Source: Ulota crispa
Lineage: Eukaryota > Streptophyta > Bryopsida > Orthotrichales > Orthotrichaceae
NCBI GenBank assembly: GCA_963920765.1
Contig: OY987249.1
Location: 14,260,817-14,324,816, forward strand
Reading direction: 5' to 3'
Length of the DNA stretch: 64,000 nucleotides
Under the pieces are notes generated by a model. The model searched no databases and was not told the origin of the DNA. It worked only from the letters and a program-made list of their open reading frames with translations. The translations under genes and the position numbers were made by a program. Positions 1 through 64,000 of the stretch are shown in pieces (positions within the stretch are counted from its first letter, which is position 1; the number at the start of each line of letters is the position of its first letter).

Positions 1-310
1 AGTCATAAATTTTGTAAGAATTGCACCATTGAGTGCACAATGCAAGAAATCTAAAGAATAATTAGTGTTTTTATTAAGAATCTTAGTTATACATGATAAA
101 ATCGGGGCTAATATCAACTTAATTGACCTTTCAATAACTATAAGTGCCAAATCTGATGCTTTGTTGCCAAGTCCATAGAATCATTATGTTGAATTAAGCA
201 ACTCAAAGTCACCAAATTTAGTAGATATAACTAAGTTTCTTAATAAAAAACACTAATTGTTCTTGAGATTTCATACATTGAGTAATTTCAACAAATTTTA
301 TGAATCGTTT
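1..310. mobile_element. Foldback MITE, possibly cut by the window edge
   Basis: Two arms are inverted copies. The segment at about 50-93 (AATTAGTGTTTTTATTAAG followed by a CTTAGTTAT motif) returns in reverse complement at about 226-267. The outer flanks (CATAAATTTTGT at the left, ACAAATTTTATG at about 293-304) also pair. No coding capacity is seen. The target duplication cannot be judged because the left edge is the window edge. Confidence 0.65.
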
Positions 311-860
311 ACAAAACTGTGACAAGCACAAAAAGGGCTCTTGGGTTCCGAAGAGGGTCCTAAGTCACACCAACCAATCCATAAAAAAAACAAAAACAAA
401 CAAAATTGGTGAAAAACTTCAGAAATCATGAGAAAAAAATAGTACATAACTTGTTAATGAAGGCTCTTTGGAATCCAAAGAGCCCTTTACAAAATTGTGA
501 TAAGCACAAAAAGGACTCTTGGGTTCCAAAGAGGGTCCTAAGTCACACCAACCAATCCATAAAAAAAACAAAAACCAAAAACTTGGTGAAAAACTTCAGA
601 AAAAATGGGGAAAAAAATAATACATAATTTGTTAATGAAGGCTCTTTGGAATCCAAAAAGCCCTTCACAAAACCCGTGACAAGCACAAATAGGGCTCCCG
701 GGTTCCAAATAGGGTCTTGCGACACACCAACCAAATTCGTAAAAAGCAAAAACAATGAATTTGAATGAAAAATAAAATAAGCAAATAAATAAATAAAGTG
801 CTTGTGTAGCCAATGAAAATGGAACTTTGTTCAAAACACAAATTGGTTGAACCCCCATAT
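303..860. repeat. Tandem repeat, about 178-bp unit, three clear copies plus a degenerate tail
   Basis: The motif GTGACAAGCACAAAAAGGGC, followed by CTTGGGTTCCGAAGAGGGTCC and CACACCAACCAA, starts near 319, 497 and 676. This gives a period of about 178 bp. A weaker fourth copy (GATCTAGGTTCCAAGTTGGTCC) lies near 867-890. The short open frames here are repeat by-products and not genes. The unit length would suit satellite DNA, but the array is short. Confidence 0.8.
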
Positions 861-1975
861 ACCCGATCTAGGTTCCAAGTTGGTCCCTAGAGGCCACTAC
901 TCAATTTTGCAAAACAATAAAGATTGTTCTAAACATGTTTGTTTAAAAATGTTTTGTGTTGCAAAAGCATATGAAAACCAATATTATTTAAAATTCTATA
1001 CAATTTACCTTAGCATGTAATTGTCAAAATAATAATTGTTGAAATAAAACTCTCTTCAAATAACTACTACAAAGATCAATGATCAAGTTTGGAGAGGTTT
1101 TTGCACCAATTGATTTCACTTTTTTTATTGCAATTTTTTAGATTACATTTTGTGTTAAACTTGGTCTTATGCCTAAATTTTTTTGTAACATTTTGAATTG
1201 AGAAACACGTACTAAAAAGTTAAACTAAGCTTCAAAAAAGTTCTCATATAAAACTATTATTTCATGAGTTTTTATCTTCTACGTAAAAATAAAATTCAAA
1301 ACGTAAATGGTGGAGTTTTAGATTTTAGCTAGCTTTAGAAGAGAAAAGGAAAGGAGGAATTGGCCTATTATTTTAATTTCAACAATCTTGATTAACATAT
1401 GGCCACTTTTAAAAATTGTGAAGTGAAAGGCTGTACGTAGTAATGCATTGGCTGCATTTTTTATACTATTATGAAGTCCTCAAGATGTTTGATTCTTGAT
1501 TTTAATCTATTCTTCATTTAATGGTATTGTGACCATGCCAAATGTTTTCTTAGAGTTTTCAAATTCTCCAATGTGTCTCCAAAGATTTTACAAATTAGTA
1601 ATATATTTATGTTTTTACTAATACTTTTTAAATTTTATAATAATTCACAATGAAAAACAATTCAATTTTTTTATATTCTCCTTGTTTAATAAAGCATTAG
1701 AAAGTGCCTTACCATTTTCAATATGGTAAAGTACTAAATGAAGAGAATTGTAGTGAATTTTGTGTTTCTAATGATTTTACAAGTTTACTCAAATTTGAAG
1801 TTTTTCACCAAAATTTGTTTTTTGATTAAATATTTGTTCAAAATTTGTTTGAATTTTTTTACAATAGATTTTAGAAAATACTATATTAACGTTCAAAAGT
1901 ATTAAAGCAGTAATTAAAAGTGTACTTGCATTGTAGAATTTGAGATATAAATTCAAATTTCTTTTTGTTAGAACT
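861..1975. other. AT-rich intergenic DNA, nothing recognised
   Basis: No credible open frame, RNA gene or clear inverted repeat was found. The sequence is AT-rich with many homopolymer runs. Confidence 0.5.
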
Positions 1976-2127
1976 TACTACAAGAAATTGTGTCCTAATT
2001 GACTTGTCCAAATTGACTAAATGTGTCCAAAATGACAAAACAACTTGTCAAATTGGACAATTTTTGTAGATTTTGCCATGTTGATTTGGACATGTTCTTG
2101 TCATTTTGGACAGCTTCCCTTGTAGTG
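1976..2127. mobile_element. Short CACTA-type MITE (about 150 bp)
   Basis: The left end TACTACAAGAAA and the right end, CACTACAAGGGAA in reverse complement, match the CACTACAAGAAA termini typical of CACTA (En/Spm) elements. Subterminal GTCCAAAATGACAA motifs occur in both arms. Flanking trinucleotides are ACT and ATT, an imperfect match to the 3-bp target duplication expected. There is no coding capacity. Confidence 0.65.
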
Positions 2128-2640
2128 ATTATAATATTTATTTCATTGTTATCATTGTAGACTTGTATCCTCAAAATTTGAACGTGTTCAAAATTGCAAA
2201 TTGAAAATTACAGATTTTGGATTCTTTTGAATTGACAATACAACAAAACATAATTAGAATATATGAAAGGTTCAATGTAAATCTATTCTTGATTATTTTT
2301 TGAAATTGTTAGTAATGCAAAAAATCTTGTACTTGATTTTTTTTCTTTCAAAAAGTGGGTATTGATGAAATTTTATATTTTATGGTTTTGAGTAGTCTTC
2401 CTTGATTTTTTTATAATGTATCTTCCTAAATGCATTTCCATCATGATTGTTGTCCTATTTTCATCTACATTCATCCATTTCATTTTCATCCATTTAGTAT
2501 TGTTTTTCATTTGTTTGTATCAATGGATGAATTTCAAATATCATCCAAAATTTCTTTACATATAGTGACATTTTTGCATATTTTCAAATGTATGAAAATC
2601 ACCAAAATATCCTTTTCAATTTCTCAATTTTCATGAAAAG
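2128..2640. other. AT-rich intergenic DNA
   Basis: Nothing supported. A 68-codon open frame at 2430-2636 has a composition typical of chance TTT/CAT-rich sequence and no recognisable motif. Confidence 0.5.
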
Positions 2641-2727
2641 TTAGCTCACTGCTCAACGCTCACTGCTCAATGCTCAACGCTCAACGCTCACTACTCAACG
2701 CTCAACATTCATTGCTCCTTGCTCACA
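2641..2727. repeat. Minisatellite of GCTCAACGCTCACT-like units
   Basis: Short units GCTCAACGCTCA, GCTCACTGCTCAA and similar are reiterated over about 85 bp. Units are 7 bp (CTCAACG / CTCACTG) in mixed order. Confidence 0.75.
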
Positions 2728-3660
2728 CTTTAGCAACCCTGTGATAGGCGGATGGGGAGAATGTCATTTGAGTTGTGCAATGACATTTTGCCAGGTGCGA
2801 AGCAAAGGAAAAAGAGCTCGCAGTGGCAGCAGAACTTGTAGGGACTGTGCAGCGGGGCGCTGGTTTAGGTGGGGCGCTTTAGTCAAACTGGAGAGCTGGG
2901 ATGACTTTCCACCCGGCTGCCTGCCGAGCTGCAGAGCTTGACCTAGCAGTCGGAGTGTAGATGCTCTAAGGTAGGAGTACCCATACCCGCCCATTTAAGG
3001 GGATTAGGGTATGGGGAAGGCTCAAAAAATATGGAAAAAAATATCATGTGGTTAGCCTTTTCACAAAGTGCTCAGATACGTCAATTTTTGAAAAAAGTGA
3101 AATAGTTGTGTATTTTTTATAAAATTTCAAAGTTTGAACATGTAGGTTCCTAAGAATGCACGTAGGTCAACAATAAATGAGCCTGCTTATAACTAATGCT
3201 CAAGCTCTACACCACCAATAGTGGAGTGCCAGTGAACCCTATCCCGTCTGTTAGAGAATCTGTATAGCATTGGAGCCATGCCCAAAGCTGCTCCAACGTG
3301 TCCCACCTCTGTTTGTTGTAAGTGCTCTTCCGTTCTGATCCCATGTTCTAAATCCGTGCGGCCAGCTCCCTTGTTACAATATCTTGCCAGCACCAACGTT
3401 CATGGGCTTGCCAAGCTGCACCAGCAGTTGTTATCATTGGCCCGTTGTGTACGCATCTCATATGGTTTAGTGATCAGGCGCTTCAAAGGACCACCTTGCA
3501 TTGCCTCGGTGAACCCAGGGAGGGGGAGTGGTGTGCAGGTTTGGATCAAATGTACAACGTTGTCTCTTTGCTCTTAGACGAGCAATCGCTATCTGTTGAT
3601 TTCTTTGACAGACAGGTGGACAAAAAGTGTGGAATCTACTAGTGTATTGTCCAGGTAGTG
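2728..3660. other. GC-richer stretch with MITE ends, no gene recognised
   Basis: At about 2955-2968 a TAGATGCTCTAA terminus resembles the right end of the GAGCATCTCC element seen at 42173-42619. Directly after it, TAAGGTAGGAGTACCC (2968-2983) matches the left end of the TA-flanked AGGTAGGARCACCC family found at 52238 and 55739. No matching second end was found for either. Short open frames on both strands between 3190 and 3670 match nothing I recognise. Confidence 0.45.
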
Positions 3661-3745
3661 GAGGTTGAGCCATTCAAATTTGTCGATGGAGATCCTCCTT
3701 AGCTTTTGCTACAGCGGCTGGCGACCATTGCTCTTTGAAGGCATT

Positions 3746-5680
3746 TCAAGCTGCAGCATCTTCTTGCCGCGTCTTTTTTGCTGCTTCCTTAGCCTTTTTC
3801 TCTTGAATGCGCTGCAATTTAGTGAGTGCAACTTCTTTTCTCTTCATTTCTCTTGCTTTGTCTGCCTCTTCTTTTAAGCAAGATTTTTCTTCCATAGCTT
3901 GCATGTATTGTTCACTTGTCATGATTATGGATTTTGAATAATCAATAATCAGATGTACTCTTTGTTTCTTTTGTGCATGTACTACCACTTCAAGTAATTG
4001 AAAAAAGTTGGGACTTGGAGGTGTTGGCTGTGCTGCTAATGGTGGCGCAACAAAGTATGCGTTGAAATCTAGTTCTGAGTCGATGGAGCTCTCCTGTTCG
4101 CCAGGTTCAATAGAATTGGCATCGATGAAGAAGTGTCAAGGCAAAGGCACTTGCGACTCCTTGACTTGCTGGCTGTGCAACACTTGTAGGCCTACTTCAT
4201 CTTCTAGTAAGTCTTTGTCGTCGCTGTTGTTGTCGCTCAAGGGTTCGTTGAAGTAGGGCAGGCCTTCACTTGCCAAATCAGACCAGCGACAGCCTTGCGC
4301 AACTGCTGAGAGCATTTTGACTGGGTTCTCATGATCTTTATTGTCATTGTCCTTGTCCTCATTGTTCTCATGGTCATTGCCGCTCTGGATTTCATCGTTT
4401 TGAACGCAAGAACCCTTTAAGGCATGCGAGGGAGTGTTGAATTCTTCAATGGCAGATAAATCCACTGCATCTTCATATCCATTGTTTAGAACATTCTGAG
4501 AAGGTAAAATATATAGTCTACTTGGCCCTATTTTTTTTCCAAAGCCAGTGGATTATAGGGCCAAATCCTTGTAGCTTTAAATCCCTTTTGGATGTTATTT
4601 TTTGTTAGCGCTCTCTTCAACGCCAAACTCACCCATTGCGCCAAGTCTTCTTTTTGCGCAGCCCTTCCCCTATTGTGTAAGGTCCACGCATCCCGGTAAC
4701 CTCAAAAGGCAGATTTGAATGGCCGGAAGACACTAACATCCAATGGTTGGAGTGCATGACTAGTGTGTGAAGGTAATGTCAAGACATCCAACCCTATGGA
4801 AGATGCCTTGTGCACAACTTCCAAAGTCATGTGCAAGCCATGACTGTCGAGAATGAGTAGGTGTCTGTTACTAGGTGAAATGCCTCCATGGCTTTCTAAT
4901 GATTTTACAAAATGAGAGATCCAGGATGAGAACAAGTGGCTAGTCATCTAAGCTTTTGCTTGCATGGCCATGGTTGCATCAGTCTCGCATCTCTCTACAT
5001 AGTTTCATCGCATACGCTTACCATGAAAGATGTAGAAGTTGGGGATGAACTCACCAGCGGCATTGACACATGCAAGAACACTCAGCCACTCTCATTGGTT
5101 GGGAAGGATGTTGTGCATAGATTAAGAACCCTTCTCTACAAGCACTAAGGCTCCTCCTCCGTTCCTTCCAGCTTGTGCGCGCGTCTCATCGCGGTTCCAG
5201 ATGTGTGTGTCGCTGTATTGGTGTTGTTTATTTAGGGTGTCAAGGTTATGGTAGAGAGATGATACATTCTATCTGCACAAAGCTTTTGCCCTAGTAGAGT
5301 CTAATCCTTGTGTGGAATGCAAGACCAACTTGGGATGGCGATGTTGCCACTATTTCAGCCAACTAGCACTTGGAATCCATTTTTGAACGAAGTTAGTTGA
5401 GTTTGAACCATTTTTGTAACTTTAAGCCGAAGTTGCGATATTGTGAGGGGATGGCCCAAGTCTTGCATTTCTAGAAGATAGTACTTAAGATCAAGCTCTT
5501 CTTACATTGTCAAGATGCCTTGCCTTCCACGCTTCCGCGTCAATGTGCAACCATAATAGTGGTCTCTCAAAGATGATGCACGAATGCCGAAGTGTGTAGC
5601 AGTTGTGCAAAACTGCTCTCCTTGATCAATTGCATTGAATGCTGCTTTCAGCATCTCCGTGGACCACGTCCCCTAGCATC
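3746..5680 (-). pseudogene. Decayed pogo-type (Tc1/mariner superfamily) transposase with CENP-B-like DNA-binding region
   Basis: Read on the minus strand, the remnants run in the order expected for plant pogo/jerky-like transposases. At 5400-5640 is a helix-turn-helix segment with HFGIRASSLRDHYYG, then TRKRGRQG and MQDLGHPLT. At 5182-5199 is WNRDET, carrying the first catalytic Asp of the DDE fold. At 4940-5100 are EWLSVLACVNAAGEF and NFYIFHGKRMR. At 4830-4860 is LILDSHGLH (second Asp). At 4720-4800 is LPSHTSHALQPLDV. The C-terminal tail at 3746-3988 is a charged coiled coil. At least four in-frame stops and one or more frameshifts break it, so it cannot be made as one protein. The minus-strand frame at 5648-6019 may be an extra N-terminal part or unrelated. 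Family assignment is firm; the exact ends are not. Confidence 0.85.
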
Positions 5681-6019
5681 ATGGTTGGAGTGGGGCAAAC
5701 TCTTGAAGTTGTGGTCGACGATGCTCCGACACTCAACCTTCCCCCCGCGGTCAGAATTGACTAGAGCCTGAACTTTGGCCTTGTGGTCAAAAATCATAAG
5801 ACCTTGAGCTTCTACCTTGTGGCTGGATGTGGACCTCAAGTCTCGGTTGCATGTGCTCTCCATGTCGTGGCTGCTCTTCTGGCTAGAGCTGCTCTCTATA
5901 TTGTGATTGGAATTGGTCTTCGCATTGACGCTCGGGCTTGTCTTCATGTCTCGATTGGACCTGTTGTTCATTAGAATTGTCCCCTTTTGGCTGGAGCAAG
6001 CTCCAGTTCTCACATCCAT

Positions 6020-7500
6020 GTTGGTTCAACGGCTGCTACTGATGGATGCTAGTGGTGTTGTTTGCACTATAACTATCGGGAGGAGTTGCAAAGACTGGCG
6101 GCTGTGATATTCCTCCTACAATCCGCGGCAATTGGCTCCTTCCGTTCAATTGTGACAAATTTGGGACTATATCCTCTTCAGGTTGCAAGTCAGTGCAGGT
6201 ACTTCTTTGTTTGAGATGTCTTGGCCTGTTGTTGTTGTGATAATTCCTGGACACAAGAAATTCTGGCGATGATGGACGGAGGGCAGAAACGCCAACTAAC
6301 AAAGATAGTAGAGGGTGTAGCAACTAAGATCGCACTCTAGCTCCAATGTGCTGCATGATGTCTGCCTCTAGGGTAGAAGATTGCCTTCGTGATGAGTGCA
6401 TGTTGCTCCCCATGCTTTGTAACTAGATTCTAATAAACCACAAAGATTTCTCATGAATTGTATTTCTCACCAAGTAAATTGAGTGAACTTTGTGGAATTT
6501 AATGACTCAGAGAACCAGAGAACCACTGCATATCAACTACACCCTCAACCCCATCCAAACAAATTAGTGCATGAGTATGACAAAGTATAATACTTGAATT
6601 GCAGCCCAACGCTTGAGATTGTGAGTTGCTTTGATCTTCACCAACATACACCTTCAGTTGAATTCTTGATCTCTTCTAGTAGTCCAACCCTTACAAGATT
6701 CACCCTTCCAGTTCATATAGCCGTCAATTGTCCTCACTCACTGAATACTGAATGAAGAACTAATTTGGTTGATTTTGCAAAGTCGTAGACTAAACTGACT
6801 AGCTGGGTAAATGTCCTGAGCTGATCAACTGTGAGTACTAGTGCTTGGTCTATTGATCTCGTTCCCCTCTACGTATTGCACTAGATCATTTGTTGCTAAG
6901 TAGTGCACCAAATCAATTGTGTTAAGCTCAGCACGAATTCAACACCATACACGCATAAATCTTTAAGACAATTGCTGAACCACCAGGCATGAACGTCCTC
7001 GTCGAGAGGCTGATTGCTACTTCCTAGCTTTGGCATTTGTACCCCTCCACGTCGCAACTGCGCCGTAGTTGACATTAAACCGCGCCGTAAACAAGCAGAG
7101 GGACCCATCTAAACTGGTACGCTCACGATGCTTTCCAGATCTCCTTTTTATCTGAAATCGTCATTGGCAGTTTCTAAATCCATCCAAACATTAATTATTA
7201 CTGCCTTTCGGCTACTGCTAGCGCCGTGTGAGCAATACCCACAGCCATCTATTCACACCTGAAAGCCACTTCTATATTGCCCCAAAACTGCATATTCAGT
7301 TCATTCGTAGAGCGCGGCATTGGGTGGCGAGCGGAAATGGGTATACCCACCTTAAACCCTTTGAAATGCCCGCCAAAATCTTCACAACTAAGACACGTCA
7401 GCCGTCATGACGATCCAGCAGACTCTTCGAGAACCCCGAGGCATTTGAAATTCGTCCTCGATTGGGGCACAACCGACATCGCCATTTCTTCCCGCTAGAA
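6020..7500. other. Intergenic DNA and probable upstream region of the next gene
   Basis: No recognisable coding sequence. From about 7000 the base composition becomes more GC-rich, and at 7500-7535 there is a pyrimidine-rich tract (CTTCTTCTCTTCTTCTCCTCC) of the kind common in plant 5' leaders. The first non-coding exon of the gene at 9869-12995 may begin here, with a possible GTAAAT donor near 7546. This is inference only. Confidence 0.35.
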
Positions 7501-7659
7501 CCAACCCATCCCTTCTTCTCTTCTTCTCCTCCTGCAAGATCCAAAGTAAATTTTTCCACAAACCTTGGAGTTCATCAAATCAAGCACAATTAGCACAAGG
7601 TTTCATCCTCCACTGGCTTAACTTATTCTCCATTCCACTCAACACCGTAAATGGTTTCT

Positions 7660-9300
7660 TTCTAACTTAACTTATATCAACGATGGAGAGTTTAAGAATT
7701 TGAATGCACCTTTTGCCGAATTAGTGTTCTGCAAATGCAGTCATTAATCCGGTGCTTCGAGCATTTAAACGTTTATTCTTTTGTAATGTCCTTCAATTTG
7801 AATGTCTCGGTCTCTTCCTGCCTGCTTAATTTCATATTTGAAATTTGCGGCAGTGATGCGTGAGAGTTTCTTTTGAGTTTTCTTTGTTTACCTTGCGAAG
7901 TCTAAGAATAAAGAAGATTGATAGAGGATAGTATGCCAGGTTCGATCTTCCGCTACTTCTGCATCATTTTAAACAACGTGAACGGTATTTCGGTATTTGA
8001 CGATGGAGAGAGTCCAGGATTCGACCGATTAGGGTTTGGCAAATGCAGTCACTATTCCGGTGCTTCGAGCATTTAAGCGTTTATTCTTTTGTAATGTACT
8101 TCACATTTGAATGTCTCGTCGATCTCTCCCTACCTGCCTAGTTTTATATTTGAATTTGCGGCAGTGATGCACGAGAGTTTCTAGGTTTTGTTTAATTCAC
8201 CTTGCGAAGTCTAAGAATAAAGAAGATTAATAAAGGAGTAGTGTGCCAGGTTTGATCTCCCGCTACTTCTGCATCAACGGTATTTCGGTACTTGACGATG
8301 GAGAGTCGAAAATTCGACTGATTAGGGTTTGGCAATTGCAGTCATCGGTGTAACTAACAGACGATCAAATGCAGTCATTGCTGCGGTGCTTCGAGCGTTT
8401 AAGCGTTTATGTTTTTTGTAATGTACTTCACTTTGAATGTCTCGGTCTCTTCCTACCTGCCTGGTTTTACATTTGAATTTGCAGCAGTGATGCACGAGAG
8501 TTTCTTAGGGTTTTCTTTGTTCACCTTGCGAAGTCTGAGAAGAAAGAAGATTGGTAGAGGAGTAGTGTGCCAGGTTTGATCTCCCGCTACTTCGGCATCA
8601 TTTTGAACAACATGAACGGTATGTCGGTATTTGACGATGGAGAGTCCAGAAATCGACTGTTTAGGGTTTGGCAAGTGCAGTCACTATTGCGGTGCTTCGA
8701 GCATTTAAGCGTTTATTCTTTTGTAATATAACTTAGTTCAATTTGAATGTCTCGTCGATCTCTTCCTACCTGCTTGATTTTATATTTGAAATTTGCGGCA
8801 ATGATGCACGAGATTTTCTTAGGGTTTACTTTGTTTACCTTGCGAGGTCTGAGGATGAAGAGGATTGATAGAGGAGTAATGTGCCAGGTTTGATCTCCCG
8901 CTACTTCTGCATCAACGGTATGTCGGTATTGACGATGGAGAGTCCAGAATTCGACTGATCAGGGTTTCGCAATTGCAGTCATCAGTGTAATTAACAGGCG
9001 ATGCTTAGAGCGGTTTTTTGATGTCACGGAGTTTCAGTTTGTACGTATCTCTGGTTTTAATGCCTGATTTTATGGTTCGGTTGTGTGAGATCAGTGTATG
9101 AGCGTATAGGTTTGCCTCTTGCTGCTTGGAATTTTTATAAAAGCCTTTTGAGCTCCGTCAATTACAGTTTCTTCCTCCGCTATTTCTGCACTACATTAAA
9201 CAATCTGACTGGCTTTTCTGTGTTGACAATGGAGAGTTTAGTAATTAAATGCTCTGTCGCTCAATTAGGGTTTTGCTCTTGCAATCATTGGTGCGGTGCA
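7660..9300. repeat. Tandem array of six ~295-340-bp units in the 5' intron of the FLASH-like gene
   Basis: The marker GATGGAGAGT begins near 7682, 8002, 8297, 8636 and 8934, with a weaker copy (AATGGAGAGT) near 9228. Spacings are about 320, 295, 339, 298 and 294 bp. Shared blocks in each unit include TTCGAGCATTTAAGCGTTTA, TTTGCGGCAGTGATGC and GTGTGCCAGGTTTGATCTCC. Long and short units roughly alternate. The longer ones keep CATCATTTTRAACAACRTGAAC; some of the shorter ones carry a CATCGGTGTAACTAACAG insertion. No open frame is conserved across units. Confidence 0.85.
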
Positions 9301-9868
9301 CAGAGCATTTTTCTGATAATTTCATCGCCCTCATTACCTTGTGTTATGGTTTGATTTGTGACCGTGAGCTTCTAGGTCACAGTACATAAGCTTTTCACTC
9401 AAAGGGCATGCATGAATGTGTTCTCCATCTCTTTTGCAACGACATCGCCATTTAGAGTTTTACTTCTTCGCCATCTATACTCTGTCATTGTAGCAGTCTT
9501 ACTGGAAAATGTATCATTCTGTATCAATTCACACTTTGCTGTGTTCTACCAGTTTTAACTTAATTACGTTTGCTTGTTCTCTCTTTAAGTTCATTTTATT
9601 AGGTTTCACTCCGTTTTGAACGTTACCAGTACAAAACTCTTCCATGTTTGCTTGCAATGTGCACATAAGAGTTTTGAAGGATTGTTATATTCTTGCCCTT
9701 TTGTGATTCTTGAAGCTGCCTCGCTAGGACTTAAATATTGTTTAAGGATTAAGCTCTGCTAATTGTACTGCGACTATGTTAGCTAGAGCACATTTTTAGA
9801 GCAGGTTCATTATAAGTGTGTCTCTTTTCAGACTTCTGTTAGTTCTGCTCAAACTTGGACAATCTCGA

Positions 9869-12800
9869 ATGGAGTACTCGGAGTTAATTAAACCTGGTAA
9901 TTCTGTGCAGTGTATCTCAATTGAGATTCGAAGCTCCACAGTTCCATGCATTCAGCTGAGGACCGTGTGATTATATCCTTACCGACCTTCGTCCTGCAGT
10001 ATGGGTGTGTGTACCACTTGAGGTTCACTGGAAGGTTTTATGCTTATTATCTTCTTAGTTTTAGTTTGTTTCTAAAGTTTAAATTACTTCAAGCTTTTTA
10101 TATCCTCAAACAGTACATCAGAATTATGTTAAAGATTATGCACAACTGCACTCTTGAGACTGTTTTGTTCTAGTACGTTTTGTGTCAGGGCTTACCTTTG
10201 TGATTTATTTATTTATTTTTTGTCTCTGTATCTAAAGCGAAATTTTCTGTTGTTTGGTGTTGGTGATATAGCCGAAGGGGAAGATTTGTATGATGATCTC
10301 TATGAGGACTTTGATGACACTTTATTGTATAAAGCACCCTTCCAATCTCTGCACGAGGTAAGATATCCTATCGGTTGCCTATTTAGTTTGCAAGGTTTAC
10401 GTTAGAAATTGTCTTAAATAGCGGTACAATTGACGGGTTAAAGCAACTAGGTTTTGAGATAGGGACTTTTTTACTAATGCTATGGATTGGTAGCCTCAGC
10501 TTCTTAAGCTTTGAAACTTAAAGTGCAGTATTTTCTTTTTGCAAGAAACGGAGATTAGTAACGTTGTGGAGTATCTTTGCTGATCAGCTTTTCCTTCAAA
10601 GACCGAGATGCAAAAGCTCATCGGTCCTGCTATGATTCTTTGCAGAATGATGCTCGGGAAGAAGAGTTGAAAAAGAAGGAATCAGAGCTTCGTGGCAAGG
10701 TGGAGTCTTTGTTAAAGGAGGTAAGAAATGTTCTTTACCAGGTCTCTCATTTTTACAAGCTTGTTAACTACGTCTATACCAAGCGTATTTTACTATATTC
10801 ACACGAGATTTGAAAATGAAATGAAGCTATTTGGGTCTTTTCAATAGGCATGAATCATGTGGTTTTACATCTTGCAATAGGTTCGAGAAACCAAATAACT
10901 GGCCTTTGTACATTCTCTTATCCACCATTGTTTATATTTGCTTATGGTTGGGCCAACAGGTTGAGGCGTTGCAGCAAGACAAAGCTGTTCTGACTCGCAA
11001 CATTTCATGTTTGTTCAAGGTTTTTTTTCAAACAAATATTTTTTACCTGTCCTGGGCCTTCTTTTTTGTTCGACGTGCAAAATTGTGCTTTTTTTCTGAA
11101 ATACGACGGTACAAAACCCTTGCTAAATAGATCCAGACGAGTCAAATGCTGATTGTTGAGCAGGGTTAGGGTAAAAAAACATTCATATATCTAAGTGATA
11201 TGTTTTCTTTTCCATTTCCTTGTTTGCTCAACTGATCGTAGATGAATTTGACCGGCAGACAGCACAAATGGAGCTGGCTAGGAAAGACAAGCAAATGAAG
11301 GAATTACGGGATGAGTACGCTGCTGTTCCCTTCACTCTAATAATCTATGATGCTAATTAAACCAAGTTCATATGTTTCTTATAAACCACTTTGTTTTTAT
11401 AGATGCTGGTATTGTTATCTTCTGTTTTCTGATGCAATCATTATAACATTCCTCTGTTTTTAAAGGCCCAAACCCGCACCAACCACGTAGCGCCAGCTAG
11501 GATGTTAAGGTCCATTAGCTAGTTGGAAGTTAACTAACCTATTTTGTGCAAGGTAATAAATGGGGAGTTAACCTTTCAAGTTAGCTATCTGGTTGGTGCA
11601 GGCAGGTTTAGCACTTCAAACCGTGGTAGAGACGCAGTTAAATTTGCTTGTCCAGTATCAGAGTAAGGATATTAACTGATGGAAAGAAATGTAAATTCTT
11701 TGCAAGTTAGTTAGCAGTGGTCAGTACGAATTTGCCAATTGACACAACTTGGGTAGTGCAAGGATTTTAGTAACTATTTCTTGTTGGCTACACTGACTTA
11801 TCCTATTAGTGTGTGATACTAATCAAAAGTCTATTTATATAAAACATATCTAGATTCGGGGAAGAGTCCGGTTGGGATATCACTTTTTGGACACACTAAT
11901 TAGGTTATTTTTGTTTAAAACCTCCAAAGTTTGTCTAATTTGTTCATTTTGATCAAGTAAAATGCTCTTAAAATGAGAAAAAATAAATCGTGCACCTCAA
12001 TGGAATCAAGATTTATATGTCTAAAGAATTTTTATTAAATTTATTATTATTTTTGGATCCATTCATAGGTGTCAAAAAAAATCCTGAATTTTGGGATTTG
12101 CAGGCATTATAGTGCACAATTTATTAAATTTTTATTGATAAAATAAATCATTTTGTACTCTACACAATTAATTGTAGGTCATATTCAAAGACGATATGAA
12201 AATAAAATTGTTTGATATTCCAAATGCTCAATTTTGGGATTCTAGGTAAGTGTGACAAAACTTATTTTTTCAACTAAAAAATCAAATAAAATTACTTAAA
12301 AATCTTTGGTTGTAATCAAACTTTTTTCTTGATACATTATAAGTGTAGAAAACTAAAACCACATTTGGTGAATACTTACTTTATTCTAATTAAAAACTAG
12401 ATATGTTTGACACACCAACACATAGTGAAATTGTAAGTTGGACAGCTTTTTTGGGTACCCCAACCAGACACTTCCCCATTAGTGCATGTCAAAATATCGC
12501 TGTATTGTACTGATTTCCACAAAACATCATTTTGCAGTGACTCTATGTTGTGCTTTGGCTGATAGGTTATAATATCAATGTACTTGCAGGAATTCGAAGC
12601 TGAAGCTAGGTGGTACGCAGGGCCTTACGAACACGAGGCCTCCTTTTACGAAAGCAGTAGTACCTGTAGAGAAAACCACTGTTGAGATGGATGGTTGTAA
12701 CCAGGGAAATAAACATAGAGTAGAACGTGATGTTGGAGTTTCTGCTAATGTACATGGTGGGCACAGGCAGATCTCAGAGGAAGGAAAGAAAGGGAGGAGT

Positions 12801-12995
12801 CCCAGCAGAGGTCGACACAAAGATAGGATTCCTGATAATAGCAGGCGCTTTGCTGCTGAAAGGAGTTCCAGTTATAATAACAGTGGCAATGACCGGCGAA
12901 GAGAACTTGATCGAAGTGAGCATGGGAGCCGAGATAGGAGCAGAGATCATCGAGATTTGAGACACTCGGATAGTAGGAAGAGGCACAGGAGTTGA
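9869..12995 (+). CDS. Small coiled-coil protein resembling the N-terminal region of FLASH/CASP8AP2
   Basis: Six coding exons join in frame: 9869-9896, 10272-10357, 10646-10720, 10960-11019, 11259-11314 and 12590-12995, total 711 nt for 236 residues. All introns have GT/AG ends and phases agree. The start ATG (9869) lies in an exon opening after a CAG at 9831, so the leader is spliced. Residues 10-37 are acidic (EDLYDDLYEDFDD). Residues 39-110 form a predicted coiled coil with LTRNISCLFKTAQMELARKD. This order, an acidic DLY motif then a coil ending in NIS-L-KTA-E--RKD, is what I recall of human FLASH, which works with Lsm11 in histone mRNA 3'-end formation. The last ~100 residues are Arg/Ser/Asp-rich (RDRSRDHRD), as in nuclear RNA-processing proteins. 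The gene structure is well supported; the FLASH link rests on a short motif from memory, and function in this plant is inference. Confidence 0.7.
11858..12477. mobile_element. MITE in intron 5 of the FLASH-like gene
   Basis: Terminal inverted repeats: GGGGAAGAGTCCGGTTGGGA at the left, and TGGGGAAGTGTCTGGTTGGG as the reverse complement of the right end. Further inward, GGACACACTAATT and TTGGTGTGTC also pair loosely. About 620 bp, AT-rich, no coding capacity. The target duplication is unclear. Confidence 0.65.
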
Positions 12996-13320
12996 GGCTC
13001 TTACTGCACTTCGAGGAATGGCAAGAGAGATTGAGAAGTCCCTTGTTTCATTCAGGTTTGCTTCTAACATCCTCCTTTTATATATTACAGATGCAACAGT
13101 ACCGTAGAGGGAAGTGTTTCTTGTGCTGGGGAATCTGTGAAACTAGGAGAAGGGAATGCTTTTTTGTTGTTTTTCTGTGACATGGATTGGACTTGGGTAG
13201 ATTTAGTGTTGCCTGAGTAAGGAGAGAGATGCAAGGTCTGTGGATTGAGTGAGCTTGAGAGTATGTAAATCTGTCAACACTTAATGAAGCTGACACTTAA
13301 ACAGGTCTGTGACGATTTCT
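12996..13320 (+). other. Probable 3' untranslated region of the FLASH-like gene
   Basis: After the stop codon the sequence keeps the gene's composition. It contains a possible 3'UTR intron between TTCAGGTTTGC (about 13052) and ACAG (about 13089). A short telomere-like run (AAACCCTAAACCCTAAAATCC) follows at 13372-13392. No clear polyadenylation site can be fixed by eye. Confidence 0.35.
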
Positions 13321-13371
13321 TACTTTTTGTATCCTTCCTCAACTTTTTTGTGGACTCACTATGAGAGACCT

Positions 13372-13392
13372 AAACCCTAAACCCTAAAATCC
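13372..13392. repeat. Telomere-like (telo-box) motif
   Basis: Contains two and a half AAACCCT units, too short to be a real interstitial telomere. Such telo-boxes occur in plant promoters and introns; here it lies downstream of a gene, so a role is doubtful. Confidence 0.5.
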
Positions 13393-13717
13393 TAAATACT
13401 GAACTTACTATTTCTGATACACTGGAGGTTATTATTTGTGTTGCTTTAGAAGTTTCTTAATTTTGTAGGAGTGATTTTTGGGGAATCTATATAGCTGTAT
13501 TGGGCACAATAGTAAAATCTTTTGGCAATTTTTTCGCAAGTTTCAAACGAGGAGGTTTTTTATCTTTATTAGTTGTATTAGAGAATTCCATTTTCATGCA
13601 AAGGTGACTTGGCAATACACATTCAGCCAAGTCATGAGTCTGTTGTTTGTCGTGCGGATCAGTTTGATGATTCTCTTGTTAAAACTTGTGACATGCGCAT
13701 GTGACAAATCAACCTGC

Positions 13718-14852
13718 TTAACCCTTTAACCCCTGAGCGCCCCAGCAGCCAATATTGGTCGCTCAGTTTTGAAAAAAGAAGTCCATGTTTAACTCTTATC
13801 CTCTTCTTAATGGTAAAGTCAAAGGATTTGTATTTTTTCATGTACCTCTAGGCATGTGTCTACTATCACTCAAAAAAATTCAAGCTATTTAACTCTACTT
13901 AGGCAATACTTTTATTGGACTAAGTACACAAGGGTATGGATTTGAGTGAATATGGCCTAGGCGCTCAGGGGTTAAAGACCACACACATTTTCACAAAATC
14001 CATTACAAACCGGGGTAGTAGACTTGGATGTGCAGTTGAATCAAATTTGGACTTGATTTCAATAATCCAACCATACAAATGGGAACTACACCTTGTTTAC
14101 TATAAAGAATCAAAATTTCAACTAGATCTATTGTTGGAGATGAAATATTATAATGATCAAGTTGTAGATGGAAAATCTCTAGTTTTTGTGCTTTTATGGT
14201 TTTGGATCTTACTACTTCATACAAGCTTTGTTGGAGAAGAGCCTTATGTTTCTAAAGAGGGTTTCTCAACTTTCCAATGAGACTATTTTCACACAAAATG
14301 GATAAAAATAGCAATCACAAGGTGTTTCCAAGTGGACAAAAAGGGTCAAAATTCCTACTTTATTTGCTATGCAAAAACAATTTTACAAGAAAATTGATAA
14401 ATGCTATGGAGAATTCAATCGGTGAAAATAATAAAGAATTGGCCTTAAATGTAGGACTACAAATTTTTAATATGAAATGATAGGACCATTTCAATAGATC
14501 TTCAAATTTTACAATATTACTACTATTGTATAGAAAAACAATACAAGAATATTTCTTGAGGAATTTGAAAATTTTTAGAATTGCATAATTGAAATTTGAC
14601 ATTTTTCTTGGATGTTTGATGATCTGTCTTTGACCAAATATGGATACGTATTTTGAGGCCATGTTGTATAAGCATCATTATTTATCAACTCACATGTCTG
14701 ATTTCTTTGTTTTTTATTTGGTTGGATGCAAAATTCTTGTGAGCACAAGCGTTCTTCAAGACCGGTTTCCAAATTGTTGAATGAATTTACTCTATAAGCC
14801 AAAAATCACTCTCCCAAACCAAAATATGGTTTGGTGGGGTCTAAAGGGTTAA
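13718..14852. mobile_element. TTAA-flanked (piggyBac-like) MITE, outer element of a nest
   Basis: The left end reads TTAACCCTTTAA then AGACC after removal of the inner insertion at 13726-13975. The right end, reverse complemented, reads TTAACCCTTTAGACCCCAC. Both are bounded by TTAA at 13718-13721 and 14849-14852. There is no transposase. Open frames inside (such as 13936-14280) are AT-rich chance frames. Confidence 0.75.
13726..13975. mobile_element. TTAA-flanked MITE, GAGCGCC subtype, inserted in another TTAA element
   Basis: A 250-bp element with ends TTAACCCCTGAGCGCC and GGCGCTCAGGGGTTAA. It lies at a TTAA close to the end of the element 13718-14852 and duplicates that TTAA exactly. The interior is AT-rich without coding capacity. 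Confidence 0.85.
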
Positions 14853-15702
14853 GCTTGACTTTTGAAAGCAACCCCAGTCTCAAAATAATGGTGCATGAGG
14901 ATTAGATTCTAGACCAGTTTGGTTTTTTGTAAAGTACATCAAGATTAGATTCTAGACCAATTGATTTATGAGATATCAAATTTTTGTAAAATTGAATGTT
15001 TCATTACCCATATAGGCATATTCAACTTGCGCAAAGCGTGTGAGTGTATACTAGTAATGACTAAGTGCCAAGGCATTTAAGAATGCCAAAACAAAGCATT
15101 AAGGCACTTTGCAAGTGAAAGAGCAAAGTGTCCAAGATATTTTTCAAGTGAAGACCAAGTGAATAGAGGTACTTTGCACAAGCTAAAACAAAATATTCAT
15201 GGTGTACTTTACACATTAAAAAACATATTCTAAGTAGTTAAGATTTGTAGTGGCACTGTGTGGTGTGCCATCACATACCTCAAAATGGCTTAGAATTAGA
15301 GGCCTCTTTCTAAGTATCAATTGACATGGTTGGCAAAGGTTTAGAACAAAGAAGCACATTACCTTATGAAGTGTTCAAGATAAGAACAACTTGCTAACTT
15401 ATTTGGGTGCATATTCAAGAGAATCAAGACTCACTTTACTTACATGTGAAGCTAACTTGTAAAGTTTACTTTTTTGAAAACCTCCCTTTTAAACCTGTAC
15501 ATATTACAATTCATTTCAATACGAGAAATTTAGTAATAAAGTTGACAATCATAATAATTCTTAGGTCACTTGACCTCCTTTTCCCTTTTTGTACCTTTTC
15601 TTCTCCCTCCTTCACTCCTCTCTAATAAAAGAATTTTGAACTCTTGGTATCAGTACAAAATTTTGAATATTACCTAACACACAAACACTTACGGCTTTAT
15701 AA
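14853..15702. other. AT-rich intergenic DNA
   Basis: No gene, RNA or element with two ends was found. Several repeated AAGTGCCAAGGCA-like words near 15060-15140 may be remains of a repeat. Confidence 0.4.
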
Positions 15703-15704
15703 TA

Positions 15705-16042
15705 CAGTGGTGCTTGGTTAGCGTCAACCTTTGTAAGAGCAACAATTGGATAAAATCACAACTTCACTCCCCTTTTGCTCAAATGCATGTATTATGAGCT
15801 TGGTTAAAGTGAAGTGTTTGCATATGGTCAATGTTTTCTTTTCATCAATTCCCATTTTGACTCTTTAGATAGAAAGACATTTGGTTAGTGTCCCAAAAAC
15901 ATGGATGGGAAAGCACCTCCAAAGTTGCAACCCCTAGAACTAGGGAAAGTAACACAAATGGAGGGTTTGTTTATGATCAATGCTTGGATAAAGTCAACAC
16001 TTTCTACAAGAGCTAAGTGTTGACGCTAACCAAGCACCACTG
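15705..16042. mobile_element. pogo/Tigger-type MITE with TA target duplication
   Basis: Long terminal inverted repeats, CAGTGGTGCTTGGTTAGCG at the left and the same sequence inverted at 16024-16042, are flanked by TA on both sides. CAG termini with TA duplication fit pogo-like Tc1/mariner elements, and a pogo-type transposase remnant lies at 3746-5680. Whether that protein family moved this MITE is inference. Arms are nearly perfect over about 25 bp. Confidence 0.8.
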
Positions 16043-16202
16043 TACAGATATGAAGAAAGTGAAATAAATAAATAATATCAACTATGTCCAAAATGTTTGT
16101 TCATTCATTATTGATTACTTATACTACAACAAAGCAATAAGAGATTTTGAGAACATTCAAAAATACAAGTAGGTATTTATAGAGACCCCTCATATTGAAA
16201 AA

Positions 16203-16640
16203 CTACACTAAATATTGCATTTAGGTTGCCCCACACTAATTTCTCAACATTTCACATTATGTAAATATTAACTGTTGCTACAAATATTTTTCATCAAAAA
16301 TTACTGCAATAAACCATTTTTAAAGGGCTTGTCAACACTAATGAAGCTACAAAAAAATAAACTAGCTACTTCCAAGGCATAAATCATACGAAATCCAAGT
16401 ATTTAGAGAGTTGCATCCTAATTTTACAAGTGGCCAAATGATGAGTCATGAGGTAACTTAGGATATGTTTGCACCTTGTATTAGGAGGGGTACTAGCAAA
16501 AGAAATTAGATGCATTTGAACACACCTTTAGACTACATTCATGTTGCCAAAACTCCTCCTAACATCAAATGTGAACATACCCTTACCAAGGTAAGCCAAC
16601 TTGATTGTCAAGGCAACCTAAATGCAATATTCAATTTACC
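16203..16640. mobile_element. MITE of the CACCAAATAGTGCATTTAGGTTGCC family (degenerate copy)
   Basis: Left end ACACTAAATATTGCATTTAGG with TTGCC; right end GGCAACCTAAATGCAATATT. The internal TTCTCAACATTTCACATTATG block is shared, in inverse orientation, with the copies at 36511-36806 and 37627-37943. Confidence 0.7.
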
Positions 16641-16653
16641 AGTATATAAATTA

Positions 16654-17048
16654 GGGAGTGATTAGGTGGACACCCCCTAATTGCTACGCGGACACCCCCA
16701 TAGCCAAATCTATTAAATTAGAGATTATTATTATGTTGAAATATGAAATAAAATCAAAAAAATATTTTTGTGTACATTTACATTTACAAGTGCTGCAAAC
16801 ATACAAAAAATTTGTCTCATTTGTGACACGGTCAAGAGTCAAACCAATTGCTCCCTTCATTTACTAGTTTGACTCTTGACTGTGTTACAAATGAGACAGA
16901 TTTATTATATGTTTGTAGCACTTGTAAACATAGATGTACACAAAAACATTGTTTTGATTTTATTTCATAGTAATAATAATCTCAAATTTAATAGACTTGG
17001 CTATAGGGTGTCCGAGTAGCAATTGGGGGTGTCCACCTAGTCGCTCCC
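16654..17048. mobile_element. Near-palindromic MITE with 8-bp target duplication (hAT-like)
   Basis: A 395-bp foldback element whose two halves pair almost throughout: GGGAGTGATTAGGTGGACAC at the left, GTGTCCACCTAGTCGCTCCC at the right. The flanking 8 bp ATAAATTA is a perfect duplication. An 8-bp duplication suits hAT elements, although the termini are not the classical CAGGG. A second copy lies at 57185-57586. Confidence 0.85.
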
Positions 17049-17579
17049 ATAAATTAGTGTGACCTATAAAAAAATAATAATAATAGGATGACCAATTCAA
17101 TACAACGGCACCCGTTCATCAATTAGGGTTACGATTTTCCGCATTTCCCGTTCGACTTCTTCTCAAATTTTGCGAGTTTCGCAATCAACTCTGCCGAGAT
17201 TTTGTTCCTCGCACGCAAATCTTTAGCTCCTCTTCCGATTCCAGGCGCATTTAATTCTTAGAACCGATCCCGCGCTCCTTTTACGCTTTTTCTCATGCCT
17301 TTCTTACGATATTTTTAGTGCACTATCTCGAAAACTCGAACTGATTTCAATCGAAAAGCTACAAATGTTAAGGATTTCAAAATCCTCTTCGTCTGGAATT
17401 AAGATGCATGTCGCACGGTCTTATTTCTGTTCTACATGAACTTATTTGAATAGAAAACCGCGTTTCTTTTAGTCTTACAAATAGTTTTTTCGTAAAGCAT
17501 GATTTTTAAGAAGAGTTATTGCTGCTGATTTCGTGTGAGAACGAGAATTTGTACTTGGAGAAAAGATACTGTGTGACAA

Positions 17580-20500
17580 ATGGCTACATCCTTTGTCCGA
17601 CTCTCACAATTCGTTGCGGGAACTCTGTCTCTTTCGCAACACCGCACTCGGCCTCTGTTGAAAAACTCAATTCGTCGAAATAATTCTTTAAGAAATAATA
17701 TTCACAGTTCGTTCTCATCATTGGATTGCTCGCCTCGCTTTGGAACCGGAATTGTGGAAGAGCTCCATCATCGCCGTCGTGTTGATGTTGTTGCTGGAAG
17801 ACCGCTGCTTGAGACGTTTCAGAGAAGGCTTGAATGTTGTTGTTGTTCTGCTTCGAGTAATGGAGGATCCGCTTTTTATTCTGCATCTGTAGCTGCTGAA
17901 GAAGTGCCTGGTAAGCTTAGGACCTCTTTTTGCTTGTGTTATGCTTTTTTGCATTTTCTCGGAATTTATTCAATTCTTCATTTTTGTGACAACATGATTA
18001 AATTTTATCGTCGAACATTTTGAGGCGTATTTTCACATCATTTTCTTCGTAGTTTTATGTTACCTCATTTAAAAAAATTAAAGATTATACTAAAACAAGC
18101 CAAAAAAGCTGAAGTCTTCTCAGCTGATTGTATTAAGGTAGCAGCACCCAGAACCGTCAAATTGAGGGTTTTGAACATGATGATTATTAATAAACATCTA
18201 GCGAATTATAGGATCCTATTACCAAGAGATAAAATGATGAGTTTACACTTTCGAATGTATTATTTGGATACTGCGAATAAGTTGTGAATTTTTAAAGGTT
18301 TCATGTTCACATGTTATACTGTACATCCTTGTAATTACATTTATTTACTTCCACAGATTTTCCAAAATTTCAGAGGTGATGGTTATGGGTACAGTGATGG
18401 TTATGGGTGTTGCTACTGTAGTATTATATTACCTCATTTTTTGAATTTAAAGATTATATCAGAACAAAGGCAAATAGACTAGAGTTTTTCTCAGCATTAT
18501 CGGGTTTTACCATTCCTTCTGTTTATTTGATTTGATTTGACGTTTTGACATTGAACTTGAAGGCTTAAACTTCTTTCTAGTTCTTATTGATTTTGATGAA
18601 TCTAATTCTGAAGAACATATATAGAAACTTGTATTTGACACAGTTCGAATGAAAAATTTATTGTAATGGAACAGTCTTCATGGAAGGGCTAATTCCAATA
18701 AATTAATAATTCAATTTTGATAGGGTTCCCAGTTCTAAGAACTGATTGACATTGTCATTATTTCGAACTGAAATTGATATTTGTTATTTGAGAGGGCCTT
18801 CTGGCATATAGGGGTTAAATACTTGCATACTTGAGCTCTACCGTAGTTTATAAGAATGCTCATTCACAGCTTAACCCTGTAGGACCAAGAAGTACAACTT
18901 GGGGCTCATAATTATTTCAGAGGTTTTTGGTAGGTTATAAGGGGACTTGGTTTTGTTCCTTTTTTTTACCAACAAACGCAATGTTTCTCATTGCTCTTTT
19001 TTTAAATATTATAATTGACTCCGTCTGAATTATATTTTATACCTGAATCTATAGTTTTGAGGATATGATTCCATTGAATTGATCAGTTGAAAAGCATGAA
19101 ATCCTTGGTCATGCAGAGGGTTTAAATGTTTTGAATGTGACAATGCCGACTGTGTTGGCTTGTGAAGCAGAATCAGTAGAGAGCATTCCAGTAGTAACTC
19201 CGCTGTGTGAGCGTCCTGCAACACATGTGACGTGCTTGGAAGACCTGCTGCAGTGGAGGAGGAAGGCCGAGCTTTTAGCAGCCAGTGTAGGAAGAGAATT
19301 TTTCGAGGCAGATGGAGGGCCAGATGCAAGTGATCTTCTGAGGGAGTTGGAGTGGCTTCTCGACGATGCCGTAGCCGCCTGTTGTCGGCGTGGTCGGAAA
19401 GTGGATGACTCCAGTTCTAAATGCTGGCAAGCATGCAGCTGGAGAGATGTCAAGGCTTGTTTGCCTGTGGAAACTTTGCCAAGTCTAGGTGAGGGATACA
19501 GTCCTCCAGCTTCTCTCAATGCTGCAAGATGGTTGTGAAATTTGAAGCTGTAAAACCTAACAAACAGTGGGGCTTCAGAATAGTGTTATAGCGCTTACAA
19601 AATATATTATTACAACTAATAACACAAACATTTTGTAAAATAATAAGACTTTGCCAAGTTTAAGTGAGGGATACAGTCCAGCTTCTCTAAATGCTGCAAG
19701 ATGGTTGTGAAATTTGAAGTTGTAAAACCTAGGGAAAATTTCATGGATGCCCCTGAAGTTTGCAATATTTTCAGAGATTCCCCTGCTTTTTCAGAAATAT
19801 CACAAATACCTTTTGACCAAAAAATTTAGAAGTTTGTTTTGTTGTGCATGCCACTTCCCCTCTTCCTTTGTGCACACACTACTTCTTTCTTGTTATGCAT
19901 ACACACAAAGGAAGAAGCGAAGTGACATGCACAACAAAACAAACACCTGAAAAGTTTTGTTCCAAGGGTATTTGTGAAGTTTCTGAAAAAGCAGGGGTAT
20001 CCATGAAAATATGGCAAACGTCAGGGGTATCCATGGAATTTTCCCTAAAAACTAACACATAGGGTGGGCTTCAGAATCATGTTATAGCGCTTACTGTTTG
20101 TATTATTACAACCAATAACACAAACATTTTGTAAAGTAAGAAGTCATGGCAACGTCCTCTTGCAAAAATTACCAGTTTGTATGTGATTGTGCTACGCAAT
20201 CAAATCTTAAAACTGGTTCCCAAAGCAAGTCACAGGGCAAGAGCTTTAAACGTCTTGATTATAGTTTCTATTATTAGATTTACCAAATATCATTGGATTT
20301 TGTTAGCAAGTGCGAGAAAATTTAAACACAATAGGGTATGCCTTATTTGGATATTATGTGCAGTAGTCACAAGAATTCAAAGTTTTTCTGGTAGAGATGC
20401 CCTAAACTTGGTTGTAATATTAGGTTGTGCACATTCTCAACCGCAGTATGTACTCACTAAGGCAAGATTTTAGGGTACTTTATTTGGATACATGTTGTAA

Positions 20501-23294
20501 CTTGATACACTACCTCAGGAAGTCTTCACATTGTCTACAATACAACTTGAGTGGCGCTAGTTATGTTCAATTTGGCTATTTCTGGTATGAGATTTTTGAA
20601 GACGTTTTTTTTCTCTGAAATGCAGATAGAAGCAGTGCTTCAACCGAATCTGCAGATGTGAATCTTGAGTTTGGGGTGTTTGGGACTCTATTAAAGGAAA
20701 GGTACACGGACCCAGTGGCGGAACTAGCAGCAGATGTTGGCTGCTCCTGTGACTCCTTACGAGACAGCCTAGCGAACATGGCATCCGTGGATCCAGACGT
20801 GACAATGGAGAGCTCCTCATCTGCAGCCACGACTTTTCCTTCCTTGGATGATACATTTGAAAACAAGACCACAAATACACATCTTCTATTGCGTTCCAAC
20901 ATTGAAGACCTGGAGCATCAGTGGACGCAAAGAGTGAGGGACAGGAGGCCGTTTCAGTATGTCGTGGGGTGTACACACTGGAGAGACTTGGTTTTGAGTG
21001 TTCAAGAGGGGGTTCTGATTCCAAGACCAGAAACCGAGCAAATGATCGACCTTGCCGAAGCTGCAATTGCTGCAGAAAACTCTCTTGGTGATGGAGTATG
21101 GGCGGATTTGGGAACTGGTAGTGGTGCTTTGGCTATTGCTTTGGCTCGTCTCCTTCCTTCCACTGGGTCAGTTATTGCTATCGATGCCAGTGAAACCGCC
21201 GTTGCTGTTTCTCGCCGCAATGTGAGCCAGTATGGGCTTATGGTAAGCGCGTGCTTTTACAATCAACTCTTTATCATTTTTCTTTTTTTATGCTAATGTT
21301 GGTCACCGGAGATAACTTTATTCAATTACTTTTAGGATGGGAAGGAGTAGGTCTCGCTGCATATTTGTTAATTAATTCTGGTTTACACGACCTCAGGCCA
21401 ATAAAGCAGCTATAAAAGCTATGCTTGTCAATCGAGTAGGTGATTTCGGATTAGCTCTCGGGATGATGGGTTGTTTTACTATTCTTCAAACAGTAGACTT
21501 TTCAACTATTTTTGCTCGTGCCAGCACCTTTTCTGAACCCCATCATTATTTCATTTTTTGCAATATGAGATTTCATGCCATAATGGCATACTCTGTGTTT
21601 TACATTCCCTGCATATCTGCAGACTCTGTCTTTTGTATTCACATCTGATTGGATACTTGCACTTGTCAAGTTCGTGAAATTAAGAGTGCTAGTAAAAGCT
21701 CATTTCTCCTTTCGAGACAATGTTCGTAAAGACAGTTGTATGTATTCATCTGTAGGGTCTCTCTGTTTTGCATGACTCTGCCCAATAAATAGTGTGCTAA
21801 TATGGTCAAACCCTTACTAGGGATTATAAGAAAATCAGACTATTTCAAGGACTTAGCCTCGTTATTTAAAGAGAATCTTCCCCATGGAGAGACCTCTCGA
21901 TGACAGACATGGAGCCTTTATACTAGTACGACCATGAAGAGATTCTCCCTTGGGGGAGGTTCTCTTTATTATGTTTCCTAATCGTTTCTAAAACAGTCCA
22001 ACTTTGCTGAAAATCTATTTCTTTTGTTACTTTCTTATTTCGTACAGTACAAGTGAATGTGATGCTCTATTCTCTATGGCTTAGGCTGTTCTTTTTTATG
22101 CTAATGGCATTTGTTTCTTCTGGAATTTTTTCCAACAGGACCGAGTGAAAGTTGTCTCTGGCTCGTGGTTTACGCCGCTTGAGAATTACAATGGCTCTCT
22201 GGCAGGAGTGTTGAGCAATCCTCCTTATATACCTTCGGAAAACATACCTGGACTTCAAGCTGAAGTAGGAAAGCATGAGCCGCAGTCTGCTCTAGATGGA
22301 GGAGAGGATGGCATGAATGACTTGCCCACCATATGTCGAGGGTCTTGTCGTGCTCTCAGATCCGGTGGCTTTCTTGCATTAGAGGTATGTTTTTCCTCCA
22401 CGGAAGGTAATCATACCTAATTGCACAACTTATTACGCTGATCATGTTTTCTACTAGAACGTTCACAAATTTCGAATACTTGAAAGACGATTCCAACGCT
22501 TTCAAAGAATGTATTATTTTGATACCACACGTTAAGTCTACAAGGTTTTAAAAATCGATTTGTAGACGATCTAAAACCGACAAATAATTTGTTGTTGACG
22601 TGGTTTATAGTCTGAAAATCAACATATAAACTCATTATTGTATAAGAGTATGTGTCACATTAAGCTAGGCGTTGCAATTAGCTGTTGTAGCCTTTCTGGC
22701 TATATACAGTACCTTCTCAAAAGGAATTGCCACCGAAAATTCCTTACCATTCTGTAATGCCCTCACAAAATACCATCGTAATGAAGCAGATATAAGATTA
22801 AAAAATTGCTTAAAGACTATACTATACACTTCCACGGTTTTAGGACAAGTTTTTTAGGAACATTCACAAAAAGGAATTTGGTGTGGAAATGAATTTGCTA
22901 ATGGTATTATGACGAGGTGCGACAGTTATTTTTGATAGGGTACAGGACAATTCGAGTGACGTGTCTAGACGTTAGTTTTCTGATTATGTAAAGAAAACTG
23001 CAAGTAAATATTTCTTATTTGTTGAATCGTGTTTACCAAGTTCACTTCACGGATTCTTTGCTATAACATCCGTTGTTTTAGACAGGTTTACCTTGTATGG
23101 CCTCTGATATTTCGACCTTGTTTTGTCTGTAGACCAATGGTGGAAAACAAGCCGAGGCTGTCTCCAATCTGCTGCACAGTTTGACGACTGTGGGGGGTTT
23201 TCAAACCAATACACCTGTTCCTTGCTTCAGGGATATCCGAATTATACCAGACTTTGCCGGGATAATGCGGTTTGTTGTAGCCACTCGTTGCTGA
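17580..23294 (+). CDS. HEMK: Organelle-targeted release-factor glutamine methyltransferase (HemK/PrmC family)
   Basis: Five exons, 17580-17910, 19117-19488, 20626-21242, 22139-22384 and 23133-23294, join in frame with GT/AG borders to give 575 residues. HemK/PrmC enzymes use S-adenosylmethionine to methylate the Gln of the GGQ motif in peptide-release factors. Seen here: PFQYVVG about 343-349, IPRPETE about 366-372, the SAM-binding LGTGSG about 396-401, and the signature NPPY at 467-470, followed by IP. Bacterial PrmC has about 280 residues. The extra ~300 N-terminal residues begin with a Ser/Arg-rich, acid-poor stretch typical of a plastid or mitochondrial transit peptide; a Cys/Trp-containing domain I do not recognise follows. 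The family call is firm; which organelle is not visible. The introns carry MITEs, a tandem duplication and a nad5 fragment. Confidence 0.92.
18136..18418. mobile_element. TA-flanked AGGTAG-type MITE in intron 1 of HEMK
   Basis: Left end AGGTAGCAGCACCC and right end GGGTGTTGCTACT are bounded by TA on both sides. Internal blocks (GAGGGTTTTGAACATGATGA, TTTCGAATGTATTATTTGGA) are shared with the copy at 55739-56065. Confidence 0.8.
19473..20140 (+). repeat. Tandem duplication of the exon 2 / intron 2 junction of HEMK, second copy split by a MITE
   Basis: The segment from ACTTTGCCAAGTCTAGGTGA (19473) through AACACAAACATTTTGTAAAATAA (about 19645) is repeated from 19650 on. The second copy is interrupted at 19731 by the MITE 19732-20045 and resumes at about 20046, ending near 20140. 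The duplicated unit of about 178 bp includes the last 16 nt of exon 2 and its GTGAGG donor, so a second donor-like site (TTTAAGTGAGGG) lies at about 19660. Confidence 0.85.
19732..20045. mobile_element. Mutator-like MITE with 9-bp target duplication
   Basis: A 314-bp foldback with GGGAAAATTTCATGGATGCC at the left and its inverse GGTATCCATGGAATTTTCCC at the right. Flanks TAAAACCTA and TAAAAACTA match at 8 of 9 bases. Same family as 44561-44871 and 56707-57021, each also with a 9-bp near-match. The loop contains a pairing GTGTGCACAAAGGAAGA-type stem. No coding capacity. Confidence 0.88.
21290..21535 (+). pseudogene. nad5: Nuclear copy of a mitochondrial nad5 fragment (NUMT) in HEMK intron 3
   Basis: Translation gives [20 protein letters not shown], and after a one-base deletion near 21381, [15 protein letters not shown] and [19 protein letters not shown]. 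This matches a conserved membrane segment of NADH dehydrogenase subunit 5. About 80 codons are present, without start or end, inside an intron whose splice sites belong to HEMK. It is therefore a non-functional fragment transferred from mitochondrial DNA. The frameshift and the ILQ and LLG variants show it has drifted. Borders were set where similarity fades and are approximate. Confidence 0.9.
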
Positions 23295-23470
23295 TGTCTC
23301 ACAGCAAGTTGGTATTATGCTCCACGATTTCTGTGAATATTTAGTTGTACTTCAGTTTTAAATTCGTAACTTCCATGTCTATTGTGCTGAACTCCCATAT
23401 GATGCGTGTTTGTATTTTATACCAAACAGGAAAATGTTCACGAGTATCAAGCTCTCAGGATGTAAACTAC

Positions 23471-24394
23471 ACCAGATAGTGTATTTAGGTTGCCCCATAC
23501 TAATTTCTTGACATTTCACACTATTTAACTATTTACCAGGACTACAATAACTTTTGTCAATAATCATTGATAAACAATGGAGGAAGCAAGTAGAGGTTGA
23601 GCACAGCAACAAGTGCCAAAGTCAAGGAGCAGGGAAGCTGGAACTTTTGACAAAACTAGAAATTATTGTAGCATAACGAGAGTTGCATGCTCCTCCAAGT
23701 GGCCAAGGGTGAGTCATTAACCCCTAAATGCCCAAGCGACTAGATTTGGGTTGCGAGGAAACATTGAAGATAAATAAAATCTTATCAAATCATTATTTTT
23801 AATATTTTTTTTTAATATAAGTTTGTTTTTGAGTCTACTTTCAACATTAAAAATCTGATTTTGAAAATAAAAGTTGATGATTTTTCTACTTGAGATTTTG
23901 TACAAGGGTGTCCATTGCAATCTTGAGTTTTCTAGTGTTGGAAGATCTTAAAAATGAGCTTCAAAGACACTAGAGCTTGGAGAAAAATCCACATTAGAAA
24001 TCCATTTAAAAATAATGTAGGAGTAGATTTTCAAAACAGTAAATTGATTTGAGTTAGACATGTAATGACCTTAAACCTCATATTTTTATGGTCACCAACT
24101 TTTTGGATTTGACATATGAAACAAGGATTGGGAGAATTTAAGTCACTTTTGCAAGTTTAACACCCTCATGTTCAAACATTATAATCTTTCAAACTATAAG
24201 TGATATTGTTGTATTTTCTTTTTCCATGTAATCTCTAACATGTTTAGCTTAAATTTGTACGGTTACAATTGAAAAAAACTTGATGAAATTCATGAAGAGG
24301 TTGATTGATTGTTCAATTTCATGAAAAGTCCAAGCTTCTCAAATAGGGCTTGGACATTTAGGGGTTAAGGCAATCTAAATGCACTGTTTGGTGT
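23471..24394. mobile_element. MITE of the CACCAAATAGTGCATTTAGG family, split by a TTAA element
   Basis: Left end TACACCAGATAGTGTATTTAGG and right end CTAAATGCACTGTTTGGTGTA, with TA at each side. The TTAA element 23717-24368 sits inside it. Removing that insertion rejoins a copy of about 270 bp similar to 37627-37943. Confidence 0.82.
23717..24368. mobile_element. TTAA-flanked MITE, AAATGCCC subtype (652 bp)
   Basis: Ends TTAACCCCTAAATGCCCAAG and CTTGGACATTTAGGGGTTAA in a TTAA-bounded insertion. The interior shares long stretches with 38020-38670 (for example GTGTCCATTGCAA and TTTCTAGTGTTG then GAAGATCTT), which is almost the same length (651 bp). There is no transposase frame. Confidence 0.88.
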
Positions 24395-24887
24395 ACGCTC
24401 TTTTTTCTTTCTTTCTTTCTTATTTTTTATTTTTTATTTTTTATTTTTTATATTTTTTTACATATCGCAAGACAGGGCAAGGTAAGGAACTCAGTTGGGT
24501 GAAGGTCCTTGTCCTGCTGTTTGGAAAATCATGCATTTACAATGCCAGTGTTGTCCAAACATGTGACTTGTTCTGATGCATATATGATACAATGTTCATG
24601 GTTCATGGGAAGTCTACTTTGGAACCCGGTTAAATTTTACTGCAATTGTAATTGTGTTGAAATCTCGTGAAAAGCATGACGTCTTTAGAGGTGCTGCAGA
24701 CTCATTTTTATCTTTTGTTGTTGGAAATCAAAAAAATAATAGTTTCAAAAACGAAAACTTCAGTACAGAGAGAGTATGTGTAATGCTTTATGTGTAATAT
24801 GTTTATAGATGTTGCTGAAACTTTAGTAAGTGTAAAAGTGTGCTGCTTCAAAAAAAATTACTCCTGAGCAGCAACATCGTGAGCTTT

Positions 24888-25818
24888 TTAACCCTAAAAA
24901 GACCCAAGCCCATTTTTCTGTGGAAATCATTGACAACTGTCACTTTTGGGGGAATGATTAAAAAGGTAGGAAAATTTGTTTTTTTTTTGAACTGTAGGAT
25001 CTTGCCCTAGACTATGGGAAGTACTTGTGGGAAAAAAATCAGCTCATTCTAAATGTAGAGGAGTGAGATATTGACATCTAAGGTGAAAAAAAAAGTTTTT
25101 TTTCCCTGTTATCCAAAAATTTCAGAAGCCTTTGATAGCTCCTATATCAAAAAAGTTGCCCTACGCAAAGTTGAGGTTTTTTTTTCCCATGTAAAAGATC
25201 AAGTTAGGTAAGTATGGAAGAGTTTTCAAATGAATTGGAGGTGTGGATCATACTTTGTAAAATCTTGCAATACCATATGTCATGAAATTTGCATATACAC
25301 TAGGCAAAATTGGAGGATATATGTAAATTTCAGAAATTTGAATTATTGTGATTCAAATGGTGAAAACCAAGGAATCTTAGTCTCTTACAACTTTAAAAAA
25401 AAGTCAAAAAAAAAGTACACAAATTGCTCAAAAAAGTAAAGTACCAAATTTTACAAGGGGCAAAAAGAATGGAGGTTTGGGAGTCTCATACCTACCCGCA
25501 AACTAAAACTTCTCATAACTTTCATCTTTGATTCAAAACTTTCCACATATATACAAATCTAAAGACCTAGTTCCAAATTTTTATTTTTAAAAAATGGATT
25601 TTTTTTTTTGAACTGCTCCATTCTCCTTTGTTTTCCAATTATTGATGCAGTTCTTCAATAAATATTGGAATGAAGAAAAAATTATATGCCCACACAAATC
25701 TTTGAATTCCCCATCTTCCATACAAGTTCCAGAAAATCACACAAAATAGTTTAGTTGTAAGTACATACTCAAAACCCCACTTGGCCCCCAAGGGACCACT
25801 TGGGCCTTTAGGGGTTAA
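24888..25818. mobile_element. TTAA-flanked MITE, AAGACCC subtype (931 bp)
   Basis: Ends TTAACCCTAAAAAGACCCAAG and CTTGGGCCTTTAGGGGTTAA. Blocks such as GATCTTGCCCTAGAC and GTACTTGTGGGAAAAAAATCAG return in reverse orientation in 46539-47472 (934 bp). Confidence 0.85.
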
Positions 25819-26670
25819 GAACCCCAAATCCAAGGTGGTCAAGGATGAAACCTATGGTATTACCATCCTTGGCATTGATAAAAATAGAATTCCTTCACTT
25901 CATTTTTAAGATGTACTTTTTGGAACTTGCTTTCTTTATTGCTCATGTAAATGCCCAATTGCCCATTCATTGAAACTTGCACTTTTAGCAACTTGTTTCC
26001 ATTTATATTCATGTGAATGAGTGTTCCAGATGTGTCTACAGTCACGGCATCATCAACCCATAAACCGGGTTTGGGACTACAAGTTGGTCGCTTCTGCGTT
26101 GCTCCATGTCCCGTAATTTTGCAATTTAATTCATTGGATAGATCCTCCCATTCTCATTGCAATTCTTGTAGGTCTGAGCACTAGAGAAAGTCATGCAAGC
26201 ACTTGCAAGAGAGAAAGTCATGCAAGCACTTGCAAGTTGCTGCAGAGAAGTTGCAAGCAATGTGTCATTCTAGCAAGCAGGTTACATGGGAAGTCACACA
26301 GCATTAGGAAACAAAGAAATTAATTATATACCAAAAAGATTGATTTGACAAGACTTTCTCCTCATTATGCATTGCCATGATTGCATTGGAGCCCTAAAAA
26401 TACCTCATTCCTCACACAGATAGCCCTACCAATAGAAATGGTGTTACAATGATGCTCTCACATGGTTACCACAAACTTCCACAATCAAGGGGGGCCTAAT
26501 TCATGGTAACATATGCGTTCAGAATTGCTATGTGGACACCGGGAGAAGATCCCCACATAAATAAGTCACTGGCCCCTCCAGTTATCTTCAAGACATGAAC
26601 ATTTACAACAATGACTGAAACTTAAGACTTTGTCTTCTAAATGTAGCGCAGATGACACTTCTATCACCAA

Positions 26671-26743
26671 TCCGTTGTAGTCTAGAAGGTTAGGATACTC
26701 GGCTCTCACCCGAGCGACCCGGGTTCGAGTCCCGGCAACGGAA
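26671..26743 (+). tRNA. trnE-CTC: tRNA-Glu (CTC anticodon)
   Basis: 73 nt fold into a full cloverleaf. The acceptor stem TCCGTTG pairs with CAACGGA, followed by discriminator A. The D-loop holds GGTTAGGAT. The anticodon stem CTCGG/CCGAG encloses loop CTCTCAC with anticodon CTC (26705-26707). The T-arm CCGGGTTCGAGTCCCGG holds the invariant TTCGA. An oligo-T run at about 26768 fits a Pol III terminator. There is no intron and CCA is not encoded, as expected for a nuclear gene. The sequence is what I recall for plant cytosolic tRNA-Glu. Confidence 0.97.
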
Positions 26744-26899
26744 GCTCCCGAGTTTGACTGACTACACTTTTTGATTTTTTTGTTTTCTTTTTAATTCTGA
26801 AAATCGCAACTTTTTCTTTCTCTTTCTAAATTCAGAAACTTTTCTATTCATAGACATAAACTGTTATAAACCCCACCATTGAATTCACAATTTGCTTAG

Positions 26900-27150
26900 A
26901 GCAAATCTTCAGTCAATATGTACAGGGTTTGTACATGTACTGCATAAACGTTCCATAGAGATAGTAGATATGTAACCGTACTATTTGGCATTTGCAACCA
27001 ACAAGAAGTTTTAATTTTGGAACTCAAAAAGCTCGCTAGAATTGCAATGATATATATTTCAACTTCTTTATTGATCTCAAATATAGCAAAAGAGTGGATC
27101 CATTCTAAATACAAAAAATATCTTGTATTGTACTATCCTAAAGACACTTT
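26900..27150. repeat. Degenerate relative of the TTAAAGGACG-type element (no clear ends)
   Basis: GCAACCAACAAGAAGTTTTAA followed by TTTTGGAACTC, and TTCTTTATTGATCTCAAAT with ATACAAAAAATATC, match the interior of 46466-47629 and 52724-52965. It lacks recognisable TTAACCC ends. The TTTTAATTTTGG site is uninterrupted here. Confidence 0.65.
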
Positions 27151-27720
27151 TAGATAATTAGGAATTAAAGAAGAAAATATTATGGGGAAATAAAGGCTCG
27201 TACCTAGGGCAAAGTGAAGAGGAAGTCTCATCTTTCTTCAAAAGTGTACTACCCAACGTAAACCACCGCAAGGGAATGGATGAAGAGAATTTATAATTTC
27301 AATTGTATGGAATTGCTAGAAAGAACAATCTCAATATAGACTCGTTTGTTATGCACACCAAAATGCAATATCACCATCATAATATTCAATAGCCTGAAGA
27401 GGCTGCCTTTCCCTTTCTTCAGGTATCATTCACAAACTTCATTGTGGCACCCAAATTATTATTATTATTATTATTATTTAAGTTTTTTTGACATGGCTGG
27501 CCCCCACATTGACGTATGTGCACTAAACTAAGCCTCTTTTTCATAAACTCTTCGATGAATTTAGACAAGTGTCTCCATAGCTAAAGATAGGTGTGGAATA
27601 TTCCACATTATTTCATCCAATGGATAAAATGGTGTGGAATATTCCACACCATTTCATTTGGAGGGAGGGCAACGCCTGGTAGCGCTACTGAATGTTATGA
27701 TGGTATATGCATTTGTATAT
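27150..27720. repeat. Dispersed repeat with an 18-bp perfect palindrome; inverted relative at 48360-48760
   Basis: The segments around GTGTGGAATATTCCACAC, the CATAAACTCTT / GTGCACTAAACTAAGCCTC block and GGAGGGAGGGCAA occur here. They reappear in reverse orientation at 48360-48760. The unit may be a foldback or solo-LTR-like element; no target duplication was identified. Confidence 0.65.
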
Positions 27721-27728
27721 GTTATAGG

Positions 27729-28554
27729 GAATTGATATGTGCACACCAAGGCACACCGGAGGGTTAATTTTAGATATTTATCAACAAGTGGGTTTTATAA
27801 ATTTTGAATTCAAATTTGGATTTAGAGACCTTGGTATGGTCTAGAACTACAAATGAAGTTACAATTGAATAACATCCAATGGAAAAGCTTAGTATTTCTA
27901 CAAACAAGGATAAAAGTAATAATTTTACCCCGTACTTTGTTTTTTCCATTAAGCACAAATCAATTGTAACCTCATTTGTAGCTCTAGAGTAGTTCAAGAT
28001 CTCTAAATCCATGTCTAAATTCATAATTTTCAAATTCCACTTGTTGATATGATGCATGACACTTAAGGTCAAAGGTTCTAATTCCAATTAGGTTCTATTT
28101 GTGATCAGCTCTAGGAACATCTGACATTTTACAAGAAATATCTATTACTATCATTGATGAATTAGGTAGGCTTAGCATATTGCTAAGCCTACCTAATTCA
28201 TCAATGATAGTAATAGATATTTCTTGTAAAATGTCAGATGTTCCTATTGATCACAATTTGAGCCTAATCAAAATTAGAACATTTGACCTTATAACCAGCA
28301 ACTCTCAATTCAAGTGGTCAGCCTAAGGCTTTGTCAAAAAAAGTTATCAAAAATTCAAGTCCACTAAAATTTAAGGTTTCTCCCGCTTGGTGGTGGAATT
28401 ACTTTTGAGCTAATGAGTATATGTGTTGTGTTTTAATATTTCTTGTTTGGCCAATGGTTGTTGGTTATAATTGTCATGCACTACAATATAAAACTAAAAT
28501 CTTCACCCCTTGTGCACATATGTCTAACCCTGAATGTGCACTTATCAATTCCTT
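27729..28554. mobile_element. Large foldback element with long perfect central palindrome
   Basis: Ends GGGAATTGATATGTGCACA and TGTGCACTTATCAATTCC are inverted copies. Further inward, GTCAAAGGTTCTAATTC pairs with its diverged inverse near 28270-28285. The centre, 28112-28177 against 28181-28246, is a perfect 66-bp inverted repeat around a 3-nt spacer. Outer arms have diverged while the core has not. About 826 bp, no coding capacity. Confidence 0.85.
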
Positions 28555-28721
28555 AAAAATTTGTCACTTACCCATCTAATTGTTGTTGAGCATAGTTGTT
28601 TCACTATCTTGGGAACATTCCTTTGACCTGCTAGTTAAAGCTTTTCAATTTATGAAGCTTCTTACTTTCCAAGCATGTTCATATGTGAGGACTTCATGTT
28701 TAAACCTTCATCATATATATG

Positions 28722-29079
28722 TTAATCCTTAAACACCAGGGCCCATAGTCGTGGCTTGCACTACACTATACAACTACATTGGTCCAACCTATAGTATTGC
28801 TTAAAAAAGTGGGAAAAGTCAATTGTGCATACTGCCCACATGAAATTTGTAAGAAGGGCATGAGGGGACTTATCAACCATGGTTGTGAATGTTCTCACAA
28901 ATTTCGGTTTTGAAAACATGAGGACTTTCAATCAATCCAATTTTGGCACTCCGTGGTGAAGAACCTTGCAATGACCGATTTTGAAAAAAAATTGAAAAAA
29001 AAAGCTTTTTTTCAACCCCCAGATTGTTTTTTTTGTACCGAAAGGACGATAACCGTCCGCTTCGACCTTTAGGGGTTAA
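28722..29079. mobile_element. TTAA-flanked MITE (358 bp)
   Basis: Ends TTAATCCTTAAACACC at the left and GACCTTTAGGGGTTAA at the right, bounded by TTAA. AT-rich interior without coding capacity. The inverted repeat is weaker than in the other copies. Confidence 0.7.
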
Positions 29080-29887
29080 AGAAATAGCTAAACTGCCGTA
29101 AATACTTCAATAGAAACCTGGTCCACATACCAACAATCTCGTCATCTTTAAACCGTGAAAAGAATTTACGATATACATTCAGAATACTGTAGTAAATCAC
29201 CTTGACAAAAGTAGCTTTAATTACTACTAGGCTGTAGGATATCAAGGTTCAAGTACCATTATTTCGCTGTAAACAATCCATAACCAGAGATGGTACCTTT
29301 TCCGTATGTGAAGGCCAGCTGCAGGTCACAGACGTACCCATCATGTATAGAAACATATCCAGATACAAAAAGAATGAAAACGTAACACATTCATAAATGC
29401 ACGAATACTTCGATTCCAAGCAATTCTACCGACAGTTCGTGGCTCCAAAAGCTTTTCTCTCGAGACGACACAGAAAGAATAAGTTTCTCCCTTCGTAAAA
29501 AAAAACGCTAAACACCTGTTTCTCAAAAGGCGAATCACAATAGTACATTTGTCAAGCACTTTCAATATGAGTCCAAAATCAAAATGAGCCGTAAAGGACG
29601 TATCGTGTAATTTCCAATTCCGAAGTGTACGAAGCAATCGTGACTTATCAGCAGCAAAGGCCGACAAGGAAGCAACAATATGCGTCGTATCTAACACGAT
29701 GTTGGCACAGACGGAGTACAGGAGTAAAGAGCTTGAAATGAGATTCGTCCGACTTATCTTTTCTGCTCAGTGTTAACAACGTGACGTTCATTGTACGTCT
29801 TTGTACGTCTTTTGTACTTTTTAGTCGGATAATCGTGCATTGACGACCTCAACATCATCTAAATGTCTAGAACCATCGGTTAGGCTG
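29080..29887 (-). other. Probable 3' untranslated and downstream region of the F-box gene
   Basis: Composition is closer to the adjacent gene than to the MITE-rich DNA. The 118-codon minus-strand frame at 29341-29697 has no recognisable motif and lies downstream of the stop, so I treat it as chance or 3'UTR. TGTAC words cluster near 29793-29818. Confidence 0.4.
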
Positions 29888-32800
29888 TTAGCTTACTGTT
29901 GATAAAGATTTGTCACACCGCTTCAGGCTATCGAGCATCTGAAACACCATCTGCTGAACCTGTTCATCTGCATGAAGGTAACACAACAGAATTAGACTGT
30001 GTATAAGTACTCTTTGCAACTGCAGTTTCTACAGAACACGAAATAAATCACGGCAGAATACAAATTGCGAATTGATTAAAGGTTTTGAAAAAGCGAAAGT
30101 CACAGAGTGCCATAATCGATTTACCTCCTGGGGCTCGTATAAGTGCTGCACAAAGTTCAAGCAGCGCCTCTTTGGAAGGAGTTTCATGCAAATTCTTATC
30201 GAAAACCAAACCATCACCACCCAATCTTGAAGGACTTTCGCTCAAACGTAATTTTGCAAGGTTCAGGTAAGGTAAATGACCAGCTCCAACTTCATAACGG
30301 GAGCAAGCTTTAGCCCTGCAAAAACATGTTTCTGAGAGTTCAGAAACCGCATGACTGTGGAGCACAATAAAAATGCAAGAAACGTACGATTGTGAACCGC
30401 TCTCTCGAGTATATTGCAAGTTCTTGTCACCGAATAAACAACGAATGAAGGAGTTGTGGTTAAAAACTACGTACCTTTGAAAAAAGCGGGCTGCAAGACT
30501 GACATCACCGGCGTCCCATAACTCACAAGCGACATCGTTCCAAGGATTTCCTGTTTCAATAATCGACATCTGTCAATAGTGAACTAGATCATAACGCTCA
30601 AGCTTCACATTGCGCTAATCAAAACATGCGCACTTTCACCCTTTCGCACAAAATGTCGAGAAGAACCCGAATAGGTTCAACTAACAACAGATTAAATAAT
30701 ACTCCGAAGTAGCAGAAGGTGTTCACTACTCAGCCGAAACGTAAAACAAAAAAACCCAGGCAGACCCAAAACAGGGTCAGCAGCACAATTCAAGTGCCGC
30801 TTTATAGTGAAGGTATTCACCGTAATCGTTGTCAAGAAAAATGGCACGAGCGCATTCACGAACACACTCGCTACGATCCGCACCAGACTGCAAACACAAC
30901 CCGTTCAGTTCAGCATACTTGCCACGAGCCAGATTGGCTGACTGTAGCTACAACTAATAAAACACAAGCACGACCAAAAAAATTATGCCAGATCATGCAA
31001 ATTAAAAGACAGACTTCACCACAAATCTGATTTCAAGTTCAATTCTAGAGTATCACACAAGTAACAAACTCACAAGTCTCTGCATCCATGCCAAAAATGT
31101 GTATGCTGCGGCACTCGGATTGAAATGGCAGGCAGCTCGAAATGCATGCGTAGCAGCACCCATGTTTCCACCAGAAAGCTCCATCTGACCTTGCTGGAAC
31201 TGCTGAGTTGCCGCAGCATGCGCAGCATGAGTGTCACCATCAAGCCTGCCTACAGGTGGCGTCATCTCAGTTTCAGTACGTCTGCCAAGCCCAACCTGCG
31301 AACACAGAACAAAGATGAGCTCCAAATCCACTTTCAAGCAAAGCTCTAGTTAGAGGGAATTTGAATCCATCTACTAATAATAAGTAGACAATCTGAATAA
31401 GATAATTGAGTACCTACAGACTTAAACAAAAAGAACCACTTCTCGAAATTACGCTAGGAGCCAACACTTTCTTTTAAGCACGCCAGCAGATTGAGAAACT
31501 TACATCCTTTTCTTGTAGTTTTTCAGTCTTCTGTTGGTCACATCCATCTGATGCATGGCTATCTTCAAATTTATAAACATGCTCCCCAGTATCGCTAAAT
31601 GTAGGAAAATCAATAGGCGACGCAGAGTCCTTAAAGGCAACACCATGTGCTGGGTACAATGAAGGAGGCGGAGGTGGGGGTCGAGCTGGAAATGGAGCTG
31701 CGTTGGGAAGTTGATCTCCAGCTTCAATCATAGCTAACCGAGTACAACCTCCGTTAATAAGGTCTTGCGCAATCACGCTTGCTTGATTTGGGTACACAGC
31801 CTTGCAACCCACTAGACACAAAGCCTGCAAACAAGAGCACCTTACTCTTAATATACCGAAACACCACTCGGTAAGATATGCACATACCTCAATTTGGCAT
31901 GGAAAAATATTCTCTGAAGCAGGGGAAAAACATCAAGATGTGCGTACAAATAATCAAGGAAATCCATCTGGGTCATCATGAAACTATACCTCAAGAGAGA
32001 CACAGCCGCATAGATACAATAGATTGGCTATTGTAACCCGTGGACAGCCTGCAAGAGATAGAATGACTAGAAGCTTGAGTTTGCTTCCGATTTCCTTCCT
32101 GTAAGTACGATGATACAAAGATATATTAGAAATTTGTAAGTTACTATCACATTTCTAAATGAATGACTTAATCAAATAAGCACCAACCCAACACAAACTA
32201 GGAAGAATATCACATATTTCTTTCACAAAAACTAACCTCTAACCTTTCTCGAGAAAAAGGAACCGAAAGAAGAACTTACAAGGTATGTTGAGAAACATTG
32301 ACACAGAGACCAAGGTCCAGTTCACGCAATTGAGACAGATTAGCAAGGCCACCCAAAGCTTGTGCACTTATTGTATCACGGCCTCCAAAAAGTCGTAGTC
32401 TTTGAAGTGAAAAACAGTTCTCAACAACCTCCTTTACCTGAAGAAAGAGAGAATGAAACTTGAGAATCATATTATTTTTATCCAAGAGGCAACACGATAG
32501 TGCAAGCATGCTTCAAAGAAAAGCAATCAGGCTGACATATACGCTCATATATTTAGTCTTAAACGCCAAACTCTTTCAGAACGGTAATTCAAACTCGTAA
32601 AATTTAGACTCATATGATGAATAACCAACACCTTCATATACAAGTTTAAAATAATGATATTTTGCAACTCCTTACCACAGAGTCATCCAAGTTACAAAAG
32701 GAGAGATCCAGGCAAAGGAGCTGTTGTCCGCACTGAGATTGCATTAAAGATCCCATACAGTTGCTGGATATACGCCAACAGAGAGCCATTGACAACACAG

Positions 32801-34407
32801 ATGTACGCTGTCATACAAAAATCATACCGTCAGTTAAGACTCGATAACAAATAGCTACTTCGGTTAGCTTGAATCATAGGCTAGTTCTACCACACTACCT
32901 CAAGACCTATTGCTAAAACCATATAATTTAATCTGCTAGGATACATCATCTTTGTGATAAACAACCCCCTAATACTGTTACAATAGTGTCAACGACTTGC
33001 TGACCAGAAAATTTTGAAAATCAGGAATCTAAATAAGCTGTGCACGATGATATACAGCTAAATGCAAATCGAAATATTTCATTCAAAGGATTCCAAAAGC
33101 TTCCAACTCCAATGAGGCTACTACTGACCTTGAGGCGCTTCTCTGCAAGAAGATCGAGCTCTCTGTCACCAAGAGATTCTGCCACTGATACAAATTCTAC
33201 GTGTCTCCACAGAGGCTCACAGCTGGCGACATCTCTCCATCTTCGACAGACTGACGAAACACCGATGACTTCCCGTCTTGACAGCTTCGCAAAAATCCGC
33301 ATCCTGACAAAAGTAAATGAAAATGTTCAATGCTCCAGCATAATCCAGATTGAACGTTTACTCCATCCAATTGTGCAGCTTTCTACAGACGAAAAGTGCA
33401 ATTGCAGTTGTAAAAGTATTTCAAATTGTAAGGCCAGCAACACAAGCTCGACCCACGGCTTGTAGATGGCTGGATGGGTTCGTTATAAAATGTCTAGCGA
33501 TAGTTTATCTCAACAGGCACGGACCACATTGTACAAACATTGTTTCGATGATATAGTAGAGATAAGTGTCACATGTGTAGGCTATACAAGAAGTCCCTTA
33601 AACATCACAATCGCTTTATGTCCTGCACTACATCAGGGACATGGTGTATGGTGGCACTCACAAAATATCGTCCGAAACTCTGTCAACAGGAGATAAATTC
33701 CCAAGGCGCTTCCTCCGGACATCCTCCATAAATTCACCAGATCTCCCCGAGTTCCACAAACAGCTACAGTGAATCGGTCTTTCCGCACCGAAGGAGTACA
33801 TCGGCCATGAGGTTTGGGTCGTCAGCGTGCTAGAGAAGCTTGCTGTGTCTTCCTGCTGTTCTTCACGATGAGGAGTTTGCCTTGTAAGCTTGCACTGACA
33901 AAGAGAAACACTCCTACGAAGAGAGTTCCGAGCATTGCCATCTGCTACACTACCCCTGCACCCGCATTTTCTGCACTTGTACATGTCCCCGCATGCAGAA
34001 TTACCATGCCTATCGCCAGATGTTCCAGAGGCTCTACCTTCTGACTCATCCCCAGAACTTTGGCTCCTGGAGTCAGATTCTGAAGTAGAACTCCTCTCTG
34101 TTTCCTGTATTTCCGTCAATGTGCAACTTCCAAGGGACCGAACGGCCGCCTTCAACAATTCCCCATCTACCTGAGGTGTAGAGGGTTGGTGGCCCCAGCG
34201 GCCTGCTTGCCAAGCAAACTGCTCACTTTCTACCTGACTGACTTCAGCGGCGGCTGCTCTAGCGTTTTGGCGAAAGGCCTGGTCAATTCGCAATGCCGTG
34301 CGACCACTTTCGTCCCAGACTGCGTTTCCTTTTGCTCCCCACAGCCACGTATTCCAATCCCTCTCCTCTCGCCTTGCCTTCTTCTGTTCCTTAATGCTTT
34401 TCACCAT
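29888..34407 (-). CDS. F-box / leucine-rich-repeat protein with helical TPR-like C-terminal region
   Basis: Twelve exons on the minus strand: 34407-33662, 33303-33129, 32807-32676, 32437-32280, 32098-31990, 31911-31888, 31824-31504, 31295-31074, 30887-30821, 30550-30475, 30315-30125 and 29967-29888. All have GT/AG borders and matching phases; they give 766 residues. An N-terminal part of about 245 residues is basic, then Ser-rich, with a Cys cluster (CRKCGC, CQCK). The F-box spans about 247-287 (DDILMRIFAKLSRREV, CRRWRDVA). LRR segments follow (LLCLDLSFCNLDD, LRELDLGLCVNVS, LVILSLAGCPRVT). Next come a Pro-rich linker (PPPPPP) and a helical region with TPR-like pairs at about 556-740 (AATHAFRAACHFNPSAAAY, CVRECARAIFLDNDYG). 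F-box proteins link substrates to SCF ubiquitin ligases through Skp1; the substrate is unknown. Exon 6 has only 24 nt. The exon chain is strongly supported by frame continuity. Confidence 0.88.
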
Positions 34408-36508
34408 TTCTGCTTCTTAAAGCTTTGTTACTTCAACAAGGAAGTGATGATTCTCAAAGGCAGCGCTGAAGTATGCATATCACGAGCTAACTAAAGACCA
34501 CAATCCGCAACTTGTGCCAATCCAAAAAATAAGGAGATGGCATTAACAATTCACAGTTTGGCATAAGTGGGTGGGTGAGTGCTGAAGACGAACGACGAAC
34601 CATGCGCGGTACAATCCACAAACCTGTGACAAACAGCGAAAGTCATTAGGAAAAGCAATCAGCAGCTCTTATCTCGCAACTCTCCACAAACGTCATCTCA
34701 AGCAAAATGCATCAATCCTACAAGAGTCTGCGTAACCACGTCGATTCATCTCGACCACTGAAAAAAACCATTTATTAATTCCTTATCTTTTAAAACCTCA
34801 CACAAAACCAACATAACTCAACACGAATCGTTCTACATGGCTGAACACAACAAGCCAGTAAGTAACAAATGAAGTCAAGAACACAGACATACATATGAAC
34901 ATCAACTTCACAACCGTACAATGCCAAAATGAGAAAAAGAACATCACATGTAGAAATTCAAATAGAGAGCGTCATAGTTCGAGGGAACGAACAAGATAAA
35001 TGTCGAAACCTATGACTACTTAGCAACGAAGCTAAAAAAATAGTACTATGTAAACCCTGTGCACATCAAGCACTGTGTAAATACAGGAAGTGAAGAATAC
35101 CGGTCGCCAAAAATACACATTCGTGATTACCGAATACTCGAAATTAAATATAAACTTCTGTCAGCGTGTAGCGGGCTTAAGCGAATTCGCGGTTTGAACG
35201 AGGACCGGGCCAAAGCGCATTTAGGCAAACAAAAACGTATTTTCCAAAACGGCATGTCAACCAAAAACACAAAACTGACCCTAAGTCCACCACCTAAGTT
35301 AAGTGCAATAAAGTTTTCCACTTCAGCAAAGGCACATCATTCCTTAGAAACAGAAACAGGTCTAGAACCTAAGGCATCTTCTTGCAAGAACTGAAGAAAA
35401 GAGTACGGAATACCACTGCACACGTCCATAAGCAGATGCCTTCGACTGTAACTTAGCATCTCTCCGAGCTCTACACCGTTATCTCGCGAGTTCGTAACTC
35501 CACGACACCTACTCTAGTGATACGTCCGAGCCAATAATGCAGAAAAAAACTAACAGTAAAACTTTCCGCCGAATAATAGCATCAAAACTTTGATTCGTCA
35601 CGAGATAAACAACGACAAACCTCGAAAGCTCACGCTCGAAGATCCACGAAACCACAGCAAAGACACTGCCACCATCATTGTGCTCCAACGAAGACAATAT
35701 TACCTAAGCTTACAACTCAAGCCACAGAAAACAACAGTGACACCGTCCCTACTCCTCCGGCAGTGCTTCAAAGCCCGCTGAAAATTCAGCGCTGCAAGCA
35801 CAATCCGTCCAATAAAGCTCACAACAATCGCCAAGGCTCATCAGACGTCCGCTTGCTTGTTCTCTCACTCACAGCTAAACGCGATTCCCTATGCACACCG
35901 AAAAATGACTCTAGTTGGCCAAATGACAAGCCGTAAGCTTAAAATGGTTCGGAAATCCGATCATCCACACAAACCTTCCATCGATGGAAACAGAACTGAC
36001 AAAAGATAATCTGTTCACCAACTCAGGCCAGCCGGCGCGACTCGCAAGAAGAAAATAGACGATAAAAAGAGGAAAAGAAAAGTAGGAAAATGGTAAGGAA
36101 ATTTATTATAAAAACCTGTGTGTTTGATACCACGGAGTTACGCCACGAGCACCAGAGCTTGAAGAACATGCACAACCAGGAGCGCAACAGGTGGTGCAAC
36201 GAGATTAGAGAGAGAAAGGTGAGAGCAATTGTTTCTGGCATCAAAGAGAAGAGAGAGCTTTGCGAGAAGGCGCCACGACGAGCCTTGGAGCGCTTGGCTG
36301 GGGCAGATATTTTCTGCGGCAGTCAAAGGAATAGGAGAGGCGAGCATTCACCGCGCGGCTGCGGCAGTCAGAGGAACATCTGCTCGCCTCGAGGCGGGCA
36401 GAGGTCGCCGCGCGGCGGCGGCGGCGTCTCGCAGTACCGCGGTTAACCTAGCCAGCTCAGCAGGCAGGAATATTCCTGGAACGAAAGCTGGCGTCTCAAA
36501 TTCTAACT
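34408..36508 (-). other. 5' leader, possible leader intron(s) and promoter of the F-box gene
   Basis: No convincing coding sequence. GC content rises towards 36300-36440, where short GGC-rich repeats and CG dinucleotides cluster; this suits a promoter or first non-coding exon. The plus-strand frame at 36090-36446 is Arg/Gly-rich from this CG-rich stretch and is probably not a gene. Exact transcription start and leader exons cannot be placed. Confidence 0.4.
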
Positions 36509-36510
36509 TA

Positions 36511-36806
36511 CACCAAATAGTGCATTTAGGTTGCCTCAACAATTAGGTTGCCTTATCTTGGAAAGTTACCTCATGTCCCACCACTTGTCCATTGGGAAGT
36601 GCATGCAACGCTTTATATATTTAGATTTCACTTGATTAACAACTTGAATATGACTAATTTGTCTTTATACTGCTTTGTAATACTTGTCAAGTCTTGCAAA
36701 AACTATTTATTACAATAATTATTGCTGAAAATTACTGTAGCAAGTATTTAAATAGTGTGGAATGTTGAGAAATTAGTATGGGGCAACCTAAATGCACTAC
36801 TTGGCG
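36511..36806. mobile_element. MITE of the CACCAAATAGTGCATTTAGG family
   Basis: Left end CACCAAATAGTGCATTTAGG, right end CCTAAATGCACTACTTGGCG, flanked by TA on each side. The internal AATTAGGTTGCCTTA block and ATAGTGTGGAATGTTGAGAAA are shared with the other copies. Confidence 0.85.
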
Positions 36807-37624
36807 TAGGTTTTGTTTTTGTTTACTGTAGGTGGGGAGCGGATTCGGCTGGTCACTATTGAATTGATTATTTTTTCAGAAAAAATCAATTCAGCATTAG
36901 ATTTTATTATTAAACAAGATTAGACACTTTCAAAACAAGTTGTTATTATTTGGCATTCAATCAAAACAAATAGTAGAATTAAGCCTTTTTCTAAGCATCT
37001 TCCACTTTCTAAAATTAGCCCTTGGTAAGAAATTTGAGTAGATTGAGCCCTCTTGGAATCAAGCTTGACCTTCCATTGTTAGTTAAGCATAATGACTTTC
37101 ATAATATTCAGCATTTCAATTTTTGATTTGTTTGACATTGGGCATTTTTGGAGAATAATTTATAGAATAATTAGGCAAAATTTTGGAGAATTATTTTATG
37201 CCAAATCTGCTATCAACCTATAGTAGTAGCAATCCGGTGTAAAGGGAAGCAACAAAATACAAAAATCTAAAACATAGGAACAAATATAAGAATGTTGGAA
37301 TTAGAGAGTCAATCAAATGAACTCAACTATTCCTAAAGGATGTTGCCTACCAAAAGTGTTGGTTGTATTCACAAAAAGACCATTTAGTACTTGAAGAAAT
37401 GGCTTTATGGTAGATGTCACAAATTTCCAAAAAATCCTAGTTGGCCAATAGTATGTTTTATGACTTGGCTTAAAACTTATAACTCCAATGAAATTCATGT
37501 GCTATCCAAACCCCATATATACATAACATAGGAGAGCATATACAATACAACAATATCCTTGAGGGGTTAAACTCCAAGAGAGGTATTTTTATGTGTTTAT
37601 TGCTCTTTTGAGGCACATCTCTAC
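36807..37624. other. AT-rich intergenic DNA
   Basis: Nothing recognised. Open frames are short and compositionally like noncoding DNA. Confidence 0.4.
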
Positions 37625-37626
37625 TA

Positions 37627-37943
37627 CACCAGATAGTGCATTTAGGTTGCTTTAACAATTAGGTTGCCTTACTTTGGCAAAGTTATCTCATGACTCACCC
37701 TTGGTCACTTGGAGGGGAATGTAACGCTCTTTATGCTACAATAATTCATGTTTTTGTGTAAAATTTTAGCTTCCCTACTCCTTGACTTTGACATTTGTTG
37801 TTGTGCCCAACCTTTGCTTGCTTCCTCAAATGTTTACCACATTAATTATTGACAGAAAGTTTCTATAGTCTTGGTAAATATTCAAATAGTGTGGAATGTC
37901 AAGAAATTGGTATGGGACAACCTAATTGCACTATTTGGTGTAG
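37627..37943. mobile_element. MITE of the CACCAAATAGTGCATTTAGG family
   Basis: CACCAGATAGTGCATTTAGG at the left and CCTAATTGCACTATTTGGTG at the right, with TA on both sides. This is the best-preserved uninterrupted member (about 317 bp) and a useful reference for the split copies at 23471 and 50352. Confidence 0.87.
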
Positions 37944-38019
37944 TATACAACATTGTGTGATCTAGTAGTTCCTTTTCATTGTTGGGGTTTGCCAACTGCA
38001 AGTACCAAAATAGTTGATA

Positions 38020-38670
38020 TTATCCCCTCACCGCCCAAGGGGCCCAAACTAGGCCCCTCTGAATTTTATTTAGGGATGCTCAACCTTTCTACAAGATTTT
38101 TTTAGTGATTATTATTATTATTAAATTCTTGTTGAAGTCTAGTTTTAGCATCAAGAGTCTGATTTTGAAAATGGGTTAAAGTGATTTGTCTATTCAAGAT
38201 TTTGTGCAAGGGTGTCCATTGCAAATCTTCACTTTCTAGTGTTGAAGGATCTTGGAAATGAGCCTCAAGTACACTAGAACTTGGAGAAAAAATCACATTA
38301 AAAATTCAATTAAAAAAATTGTAAAATAGATTTTGAGAAGTCGTAAATTGATTGGGGTTATGCATGTTATACTTTACATACTCATGTTTTTTTGGTACCC
38401 TCAATTTTAGGTTTGAGATGCAAAATGAAGATCGAAAGACTTCAAATCACTTTTGCAATTTTAACACCCTCATGATCAAACATTATAATCTTTCAATCCA
38501 TAAATGATATTGTTGTGATTTCTTTTCCTATGTGATCTATACCATATCTATTTTGAATTTGTATGGTTGCGCTTAAGAGAATTGATAAGATTGATCAAAA
38601 TGCCAACATTTTGTTCACTTTCAAGCAAATTTTGAGATACTAAAAAACACCATGGGCGGTGAGGGGTTAA
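38020..38670. mobile_element. TTAA-flanked MITE (651 bp), sister of 23717-24368
   Basis: Left end TTATCCCCTCACCGCCCAAG, with TTAA mutated to TTAT. Right end TGGGCGGTGAGGGGTTAA. The interior aligns along most of its length with 23717-24368. There is no transposase. Confidence 0.85.
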
Positions 38671-40092
38671 TGAAAAAGTGTCCTCATTTGGTAGCTTTAA
38701 CAAGTGAGATGCATGTAAGAGCCACCTGCAACCACACAAAAATTGTCAATACTTAATGAATAACTTGCACTTATTCATTTTGAGTTGACAATGAAAGAGT
38801 ATAATTCATATGTAGGCAAGGTTCTATTAAATGTTCCCAAATCATGACTCAAGTTGAGTGAAGCCAAGTGTTTCAACTCAATTGTTGTTAAATATACACT
38901 TTCATTTCAAAAATGTATATCAAAATTAATAGATGTATGCCAGCACACTATTAAATCCTTGCTAGCTTATATAGCCTTGCTTCTAGATCCTTACTTTTAG
39001 GTCCTCGATTAAGGGTTGAAAATTCAACTTATATTCAACTCATCTCCACTCTACATATAATTCACACTTTAGATGAAGGGACCCAATATTGGTAAATTTT
39101 TTGATAGCACCTCCTTTTGGTCCCTAAGAGTTTTAGTTCACACCTCACATATCTTGTAATTTTGCCTTACCTTCCTAATTTTGCATCTTTTGTACCACTT
39201 GTAGTCCTAACTCATAGTTATTTGGTGTTGCGATTCAATATTTATGCATTCATGAGAGTTTAACTTTGGTGCTTACATCTATAATCAAGGTTTGAATGCC
39301 ATATTTCACAAAACATGAATTTCATTATTATTTTCAGACAAATCTCTGCACTCCAATTTTTGAATGCATACTCTACTTTTAACACACTTTCTATTAACAA
39401 TGCACATGATGTGAACAAGTAATTTTTGCCATTGTAGCAATTATGGTGTGTCAATCACTAACTCCATTTATACAGAGCAACAAAACTTTCAAAGTGATTA
39501 CAAATTGCTAATACCTTTTAGGTAAGTTTCAAAAACCTACAAAGGATTGGCAATTGCAAAAAAATCACATTTAAACTCCTAAAACTAAATGATTTAGTTT
39601 CTAAAACATCAAAAGGTTCTAATTCCAAAACCTAATGCTCTGTTGTTTGTGAAATCTTCTTTTGTTAAGAGATGTATGCAAGGCCACAAAAATTAACAAG
39701 CATGTTTGGAATCGTAAATCCATTTTCAATATAGAAGGTCACACAAATCCGACAAAAGGATTTTGCAATCCCCAATCTTTCTTACAATGATTTGGTGCCA
39801 CAAGCACTCCAGAAAGTCCTTGTGTTTTGTTCACATGTGATTTTGGGCCTAAGATGGAACAGTTCAAATATTTTTATTTGGAGAAACATCAGATTTTAGA
39901 AATTTATCACCAAAAGATTGAATTTTGGAATTTAGAATTCAATGACCTTGATTCAATTTGAGTGCCGTGGTGCTACAAAAAGAGATACAATACGCAAACT
40001 TCAAAATGGAATCAAGTTTTTACTTTAATTGTAAATTTCTTTGAGTGTTTCTATTCCAAGCCCACAATTACATTTGAGGGAATTGATACTTG
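38671..40092. other. AT-rich intergenic DNA
   Basis: No coding, RNA or two-ended element recognised over about 1.4 kb. Confidence 0.4.
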
Positions 40093-40094
40093 TA

Positions 40095-40476
40095 CCACCC
40101 CTTCTTGACTAATCTACCACACCCTACTATATATGGTAAATATTTACAATATTAAAATAGGTGTGGACCACAAGAAAAATATCACTAATTTGAAAATACA
40201 ACTTGACATAAAAACTGCAACTTTAATTTTTTTAGTTTTAGATCTCGCTTGTAGTATTAATTTAAAAAATTAAATTATGTTTAGTTTCATTCAAATATTT
40301 TTAAATTGATACTATGAGCTGAATTAAGAGCTGAAAAATAAAATTAAGACTATATCTTCTTTGCCAACTTATATTTTCAAATTAGTGATGGTTTTCCTGT
40401 GGTTTACACCTATTTTGATATTGTATATATTGACCATATGTAATAGGGTGTGGTAAAATAGTCAAGAAGGGGTGGT
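40095..40476. mobile_element. TA-flanked foldback MITE, CCACCCCTTCTTGACTA family
   Basis: Left end CCACCCCTTCTTGACTAAT and right end TAGTCAAGAAGGGGTGG are bounded by TA. Pairing continues inward (CACACCCTA with TAGGGTGTG; CACTAATTTGAAAATA with TATTTTCAAATTAGTG). About 380 bp. Confidence 0.8.
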
Positions 40477-40478
40477 AC

Positions 40479-40864
40479 TAGGGTTTCTTTTTGGGCAATT
40501 TAAGGCCCAATTGCCTCAAAAAAGGGTGAACTTCAAGCCTATAGAAAAGAAGAGAATTTTTTTCAAAAAATGCTAGATTGCAATAAAGAAAATTGTATTT
40601 CATCCTAGGATTTCATAAAATTCTTATCAAATTGAGAATTGATGCCATCATTTCATAATGAGATAGATCCAAAAGCACCATCAAAAAAGTTGATTCTCCT
40701 AGCTTCTCCTTAATTTTGTTATTAATAGCCATAATGTTGCACAAATCCATGCATAGGGGCCACCTTCAACTCCAACCAAAAATAGGGATGGAACCAACAA
40801 GCTACAAATCGTTTTCAAAGAATGCCACATAGCTATTGATCTAGAAAACCGAAAAAAAAAGCAT
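40479..40864. mobile_element. hAT-like MITE copy, GGGCAATTTAAGGCCCAATTGCC family
   Basis: Similar over its length to the better-bounded copy at 54106-54551. Shared words include GGGCAATTTAAGGCCCAATT, TTTCATAAAATTCTTATCAA and GCTACAAA followed by GTTTTCAAAGAATGCCAC. Confidence 0.7.
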
Positions 40865-40885
40865 GGGTGGTACATGTATCAGTCC

Positions 40886-41669
40886 TTAACCCTTGAGCGC
40901 CCCAATGCCCCATATATTGCCTCCCACTATTTCAAAGCCTTGTTTCAAGGGACTAGATCTAACTTTTTGGTCTTGCTACAAACTACAATTATGAAGGCAT
41001 TCAAGTTGTCCATGCCAATGGAGTAATGGCAAGGAAAGCCAAATGTTGTACAAGTGTTGCAAGAGATTTGATTGGGTGAAACACCATACGGGGAGTGGTG
41101 GCAAGCATATGGGGCGTGGTGATAAGCAATGTTTTATAGGCTGCAATTGGTCAATGTCCCTTACAAGCTTCCTTGTGTAAGCTTTGTGGTAGTGGGAAAG
41201 TTGTTGGCAAGGGTTCAAGCATGTTCTAGACCCTTATTATGGCAACCATCACCAATTGTGCCGGTCATTGTACTCCGTGCAATAGCCATTTGAAGCCCTA
41301 AAACTTGACATAAAAAGTAGTGCAATCTTCAATAGTTTACAAGTGTGTGCATTCACATCTAATCTTGTTGCTCACAAAATTTGAGATGAATCCGAGGCTT
41401 ATAGAATTTTGTAAAAATCATCAAATAGCAACTACCTACCAAAAAATGAGGTTTTGTCATCACATGTTGTTTGATCAAATGTTATAATCTTCCATCTCCC
41501 GCAGTGAATAGTTCTCTAAATTTGCAAGCCATTTTCTAAGTAGGTGTTCCACTATTTTCAATGGTCATTTTTTGTGGATTGTCTGATTGACCAAGATACA
41601 ATGCATCAAAGTTGTCGGTTTCCAAAAACCCCGATTTTTGTGAAAACAGCCTGAGCGCTCAGGGGCTAA
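40886..41669. mobile_element. TTAA-flanked MITE, GAGCGCC subtype
   Basis: Left end TTAACCCTTGAGCGCCCC. Right end GCGCTCAGGGGCTAA, whose last bases (CTAA) are shared with the next element. Interior without recognised coding capacity. Confidence 0.78.
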
Positions 41670-41904
41670 CCCCTGAGCGCCCCACAGGCCAAAATGTGGC
41701 CTCTCCATATTTGACGGTTTGTTGTCTTTGATTGTTATAATTTGCAACAAAAACCTACCAAATTTTTCATACATATGCGGACCGTAAGCCTCTTGCAATA
41801 TCAACGGCTAACTATTCTAAATGTTGTTTTTGAACTTGTGGTGCCAAATTGTTTGCAATGAGGTCTAACATTGCATGAAATTGGGCTAGGCGCTCAGGGG
41901 TTAA
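41666..41904. mobile_element. TTAA-flanked MITE, GAGCGCC subtype, abutting the previous one
   Basis: Left end CTAACCCCTGAGCGCCCC, right end GGCGCTCAGGGGTTAA, 239 bp. Shares one target tetranucleotide with 40886-41669. Confidence 0.82.
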
Positions 41905-42172
41905 CAAAAAAATTCTTACAATGGTGGAGAATCAAGGTCTAGGAAGAATCGACCGCTAGTTCAATGCTAGTCAATTAAAATCAGAAAAAACCGTTAGCAA
42001 TTTTTAAACTTCTGCTAAAAATTGGTCAAAAATATTTAATTTATTTATTTGTAGTGTGAAATAGAGAAAATAACTAAAAGAGTTCCTTGATAAACCGGTT
42101 CATTATAGAAATTGAAGGAAATCTACCGAAAATCTCAAATATTTCCCGGACCCTGGTGGAGATGCCCTAAGA

Positions 42173-42616
42173 GCATCTCCACCCTTCCTCTTCAAATGAG
42201 GAAGCGCCGTGCCTTGGCTCAGCCGACTTGAAAACAGAGGTCCACTGCTGACCCACCAAACGCTTAAATTCTCGAGGCCTTGCCAAGTGATAGCCACGAG
42301 ACACCAAACTCCAGTGGCATGTGTAAATACGAGCTGAATTGTAGCTTCTTCTTTTTTGTAAGTAATCACTTGCAAAGAGCAGTTTGGGGGATCACAGTAG
42401 TTTCCAAAAGTTGACTCGTTTGGAAGCTACTGCAAAAAAGTTTGAAGGTTCCGAAAAACTCGCAGACAGTGCATACTCTGGCCCCACCCTCAGCCATTAG
42501 CGTGCACATTTGACGAGGAAGAGTGGTTCTTCAGTCGGGATGCATTGCTTGCAAACAACTTGCAACAATGGACAGCCCATTTGGCGAGTTGTATTTAGAG
42601 AGAAAGAGTGGAGATG
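42173..42616. mobile_element. PIF/Harbinger-like MITE with TAA target duplication
   Basis: Left end GAGCATCTCCACCCTTCC and right end AAAGAGTGGAGATGCTC are each bounded by TAA. A further end GGTGGAGATGCCC lies immediately upstream (42155-42167), so a second, degraded relative abuts it. GC-richer than its surroundings. The superfamily call rests only on the 3-bp TAA duplication. Confidence 0.7.
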
Positions 42617-43066
42617 CTCTAACCGCAGGTTGCTGCGGCGTCCAGCCCAGGCAAATCGAAAAGGTTCCAACTTCCAAACTCCAAAGCCCCTCGTTCAGAT
42701 CTTTTCCCTGCCCGGCTGCCCCTCCCCTGCCCTCTTGCATGCAGGCGATGCAACTGGCCTACCGGTCTCCCCGCCCCACGAAACACTCCTATAACAATTC
42801 ACTCAGCCATTTTCACACCAGCATCTTTAAAAGATCTTTTAAAAGATTTTTCCAAAGCGCCCACCCAATGGGCGTTATCCCTTGATCCTTCCTTCACCCC
42901 ATTGGCCACGAAGCCCCTCCACTTCTGTTCCGACCTCCGGCAGCCTGTGCATGCCGTGCATTATAAAGCCTGGTGGGGCCCAATCATGTCTCCTCCAATG
43001 ACCCCTTTGTCATTTTCATGATGACCTCAAGTTGCGCTAACCAGTCCAAGTTTCAAAAGTTAACAC
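42617..43066. other. GC-rich island with promoter-like words but no gene
   Basis: Contains CCAATGGGCG (about 42866), CCATTGGCC (about 42898) and ATTATAAAGCC (about 42960), resembling CCAAT and TATA boxes, in an AT-rich neighbourhood. The open frames at 42510-42885 do not match any protein I recognise. It could be a captured promoter fragment or a dead gene end. Confidence 0.35.
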
Positions 43067-43067
43067 T

Positions 43068-43362
43068 GACACTAAATAGTGCATTTCAAGTTACCTTCAC
43101 AATTAGGTTGGGTTCCATTAGAAAGTTGCTTCATGATTCATTGCTTGACCAATTGGAGGAGCATGCAATTTTTTAATTCCCAGAATTTCACACAATTTAC
43201 AACTTTGACGTTGCTCATTTGTTTGTTTTTTTGCAATGTTGTTATTATTGTCAAACCCTTGTTTGTTATTAGATTTTCTTTTTCAATAAATATTGATGAA
43301 AATTATTGTATGATGTAAACTATCAAGAATTTAGTGTGGAGCAGCCTAAAATCCTAAATGCC
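43068..43362. mobile_element. Degenerate MITE of the CACCAAATAGTGCATTTAGG family
   Basis: Left end CACTAAATAGTGCATTTCAAG. The right part holds TTTAGTGTGGAGCAGCCTAAA. The internal TCACAATTAGGTTG block is also shared. The right terminus has decayed. Confidence 0.6.
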
Positions 43363-43435
43363 CTTTGTAAGGGAGCGCACTTTACTTCCTAAAATTAACC
43401 ACACCAAAAGTTTTTGTGTATAGTTATCCAAACAC

Positions 43436-43767
43436 CCACATTGAATATTGCATTTAGGTTGCTTTGACAATTAGATTGCCTTACCTTTGAAAATTACCTC
43501 ATTACTCATTATTTGATCAATTGGAGGCACAACTCTAAATTTAGGATTTTAAATGGTTTACAACGTAGAAGTCATTGATTTGTTTCTGTGTAGCATCATT
43601 GTTGTTGCTAGACCCGTTAACCTGTAAATGCCCACTAGATCAAATTTCAGTGTAAAAAAAACACTAAATTCTAGGACATTGGGCATTTAGGGTTTAAAAT
43701 TTTTACATTACATTTATCAGTGATGGAAGCCTGGGACAACCTAAACACAATATTTAGGTGTAGCATA
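43436..43767. mobile_element. MITE of the CACCAAATAGTGCATTTAGG family hosting a tiny TTAA element
   Basis: Left part CATTGAATATTGCATTTAGG followed by TTGCTT; right part GACAACCTAAACACAATATT then TAGGTGTAG. Split by 43617-43697. Confidence 0.7.
43617..43697. mobile_element. 81-bp TTAA-flanked element made almost only of its terminal repeats
   Basis: Left end TTAACCTGTAAATGCCCACTA, right end GGGCATTTAGGGTTTAA. Inner arms (AGTGT, then a run of A, then ACACT) also pair. At 81 bp it is the smallest TTAA-bounded member in the window. Confidence 0.75.
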
Positions 43768-44316
43768 GCTAATTTTAACTAATTTTCTTACCTCCAACGG
43801 TTTAATTAAAAATAGAAATAATGCTAAATATGAGAATGTGAAAAGCATTAGAAGGGTCGGGTTTGGGACCAATAGAAAGGTGGGGGAACGGGGGGCCGTC
43901 GACTCAAGAGAGGATGTGAACCCAAAAGGCAAAAAGGAAAGCGAATCCAACTGTGCCGAAACATCTGAGGTCTCGGCTAATCACGTGGGAGGAATTGATC
44001 TGATGCGATTGGAAGGCGTCCAATGGCGCCCATCCTGTGGATGTGGACAGGAATTGGCCGTTAGATTGTGTTGCCCTCTTTCAGTGGATGCACCCGATTG
44101 AGCCGGCCTTGTCACCAGATGCAACTTGTCTCTGATGGATTTTGAATATAATATCCTGAGGGTGACTCGGCCCCAGTGGGCTTGGAGGATAAAATTAACC
44201 TCGCTGATTGACTGCATGAGTAAAGCCTCTGATTTGTCAGCGGGAGGGTGGATATTTCTGCCGTGAGAGTCAGCGTTCGGGGAGGGCTGGGGTTAACCAG
44301 TAAGGTGAATTAATTT
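43768..44316. other. GC-richer intergenic stretch with a G-box, no gene recognised
   Basis: AATCACGTGGGAGG (about 43979) holds a CACGTG G-box, and CCAATGG lies at about 44021. No open frame longer than 90 codons and no recognisable protein. It could be an orphan promoter-like fragment. Confidence 0.35.
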
Positions 44317-44544
44317 TTAACCCGTAAGCGCCCAGAGTTGAAACGAATCAAAGTGCCCATGTGAACTGAAAAATACGATCCATAAGATCCGATCATATGA
44401 ATTGTTAGTGGAAAGAGTCTCCATCATGCTGAGTTTGATTGGAAGTCGTTTCACCGGACATTCAATGAGATTATAATGGTCAAAATTGAGTTGACTTAAC
44501 TTTTTGAGCAACATTATACTGTCGCCTGGGCGCTCAAGGGTTAA
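44317..44544. mobile_element. TTAA-flanked MITE (228 bp)
   Basis: Ends TTAACCCGTAAGCGCCC and GGGCGCTCAAGGGTTAA. Its right TTAA is followed at once by GGCAACCTAAATACAA, a remnant of the GGCAACCTAAATGC MITE end. It therefore probably sat inside such a MITE. Confidence 0.82.
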
Positions 44545-44560
44545 GGCAACCTAAATACAA

Positions 44561-44871
44561 GGGAGAATTTCATGGATATCCCTGAAGTTTACAATAATTT
44601 CATAGATATCCTTGCTTTTTCAGAAATTTCACAAATACCCTTGGACCAAAAAAATTTAATCCTTTTTTTTATTGTGCATGTCACTTCCTTTCTTCCTTAG
44701 TGCGTACGCATGACAAGAAAATAGTGTGCGCACAAAGAGAGAAGGGAAATGGCATGCATAATAAAAAAAAACGCTCAATTTTTTTGGTCCAGGGGTGTTT
44801 GTGAAATTTCTAAAAAAGCAGGGTACCTATGAAATTATTGCAAACTTCAGGAGTATCCATGAAATTTTCCC
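44561..44871. mobile_element. Mutator-like MITE with 9-bp target duplication
   Basis: GGGAGAATTTCATGGATATC at the left, GTATCCATGAAATTTTCCC at the right. Flanks TAAATACAA and TATATACAA match at 8 of 9 bases. Same family as 19732-20045. Confidence 0.87.
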
Positions 44872-44881
44872 TATATACAAT

Positions 44882-45291
44882 AGGGGTAGTCACGGCACTT
44901 TTGTGAACAGATATGGAGAATGAAAATGCAAGCGTGTCGAGTCGCTGGTGGTTGCCAAAATCTTCGTCCAGCTTTGCTTGCTAAACTTCTCAACTGCTCG
45001 TTATTCTCCTTCGGAGGTGAAGAACGGAGGCCGTGAAGTTTAGCAAGCTAATAATTCACCACCGGCTGCTTGGTTTTCCCACATAGCTTCCTAATTTTAC
45101 TTGGTGTTGTAAGTCGCCCCCTTTCCTGATTGATCGAGGAAGAAAGTTACCTTGCATTCTCCATTCTCATTCTTCAAACCACACAAATGGGGTGTCACAG
45201 CACCTTCACAAATAACTTGCTCCTATTGACTCCTCCTTTTTCTCAATCTCCATTCTCTTTCTATTCTTGAAAGTGCAGTGACTACCCCTAA
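44882..45291. mobile_element. MITE with AGGGGTAGTCAC termini
   Basis: AGGGGTAGTCACGGCACTTT at the left and AAAGTGCAGTGACTACCCCT at the right. Blocks such as GAGAATGAAAATGCAAG and CTTGCATTCTCCATTCTCATT pair internally. About 410 bp. Target duplication unclear. Confidence 0.75.
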
Positions 45292-45836
45292 TATTTAGTG
45301 CAAATCATCTTTACAAGTAGGAAGGGTCAACAAGGTCATTGTACGCTTTTGCTGAATTATTTCATTAAACTTGAAATGCCATTGTCTGAGTCTTGTGATT
45401 CATGATGTGTTGGCATTCTATGTAAAACTATAAATAGAGTTGGTGGAATAAGAAGATCCGTTCTTCACGTGAAACCTTCTTCACGTGAAACCTTCTTCAC
45501 GTGAAACCTTCTTCACAAGTAGGTAGTTTGAAAAGCGACGTTTTAAGGGCTGATCTGCCTTCTCATGGGCATTTTGAGGCAAATAGATTTTTATATAATT
45601 CTCATACAAGGAGATATGGATGTCAAATGTAACATAATTTTTTTCATATTTTTTGAAGCATTAATGAATTGTTGATGAATTTTCAAAGTTTTTTATAGTA
45701 GGCACTTATTTGTGATTCTAGGTTTCTCATAAATAACTTCTTGTAACTTGTGAAGAGATGAGGTGAAATCAAGGAGTATGATTGGCTCTTGCTTTTGCTT
45801 CTATGACTAAATAAGGTCCATTCAAGAATCACCTCT
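45292..45836. other. AT-rich intergenic DNA with a short tandem repeat
   Basis: At 45461-45515 a 16-bp unit TTCTTCACGTGAAACC is repeated about three and a half times; each full unit carries a CACGTG G-box core. Otherwise nothing recognised. Confidence 0.6.
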
Positions 45837-45838
45837 TA

Positions 45839-46251
45839 AGGTAGAAGCACGTGAATGTGACTCTTTTGTTAAATCAATTCACTGGGAGTGTGCATTGAAA
45901 TTTTGAGATTGTAGGAGGGTTGGGAAACTTGCAAAGACAGCTGAATTTTTTTTAGGAATTTTATGAGATTGTATGAATAAACTATAAATTGTGGAAGGTA
46001 ACTCCTTAGACCTACCTATTGTGGACACTAGACCCCCATTGAAATGGTTGTATTGAAATGAAAAATGACAACACAAAGACCATGTAACATGCAATCCTAC
46101 ATTGCCACCTATTCAATTTGTGTTCCTATACTCAATTATGCTGACAGGTTAAGTTAACATGCATGTTTGATCTGGATATTTGCAGTGTTTGGTTAAGCAT
46201 GATTTCTAGATGTCAGAGAACAAATCTTGTCACATTAAGGTGCTTCTACCT
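45839..46251. mobile_element. TA-flanked AGGTAG-type MITE (413 bp)
   Basis: AGGTAGAAGCACGTGAATGTG at the left, CACATTAAGGTGCTTCTACCT at the right, bounded by TA. Same terminal hexamer as 18136, 47655, 52238 and 55739. Confidence 0.78.
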
Positions 46252-46465
46252 TATCCATTCTTGGGCTACCTATGAGACACTTTTAAAGAGAGAGGTTGCA
46301 ATTTGAGTTACCTACCCTAGTCAAATTCTCACTAAATTCAAAAGTAGCAACATGACCTAAGAAAGTAAGGCAAAATGTACTATGAGTTGAGATTTATCAA
46401 ACAAGTAGTATTGGCAACACAAAAATTAAACAAACTTTTCAAAGCACTAAAGAACACATTGGATG

Positions 46466-47629
46466 TTAACCCTTAAAGGACGATAGGACATAGTATATAC
46501 AGTGCCGTATAATTGGTATTTGCTACCAATAAGAAGTTTTAACCCCTACATGACCGTTGTCCTTTTGGGGGACAATTGGGATTTTGGGCATGTACCTATG
46601 GCTAAACTACTTTATGTAATTTTTTGAAACTTTTATGGAAGATGTGGAATTCAAAAATCTATATGGACATTTAATTTTTTCCTCATTTTGACATTTGACG
46701 AAGAATTTATGCAAAAAATTTTGCTGCCTGGGGAAGGGAGGGCAATCCGGGCAGCCCAAAAACTTCTTTAAAATTTGTATTTTTTAAAAATAAAAATTTG
46801 AAACTGGTTCTTTATATTTTTTTTATGTGGAAAGCTTTGAATCATTCCATTTCAATTAGTGAGATGAAAGTTATGAGATGTTTTAGTTTGTAGGCAATTA
46901 CGGATCCTCTACTCTAAAATAAACTTTGAAGTCCTTTATTTTCCCCAATTTTCAATATTTTGGAAAAAGAACTATACCTAAGGAAGTAGATTGTTTATGA
47001 CAACATTATGACTGTTGGGATTTGCATTTTTCATTTCCATAATTAAATTCTTAACAATTTAGTGTTTTGACTCATTCTCTAATTCTTCTTACTTACTACT
47101 TTTTTTGCATGTGTTATATTGTTCCAATTGATTTGAAAATTCTCTAATACATGCCTAACTTGGTATTCTACATAGAAAAAATAAACCTCAACTTTGTGTA
47201 GCAGAATATTTTTCATGTAAGAGTGGTCAAGGGCTTCCGAAATTTTAGGACATCTTGGAAAAAATCATTTTTTTTCACTTCAGATGTAAACATCTCCCTC
47301 CTCTCCATCTAGAATGACCTGATTTTTTTCCCACAAGTACCTCTTCTAGTCTAAGGCAAGATCCTATAGTTGGATTTCCCAAAAAAAAAAACCTACCTTC
47401 TTACTCATCCCCTAGAAGTGGCAGTTTTCAGTGATTTTGATAGAAAAAAGGGCTTGGTCCTTTAGGGGTTAATTTGGGATCTCAAGTAGTCTACTACAAC
47501 TACTTTGATCTATTTTTCAACTTCTTTGTTGATCTCAAATGCAATAAAGATGTGAATCTACTCCAAATACAAGAAAAATACTCTGTATTCTACTTGTTGC
47601 AGGGGCACGCTCCGTCCTTTAGGGATTGA
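46466..47629. mobile_element. TTAA-flanked MITE, AAAGGACG subtype, host of another TTAA element
   Basis: Left end TTAACCCTTAAAGGACGATAG, right end CCGTCCTTTAGGGATTGA (TTAA decayed). Removing 46539-47472 leaves about 230 bp that align with the uninterrupted relative 52724-52965. Confidence 0.85.
46539..47472. mobile_element. TTAA-flanked MITE (934 bp) with a confirmed TTAA target duplication
   Basis: Ends TTAACCCCTACATGACCG and TTGGTCCTTTAGGGGTTAA. Flanks read AAGAAGTT then TTAA, and TTAA then TTTGGGATCT. The relative at 52724-52965 reads AAAAAGTTTTAATTTGGGAT without insertion. This demonstrates duplication of exactly TTAA. Sister of 24888-25818 in inverse orientation. Confidence 0.92.
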
Positions 47630-47654
47630 GCTAGTCCTATTTTTTGAGTGGATA

Positions 47655-47981
47655 AGGTAGGAGGCTCAAATTTGGAGCAAGCCCAAATTTGGAGCACCTC
47701 CTCAAATGTACTCTTTTTGTACATCTTGTTTTTCATAGCCCTTCAACAATGTATAGCTCATGTACATTTGAAGAGGTGCTCCATTTTAGAGCCCTATGGC
47801 CTGTCCCCTTCAAATATTCATAACTAATTCCGCAAAGTTCCAAAAAATATGAAACAACTTAGGTTAGATGCAGATTCTTCTTGTCTTTCAAGGAGAGTTT
47901 ACTGAAAATCATTTCAAGGAGTTTCACCTACCCAAAATTCAGTTTCAGCTCATAGATGCTCCATTTATGAGCCTCCTACCT
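47655..47981. mobile_element. TA-flanked AGGTAG-type MITE, GGCTC subtype
   Basis: AGGTAGGAGGCTCAAATTTGG at the left, CCATTTATGAGCCTCCTACCT at the right, bounded by TA. Internal GAGGTGCTCC motifs repeat. Confidence 0.8.
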
Positions 47982-48359
47982 TAGTGGCCCTTGAAGTCAC
48001 TAGAATTTGCCACCAGTCCATTACCAATGTATCTCCAATTCCATTTCAATATATTTCTAATCTATAAGACACTCTCTTGAATTGAAGCAGTCTCAGGTTT
48101 TGAAGAGCACTCTAGAGCCATTTTTTTTTTTTTGACGGACATTGACTAGCATGGCATAGTTTTAGGTACAAAATTACACCTGACATTAATTGAAAGCATG
48201 GCGGAATATCATCTTGTACTTCAAGTTTTGACTTTTTTGTCCTCCCTCCTTAACTATCAAAACACACAGCTAGTCTTAATTTTAAAAATTGACAATGTAA
48301 GGAGGGTCTAATTGAAAAAAAAACTTTTTATTCCCAAATTTTATTGACTCTCTTTTCCC
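47982..48359. other. AT-rich intergenic DNA
   Basis: Nothing recognised; a poly-T run lies at 48121-48133. Confidence 0.4.
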
Positions 48360-48765
48360 CAACCAACATAACGTTCAGTAGCACTTAGCAGGCTTGCCCT
48401 CCCTCTAATTAAAGAGTGTGGAATATTCCACACCCATCTTTAGCTATGGGGACACTTGGTTGAATTTGTCAAAGAGTTTATGAAAGAGAGGCTCAGTTTA
48501 GTGCACATACATTGATGTGGGGTCAATCATGTTAGAAAAAGAAAAAAGAAAAAAGTTTTTTATTTTTTATTTATTTATTTTTTTGTCAGAATGAAGTTTG
48601 TGGATGAGACCTAAAGAGAGGGAAAGATAACCTCTCTTCAGGCTACTAAATGTTATGAAGAAAAGAGAGTGACAAGATTTTCCTCTTAAATTTGTCATTA
48701 ATTCCAACCTCTCTAATTGCTTGTTCTACATAAAACTAATTCTATACCATCATCATATCCAAAAA
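48360..48765. repeat. Inverted relative of the dispersed repeat at 27150-27720
   Basis: Carries the perfect palindrome GTGTGGAATATTCCACAC (48417-48434), GAGGCTCAGTTTAGTGCACAT and TTGCCCTCCCTC. These match 27400-27690 in reverse orientation. Confidence 0.65.
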
Positions 48766-49767
48766 ATATATATTTTTGGTTCCAAACTCGCGGTACGTTT
48801 GCTTTGTTGCACTTCTTAAAATTAAACAAGATTTCAGCATAAACATGATAATATGAAAGGAAATAGATGTATGAGTATTAGGCACATTTTAGGTGGTAGG
48901 TGATAACATTTTCTTCCCCTAGTAATCATTTATGTTTGTAATTGCACGTGCATACATATATAGAGATGTGAACCAAAACATTCATTCCTCACTCAAACCC
49001 TTCTTATGTAATTAATTCTTCATCAAATCTAAAATCAACTACATATTTTGAAAAACTTATTAAGGGAACCATATGCATCAAAAATTGAAGAGGAGACTAT
49101 TCCAACTCCATGCTTGTAACCCATGTCAAGTGTAATTTTGTAGTATTAAATATGCTAAATTCATCAACTTCTAGACTTCCACTAATAATTTTTTTAGCTT
49201 TAAATCACCTTTTAGAGTTTGAAATTGCCTAAACTCAAGTAGGTCTCTTGTAAATAGAAAGAGGAACGCATTGCACTAAAATTTGATATGAATCAAATTA
49301 GAAAAAGTTTTAATAAAAATCATGTGAAAAAAGCATCAAGTTATGATTAAATTGTCTTTTAAGTCATTACAAGTCCACCATCAATCTATAACCAATACAA
49401 TCTTAGAGCTTTCACGATATGTAACTTTAAATTTTGAATTTAGTGGAGTATTGATTTGTGGGAGATGTGTGATTGATATGCTTAATGTGTTAATTTCCTT
49501 AACCCCTTATGTATCATTAATTTAAAGTTTGAACAAGAAATGAATGTAAATATGTACCATGCATACAAAAGTCCGATTTTTTCATTCATCCGTATGTTGT
49601 TGAGTTCTCATGTCAATTTTTTTAAAATTCGCAGAATGTAAATTTTCAAATAATTCTCAATAAGTGTCTTACGGTTCAGCAAACACAAGTATGCCTCTTC
49701 AAAATCTACCTTTCTAGTTCCAAAATGACCTTTTATAAACCATTTTAAAAGTGAATACGAAAAAAGA

Positions 49768-49769
<2 letters not shown>
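48766..49769. other. AT-rich intergenic DNA
   Basis: About 1 kb with no supported feature. Confidence 0.4.

Positions 49770-49852
<83 letters not shown>
49770..49852. repeat. (TA)n microsatellite, about 80 bp
   Basis: About forty uninterrupted TA/AT dinucleotides. Open frames through it on both strands (runs of Ile-Tyr) are artefacts. Confidence 0.97.
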
Positions 49853-49857
<5 letters not shown>

Positions 49858-50351
49858 TGAAAAAACATCACAAATAAATGTTAACGTCATAAACTCAGAA
49901 ATAAAATTCTTGGGTGTAATGGACATTCATTTGACATAACTGTTCAACACATAAAAAACTCATCAAAATATAAGAAATACGATAGTGGAAAGAAAAATCA
50001 AATCAGCTTCAGTTCTATAATACTTGAGGTACCTCTATATTATAAAGTCTCAAGTGTGTGTTTGTCATGCAATATTCAAAAAGTATTATTAACACCAAAA
50101 GTTCAGATTTTTATTATTGTAAAGCATGAGGAATTTGTCCCATCATCCAAAATTTGAAATTCAATCGAAGAGGAAGGAGAGGAAAAAAAAGGAATAGGAA
50201 GGTGAAAATTCAGACAAAATTAAGAGAAGCATGACGCAAAGCTCATGCCTAAATATACTTGTTTTAAAATAAAATAAAAGAGAACGATATTTTTGTTAGC
50301 TTAGAAAACCCAATATTATTTTAGATATTCTCCCTTGATTCAAATTTAATA
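49853..50351. other. AT-rich intergenic DNA
   Basis: Nothing recognised. Confidence 0.4.
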
Positions 50352-51048
50352 TACTACACCAAATAGTGCATTTAGGTTGCCTTAGCAATATGGTTGCTTA
50401 CCTTGTCAAAATTACCTCATGATTCACCCTTGGCCACCTAGAGGGACATGCAACTCACTTTATTACAATAATTTAAAATTTTGTGTAAAATTCAACTTTT
50501 GTGCTCCATGACTTTGGCACTTGTTGCTGCGCCCAACCTTTGCTTGCTTCTTCCATTATTTATCACAGTAGGTACTAACAAAAGTTACTATAGTATGGAG
50601 CTTGGAGAAAAATCCAGGTTAAAAACTTATTTACAAATATATATTGTAAGAGTAGATTTTGTAAAGCTATAAATTGATTAAAATTAGACATATAATGACC
50701 TTAAACCTCATATTTTTTTGGTGACCAACTTTTTATATTCTACATGTGAAATGAGGATTGGAAGACATCAAGTCACTTTTGTAGTTTTAACACCCTCATG
50801 TTCAAATATTATAATCTTTCTAACTATAAATGATATTGTTGTGTTTTCTTTTCCATTTAATCCCTAACATGTTTAGTTTAAATTTGTACTATTATAATTT
50901 AAAAAAACTTGATGAAATTTATGAAAATGTTAGTTGATTTTTTAATTTTGTGAAAATTCCAAGAAGCTTAGAAAGGCCTTGGGCATTTAGAGGTTAAATA
51001 GTGTGAAATGTCTAAAAATTACTATAGGGCAATGTGAATGCACCAAGG
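50352..51048. mobile_element. MITE of the CACCAAATAGTGCATTTAGG family with a truncated TTAA element inside
   Basis: Left end TACACCAAATAGTGCATTTAGG. The right part (ATAGTGTGAAATGTCTAAAAA, GGGCAATGTGAATGCACC) is degenerate. Between about 50598 and 50997 lies the right two-thirds of an element like 23717-24368, ending GGGCATTTAGAGGTTAA. Its left end is missing, so a deletion followed the insertion. Confidence 0.75.
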
Positions 51049-51443
51049 TTTTGATTTTTTGACCAATGGCTATGTGGCATTCTTTGAAAATGGTTTGTAG
51101 CTTGCAGGCTCCATTCCTATTTTGATTGGAGTTGAAGGTGGCCCTATGCATGAAATTTTGGAGCATCATGGGATTTTTTTTATACCCAAAAAGTATGGGT
51201 TGGCCTTTTTTATGAAAATATCCAAATAACTATTGACATTGCTTAATTATTGCATGGAATTTGGATTAGACAATACCTCAAACAATTTTAAAATGATGGC
51301 ATCAATTGTCAATTTTGATAAGAATTTTATGAAAGCCTAGGTAGCAATGCAATTTTCATTATTACAATCTGGCATTTTTTGAAAAAAATCCCCCTTTTTT
51401 TCTATAGGCTTGAAGCTAGCCTTTTTTTGAGGCAATTGGGCCT
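51048..51443. mobile_element. hAT-like MITE copy (inverse orientation), cut by a TTAA element
   Basis: Reverse complement of the family at 40479 and 54106 (GAATGCCACATAGCC, CCATGCATAG, GGCAATTGGGCC). It stops at the TTAA of the element 51444-52727, exactly where the other copies read GGCCCAATT preceded by TTAA. Confidence 0.7.
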
Positions 51444-52070
51444 TAACCCTTTAAGTCCCAAATAGTGTTCTTTGGGCTGTGTAGTGATTTTGGGCAGGTC
51501 ACTACAAATGGATTTTGCATTTGTTTTTTATTTTATTTTCACACATGAAGTATCCAAAGAGTAGCTTTAAGGCCCAACAATTTTCATAACTTTGGACTAC
51601 ATGGTTAAAAAGTTATTGCATGATTTGTTGTTCTCTTTGCTCGTCAGGGCAGCTCGGGCAGCTCCAAAACTTATTTAAAAATTACATTTCAAGTTATTTC
51701 TATTTCAAATTGGTTCTTTAGATCTACATATAGGTGGGAAGCTTTGAATCATTCAAATCACATTAATGAGATGAAAGTTATGAGAAGTTTTAGTTTGCAG
51801 GTAGGTGTGGAGTCTCTCAAAAAACATACCTACCCGCAAACTAAAACTTCTCATAACTTTCATCTCATTAATGGGAATTGAATGATTCAAAGCTTCCCAC
51901 CTATATGTAGATCTAAAGAACCAATTCAAATAGAATATAAAACTTGAAATGTTATTTTTAAATAAGTTTTTGAGCTGCCCGGGCTGCCTTGATGAGCAAA
52001 GAAAACAACAAATTATGCAGTAACTTTTTAACCATGTAGTCCAAAGTTATGAAAATTGTTGGGCCTTAAA

Positions 52071-52601
52071 CACGAGAAGAAAAATAGGGATAAACGACTA
52101 CCACAAATTGCCACGACTAGGTCACAATAACTGCCTTACAATTGCACAATAACTGCACAACATTTGCACAACTACAATCTAGTCGTGCAGTTGTTTTGCA
52201 GTTGTTTGTGCAGTAGGAAGGCAGTTATTGTGGCCTAAGGTAGGAACACCCATTAGCGTGAGTGTCCCCATAACTGGCACCTCTAAAATCTTGAAAAATT
52301 TGTAGAAGTAAATAGATGTAATTACAAGGATGTACAACATGTGAACATGAAACCTTGGTGTTGGTGATGGGTGCAATGGTAGTTTGCTCTTTAAAAATTC
52401 ACAACTTATTCTCACAGTATCCAAATAAAACATTCAAAAGTGCAAACTCATTATTTTTTTGTTGCTAATAGGATCCTATAATTTGCTAGATGTTTATTAA
52501 TATTTATCATGTTCAAAACCCTTAAACTAACGCTTATGGGTGTTCCTACCTTAGTTGTGGCAATTTGTGGCAGTTGTTTATGGTGTGTTTTTCTTCTAGT
52601 G
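52071..52601. mobile_element. CACTA MITE with AAA target duplication, hosting a TA-flanked MITE
   Basis: CACGAGAAGAAAAATAGGG at the left. The right end in reverse complement is CACTAGAAGAAAAACACACC. Flanks are AAA on both sides. The host's other arm reads CCTTAAAGCTAC with a single AAA, giving an empty site. Inner GCCACAAATTGCCAC-type motifs pair. There is no coding capacity. Confidence 0.9.
52238..52551. mobile_element. TA-flanked AGGTAGGARCACCC MITE, innermost of a three-level nest
   Basis: AGGTAGGAACACCCATTAGCG at the left, CGCTTATGGGTGTTCCTACCT at the right, with TA on each side. The host CACTA arm reads GTGACCTAGTCGTGG with a single TA at the equivalent place. Confidence 0.9.
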
Positions 52602-52723
52602 AAAGCTACTCCTTGGGTACTTCATGTGTGAAAATAAAATAAAAAACAAATATAAAATCCATTTGTAGTGACCTACCCAAAATCACTACACGGCTCAAAA
52701 AATGCTGCTTGGGCCTTGAAGGG

Positions 52724-52965
52724 TTAACCCTTAAAGGACGAGGCTAGTATTATACATACTGTGTACGCTGCTGTATAACTGGCATATATTACTAACAAAA
52801 AGTTTTAATTTGGGATCTTGACTACCTCACTAGAATAACATTGATCTATGTTTTAATTTCTTTGTTGATCTCAAATGTAATAAAGGTGTGGATGCACTCC
52901 AAATATAAGAAAAATACACCGTATTATATTGGTTGCAAAGGGCTGCCTTGTCCTTTAGAGGTTAA
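52724..52965. mobile_element. TTAA-flanked MITE, AAAGGACG subtype, uninterrupted copy
   Basis: TTAACCCTTAAAGGACGAGG at the left, TTGTCCTTTAGAGGTTAA at the right. Shares its left TTAA with 51444-52727 and its right TTAA with 52962-53822. Acts as the empty-site reference for 46539-47472. Confidence 0.87.
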
Positions 52966-53822
52966 CCGGCCTCTCTAATTTGTGAGTTCTATAAATAGAT
53001 GCACAAATTAACTAATTAGCTTCTAGGAGTATGCACAAATTAAGCCCACTTTCCCTTTACTAAAAAAGACCGCATCAACATGTGAGCATCAAAGTTGAGT
53101 GTGATGCAAATAATGAAGCTGACGACGACCTCCCTCTAGTCTTGCCTCACCATCTAGTTTGTCTCCAACCTAAAGACTTGAATTCTATTGTCTAGAATTT
53201 TTGAGCACAGTTGCAACATTCATGGGACAAGCATACCATTGTTGACATTGAGCAAGATTTTTATACCCTCAAGGTTGCCTACTTGAGTGAATTGGTTTTG
53301 ATTGTATCATTGGATGGTTGCAACAACATTGCAACTTTGTCTCAAGAAGCTTGAAAGATTGTCAAAGGCTGCTTTGAATCACTATGCAACTTTTGTGGCA
53401 GCATAGCCACCATGTTCCTTGACATTGCCATAGTTCAATCCAACTTCTCTATTCCTTAAACTTTCAAAGGATGAGCATCATAAATCGTTAACTGACCTCT
53501 CGCTTGAGGGGGTGTTACAATGCAAGTAGTTCCATGCCTTGTCGCTACAAGAAAAACATTGTCAAATCTACAAAAAGCTAACAAAAATTGTGACCTAATC
53601 TATAGTATACTGTAGATTAGGTCATAATTTTTATCAACTTTTTGTAGATTTGACTATGTTTTTAACTATGATATGTCACAATTAATTTGATATCAAATAT
53701 GCGCATAACAAAACTTAGTTTGTTAACTTGTGACAATGCACAAATTAACTTTCATGATGTGCACAAATTAGCTTAATTTGTTAATTTGTGACAAAACGTA
53801 AATTAGAGAGGTTATGCGTTAA
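52962..53822. mobile_element. TTAA-bounded element with ACCTCTCTAATTT arms
   Basis: Left TTAACCGGCCTCTCTAATTTG. The right end, reverse complemented, is TTAACGCATAACCTCTCTAATTT. Related GCACAAATTA words occur in both arms. It contains the smaller palindrome 53546-53675. The termini differ from the CCCTNA type, so it may be a separate TTAA family or a coincidence of neighbours. Confidence 0.55.
53546..53675. mobile_element. Short palindromic MITE (about 130 bp)
   Basis: AAAAACATTGTCAAATCTAC at the left pairs with GTAGATTTGACTATGTTTTT at the right. The core GACCTAATCTATAG / CTGTAGATTAGGTC forms a hairpin. The left end CTACAAGAAAAA is reminiscent of CACTA termini. Confidence 0.7.
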
Positions 53823-53840
53823 CCCCTAAAAAACCCCTGA

Positions 53841-54620
53841 ATGCACTACTTTAGTACTTGGTGTACACAACATCTGGGACTGACGACATCCATCCAAGTG
53901 GACGAATCCTGTCACTTCATAATCATCGTTCCATTAAAGAACGTACAACCTCCGTCCATAAGGTCACATTATCATCCATACTCTGTCATCTCTGTCGTTC
54001 CGTCACTTCCTTCTCCCGCCTCTCTCAGTGCCGAGCTTGTCGACGCCGATCTCAAGTGCAACACAAAATTTGCCATCGCGTCCTCAATTGCCAAAGCCTG
54101 TAGACCAGTTTTTTTTTTTGGGCAATTTAAGGCCCAATTGCCTAAAAAAAAAAAAACTAGCTTCAAGCTTATAGGAAAAAAAGGGGGAATCTTTTTCAAA
54201 AAATGTTAAATTGCAATAATGAAAATTGCGTTGCAACCTAGACTTTCATAAAATTCTTATCAAATCAAAAATTGATGCCATCATTCTAAAATTATTTGAG
54301 CATTTTAATTTTTTTGAGGTGTTGCCTAATCTAATTCAATACAATACTTAAGTAATGACAAAGGTGGATGTTTCCAAAAAATGAGCAATGAATATTTTTT
54401 ACTGCAAAAAAAAAACCCATGATGTTTCAAAAATCCATGCATCGGAACCACCTTTGACTTCATCCAAAATAGGGACAAAGCCAGCAAGCTACAAACTATT
54501 TTCAAAAAATGCCACCCAAGCATCGGTGAGAAAACCAAGAAAAAAACCCTGCTATAGACTGCATTCTCGTCCGCAAGCTTTTTTATTTGCTGCTTCTGTT
54601 GCTTTTGCTAACTGATCTTT
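53841..54620 (+). pseudogene. Possible gene fragment split by a MITE
   Basis: Before the MITE the frame reads AELVDADLKCNTKFAIASSI then AKAC. If the MITE 54106-54551 and one copy of its 8-bp duplication are ignored, the same frame continues as RLHSRPQAFLFAASVAFAN to a stop near 54613. Composition is clearly more GC-rich than the flanks. I do not recognise the product. It could be an interrupted exon, a 5' leader or a chance frame. Confidence 0.35.
54106..54551. mobile_element. hAT-like MITE with 8-bp target duplication
   Basis: CAG followed by a T run at the left and an A run followed by CCCTG at the right (CAGGG in reverse complement, typical of hAT). Flanks CTGTAGAC and CTATAGAC match at 7 of 8 bases. 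Relatives at 40479-40864 and 51048-51443. Confidence 0.82.
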
Positions 54621-55736
54621 AGAATTTGCAGACTTTAGGAAATGAGGAGAAAACACATCACACGCTTTGGCGGCATATATGATTTATGAAGGAAAGTCAC
54701 ACCATATTCAACAGATTGGAGCAATATCTCGTTTTGTGATTATTAATAATCAATTGCAAATCATTTTACAGTTTCTAAACTAACATCGTGCATGATTTCT
54801 TGTAAATATGTGGCTCTCATTTTGATAAGTTGTAAGAACGCAAACAAAAAAATATTAGTGGAACTTGGCATCAAGTTGTGGTGGAGCTGAATTTCATGGT
54901 TAGGACATGCGATTTATCCAATCTGTTCATTATGGTGAATCAGAAGAACACCATGTTCGTTAAATTGGGAAAAAGAGTATATTTTGGGACTTCTGAAGTT
55001 TTAGGTGATCACCTAGAACTGAGCTCGCAAAGTTTTTTTTGGGTACACGTGTCCTCACTTGAGAGGAGGAATTTGCAAGGGAAAATATCTTAGTGGCTCA
55101 TATTGATTCTGATACCTTCAAATGTGATTTAAGGTAACTTTTTGGAATTAAGGTAATTTTTTGGGTTTAAGGTGGAGTACAAAATGATACCTTTGTTTTT
55201 CCCAATTTAACGAATATGGTGTTAAGACGAGACTGTGTATCGAGGAATTGATTGTGGACCTGCATTTGGATTAGGATTTTTTTTGAGTGATAGCTCTCCT
55301 CCTAACATTGAACAAAATTTAGAGGGAAGGAATCACATTTGCAGAAATCTATCAGAGCTGGCGAAAATCGCCAGCACAAAAAACTCTGATTTGGATGCAC
55401 ATCACGGTATTTTATGAACAATCATTTTGCCGAGATTGAACGGGAGTTGCGAGTTAATTTGCTTCAAGAAAGTATTCTTTGTTGCAGAGCTGCGAAGTTT
55501 ATTTTCTGTTTAGTTCGTGGCTGTAATGTAAGTTTATGTTTGGACATTGGAATTTTGGTAGCTGCAGCGGAGTTCAGTTATCGTCATTGAGACAGAGTAA
55601 TTCTGAAAGCTCTTGTGTGTTTGATATCTTTTCTTCTTAAAGTTCCTGACATTTCGGTGGAGCTGAAGTTGTTGACGTAGATATTCGAAGAAATCTGTGC
55701 TACATTGTGGCCTCTTCAGGCTCTTGTTTCCTGTTA
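54552..55736. other. Intergenic DNA, nothing recognised with confidence
   Basis: A 60-codon plus-strand frame (55235-55417) in a slightly GC-richer patch matches nothing I know. No RNA gene found. Confidence 0.4.
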
Positions 55737-55738
55737 TA

Positions 55739-56065
55739 AGGTAGGAGCACCCATAAGCGTCAAACTAAGGGTTTTCAACATGATGAGTATCGATAATGAG
55801 TATCGATAAACAGTTAGCAAATTATAGGATCCTGTTAGGAACAGAAAAATACTGAGTTTGCCCTTTCGAATGTATTATTTGGATACTGTGAGAATAAGTT
55901 ATGAAATTTTAGAGAGCAAACTGCCATTGCACCCATAACCACTTTCAAGATTTCATGTTCACATGTTGTACATTCTTGTAGTTACATCTATTCATTTCCA
56001 CAAATTTTCCAAGATTTTAGAGGTGACGATTATGGGGACAGTGACGCTTATGGGTGTTCCTACCT
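55739..56065. mobile_element. TA-flanked AGGTAGGARCACCC MITE
   Basis: AGGTAGGAGCACCCATAAGCG at the left, CGCTTATGGGTGTTCCTACCT at the right, bounded by TA. Nearly the same termini as 52238-52551; the interior is shared with 18136-18418. Confidence 0.88.
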
Positions 56066-56706
56066 TAGGTCGAGGGAAAACAATTGAGGTTCTTGGCAAG
56101 CATAGAAATATTTATGTATAACTCTTAAGGGAATAATTTTGCTCAATACAAGTCCGTATGTTATCACGCGTTATTTGTTAATTTGGGAGAAAGCGTACAA
56201 AGTGAGACTTCTGGCCCTTTTTTTTCTTCCAAAGAATGCCATTTTCATTGAATTGGGAATCCGTTAACTATTTTTCAATGAAATGAGATATATATCTTCT
56301 AGAAATACGCTCTTTTCAAAGAGAAAGTTAATTAACTTCTACAATTTTGAACAAAAGTTCATTAACTAGGTTTAAGGTGACCTCTTGAATTTAATGAACA
56401 TGATTCCATGTGGTTTGTTGACATAAATTAAAGTGGCTATTTTGGATTAAAGGTGAGGTACAAAATGGTACCCATCGTTTTCCCAAATTAATGAATAACA
56501 CGTTTAACACAATGTTCAACGCTGGAGTAATATTGTGATTAGTACAATTATCAACCCAACCTGTTTTGTTTGTTGTTACATAAGGCCAAAGACAACTCTG
56601 AAACAAAAAGGACATTCTTGGAAGTAGCAACAGAAATGCTGGACCTCTATTTCTTGCTCTCTCTCGTTCCATTGGTACAGCATGACTGGCTTACCGAAAG
56701 AACTAA
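56066..56706. other. AT-rich intergenic DNA
   Basis: Nothing recognised. Confidence 0.4.
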
Positions 56707-57021
56707 GGGAAATTTTCATGGATTCCCCTGAAGTTTGCCATATTCTTTAGATACGCTTGCTTTTTCAAAAATTCCAAAAATACCTTTGGACCGACCAAAA
56801 TTTTCAGATGTTTGTTTTGTTGCGCATGTCACTTTCTTCTCCCTTTGTGCACTCACTATTTTATTTCTTTTTATGCGTGTGCACAAAGGAAGAAAGAAAG
56901 TGACATGCACAACAAAACAAACAGTTAAAAATTTTGGTCCAAAGGTATTTGTGAAATTTCTGAAAAAGCAGGGTATCTATGAAAATGTGGCAAACTTCAG
57001 GGGCATCCATGAAAATTTCCC
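56707..57021. mobile_element. Mutator-like MITE with 9-bp target duplication
   Basis: GGGAAATTTTCATGGATTCC at the left, GGCATCCATGAAAATTTCCC at the right. Flanks AAGAACTAA and AACAACTGA match at 7 of 9 bases. Third copy of the family at 19732 and 44561. Confidence 0.85.
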
Positions 57022-57184
57022 AACAACTGATGGGTGCCAAAAGGATTATGAGAGCTGTATAGGGGTCTGGAAGGATTCGGAGAGATGACTCTCTCTTGGG
57101 CTCCTCATTGTAGCAAGGTGCGAGCATTTCCTTACTGTACCCACATTGGGTGGGGTTGTTGCAGCATCCACCTGCTTTTCTTTA

Positions 57185-57586
57185 GAGAATGACTAGGGAG
57201 ACACCCCCAGTTCCTACGTGGATACCCGAACAGCCCAACTTATTAAATTTTAGATTATTATTATGTTGAAGTATGAAATATAATCAAAATTGGATTTTAG
57301 CACATATTTGAGTCTACAAGCGTTGCAAACATACAATAAATATGTCTCATTTGTGACATGGTCATGAGTTAAACTTATAAATGAAGGGGGCAATTAGTTT
57401 AATTCTTGACCATGTCACAAATGAGACATATTTGTTATATGTTTGCAACTCTTGTAAACGCAAATGTGTGCTAAAACATTGTTTTGATTATATTTCATAT
57501 TCAACGTAATAATAATCTCAAATTTAATAGGTTGGGCTATAGGGGGTGTTCACATAGCAACTGGGAGTGTCTCCCTAGTCATCCCC
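57185..57586. mobile_element. Near-palindromic MITE with 8-bp target duplication (second copy)
   Basis: GAGAATGACTAGGGAGACAC at the left, GTGTCTCCCTAGTCATCCCC at the right, 402 bp, foldback throughout. Flanks TTTCTTTA and ATTCTTTA match at 7 of 8 bases. Same family as 16654-17048. Confidence 0.85.
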
Positions 57587-57972
57587 ATTCTTTAATCTCT
57601 ACTTGATTCAATGAAAAATAATAATTTGATTCTTCCTTTTTTGAGTCAAAAATCTTAAAAATGTCCTAAAAAGCAAGAGTAGACAAGCATGTCTTTTTGT
57701 TTTGTGCCTCCACCTGTGATGTCCAACAATCAAATCTTGCTTGAAGTAACAACCAAAAGGAGCATGAATAGACATGGCCGAGGTCTTATGAAGGTCCTTT
57801 TCTTCTACTAAAGCAGTAAGATTATATCATTGCTCGCAGACTCATTTCCTTCTTCCATTGTATCCCTTTCACTCCTTCACCAAAGTTGAGCTCTAAGACA
57901 TTGTTTTCTAAACTCATCTCTGTTGCGTCAGAAGCTCCATTTGCTTTAGATTGTTGCTGACAAGTATTGTTC
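57587..57972. other. AT-rich intergenic DNA upstream of the retrotransposon
   Basis: Nothing recognised. Confidence 0.4.
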
Positions 57973-58185
57973 TGTTGTAACTAGTGACTTTGCTCTGACC
58001 AGCAGAGAACCATTAGGGTTTAGTTACTACTACCGGCTACTTAATTAGTGTAGGTACAAGCAATTAGTATAGCTAATAAATACGCAGGTAGTGTAGACAA
58101 CGCAAGTGTGAGTATAAGGAAGGCCAGTCCTCTCGTACCGATCATCTGGTCTAATGCAATCTTTGTTTTTTGATTAGTTACTACA
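57973..58185 (+). repeat. 5' long terminal repeat of the copia element
   Basis: TGTTGTAACTAGTGACTTTG at the start, GATTAGTTACTACA at the end. Compare 63627-63838. Confidence 0.92.
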
Positions 58186-58324
58186 TGGTATCGGAAGCTC
58201 CATTTTGCCCTTAGACTCTTACTATTTTTGAGTAAACTTTTCACGTCTGTAGGACTAGCCACCAAGACAAATCCAGACATGAGTTTTTTCCGCTGAGTGG
58301 TTAGTTGTATTCCAGTTTGTTAGC

Positions 58325-61300
58325 ATGGCGCTGAGAGATAACTCCGTGAGTGAGGCCTCCAAGCTCAAAGGCATTGCAAACTATAGTGCCTAGAGCTATA
58401 AGATGAGGCACCTACTGCGTTGTGACGGTACCTGGAAGTTAGTAGTTCCACTTACAAGAGTAGTTGCTCTGACTGAACTCGCTAATATCGAAGCTCTCGA
58501 GGAGCTGAAAGACAGGGCCTTGGATCTCATAGCTCTGTCCGTCTGGGACAATATTATCCTGTACATCTTGGATATCTCTGACCCTGCCAAGTGCTAGAAT
58601 GTGCTCAAAAATCTGTATGCAAGGAGCCAGGGACCACAAACTCAAGGAAGCTTCTACTTTGGAAGAAGCTCACCAACTTGAACCGTGTCGAGGGCCAGCC
58701 AATGCTTGAGTTCCTCTAGATGGTCCAGGAGTTATTCAAGGAGCTTGACAGTATAGGCGAGAAGGTTTCAGATTTGGAGATTGTGCAACACATTCTCATG
58801 GCTCTTCCTAAGAGCTATGAAAGCATGGTCAACAGTCTTACGTATCAGCCCATGCTTCCCACTGTAGCTAAACTCTTGAACCTCCTTCTTGAAGACGACA
58901 CCCGACGTGAATTTTGCAACGGGTGGACCAATAGCAAGGCTCTCTTGACAAGGCGCTGTGGAAGAAGACTTCTTCCACCAGCAGGCAGAAACAAAATAAG
59001 CCAGCTAGAGATTGCCATTACTATGGCAGCATGGAACATTAGATCAGGACTTGTCCTGATTTTGTTGCCAAACTTAAGCAGAGCCACACAACTTGTTAGG
59101 ACCGACAGAAGCGACTAGAGCACCCCAACGTCAACCTCATCAACAACATGAGCGGTGGCAACTTCGGAGGAGACGACTCTTTCGACTCTGAGGAGGAACT
59201 AGCCGCCCACTTCATTGAAGTGAATCTTTCCAAGTCCAAGGCGCATCATGAGTGGTATCTTGATAGTGGCGCTACTAGACATGTTATCGGACAGCCATAT
59301 TTGCTACATGACCTAGCTTTAGGTAGCAGCACCAAAGTTAGAACCGCCGGGGAGACTCTCTTCCCGTCACAAGAACAAGAAACGCAAGTTTTCCAACCTA
59401 TTCTAGAGAAATAAAGTTTGGAGATGTTATGTACATGCATGGGATCACAAAAAACCTTCTCTCCATAGGATTAGTCACTGATAAACCAGAATCATTTCAT
59501 GTCTTATTCAATTCCAATCAATTCCTACTACTGAAACATTTCTACCTTCCAATGAACTGTCAAGTTATTGCATGTGGAACATAGAACACCAGAAACAGCC
59601 TCTACAGGTTCCGCCCTCCTGAAATCTTGACAAACAGTGTAGAGTTTAGCCCCAAGAAGCAAATCTTGCTTCTTTGGCATTGTCGAATGGCACATGCAAA
59701 CTTTCGGACGCTAGTTCACATGGCTTCTATAGGCAAAGCAGACGGCTTGCCTCCACTGGAGATCAGCACCCACATTTGCGCTTTCTGCCACGTCGGGAAA
59801 CAAGCCTGGACGAGGATTCCTTGTCGAGACCTAACCACCAGGAGAATGACAACTACCATACACTCAGATCATGTCCAACATGGTTCAAAAGGATACATCC
59901 AATCCAATCGTGACACACGGCCACTTGCATTGATTCATACAGACCTGTGTGGTCCCATTACACCGGCATCCAGTTTCAGTTCTAGATATATCATGACGCT
60001 GACAGATGACTTCAACAGGTATACATGGCTCTATTTTTTGAAACACAAAAGCGACACTCTTGACCAGTTCAAGAAATTTTGACTCATGATAGAACTGCAA
60101 CGGAACACCAAAATCAAAGCAATTTGCTTAGACAAAAGAGGGGAGTAGATGTCTCGGGAATTCACAAAATTTTGTGGAGACACTGGCAATATCAAAGAGA
60201 ATACACAAGCTCACACACCGCATTAAAATGGAATGGCAAAGAGGAAAAATAGCAGTCTCCTTGAAAAAGCAAGAAGCATGGTTCACAACTCCAAACTGCC
60301 AGCTCATCTCTAGACGGAAGCAATCTCTACTGCCAACTACCTCATCAATTGCACATCCACAAGAGCTAACTCAGGTGATTCACCCTATCATCAACTCTTT
60401 GGACAAGTTCCCTCCCTTCACCATCTTAGGATATTCGGATGTTAAACATATGTTCGATACAACCTCCCACCGGAAGAAATGGTTACCGCGTGCCAGCAGC
60501 TACATATTCTTGAGCTACAACACCGACTCCAGGGGCTACAGGAACTATTGCTCATCTACGCAAAAAGTCCTTATCTCCAAAGACGTTCGATTTGACAAGA
60601 CCACATTTCCATCACGGGAAAACATCAAATCTTCACAATTTGATCCTCCCGAACCCACTATTGCTCCTGGACCAGTTCCTGGCTCCTAGCACTATGAATC
60701 TAAAGACAAATTCAGCTACCCACTCCCCATGGCAACGGCATCCACATCATGACTCAAATTTGGAACTACTAGCGCGTTGCCCCTACTAATGATGGAAGCA
60801 GTTGAACTAGGAGAGACCAGAACGACAGTCCTACCAAACTCCAACACTAGCGCTACCAGCTCTAGACGCGTTGGAAGAACTACAGCCACCCACCCCCACC
60901 GAACCAATTCCACTCGTCCCACTGGACCAAAGTCACCAACCCAGATCAGACACATGCTCACCATCTCAGTCCATTACAATTCCTGCTCTGCCAGATCCAA
61001 GAGCTCCCTCCATACCCTGCATCACCAGGAGTGGACAAATCAGTAGAATTCCAATCTACTTAGATGACTTCCATCTCCACTCTGCAGAGATAGTCCACCC
61101 ATCCATCTGCTTACCTACGGATCACCGAGATGCTCTAGAATACACTGGCTGGAAAGCAGCAATGGATAGCAAACTCCTGTCCATTCATAAAAACCACACA
61201 TGGGACTTAGTTCCATTACTTGTCCAAAAAAAGGCTCTCACGACCAAGTGGATATTTTGAGTAAAAACGAATGCTGACGGCACCCCAACCAAGTTAAAGG

Positions 61301-62673
61301 CTTACCTAGTAGTCAGAAGATTCAAACAAAGGGCAGGGGGAGACTATACAAAAACCTTTGCTCCAGTAGTGAAATGGAATACCCTCCGGAGCATCCTTGC
61401 ACTTGCAGGTCAAAGGGGGTGGCTAATCCGTCATCTTGATGTGAAAATAGCTTTCCTAAACGGCACTATAGATGAAGACATATAGGTCTCACCACCACCA
61501 GGGTTTGACCTCTTTGGACCCAGGAACCATGTCTGCAAATTTTGCAAAGCCTTGTACGGTTTAATGCAGGTGCCCAGAGCCTGGTACAGCAAGGTTGACA
61601 CCTACCTACAAAACCAAGGCCTCCATAAGTCCCAAGCCAACTACAATCTATACTACACCAATTGGTAGGGCAAATTGACTTTACTCATCTTCTAGGTCAA
61701 TGATGTCTACTTCACAAGAGATGACACTGATCACATTATATCAATCTAGAAGCACATTTAGGAGGAATTTGAGATGACGGACCTTGGTCTCTTAACATTC
61801 TCACTTGGTCTTGAATTCCTTTTCCTAGATGAAGGAATTGCTGTCACTCAGCGCCAATACATTTGCTCCTTGTTAAGTGAATTAGGCCTTCAGAACTGCC
61901 GCCCTGCCAGCACCCTGATGCTTGAAAAACTACGCCTCCAACTGGACATGCAGGCACCTCCAGCAAACACAACCACTTATCAGCGCATGGTTGGCAAACT
62001 CATCTTCCTCTCTCATATACGACTTGACATTGGCTACGCAATAAGCATAGTCAACAAGTTCATGGCCCAGCCACAGGAACCTCACATTCAAGAAGTAAAA
62101 CAGATCTACCGCTATCTACAAGGCACTACTGATTTTGTCCTACTATATTGGCGAGGGGAGAAAAGTGACCTCTATGGATTCACAAACGCCGATTGGGCAG
62201 GAGACATTCATGACAAAAAATCCACCACAGGATATATCTTCATGTAGGGCAAAACTCCAATCACCTGGAACATTAAAAAGCAACCAATAGTAGCACTTTC
62301 CTCAACGGAATCTGAGTACATGGCAATTCCAGAGGGCACCAAAGAAGGAATATGGCTACAAGGGTTACTTGGAGAACCTCAAGTCCATAATAACAAGAAA
62401 CCCACAATCATCTATGGAGACAACCAAGGAAGCTTAAATCTGGCCCACAACCCTGTCTACCGTGAATGTACAAAATACATAGAAGTGAGATATCATTTCA
62501 TCAGGGAAAAACTACAAAGCAAGGAAATTGGATTAGAGTACATATCCACCAATGAACAACTTGCGGACATATTTACCAAGGCCCTAGGGAGAACAGCCTT
62601 TGAAAGACTCAAAAACAAACTAGGCTTAATAAAACTGACCAGAGAGAAACTAGAACAAGTTACCTCTCACTAG
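58325..62673 (+). pseudogene. Broken gag-pol of the copia element
   Basis: Gag-like reading starts at ATG 58325 (SEASKLKGIANYSA, then a stop). Protease: DSGA at about 59262-59273. Integrase: the zinc-binding WHCRMAH and CAFC (59670-59800), then HTDLCGPI and TLTDDFNRYTW with Asp residues; the segment holding the last acidic residue (60085-60380) is badly decayed. The integrase C-terminus includes YRNYCSSTQKVLISKDVRF. Reverse transcriptase 61262-62000: FAPVVKW, FLNG and PGFDLFG. The YVDD box region reads stop-VND, with one catalytic Asp changed to Asn. RNase H 62170-62600: NADWAGD, then LSSTESEY, QLADIFTKAL. At least ten nonsense codons occur, almost all TAG. It cannot make a working polyprotein. 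Confidence 0.93.
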
Positions 62674-62841
62674 AAGAAATCAGTGTTTTTTACAACATAT
62701 TTTTTTGGACGTTCACTTGTTTTCATGTTAATAATGACATCAAACATAACATCAAGATGTTAGTTTAAACATCAATTGTAACATGAAAAGAAGTGAACGT
62801 TCAAAAAAATCTGTAATAAAAAACATGGGTTTCTTCGAATA
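62668..62841. mobile_element. CACTA MITE inserted at the pol stop codon
   Basis: Left CACTAGAAGAAATCAGTG. Right end, reverse complemented, reads TATTCGAAGAAACCCATG. Long inner pairing (GGACGTTCACTTGTTTTCAT with ATGAAAAGAAGTGAACGTTC). Flanks are TCT on both sides, a perfect 3-bp duplication. The CACTAG end supplies the present TAG stop; the original TCT-TAA lies just after the element. Confidence 0.85.
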
Positions 62842-63617
62842 TCTTAAAAAGGGACTTTTATTCATAACCCATATACTCAAGGCACCAAGTTACACATGGA
62901 GGAAAACCGTCCAAAGAAACATAGGAAGGAATATGCTTCCTTCCAAAATGTCTCAATCTAAAATCACCAACAAATAGATCCATATCCTCAGCAGTCAATT
63001 TCTGGAAATACTCTACCTCAACACGGAAACCCTGCTCTATAGATAGGTATCCTTGGGAACCAGGAGGAAAAGAATTGGAGTAACCAACAGAATCCAATCT
63101 AGCAAATACCCAAGCATTCTACTCAATAGAAGAAATCTCAAATCTATTTCAAAGAAGACCAATGGTATGAAGACAAAGGTGCAAGGGCAGCAATGGAGGA
63201 CCCAACAATGCTGCAAAAACCCCAGGCCCCACAACAACGCCGGACAACAACAGTAGCACATCCTCGAGCCCAAAAAGATTGAGTTGTGGCAACAAATCTT
63301 CAGCCTCAAAAAAGTCTTGTTCCGAACCAAAGGACTCTAGCACCAACTCCTCAAAAATCTTGGAATTGACCACTGACTCCTCGCAAGAAAAAACCTCATC
63401 TTTGTCAAATGAATTCAGGAAGCATGATAAAAGATAAATTGAGACCGTTTCAGCCACTCGTCCAACCAACATAGTTGATGACCATAGAACAAAGAGGAAA
63501 AATTGCCACACAAAGATTTCCTCAAAAAGATAATTGCAATAACGGCTGATAGTTTCTTGGCTTGGACGAGCCATGATTGGAGTAACTAAAGTGCACAAGA
63601 TAAGATCTGTCCAATGC
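62842..63617. other. Non-pol 3' part of the copia element, with an open antisense frame
   Basis: About 780 bp lie between the end of pol and the purine tract. A minus-strand frame of 156 codons (63149-63619) stays open, while pol on the plus strand is full of stops. It contains several hydrophobic stretches and matches nothing I recognise. The plus strand here is Ser/Asn/Lys-rich and broken by a TAG. It could be a regulatory spacer, a remnant extra gene or chance. Confidence 0.4.
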
Positions 63618-63626
63618 AAGGAGGGG

Positions 63627-63838
63627 TGTTTTAACTAGTGACTTTGCTCTGACCAGCAGAGAACCGTTAGGGTTTAGTTACTACTACCGGCTACTTAATT
63701 AGTGTAGGTATGAGCAATTAGTATAGCTAATAAATACGCAAGTAGTGTAGACGGTGCAAGTATGAGTATAAGGGAGGCCAATCCTCTCATACCAATCATT
63801 AGGTCTAGTGCAATTTTTTTTTTTGATTAGTTGCTACA
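63627..63838 (+). repeat. 3' long terminal repeat of the copia element
   Basis: Preceded by AAGGAGGGG. TGTTTTAACTAGTGACTTTG at the start, GATTAGTTGCTACA at the end. Confidence 0.92.
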
Positions 63839-64000
63839 CGTTCTTGATTATTTTGAGCAGATTGGTCTTTGTTATTTAGGACAATCTAAGTAACTATGTA
63901 GATTGGGGGAGCCCCTTCACTCCACTTTGGATCTAATTGCTGTGACTATGTATTGCCAGGGGTTAAGTCATGTTCCTTCCATTTTGACTGTAACCTGGGT

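Follow-up and report, generated by a model that had tools for sequence, protein, structure and literature searches.

The window, by which we mean the whole 64,000-nt stretch analyzed here from the land plant Ulota crispa, contained 12 TTAA-bounded elements with inverted ends after the ends were paired (Table 1). They spanned 81–1285 bp and included three nested or abutting pairs. Exact TTAA flanked nine of the 12 on both sides, while the other three (38020, 40886, and 41666) had one substitution at one flanking site, and the mutated site was common to the 40886 and 41666 elements. Adjoining copies had one TTAA in common or sat inside each other's TTAA. Overlapping end pairs numbered 16 in the window vs 0 in 17/20 and 1 in 3/20 first-order Markov shuffles, so the pairs in the window did not arise by chance.

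Table 1 TTAA-bounded elements in the window
Element	Coordinates	Strand	Remarks
Outer TTAA-bounded element, TTAACCCTTTA... ends	13718..14852	.	Interrupted near left end by 13726-13975; left end with nested copy skipped TTAACCCTTTAAAGACCACA; right end (reverse complement) TTAACCCTTTAGACCCCA
250-bp MITE, GAGCGCC subtype	13726..13975	.	Inserted at the second TTAA in the outer element's terminus; TTAA both sides
652-bp MITE, AAATGCCC subtype	23717..24368	.	TTAA both sides
931-bp element, AAAGACCC/AAAGGCCC ends	24888..25818	.	TTAA both sides; ends alike 14/20
651-bp MITE, CACCGCCC subtype	38020..38670	.	Left site TTAT, right TTAA
784-bp MITE, GAGCGCC subtype	40886..41669	.	Right site mutated (CTAA)
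239-bp MITE, GAGCGCC subtype	41666..41904	.	Abuts 40886..41669, tetranucleotide in common
81-bp minimal element, AAATGCCCA ends	43617..43697	.	Ends alike 15/18; TTAA both sides
228-bp MITE, AAGCGCC/GAGCGCC ends	44317..44544	.	End pairing
1007-bp MITE, AAAGGAC subtype	46466..47472	.	Alternative left end 46539
1285-bp element	51443..52727	.	Inverted ends of 126 bp (89%); interior contains two more hairpins
242-bp MITE, AAAGGAC subtype	52724..52965	.	One TTAA in common with 51443..52727

The original prediction had listed 15 starts and at least 14 elements with TTAA on both sides, of which the 12 pairings and nine exactly flanked elements are what stood. Seven starts carried exact TTAACCC(C/T)T (13718, 13726, 23717, 40886, 46466, 46539, and 52724), and an eighth had the motif one base earlier than given (51443, not 51444). 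Six were near matches only (24888, 28722, 38020, 41666, 43617, and 44317); among these, 28722 paired weakly with 29079 (12/20 bases) and was left out of the 12 elements. The motif was missing at 50598, where a truncated element had been proposed. Starts 46539 and 46466 competed for one right end. We ruled out 13718 and 13726 as alternative starts of one element, as 13726 was nested in the end of the element at 13718.

MITE termini and target sites across the genome

The MITE subtypes under consideration were GAGCGCC and AAAGGACC, with subtype ends TTAACCCYTGAGCGCC and TTAACCCYTAAAGGACC. The TTAACCCYTGAGCGCC terminus had 2,479 copies (1272 + 1207) and the TTAACCCYTAAAGGACNA terminus 9,414 copies (4733 + 4681) in the 275-Mb genome, with none for the reversed pattern of either. 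The CCCYTGAGCGCCYA terminus, searched without its TTAA, gave 792 + 798 matches vs one for the reversed control. The elements were short, non-coding, and present in high copy number with inverted ends, as MITEs are. Palindromic repeats like those of moth piggyBac were dropped as a feature of the MITE ends because their score at ~bp 17–33 was no better than at control positions (0.654 vs 0.625 and 0.620, not significant; 43 filtered ends of 73). Ends reaching a score of 0.85 numbered two at the test position and two and zero at the control positions. Some individual MITE ends look strikingly palindromic (L012, L006, and the window element at 13726).

In 30 loci cut out around the CCCYTGAGCGCCYA terminus, the preceding bases were TTAA in 24, a one-base variant in five, and TATA in one. 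For one full-length element, two paralogous empty sites each carried a single exact TTAA, in agreement with the TTAA duplication originally proposed; two further paralogues of the L069 element differed at the site. Empty sites for MITEs were one base off TTAA in six of six paralogues of L019, both paralogues of L011, and the only one of L021, and a weak paralogue (74%) of L048 read AAAA. Uncounted were L022 and the window elements at 40886 and 52724, which gave neighboring or self matches, and L012 vs L019, which was too short. Neither the TA nor the TWA duplication of Tc1/mariner or PIF/Harbinger MITEs was seen at empty sites or termini. Stowaway/Tc1-mariner-like (TA) and Tourist/Harbinger-like (TAA/TTA) MITEs are well-known plant groups in the relevant passage of PMC10004981, and in such elements TTAA would occur by happenstance. 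All four TTAA bases were conserved and the fifth was free in the 30 CCCYTGAGCGCCYA loci, the tetranucleotide was symmetrical about each element, and transposase elements with the same tip carried PF13843 (below), making this explanation vanishingly unlikely.

Transposase elements and their relationship to the MITEs

The genome contained at least 120 matches to PF13843 (DDE_Tnp_1_7, piggyBac), with a best E of 1.3e-73 and 116/528 candidates scored. All listed matches were over the cut-off, and 0/14 control genomes gave one. In-frame stops were present in 110/120 rows and absent from 10/120; judged by sequence, the piggyBac elements are mostly decayed. The window itself held no transposase in the PF13843 match list (116/528 candidates scored), and tblastn against it, with moth piggyBac and five transposase fragments as queries, gave nothing better than E 0.08, as the original prediction had stated. 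Aspartates D268, D346, D447, and D450 of moth piggyBac were conserved wherever a fragment covered them. L075 and L069 had D268, D346, and D447 together with D450, L061 had the catalytic aspartates on two pieces with a stop between, and the L073 fragment spanned just D447 and D450, both present. A C-terminal cysteine-rich domain was read in L073, and visual inspection also picked it out in the frames of L063 and L074, while other frames stopped short of it. Four of 20 GGVDxxDQ matches were due to chance (L062, L068, L077, and L078) and were excluded from the transposase counts.

Three transposase elements could be read end to end. They were 5.56–5.60 kb long and had TTAACCC at both ends (3/3), and four of four further 3' ends agreed with this type, one as TTAGCCC. 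A search reaching 1.5 kb from the transposase motif met no TTAACCC ends, which were found further out. Copies of ATGGTCAATT lay close to each end of L069 and L073, and in L061 at the 5' end, with unequal spacing from the ends. All seven transposase elements examined had TTAACCCTT or TTAACCCTC in common with the MITEs, either exactly or with one base changed. The L073 3' end matched the GAGCGCC MITE terminus at 17/18 bases (8/9 after TTAACCCYT), and the L073 5' and L086 3' ends matched the AAAGGAC terminus at 16/18 with one free position counted. The other seven of ten ends reached at best 13–15/18 against these two subtypes, mostly over the first 8–9 bases, and none of the seven elements examined (from at least 120 PF13843 rows) had an end that agreed fully with one of the common MITE subtypes.

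A TTAA target is common to piggyBac, Kolobok, and Sola3. The MITEs could therefore belong to another TTAA-duplicating superfamily, with the piggyBac elements of this genome merely alike at the tip, and the limited match of those seven ends would fit such an origin. It is disfavored by the PF13843 transposase in elements with these ends, by the shared TTAACCCTT/TTAACCCTC tips, and by the 17/18 match to the GAGCGCC terminus; in addition, CCCTT and CCCTC are common animal piggyBac tips in the portion of PMC10813416 that covers them. We consider a Kolobok or Sola3 origin highly unlikely. Full-length relatives with TTAACCC ends and a DDE_Tnp_1_7 transposase, of the kind the original prediction called for, were found, the best end match to a MITE being 17/18, and the superfamily call was borne out: the elements combined a TTAA target, CCC-initial terminal inverted repeats (CCCTT, CCCTC, and similar), and a PF13843 transposase inside. 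We conclude, with a probability of about 0.95, that the window elements are non-autonomous MITEs of a large and diverse piggyBac set in a land plant, the kind of host that had been proposed.

The ~5.6 kb elements encode a DDD transposase (PF13843 plus the C-terminal cysteine-rich domain) that, by analogy with moth piggyBac, would bind the TTAA-CCC ends and excise the element via TTAA hairpins. Joining of the excised element to another TTAA would leave each copy flanked by TTAA. Short copies retaining only the ends were probably moved in trans by the piggyBac elements, and the elements may be active at present.

Scarcity of TTAA inside the transposase elements

In the three complete elements, TTAA was seen six times vs 67 expected, making it the lowest of the 256 tetranucleotides at 0.09 and 0.21 of expectation under two Markov models. 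TTAA ranked 17 in 38 control loci, some of which overlap one another because two terminus searches hit certain loci twice, and eight in the window, where 408 were seen vs 584 expected by the dinucleotide model and 410 by the trinucleotide model. MITEs (10/12 window elements) had 41 vs 73 expected. A 16-locus count keeps L074, a locus with 21 TTAA that apparently extends beyond an element.

We tentatively suggest, at slightly under even odds, that the transposase elements of this plant lineage have rid themselves of TTAA through selection removing internal landing sites for siblings and for thousands of MITEs, while the MITEs, competing for the same transposase, stay targets and nest in one another. 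Since an internal TTAA would be a landing site for siblings or MITEs, its loss would make the transposase elements self-immune by sequence. The depletion could instead be a by-product of stop-codon avoidance, base composition, or shared ancestry. TAAG and ATAA were also low, which avoidance of TAA stops would predict, the copies do have ancestry in common, and the window was mildly low by the dinucleotide model, though not by the trinucleotide model. Yet in the three complete elements no other tetranucleotide came near as low as TTAA under either Markov model, and the depletion also covered the sequence on both sides of the transposase exons. One transposase region had 30 other matches that were just 66–77% identical to it, and the lack of TTAA has thus been kept through much change. 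We regard the by-product explanation as possible but on the doubtful side. Selection against self-insertion, if true, would amount to target immunity at the level of sequence; a literature search for TTAA self-avoidance or target immunity returned no report among the matches listed.

piggyBac in plants and other hosts

The piggyBac of Trichoplusia ni (PDB 6x67, 6x68) resembles the elements described here in its duplicated TTAA target and CCC tips, its PF13843 transposase with D268, D346, D447, and D450 and C-terminal cysteine-rich domain, and possibly its subterminal repeats, which lie unequally far from either end. It differs in length (~2,472 bp in the relevant part of PMC10813416 vs ~5.6 kb here, probably with introns), its transposase is only distantly similar to the plant's (E 6.6e-16), and the host here is a land plant. 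The closest solved transposase by sequence was the mammalian piggyBat of Myotis lucifugus (PDB 9c0f; E 3.6e-18).

The superfamily, which is best known from animals, had been called little reported in land plants, which is fair, but it is not unknown there. PiggyBac is one of seven angiosperm MITE superfamilies in PMC10004981, an assignment like ours in a passage that gives no elements, whereas the MITEs here number thousands of copies and are tied to transposase elements of the same genome. A Ceratopteris fern repeat table includes 1,230 PiggyBac entries covering 122 kb (PMC6890710), a comparable land-plant annotation in the form of a table row whose accompanying passages show neither element anatomy nor empty sites, and a passage of PMC8086355 mentions piggyBac-like elements 'in plants', citing Bouallegue et al. 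2017. Despite these mentions in print, the word piggyBac is absent from the available text of a land-plant transposon review, which gives six TIR superfamilies (PMC9033089). Matches to 'piggyBac' in a Niphotrichum paper were the word 'piggybacking'.

At least 120 transposase matches, defined ends and target, and two MITE subtypes with ~12,000 exact termini between them in one plant genome show that piggyBac elements can count among the main components of a land plant's genome. This genome supplies source elements for plant piggyBac biology, and the scarcity of TTAA in its transposase elements makes a testable question of whether transposons that insert at a specific target evolve sequences free of it.

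TTAA-bounded elements and their target site

Scanning the window for ends of the form TTAACCC(C/T)T and its inverse yielded 12 paired-end elements, with exact TTAA at both ends in nine and one substitution on one side in three. Counting overlapping alternatives there were 16 end pairs, and 17 of 20 Markov shuffles gave none while three gave one. Thirteen of the 15 starts in the original prediction fell within paired elements, with 51444 off by one base and 46466 and 46539 rivals for a single right end; 28722 had a weak partner and 50598 had no such end. One pair of neighbouring elements (table) had one TTAA in common, the neighbours at 40886 and 41666 one mutated TTAA, and the element pair at 13718 was nested. 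Similar cases at L012 and L021, loci cut from the same genome, together with these pairs show that TTAA is reused as a target. A palindrome feature of the MITE ends was tested and was not significant.

The genome (274.8 Mb, 157 contigs) contained 2,479 occurrences of TTAACCCYTGAGCGCC and 9,414 of TTAACCCYTAAAGGACNA, with none in either backwards-read control; these are lower bounds on termini since only exact matches were counted. A terminus pattern chosen so that TTAA was not demanded, CCCYTGAGCGCCYA, occurred at 1,590 places (reversed control, 1). The four bases ahead of the first 30 listed termini, from contig C1, were TTAA in 24, TTAG in two, and TTGA, TCAA, CTAA, and TATA in one each. The base ahead of that tetranucleotide was free (C 11, T 8, A 7, G 4), so the boundary is four bases.

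To look for empty sites, we took the flanking sequences of 33 complete insertions, bridged each pair with a single TTAA, and matched the results to extracted genome loci. One element had empty sites with exact TTAA, and three others had sites one base away from it. At locus L069 the full-length transposase element is embedded in a repeat. L026 holds further copies of this repeat, two of them unbroken and carrying one TTAA at the site; another copy in L026 (gap, AAA) and one in L005 (TTAC) differ there. The MITE in L019 had six paralogous empty copies, each with one tetranucleotide one base from TTAA (TTGA in three, TCAA, TTCA, TTAG). Two such copies were present for L011 (TCAA and TTTA) and a single one for L021 (TTAG). 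For L048, the site in a weak paralogue was AAAA.

Transposase matches and the ends of complete elements

The motif pattern GGVDxxDQ matched the genome 20 times (reversed control, 1), and 16 matches were piggyBac-like by reading. All 16 were found again by DNA search with one transposase region, which returned 31 matches, itself and 30 at 66–77% identity; the piggyBac lineage in this genome is old and diverse. Pfam assigned PF13843 (DDE_Tnp_1_7, the piggyBac transposase family) to all five of the 16 submitted, at best 1.3e-47. A PF13843 search of the genome gave at least 120 matches, all listed rows above the cut-off (best 1.3e-73), a lower bound because 116 of 528 candidates were scored, with four loci giving two rows each. 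Ten of the 120 lacked an in-frame stop, and 0/14 control genomes had PF13843 matches. None of the matches listed lay within the window, and the closest among them was ~39 kb before it. Searches of the window by tblastn with five transposase fragments and moth piggyBac reached only E 0.08, and blastn with three complete transposase elements found no match. Three PF13843 pairs in opposite orientation (table), with equal or near-equal scores and spaced about 14–109 kb apart, suggest that these regions either were duplicated locally and in inverted orientation not long ago or form large palindromes.

Of the moth piggyBac residues D268, D346, D447, and D450, alignment showed all four in L075 and L069; L061 had them spread over two pieces. 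The L073 fragment had the last two (D447, D450) and a cysteine-rich tail. The nearest solved structure by sequence was piggyBat (3.6e-18), with piggyBac also among the nearest (6.6e-16).

Flanks were read at 7/16 transposase loci, giving three complete elements (table) and the 3' ends of four others, TTAACCCTTTAATGACC, TTAACCCTTTAACAACC, TTAACCCTTTAACGACC, and TTAGCCCTTTAATGACC. In the C8 element (L073), the 3' end matched the MITE terminus TTAACCCYTGAGCGCCCA at 17/18 bases. With one free position counted, two ends, 5' in L073 and 3' in L086, each matched TTAACCCYTAAAGGACNA at 16/18; the remaining seven of ten ends reached at best 13–15 of 18 against these two MITE subtypes. Assignment of the MITEs to Kolobok/Sola3 instead of piggyBac is weakened by the L073 3' match and is very improbable. 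The family is real and piggyBac-like, as originally interpreted, given PF13843 elements with TTAACCC ends and a TTAA boundary. A subterminal ATGGTCAATT common to L069 and L073 starts 17 bases in from one end and 30 in from the other, and in L061 30 bases in from the 5' end, reminiscent of moth piggyBac internal repeats (PMC7351741).

Positions of features in the window (five-digit pairs; window G000:C8:14260817-14324816) and genome (contig:positions)
Feature	Position	Length	Remarks
Methyltransferase gene exon	20619-21296		Pfam methyltransferase families; probably HemK/PrmC-like
tRNA-Glu (CTC)	26671-26743		
Perfect inverted repeat	28112-28246	66 bp, 3-base loop	possible hairpin RNA source
TTAA-bounded element	51443-52727		inverted ends 126 bp; two more long hairpins inside (130 nt, 94%; 102 nt, 96%); foldback-like layout
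TTAA-bounded element	52724-52965		neighbour of preceding
Ty1-copia-like retrotransposon remains	58700-62700		one frame matches RVT_2 below cut-off; other frames judged by eye
Complete transposase element	C2:17807089-17812653	5,565 bp	TTAACCC...GGGTTAA
Complete transposase element	C6:4681416-4686971	5,556 bp	TTAACCC...GGGTTAA
Complete transposase element (L073)	C8:11338621-11344224	5,604 bp	TTAACCC...GGGTTAA
Closest listed PF13843 match	C8:14220647-14221627		
PF13843 pair	C7:18203169-18204302 / C7:18223004-18224137		opposite orientation
PF13843 pair	C2:36765124-36766008 / C2:36779670-36780554		opposite orientation
PF13843 pair	C10:676128-677234 / C10:785346-786452		opposite orientation

Scarcity of TTAA within transposase elements

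TTAA numbered 0 to 6 per 3-kb locus around the transposase motif in 15/16 loci; the other, L074, had 21 and apparently lies partly outside an element. The 38 control loci, some overlapping each other, had a median of ~24 per 3 kb and a minimum of ~12. Near absence of TTAA was also noted across L059–L076 and the complete C2, C6, and C8 elements. For these three elements (16.6 kb, ends trimmed) a dinucleotide model predicts 67.3 TTAA and a trinucleotide model 28.4; six were counted, and with either model TTAA ranked lowest among the 256 tetranucleotides. TTAA was likewise lowest in the 16 transposase loci (43 vs 221 expected), ranking 17 in control loci and 8 in the window, where 408 were seen versus 584 (dinucleotides) or 410 (trinucleotides) expected. 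Ten window elements had 41 versus 73 expected. Density was 0.36 per kb in the elements versus 2.6 in GC-matched 1-kb pieces (n = 17). We read this scarcity as avoidance of self-insertion; a by-product of stop-codon avoidance or of ancestry is possible, if somewhat unlikely.

piggyBac in plants

The 19-base miR166 sequence occurred four times in the genome (reversed control, 0), TTTAGGG repeats were found at the ends of contig C1, and the copia-like element and methyltransferase exon lie in the window (table); the host was taken as a land plant. In the literature, a land-plant review names six TIR superfamilies with piggyBac not among them (PMC9033089), a MITE review counts PiggyBac as one of seven angiosperm MITE superfamilies (PMC10004981), a fern table holds 1,230 PiggyBac entries (PMC6890710), and piggyBac-like elements are stated to occur in plants with citation of Bouallegue 2017 (PMC8086355). 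Open literature searches, as far as they reach, found neither the anatomy of a plant piggyBac element nor a report of TTAA depletion in piggyBac elements, and portray the superfamily in plants as known and thinly described. The Ulota crispa piggyBac set is new and rich within this known superfamily, and its TTAA depletion is the part that a specialist would not expect.
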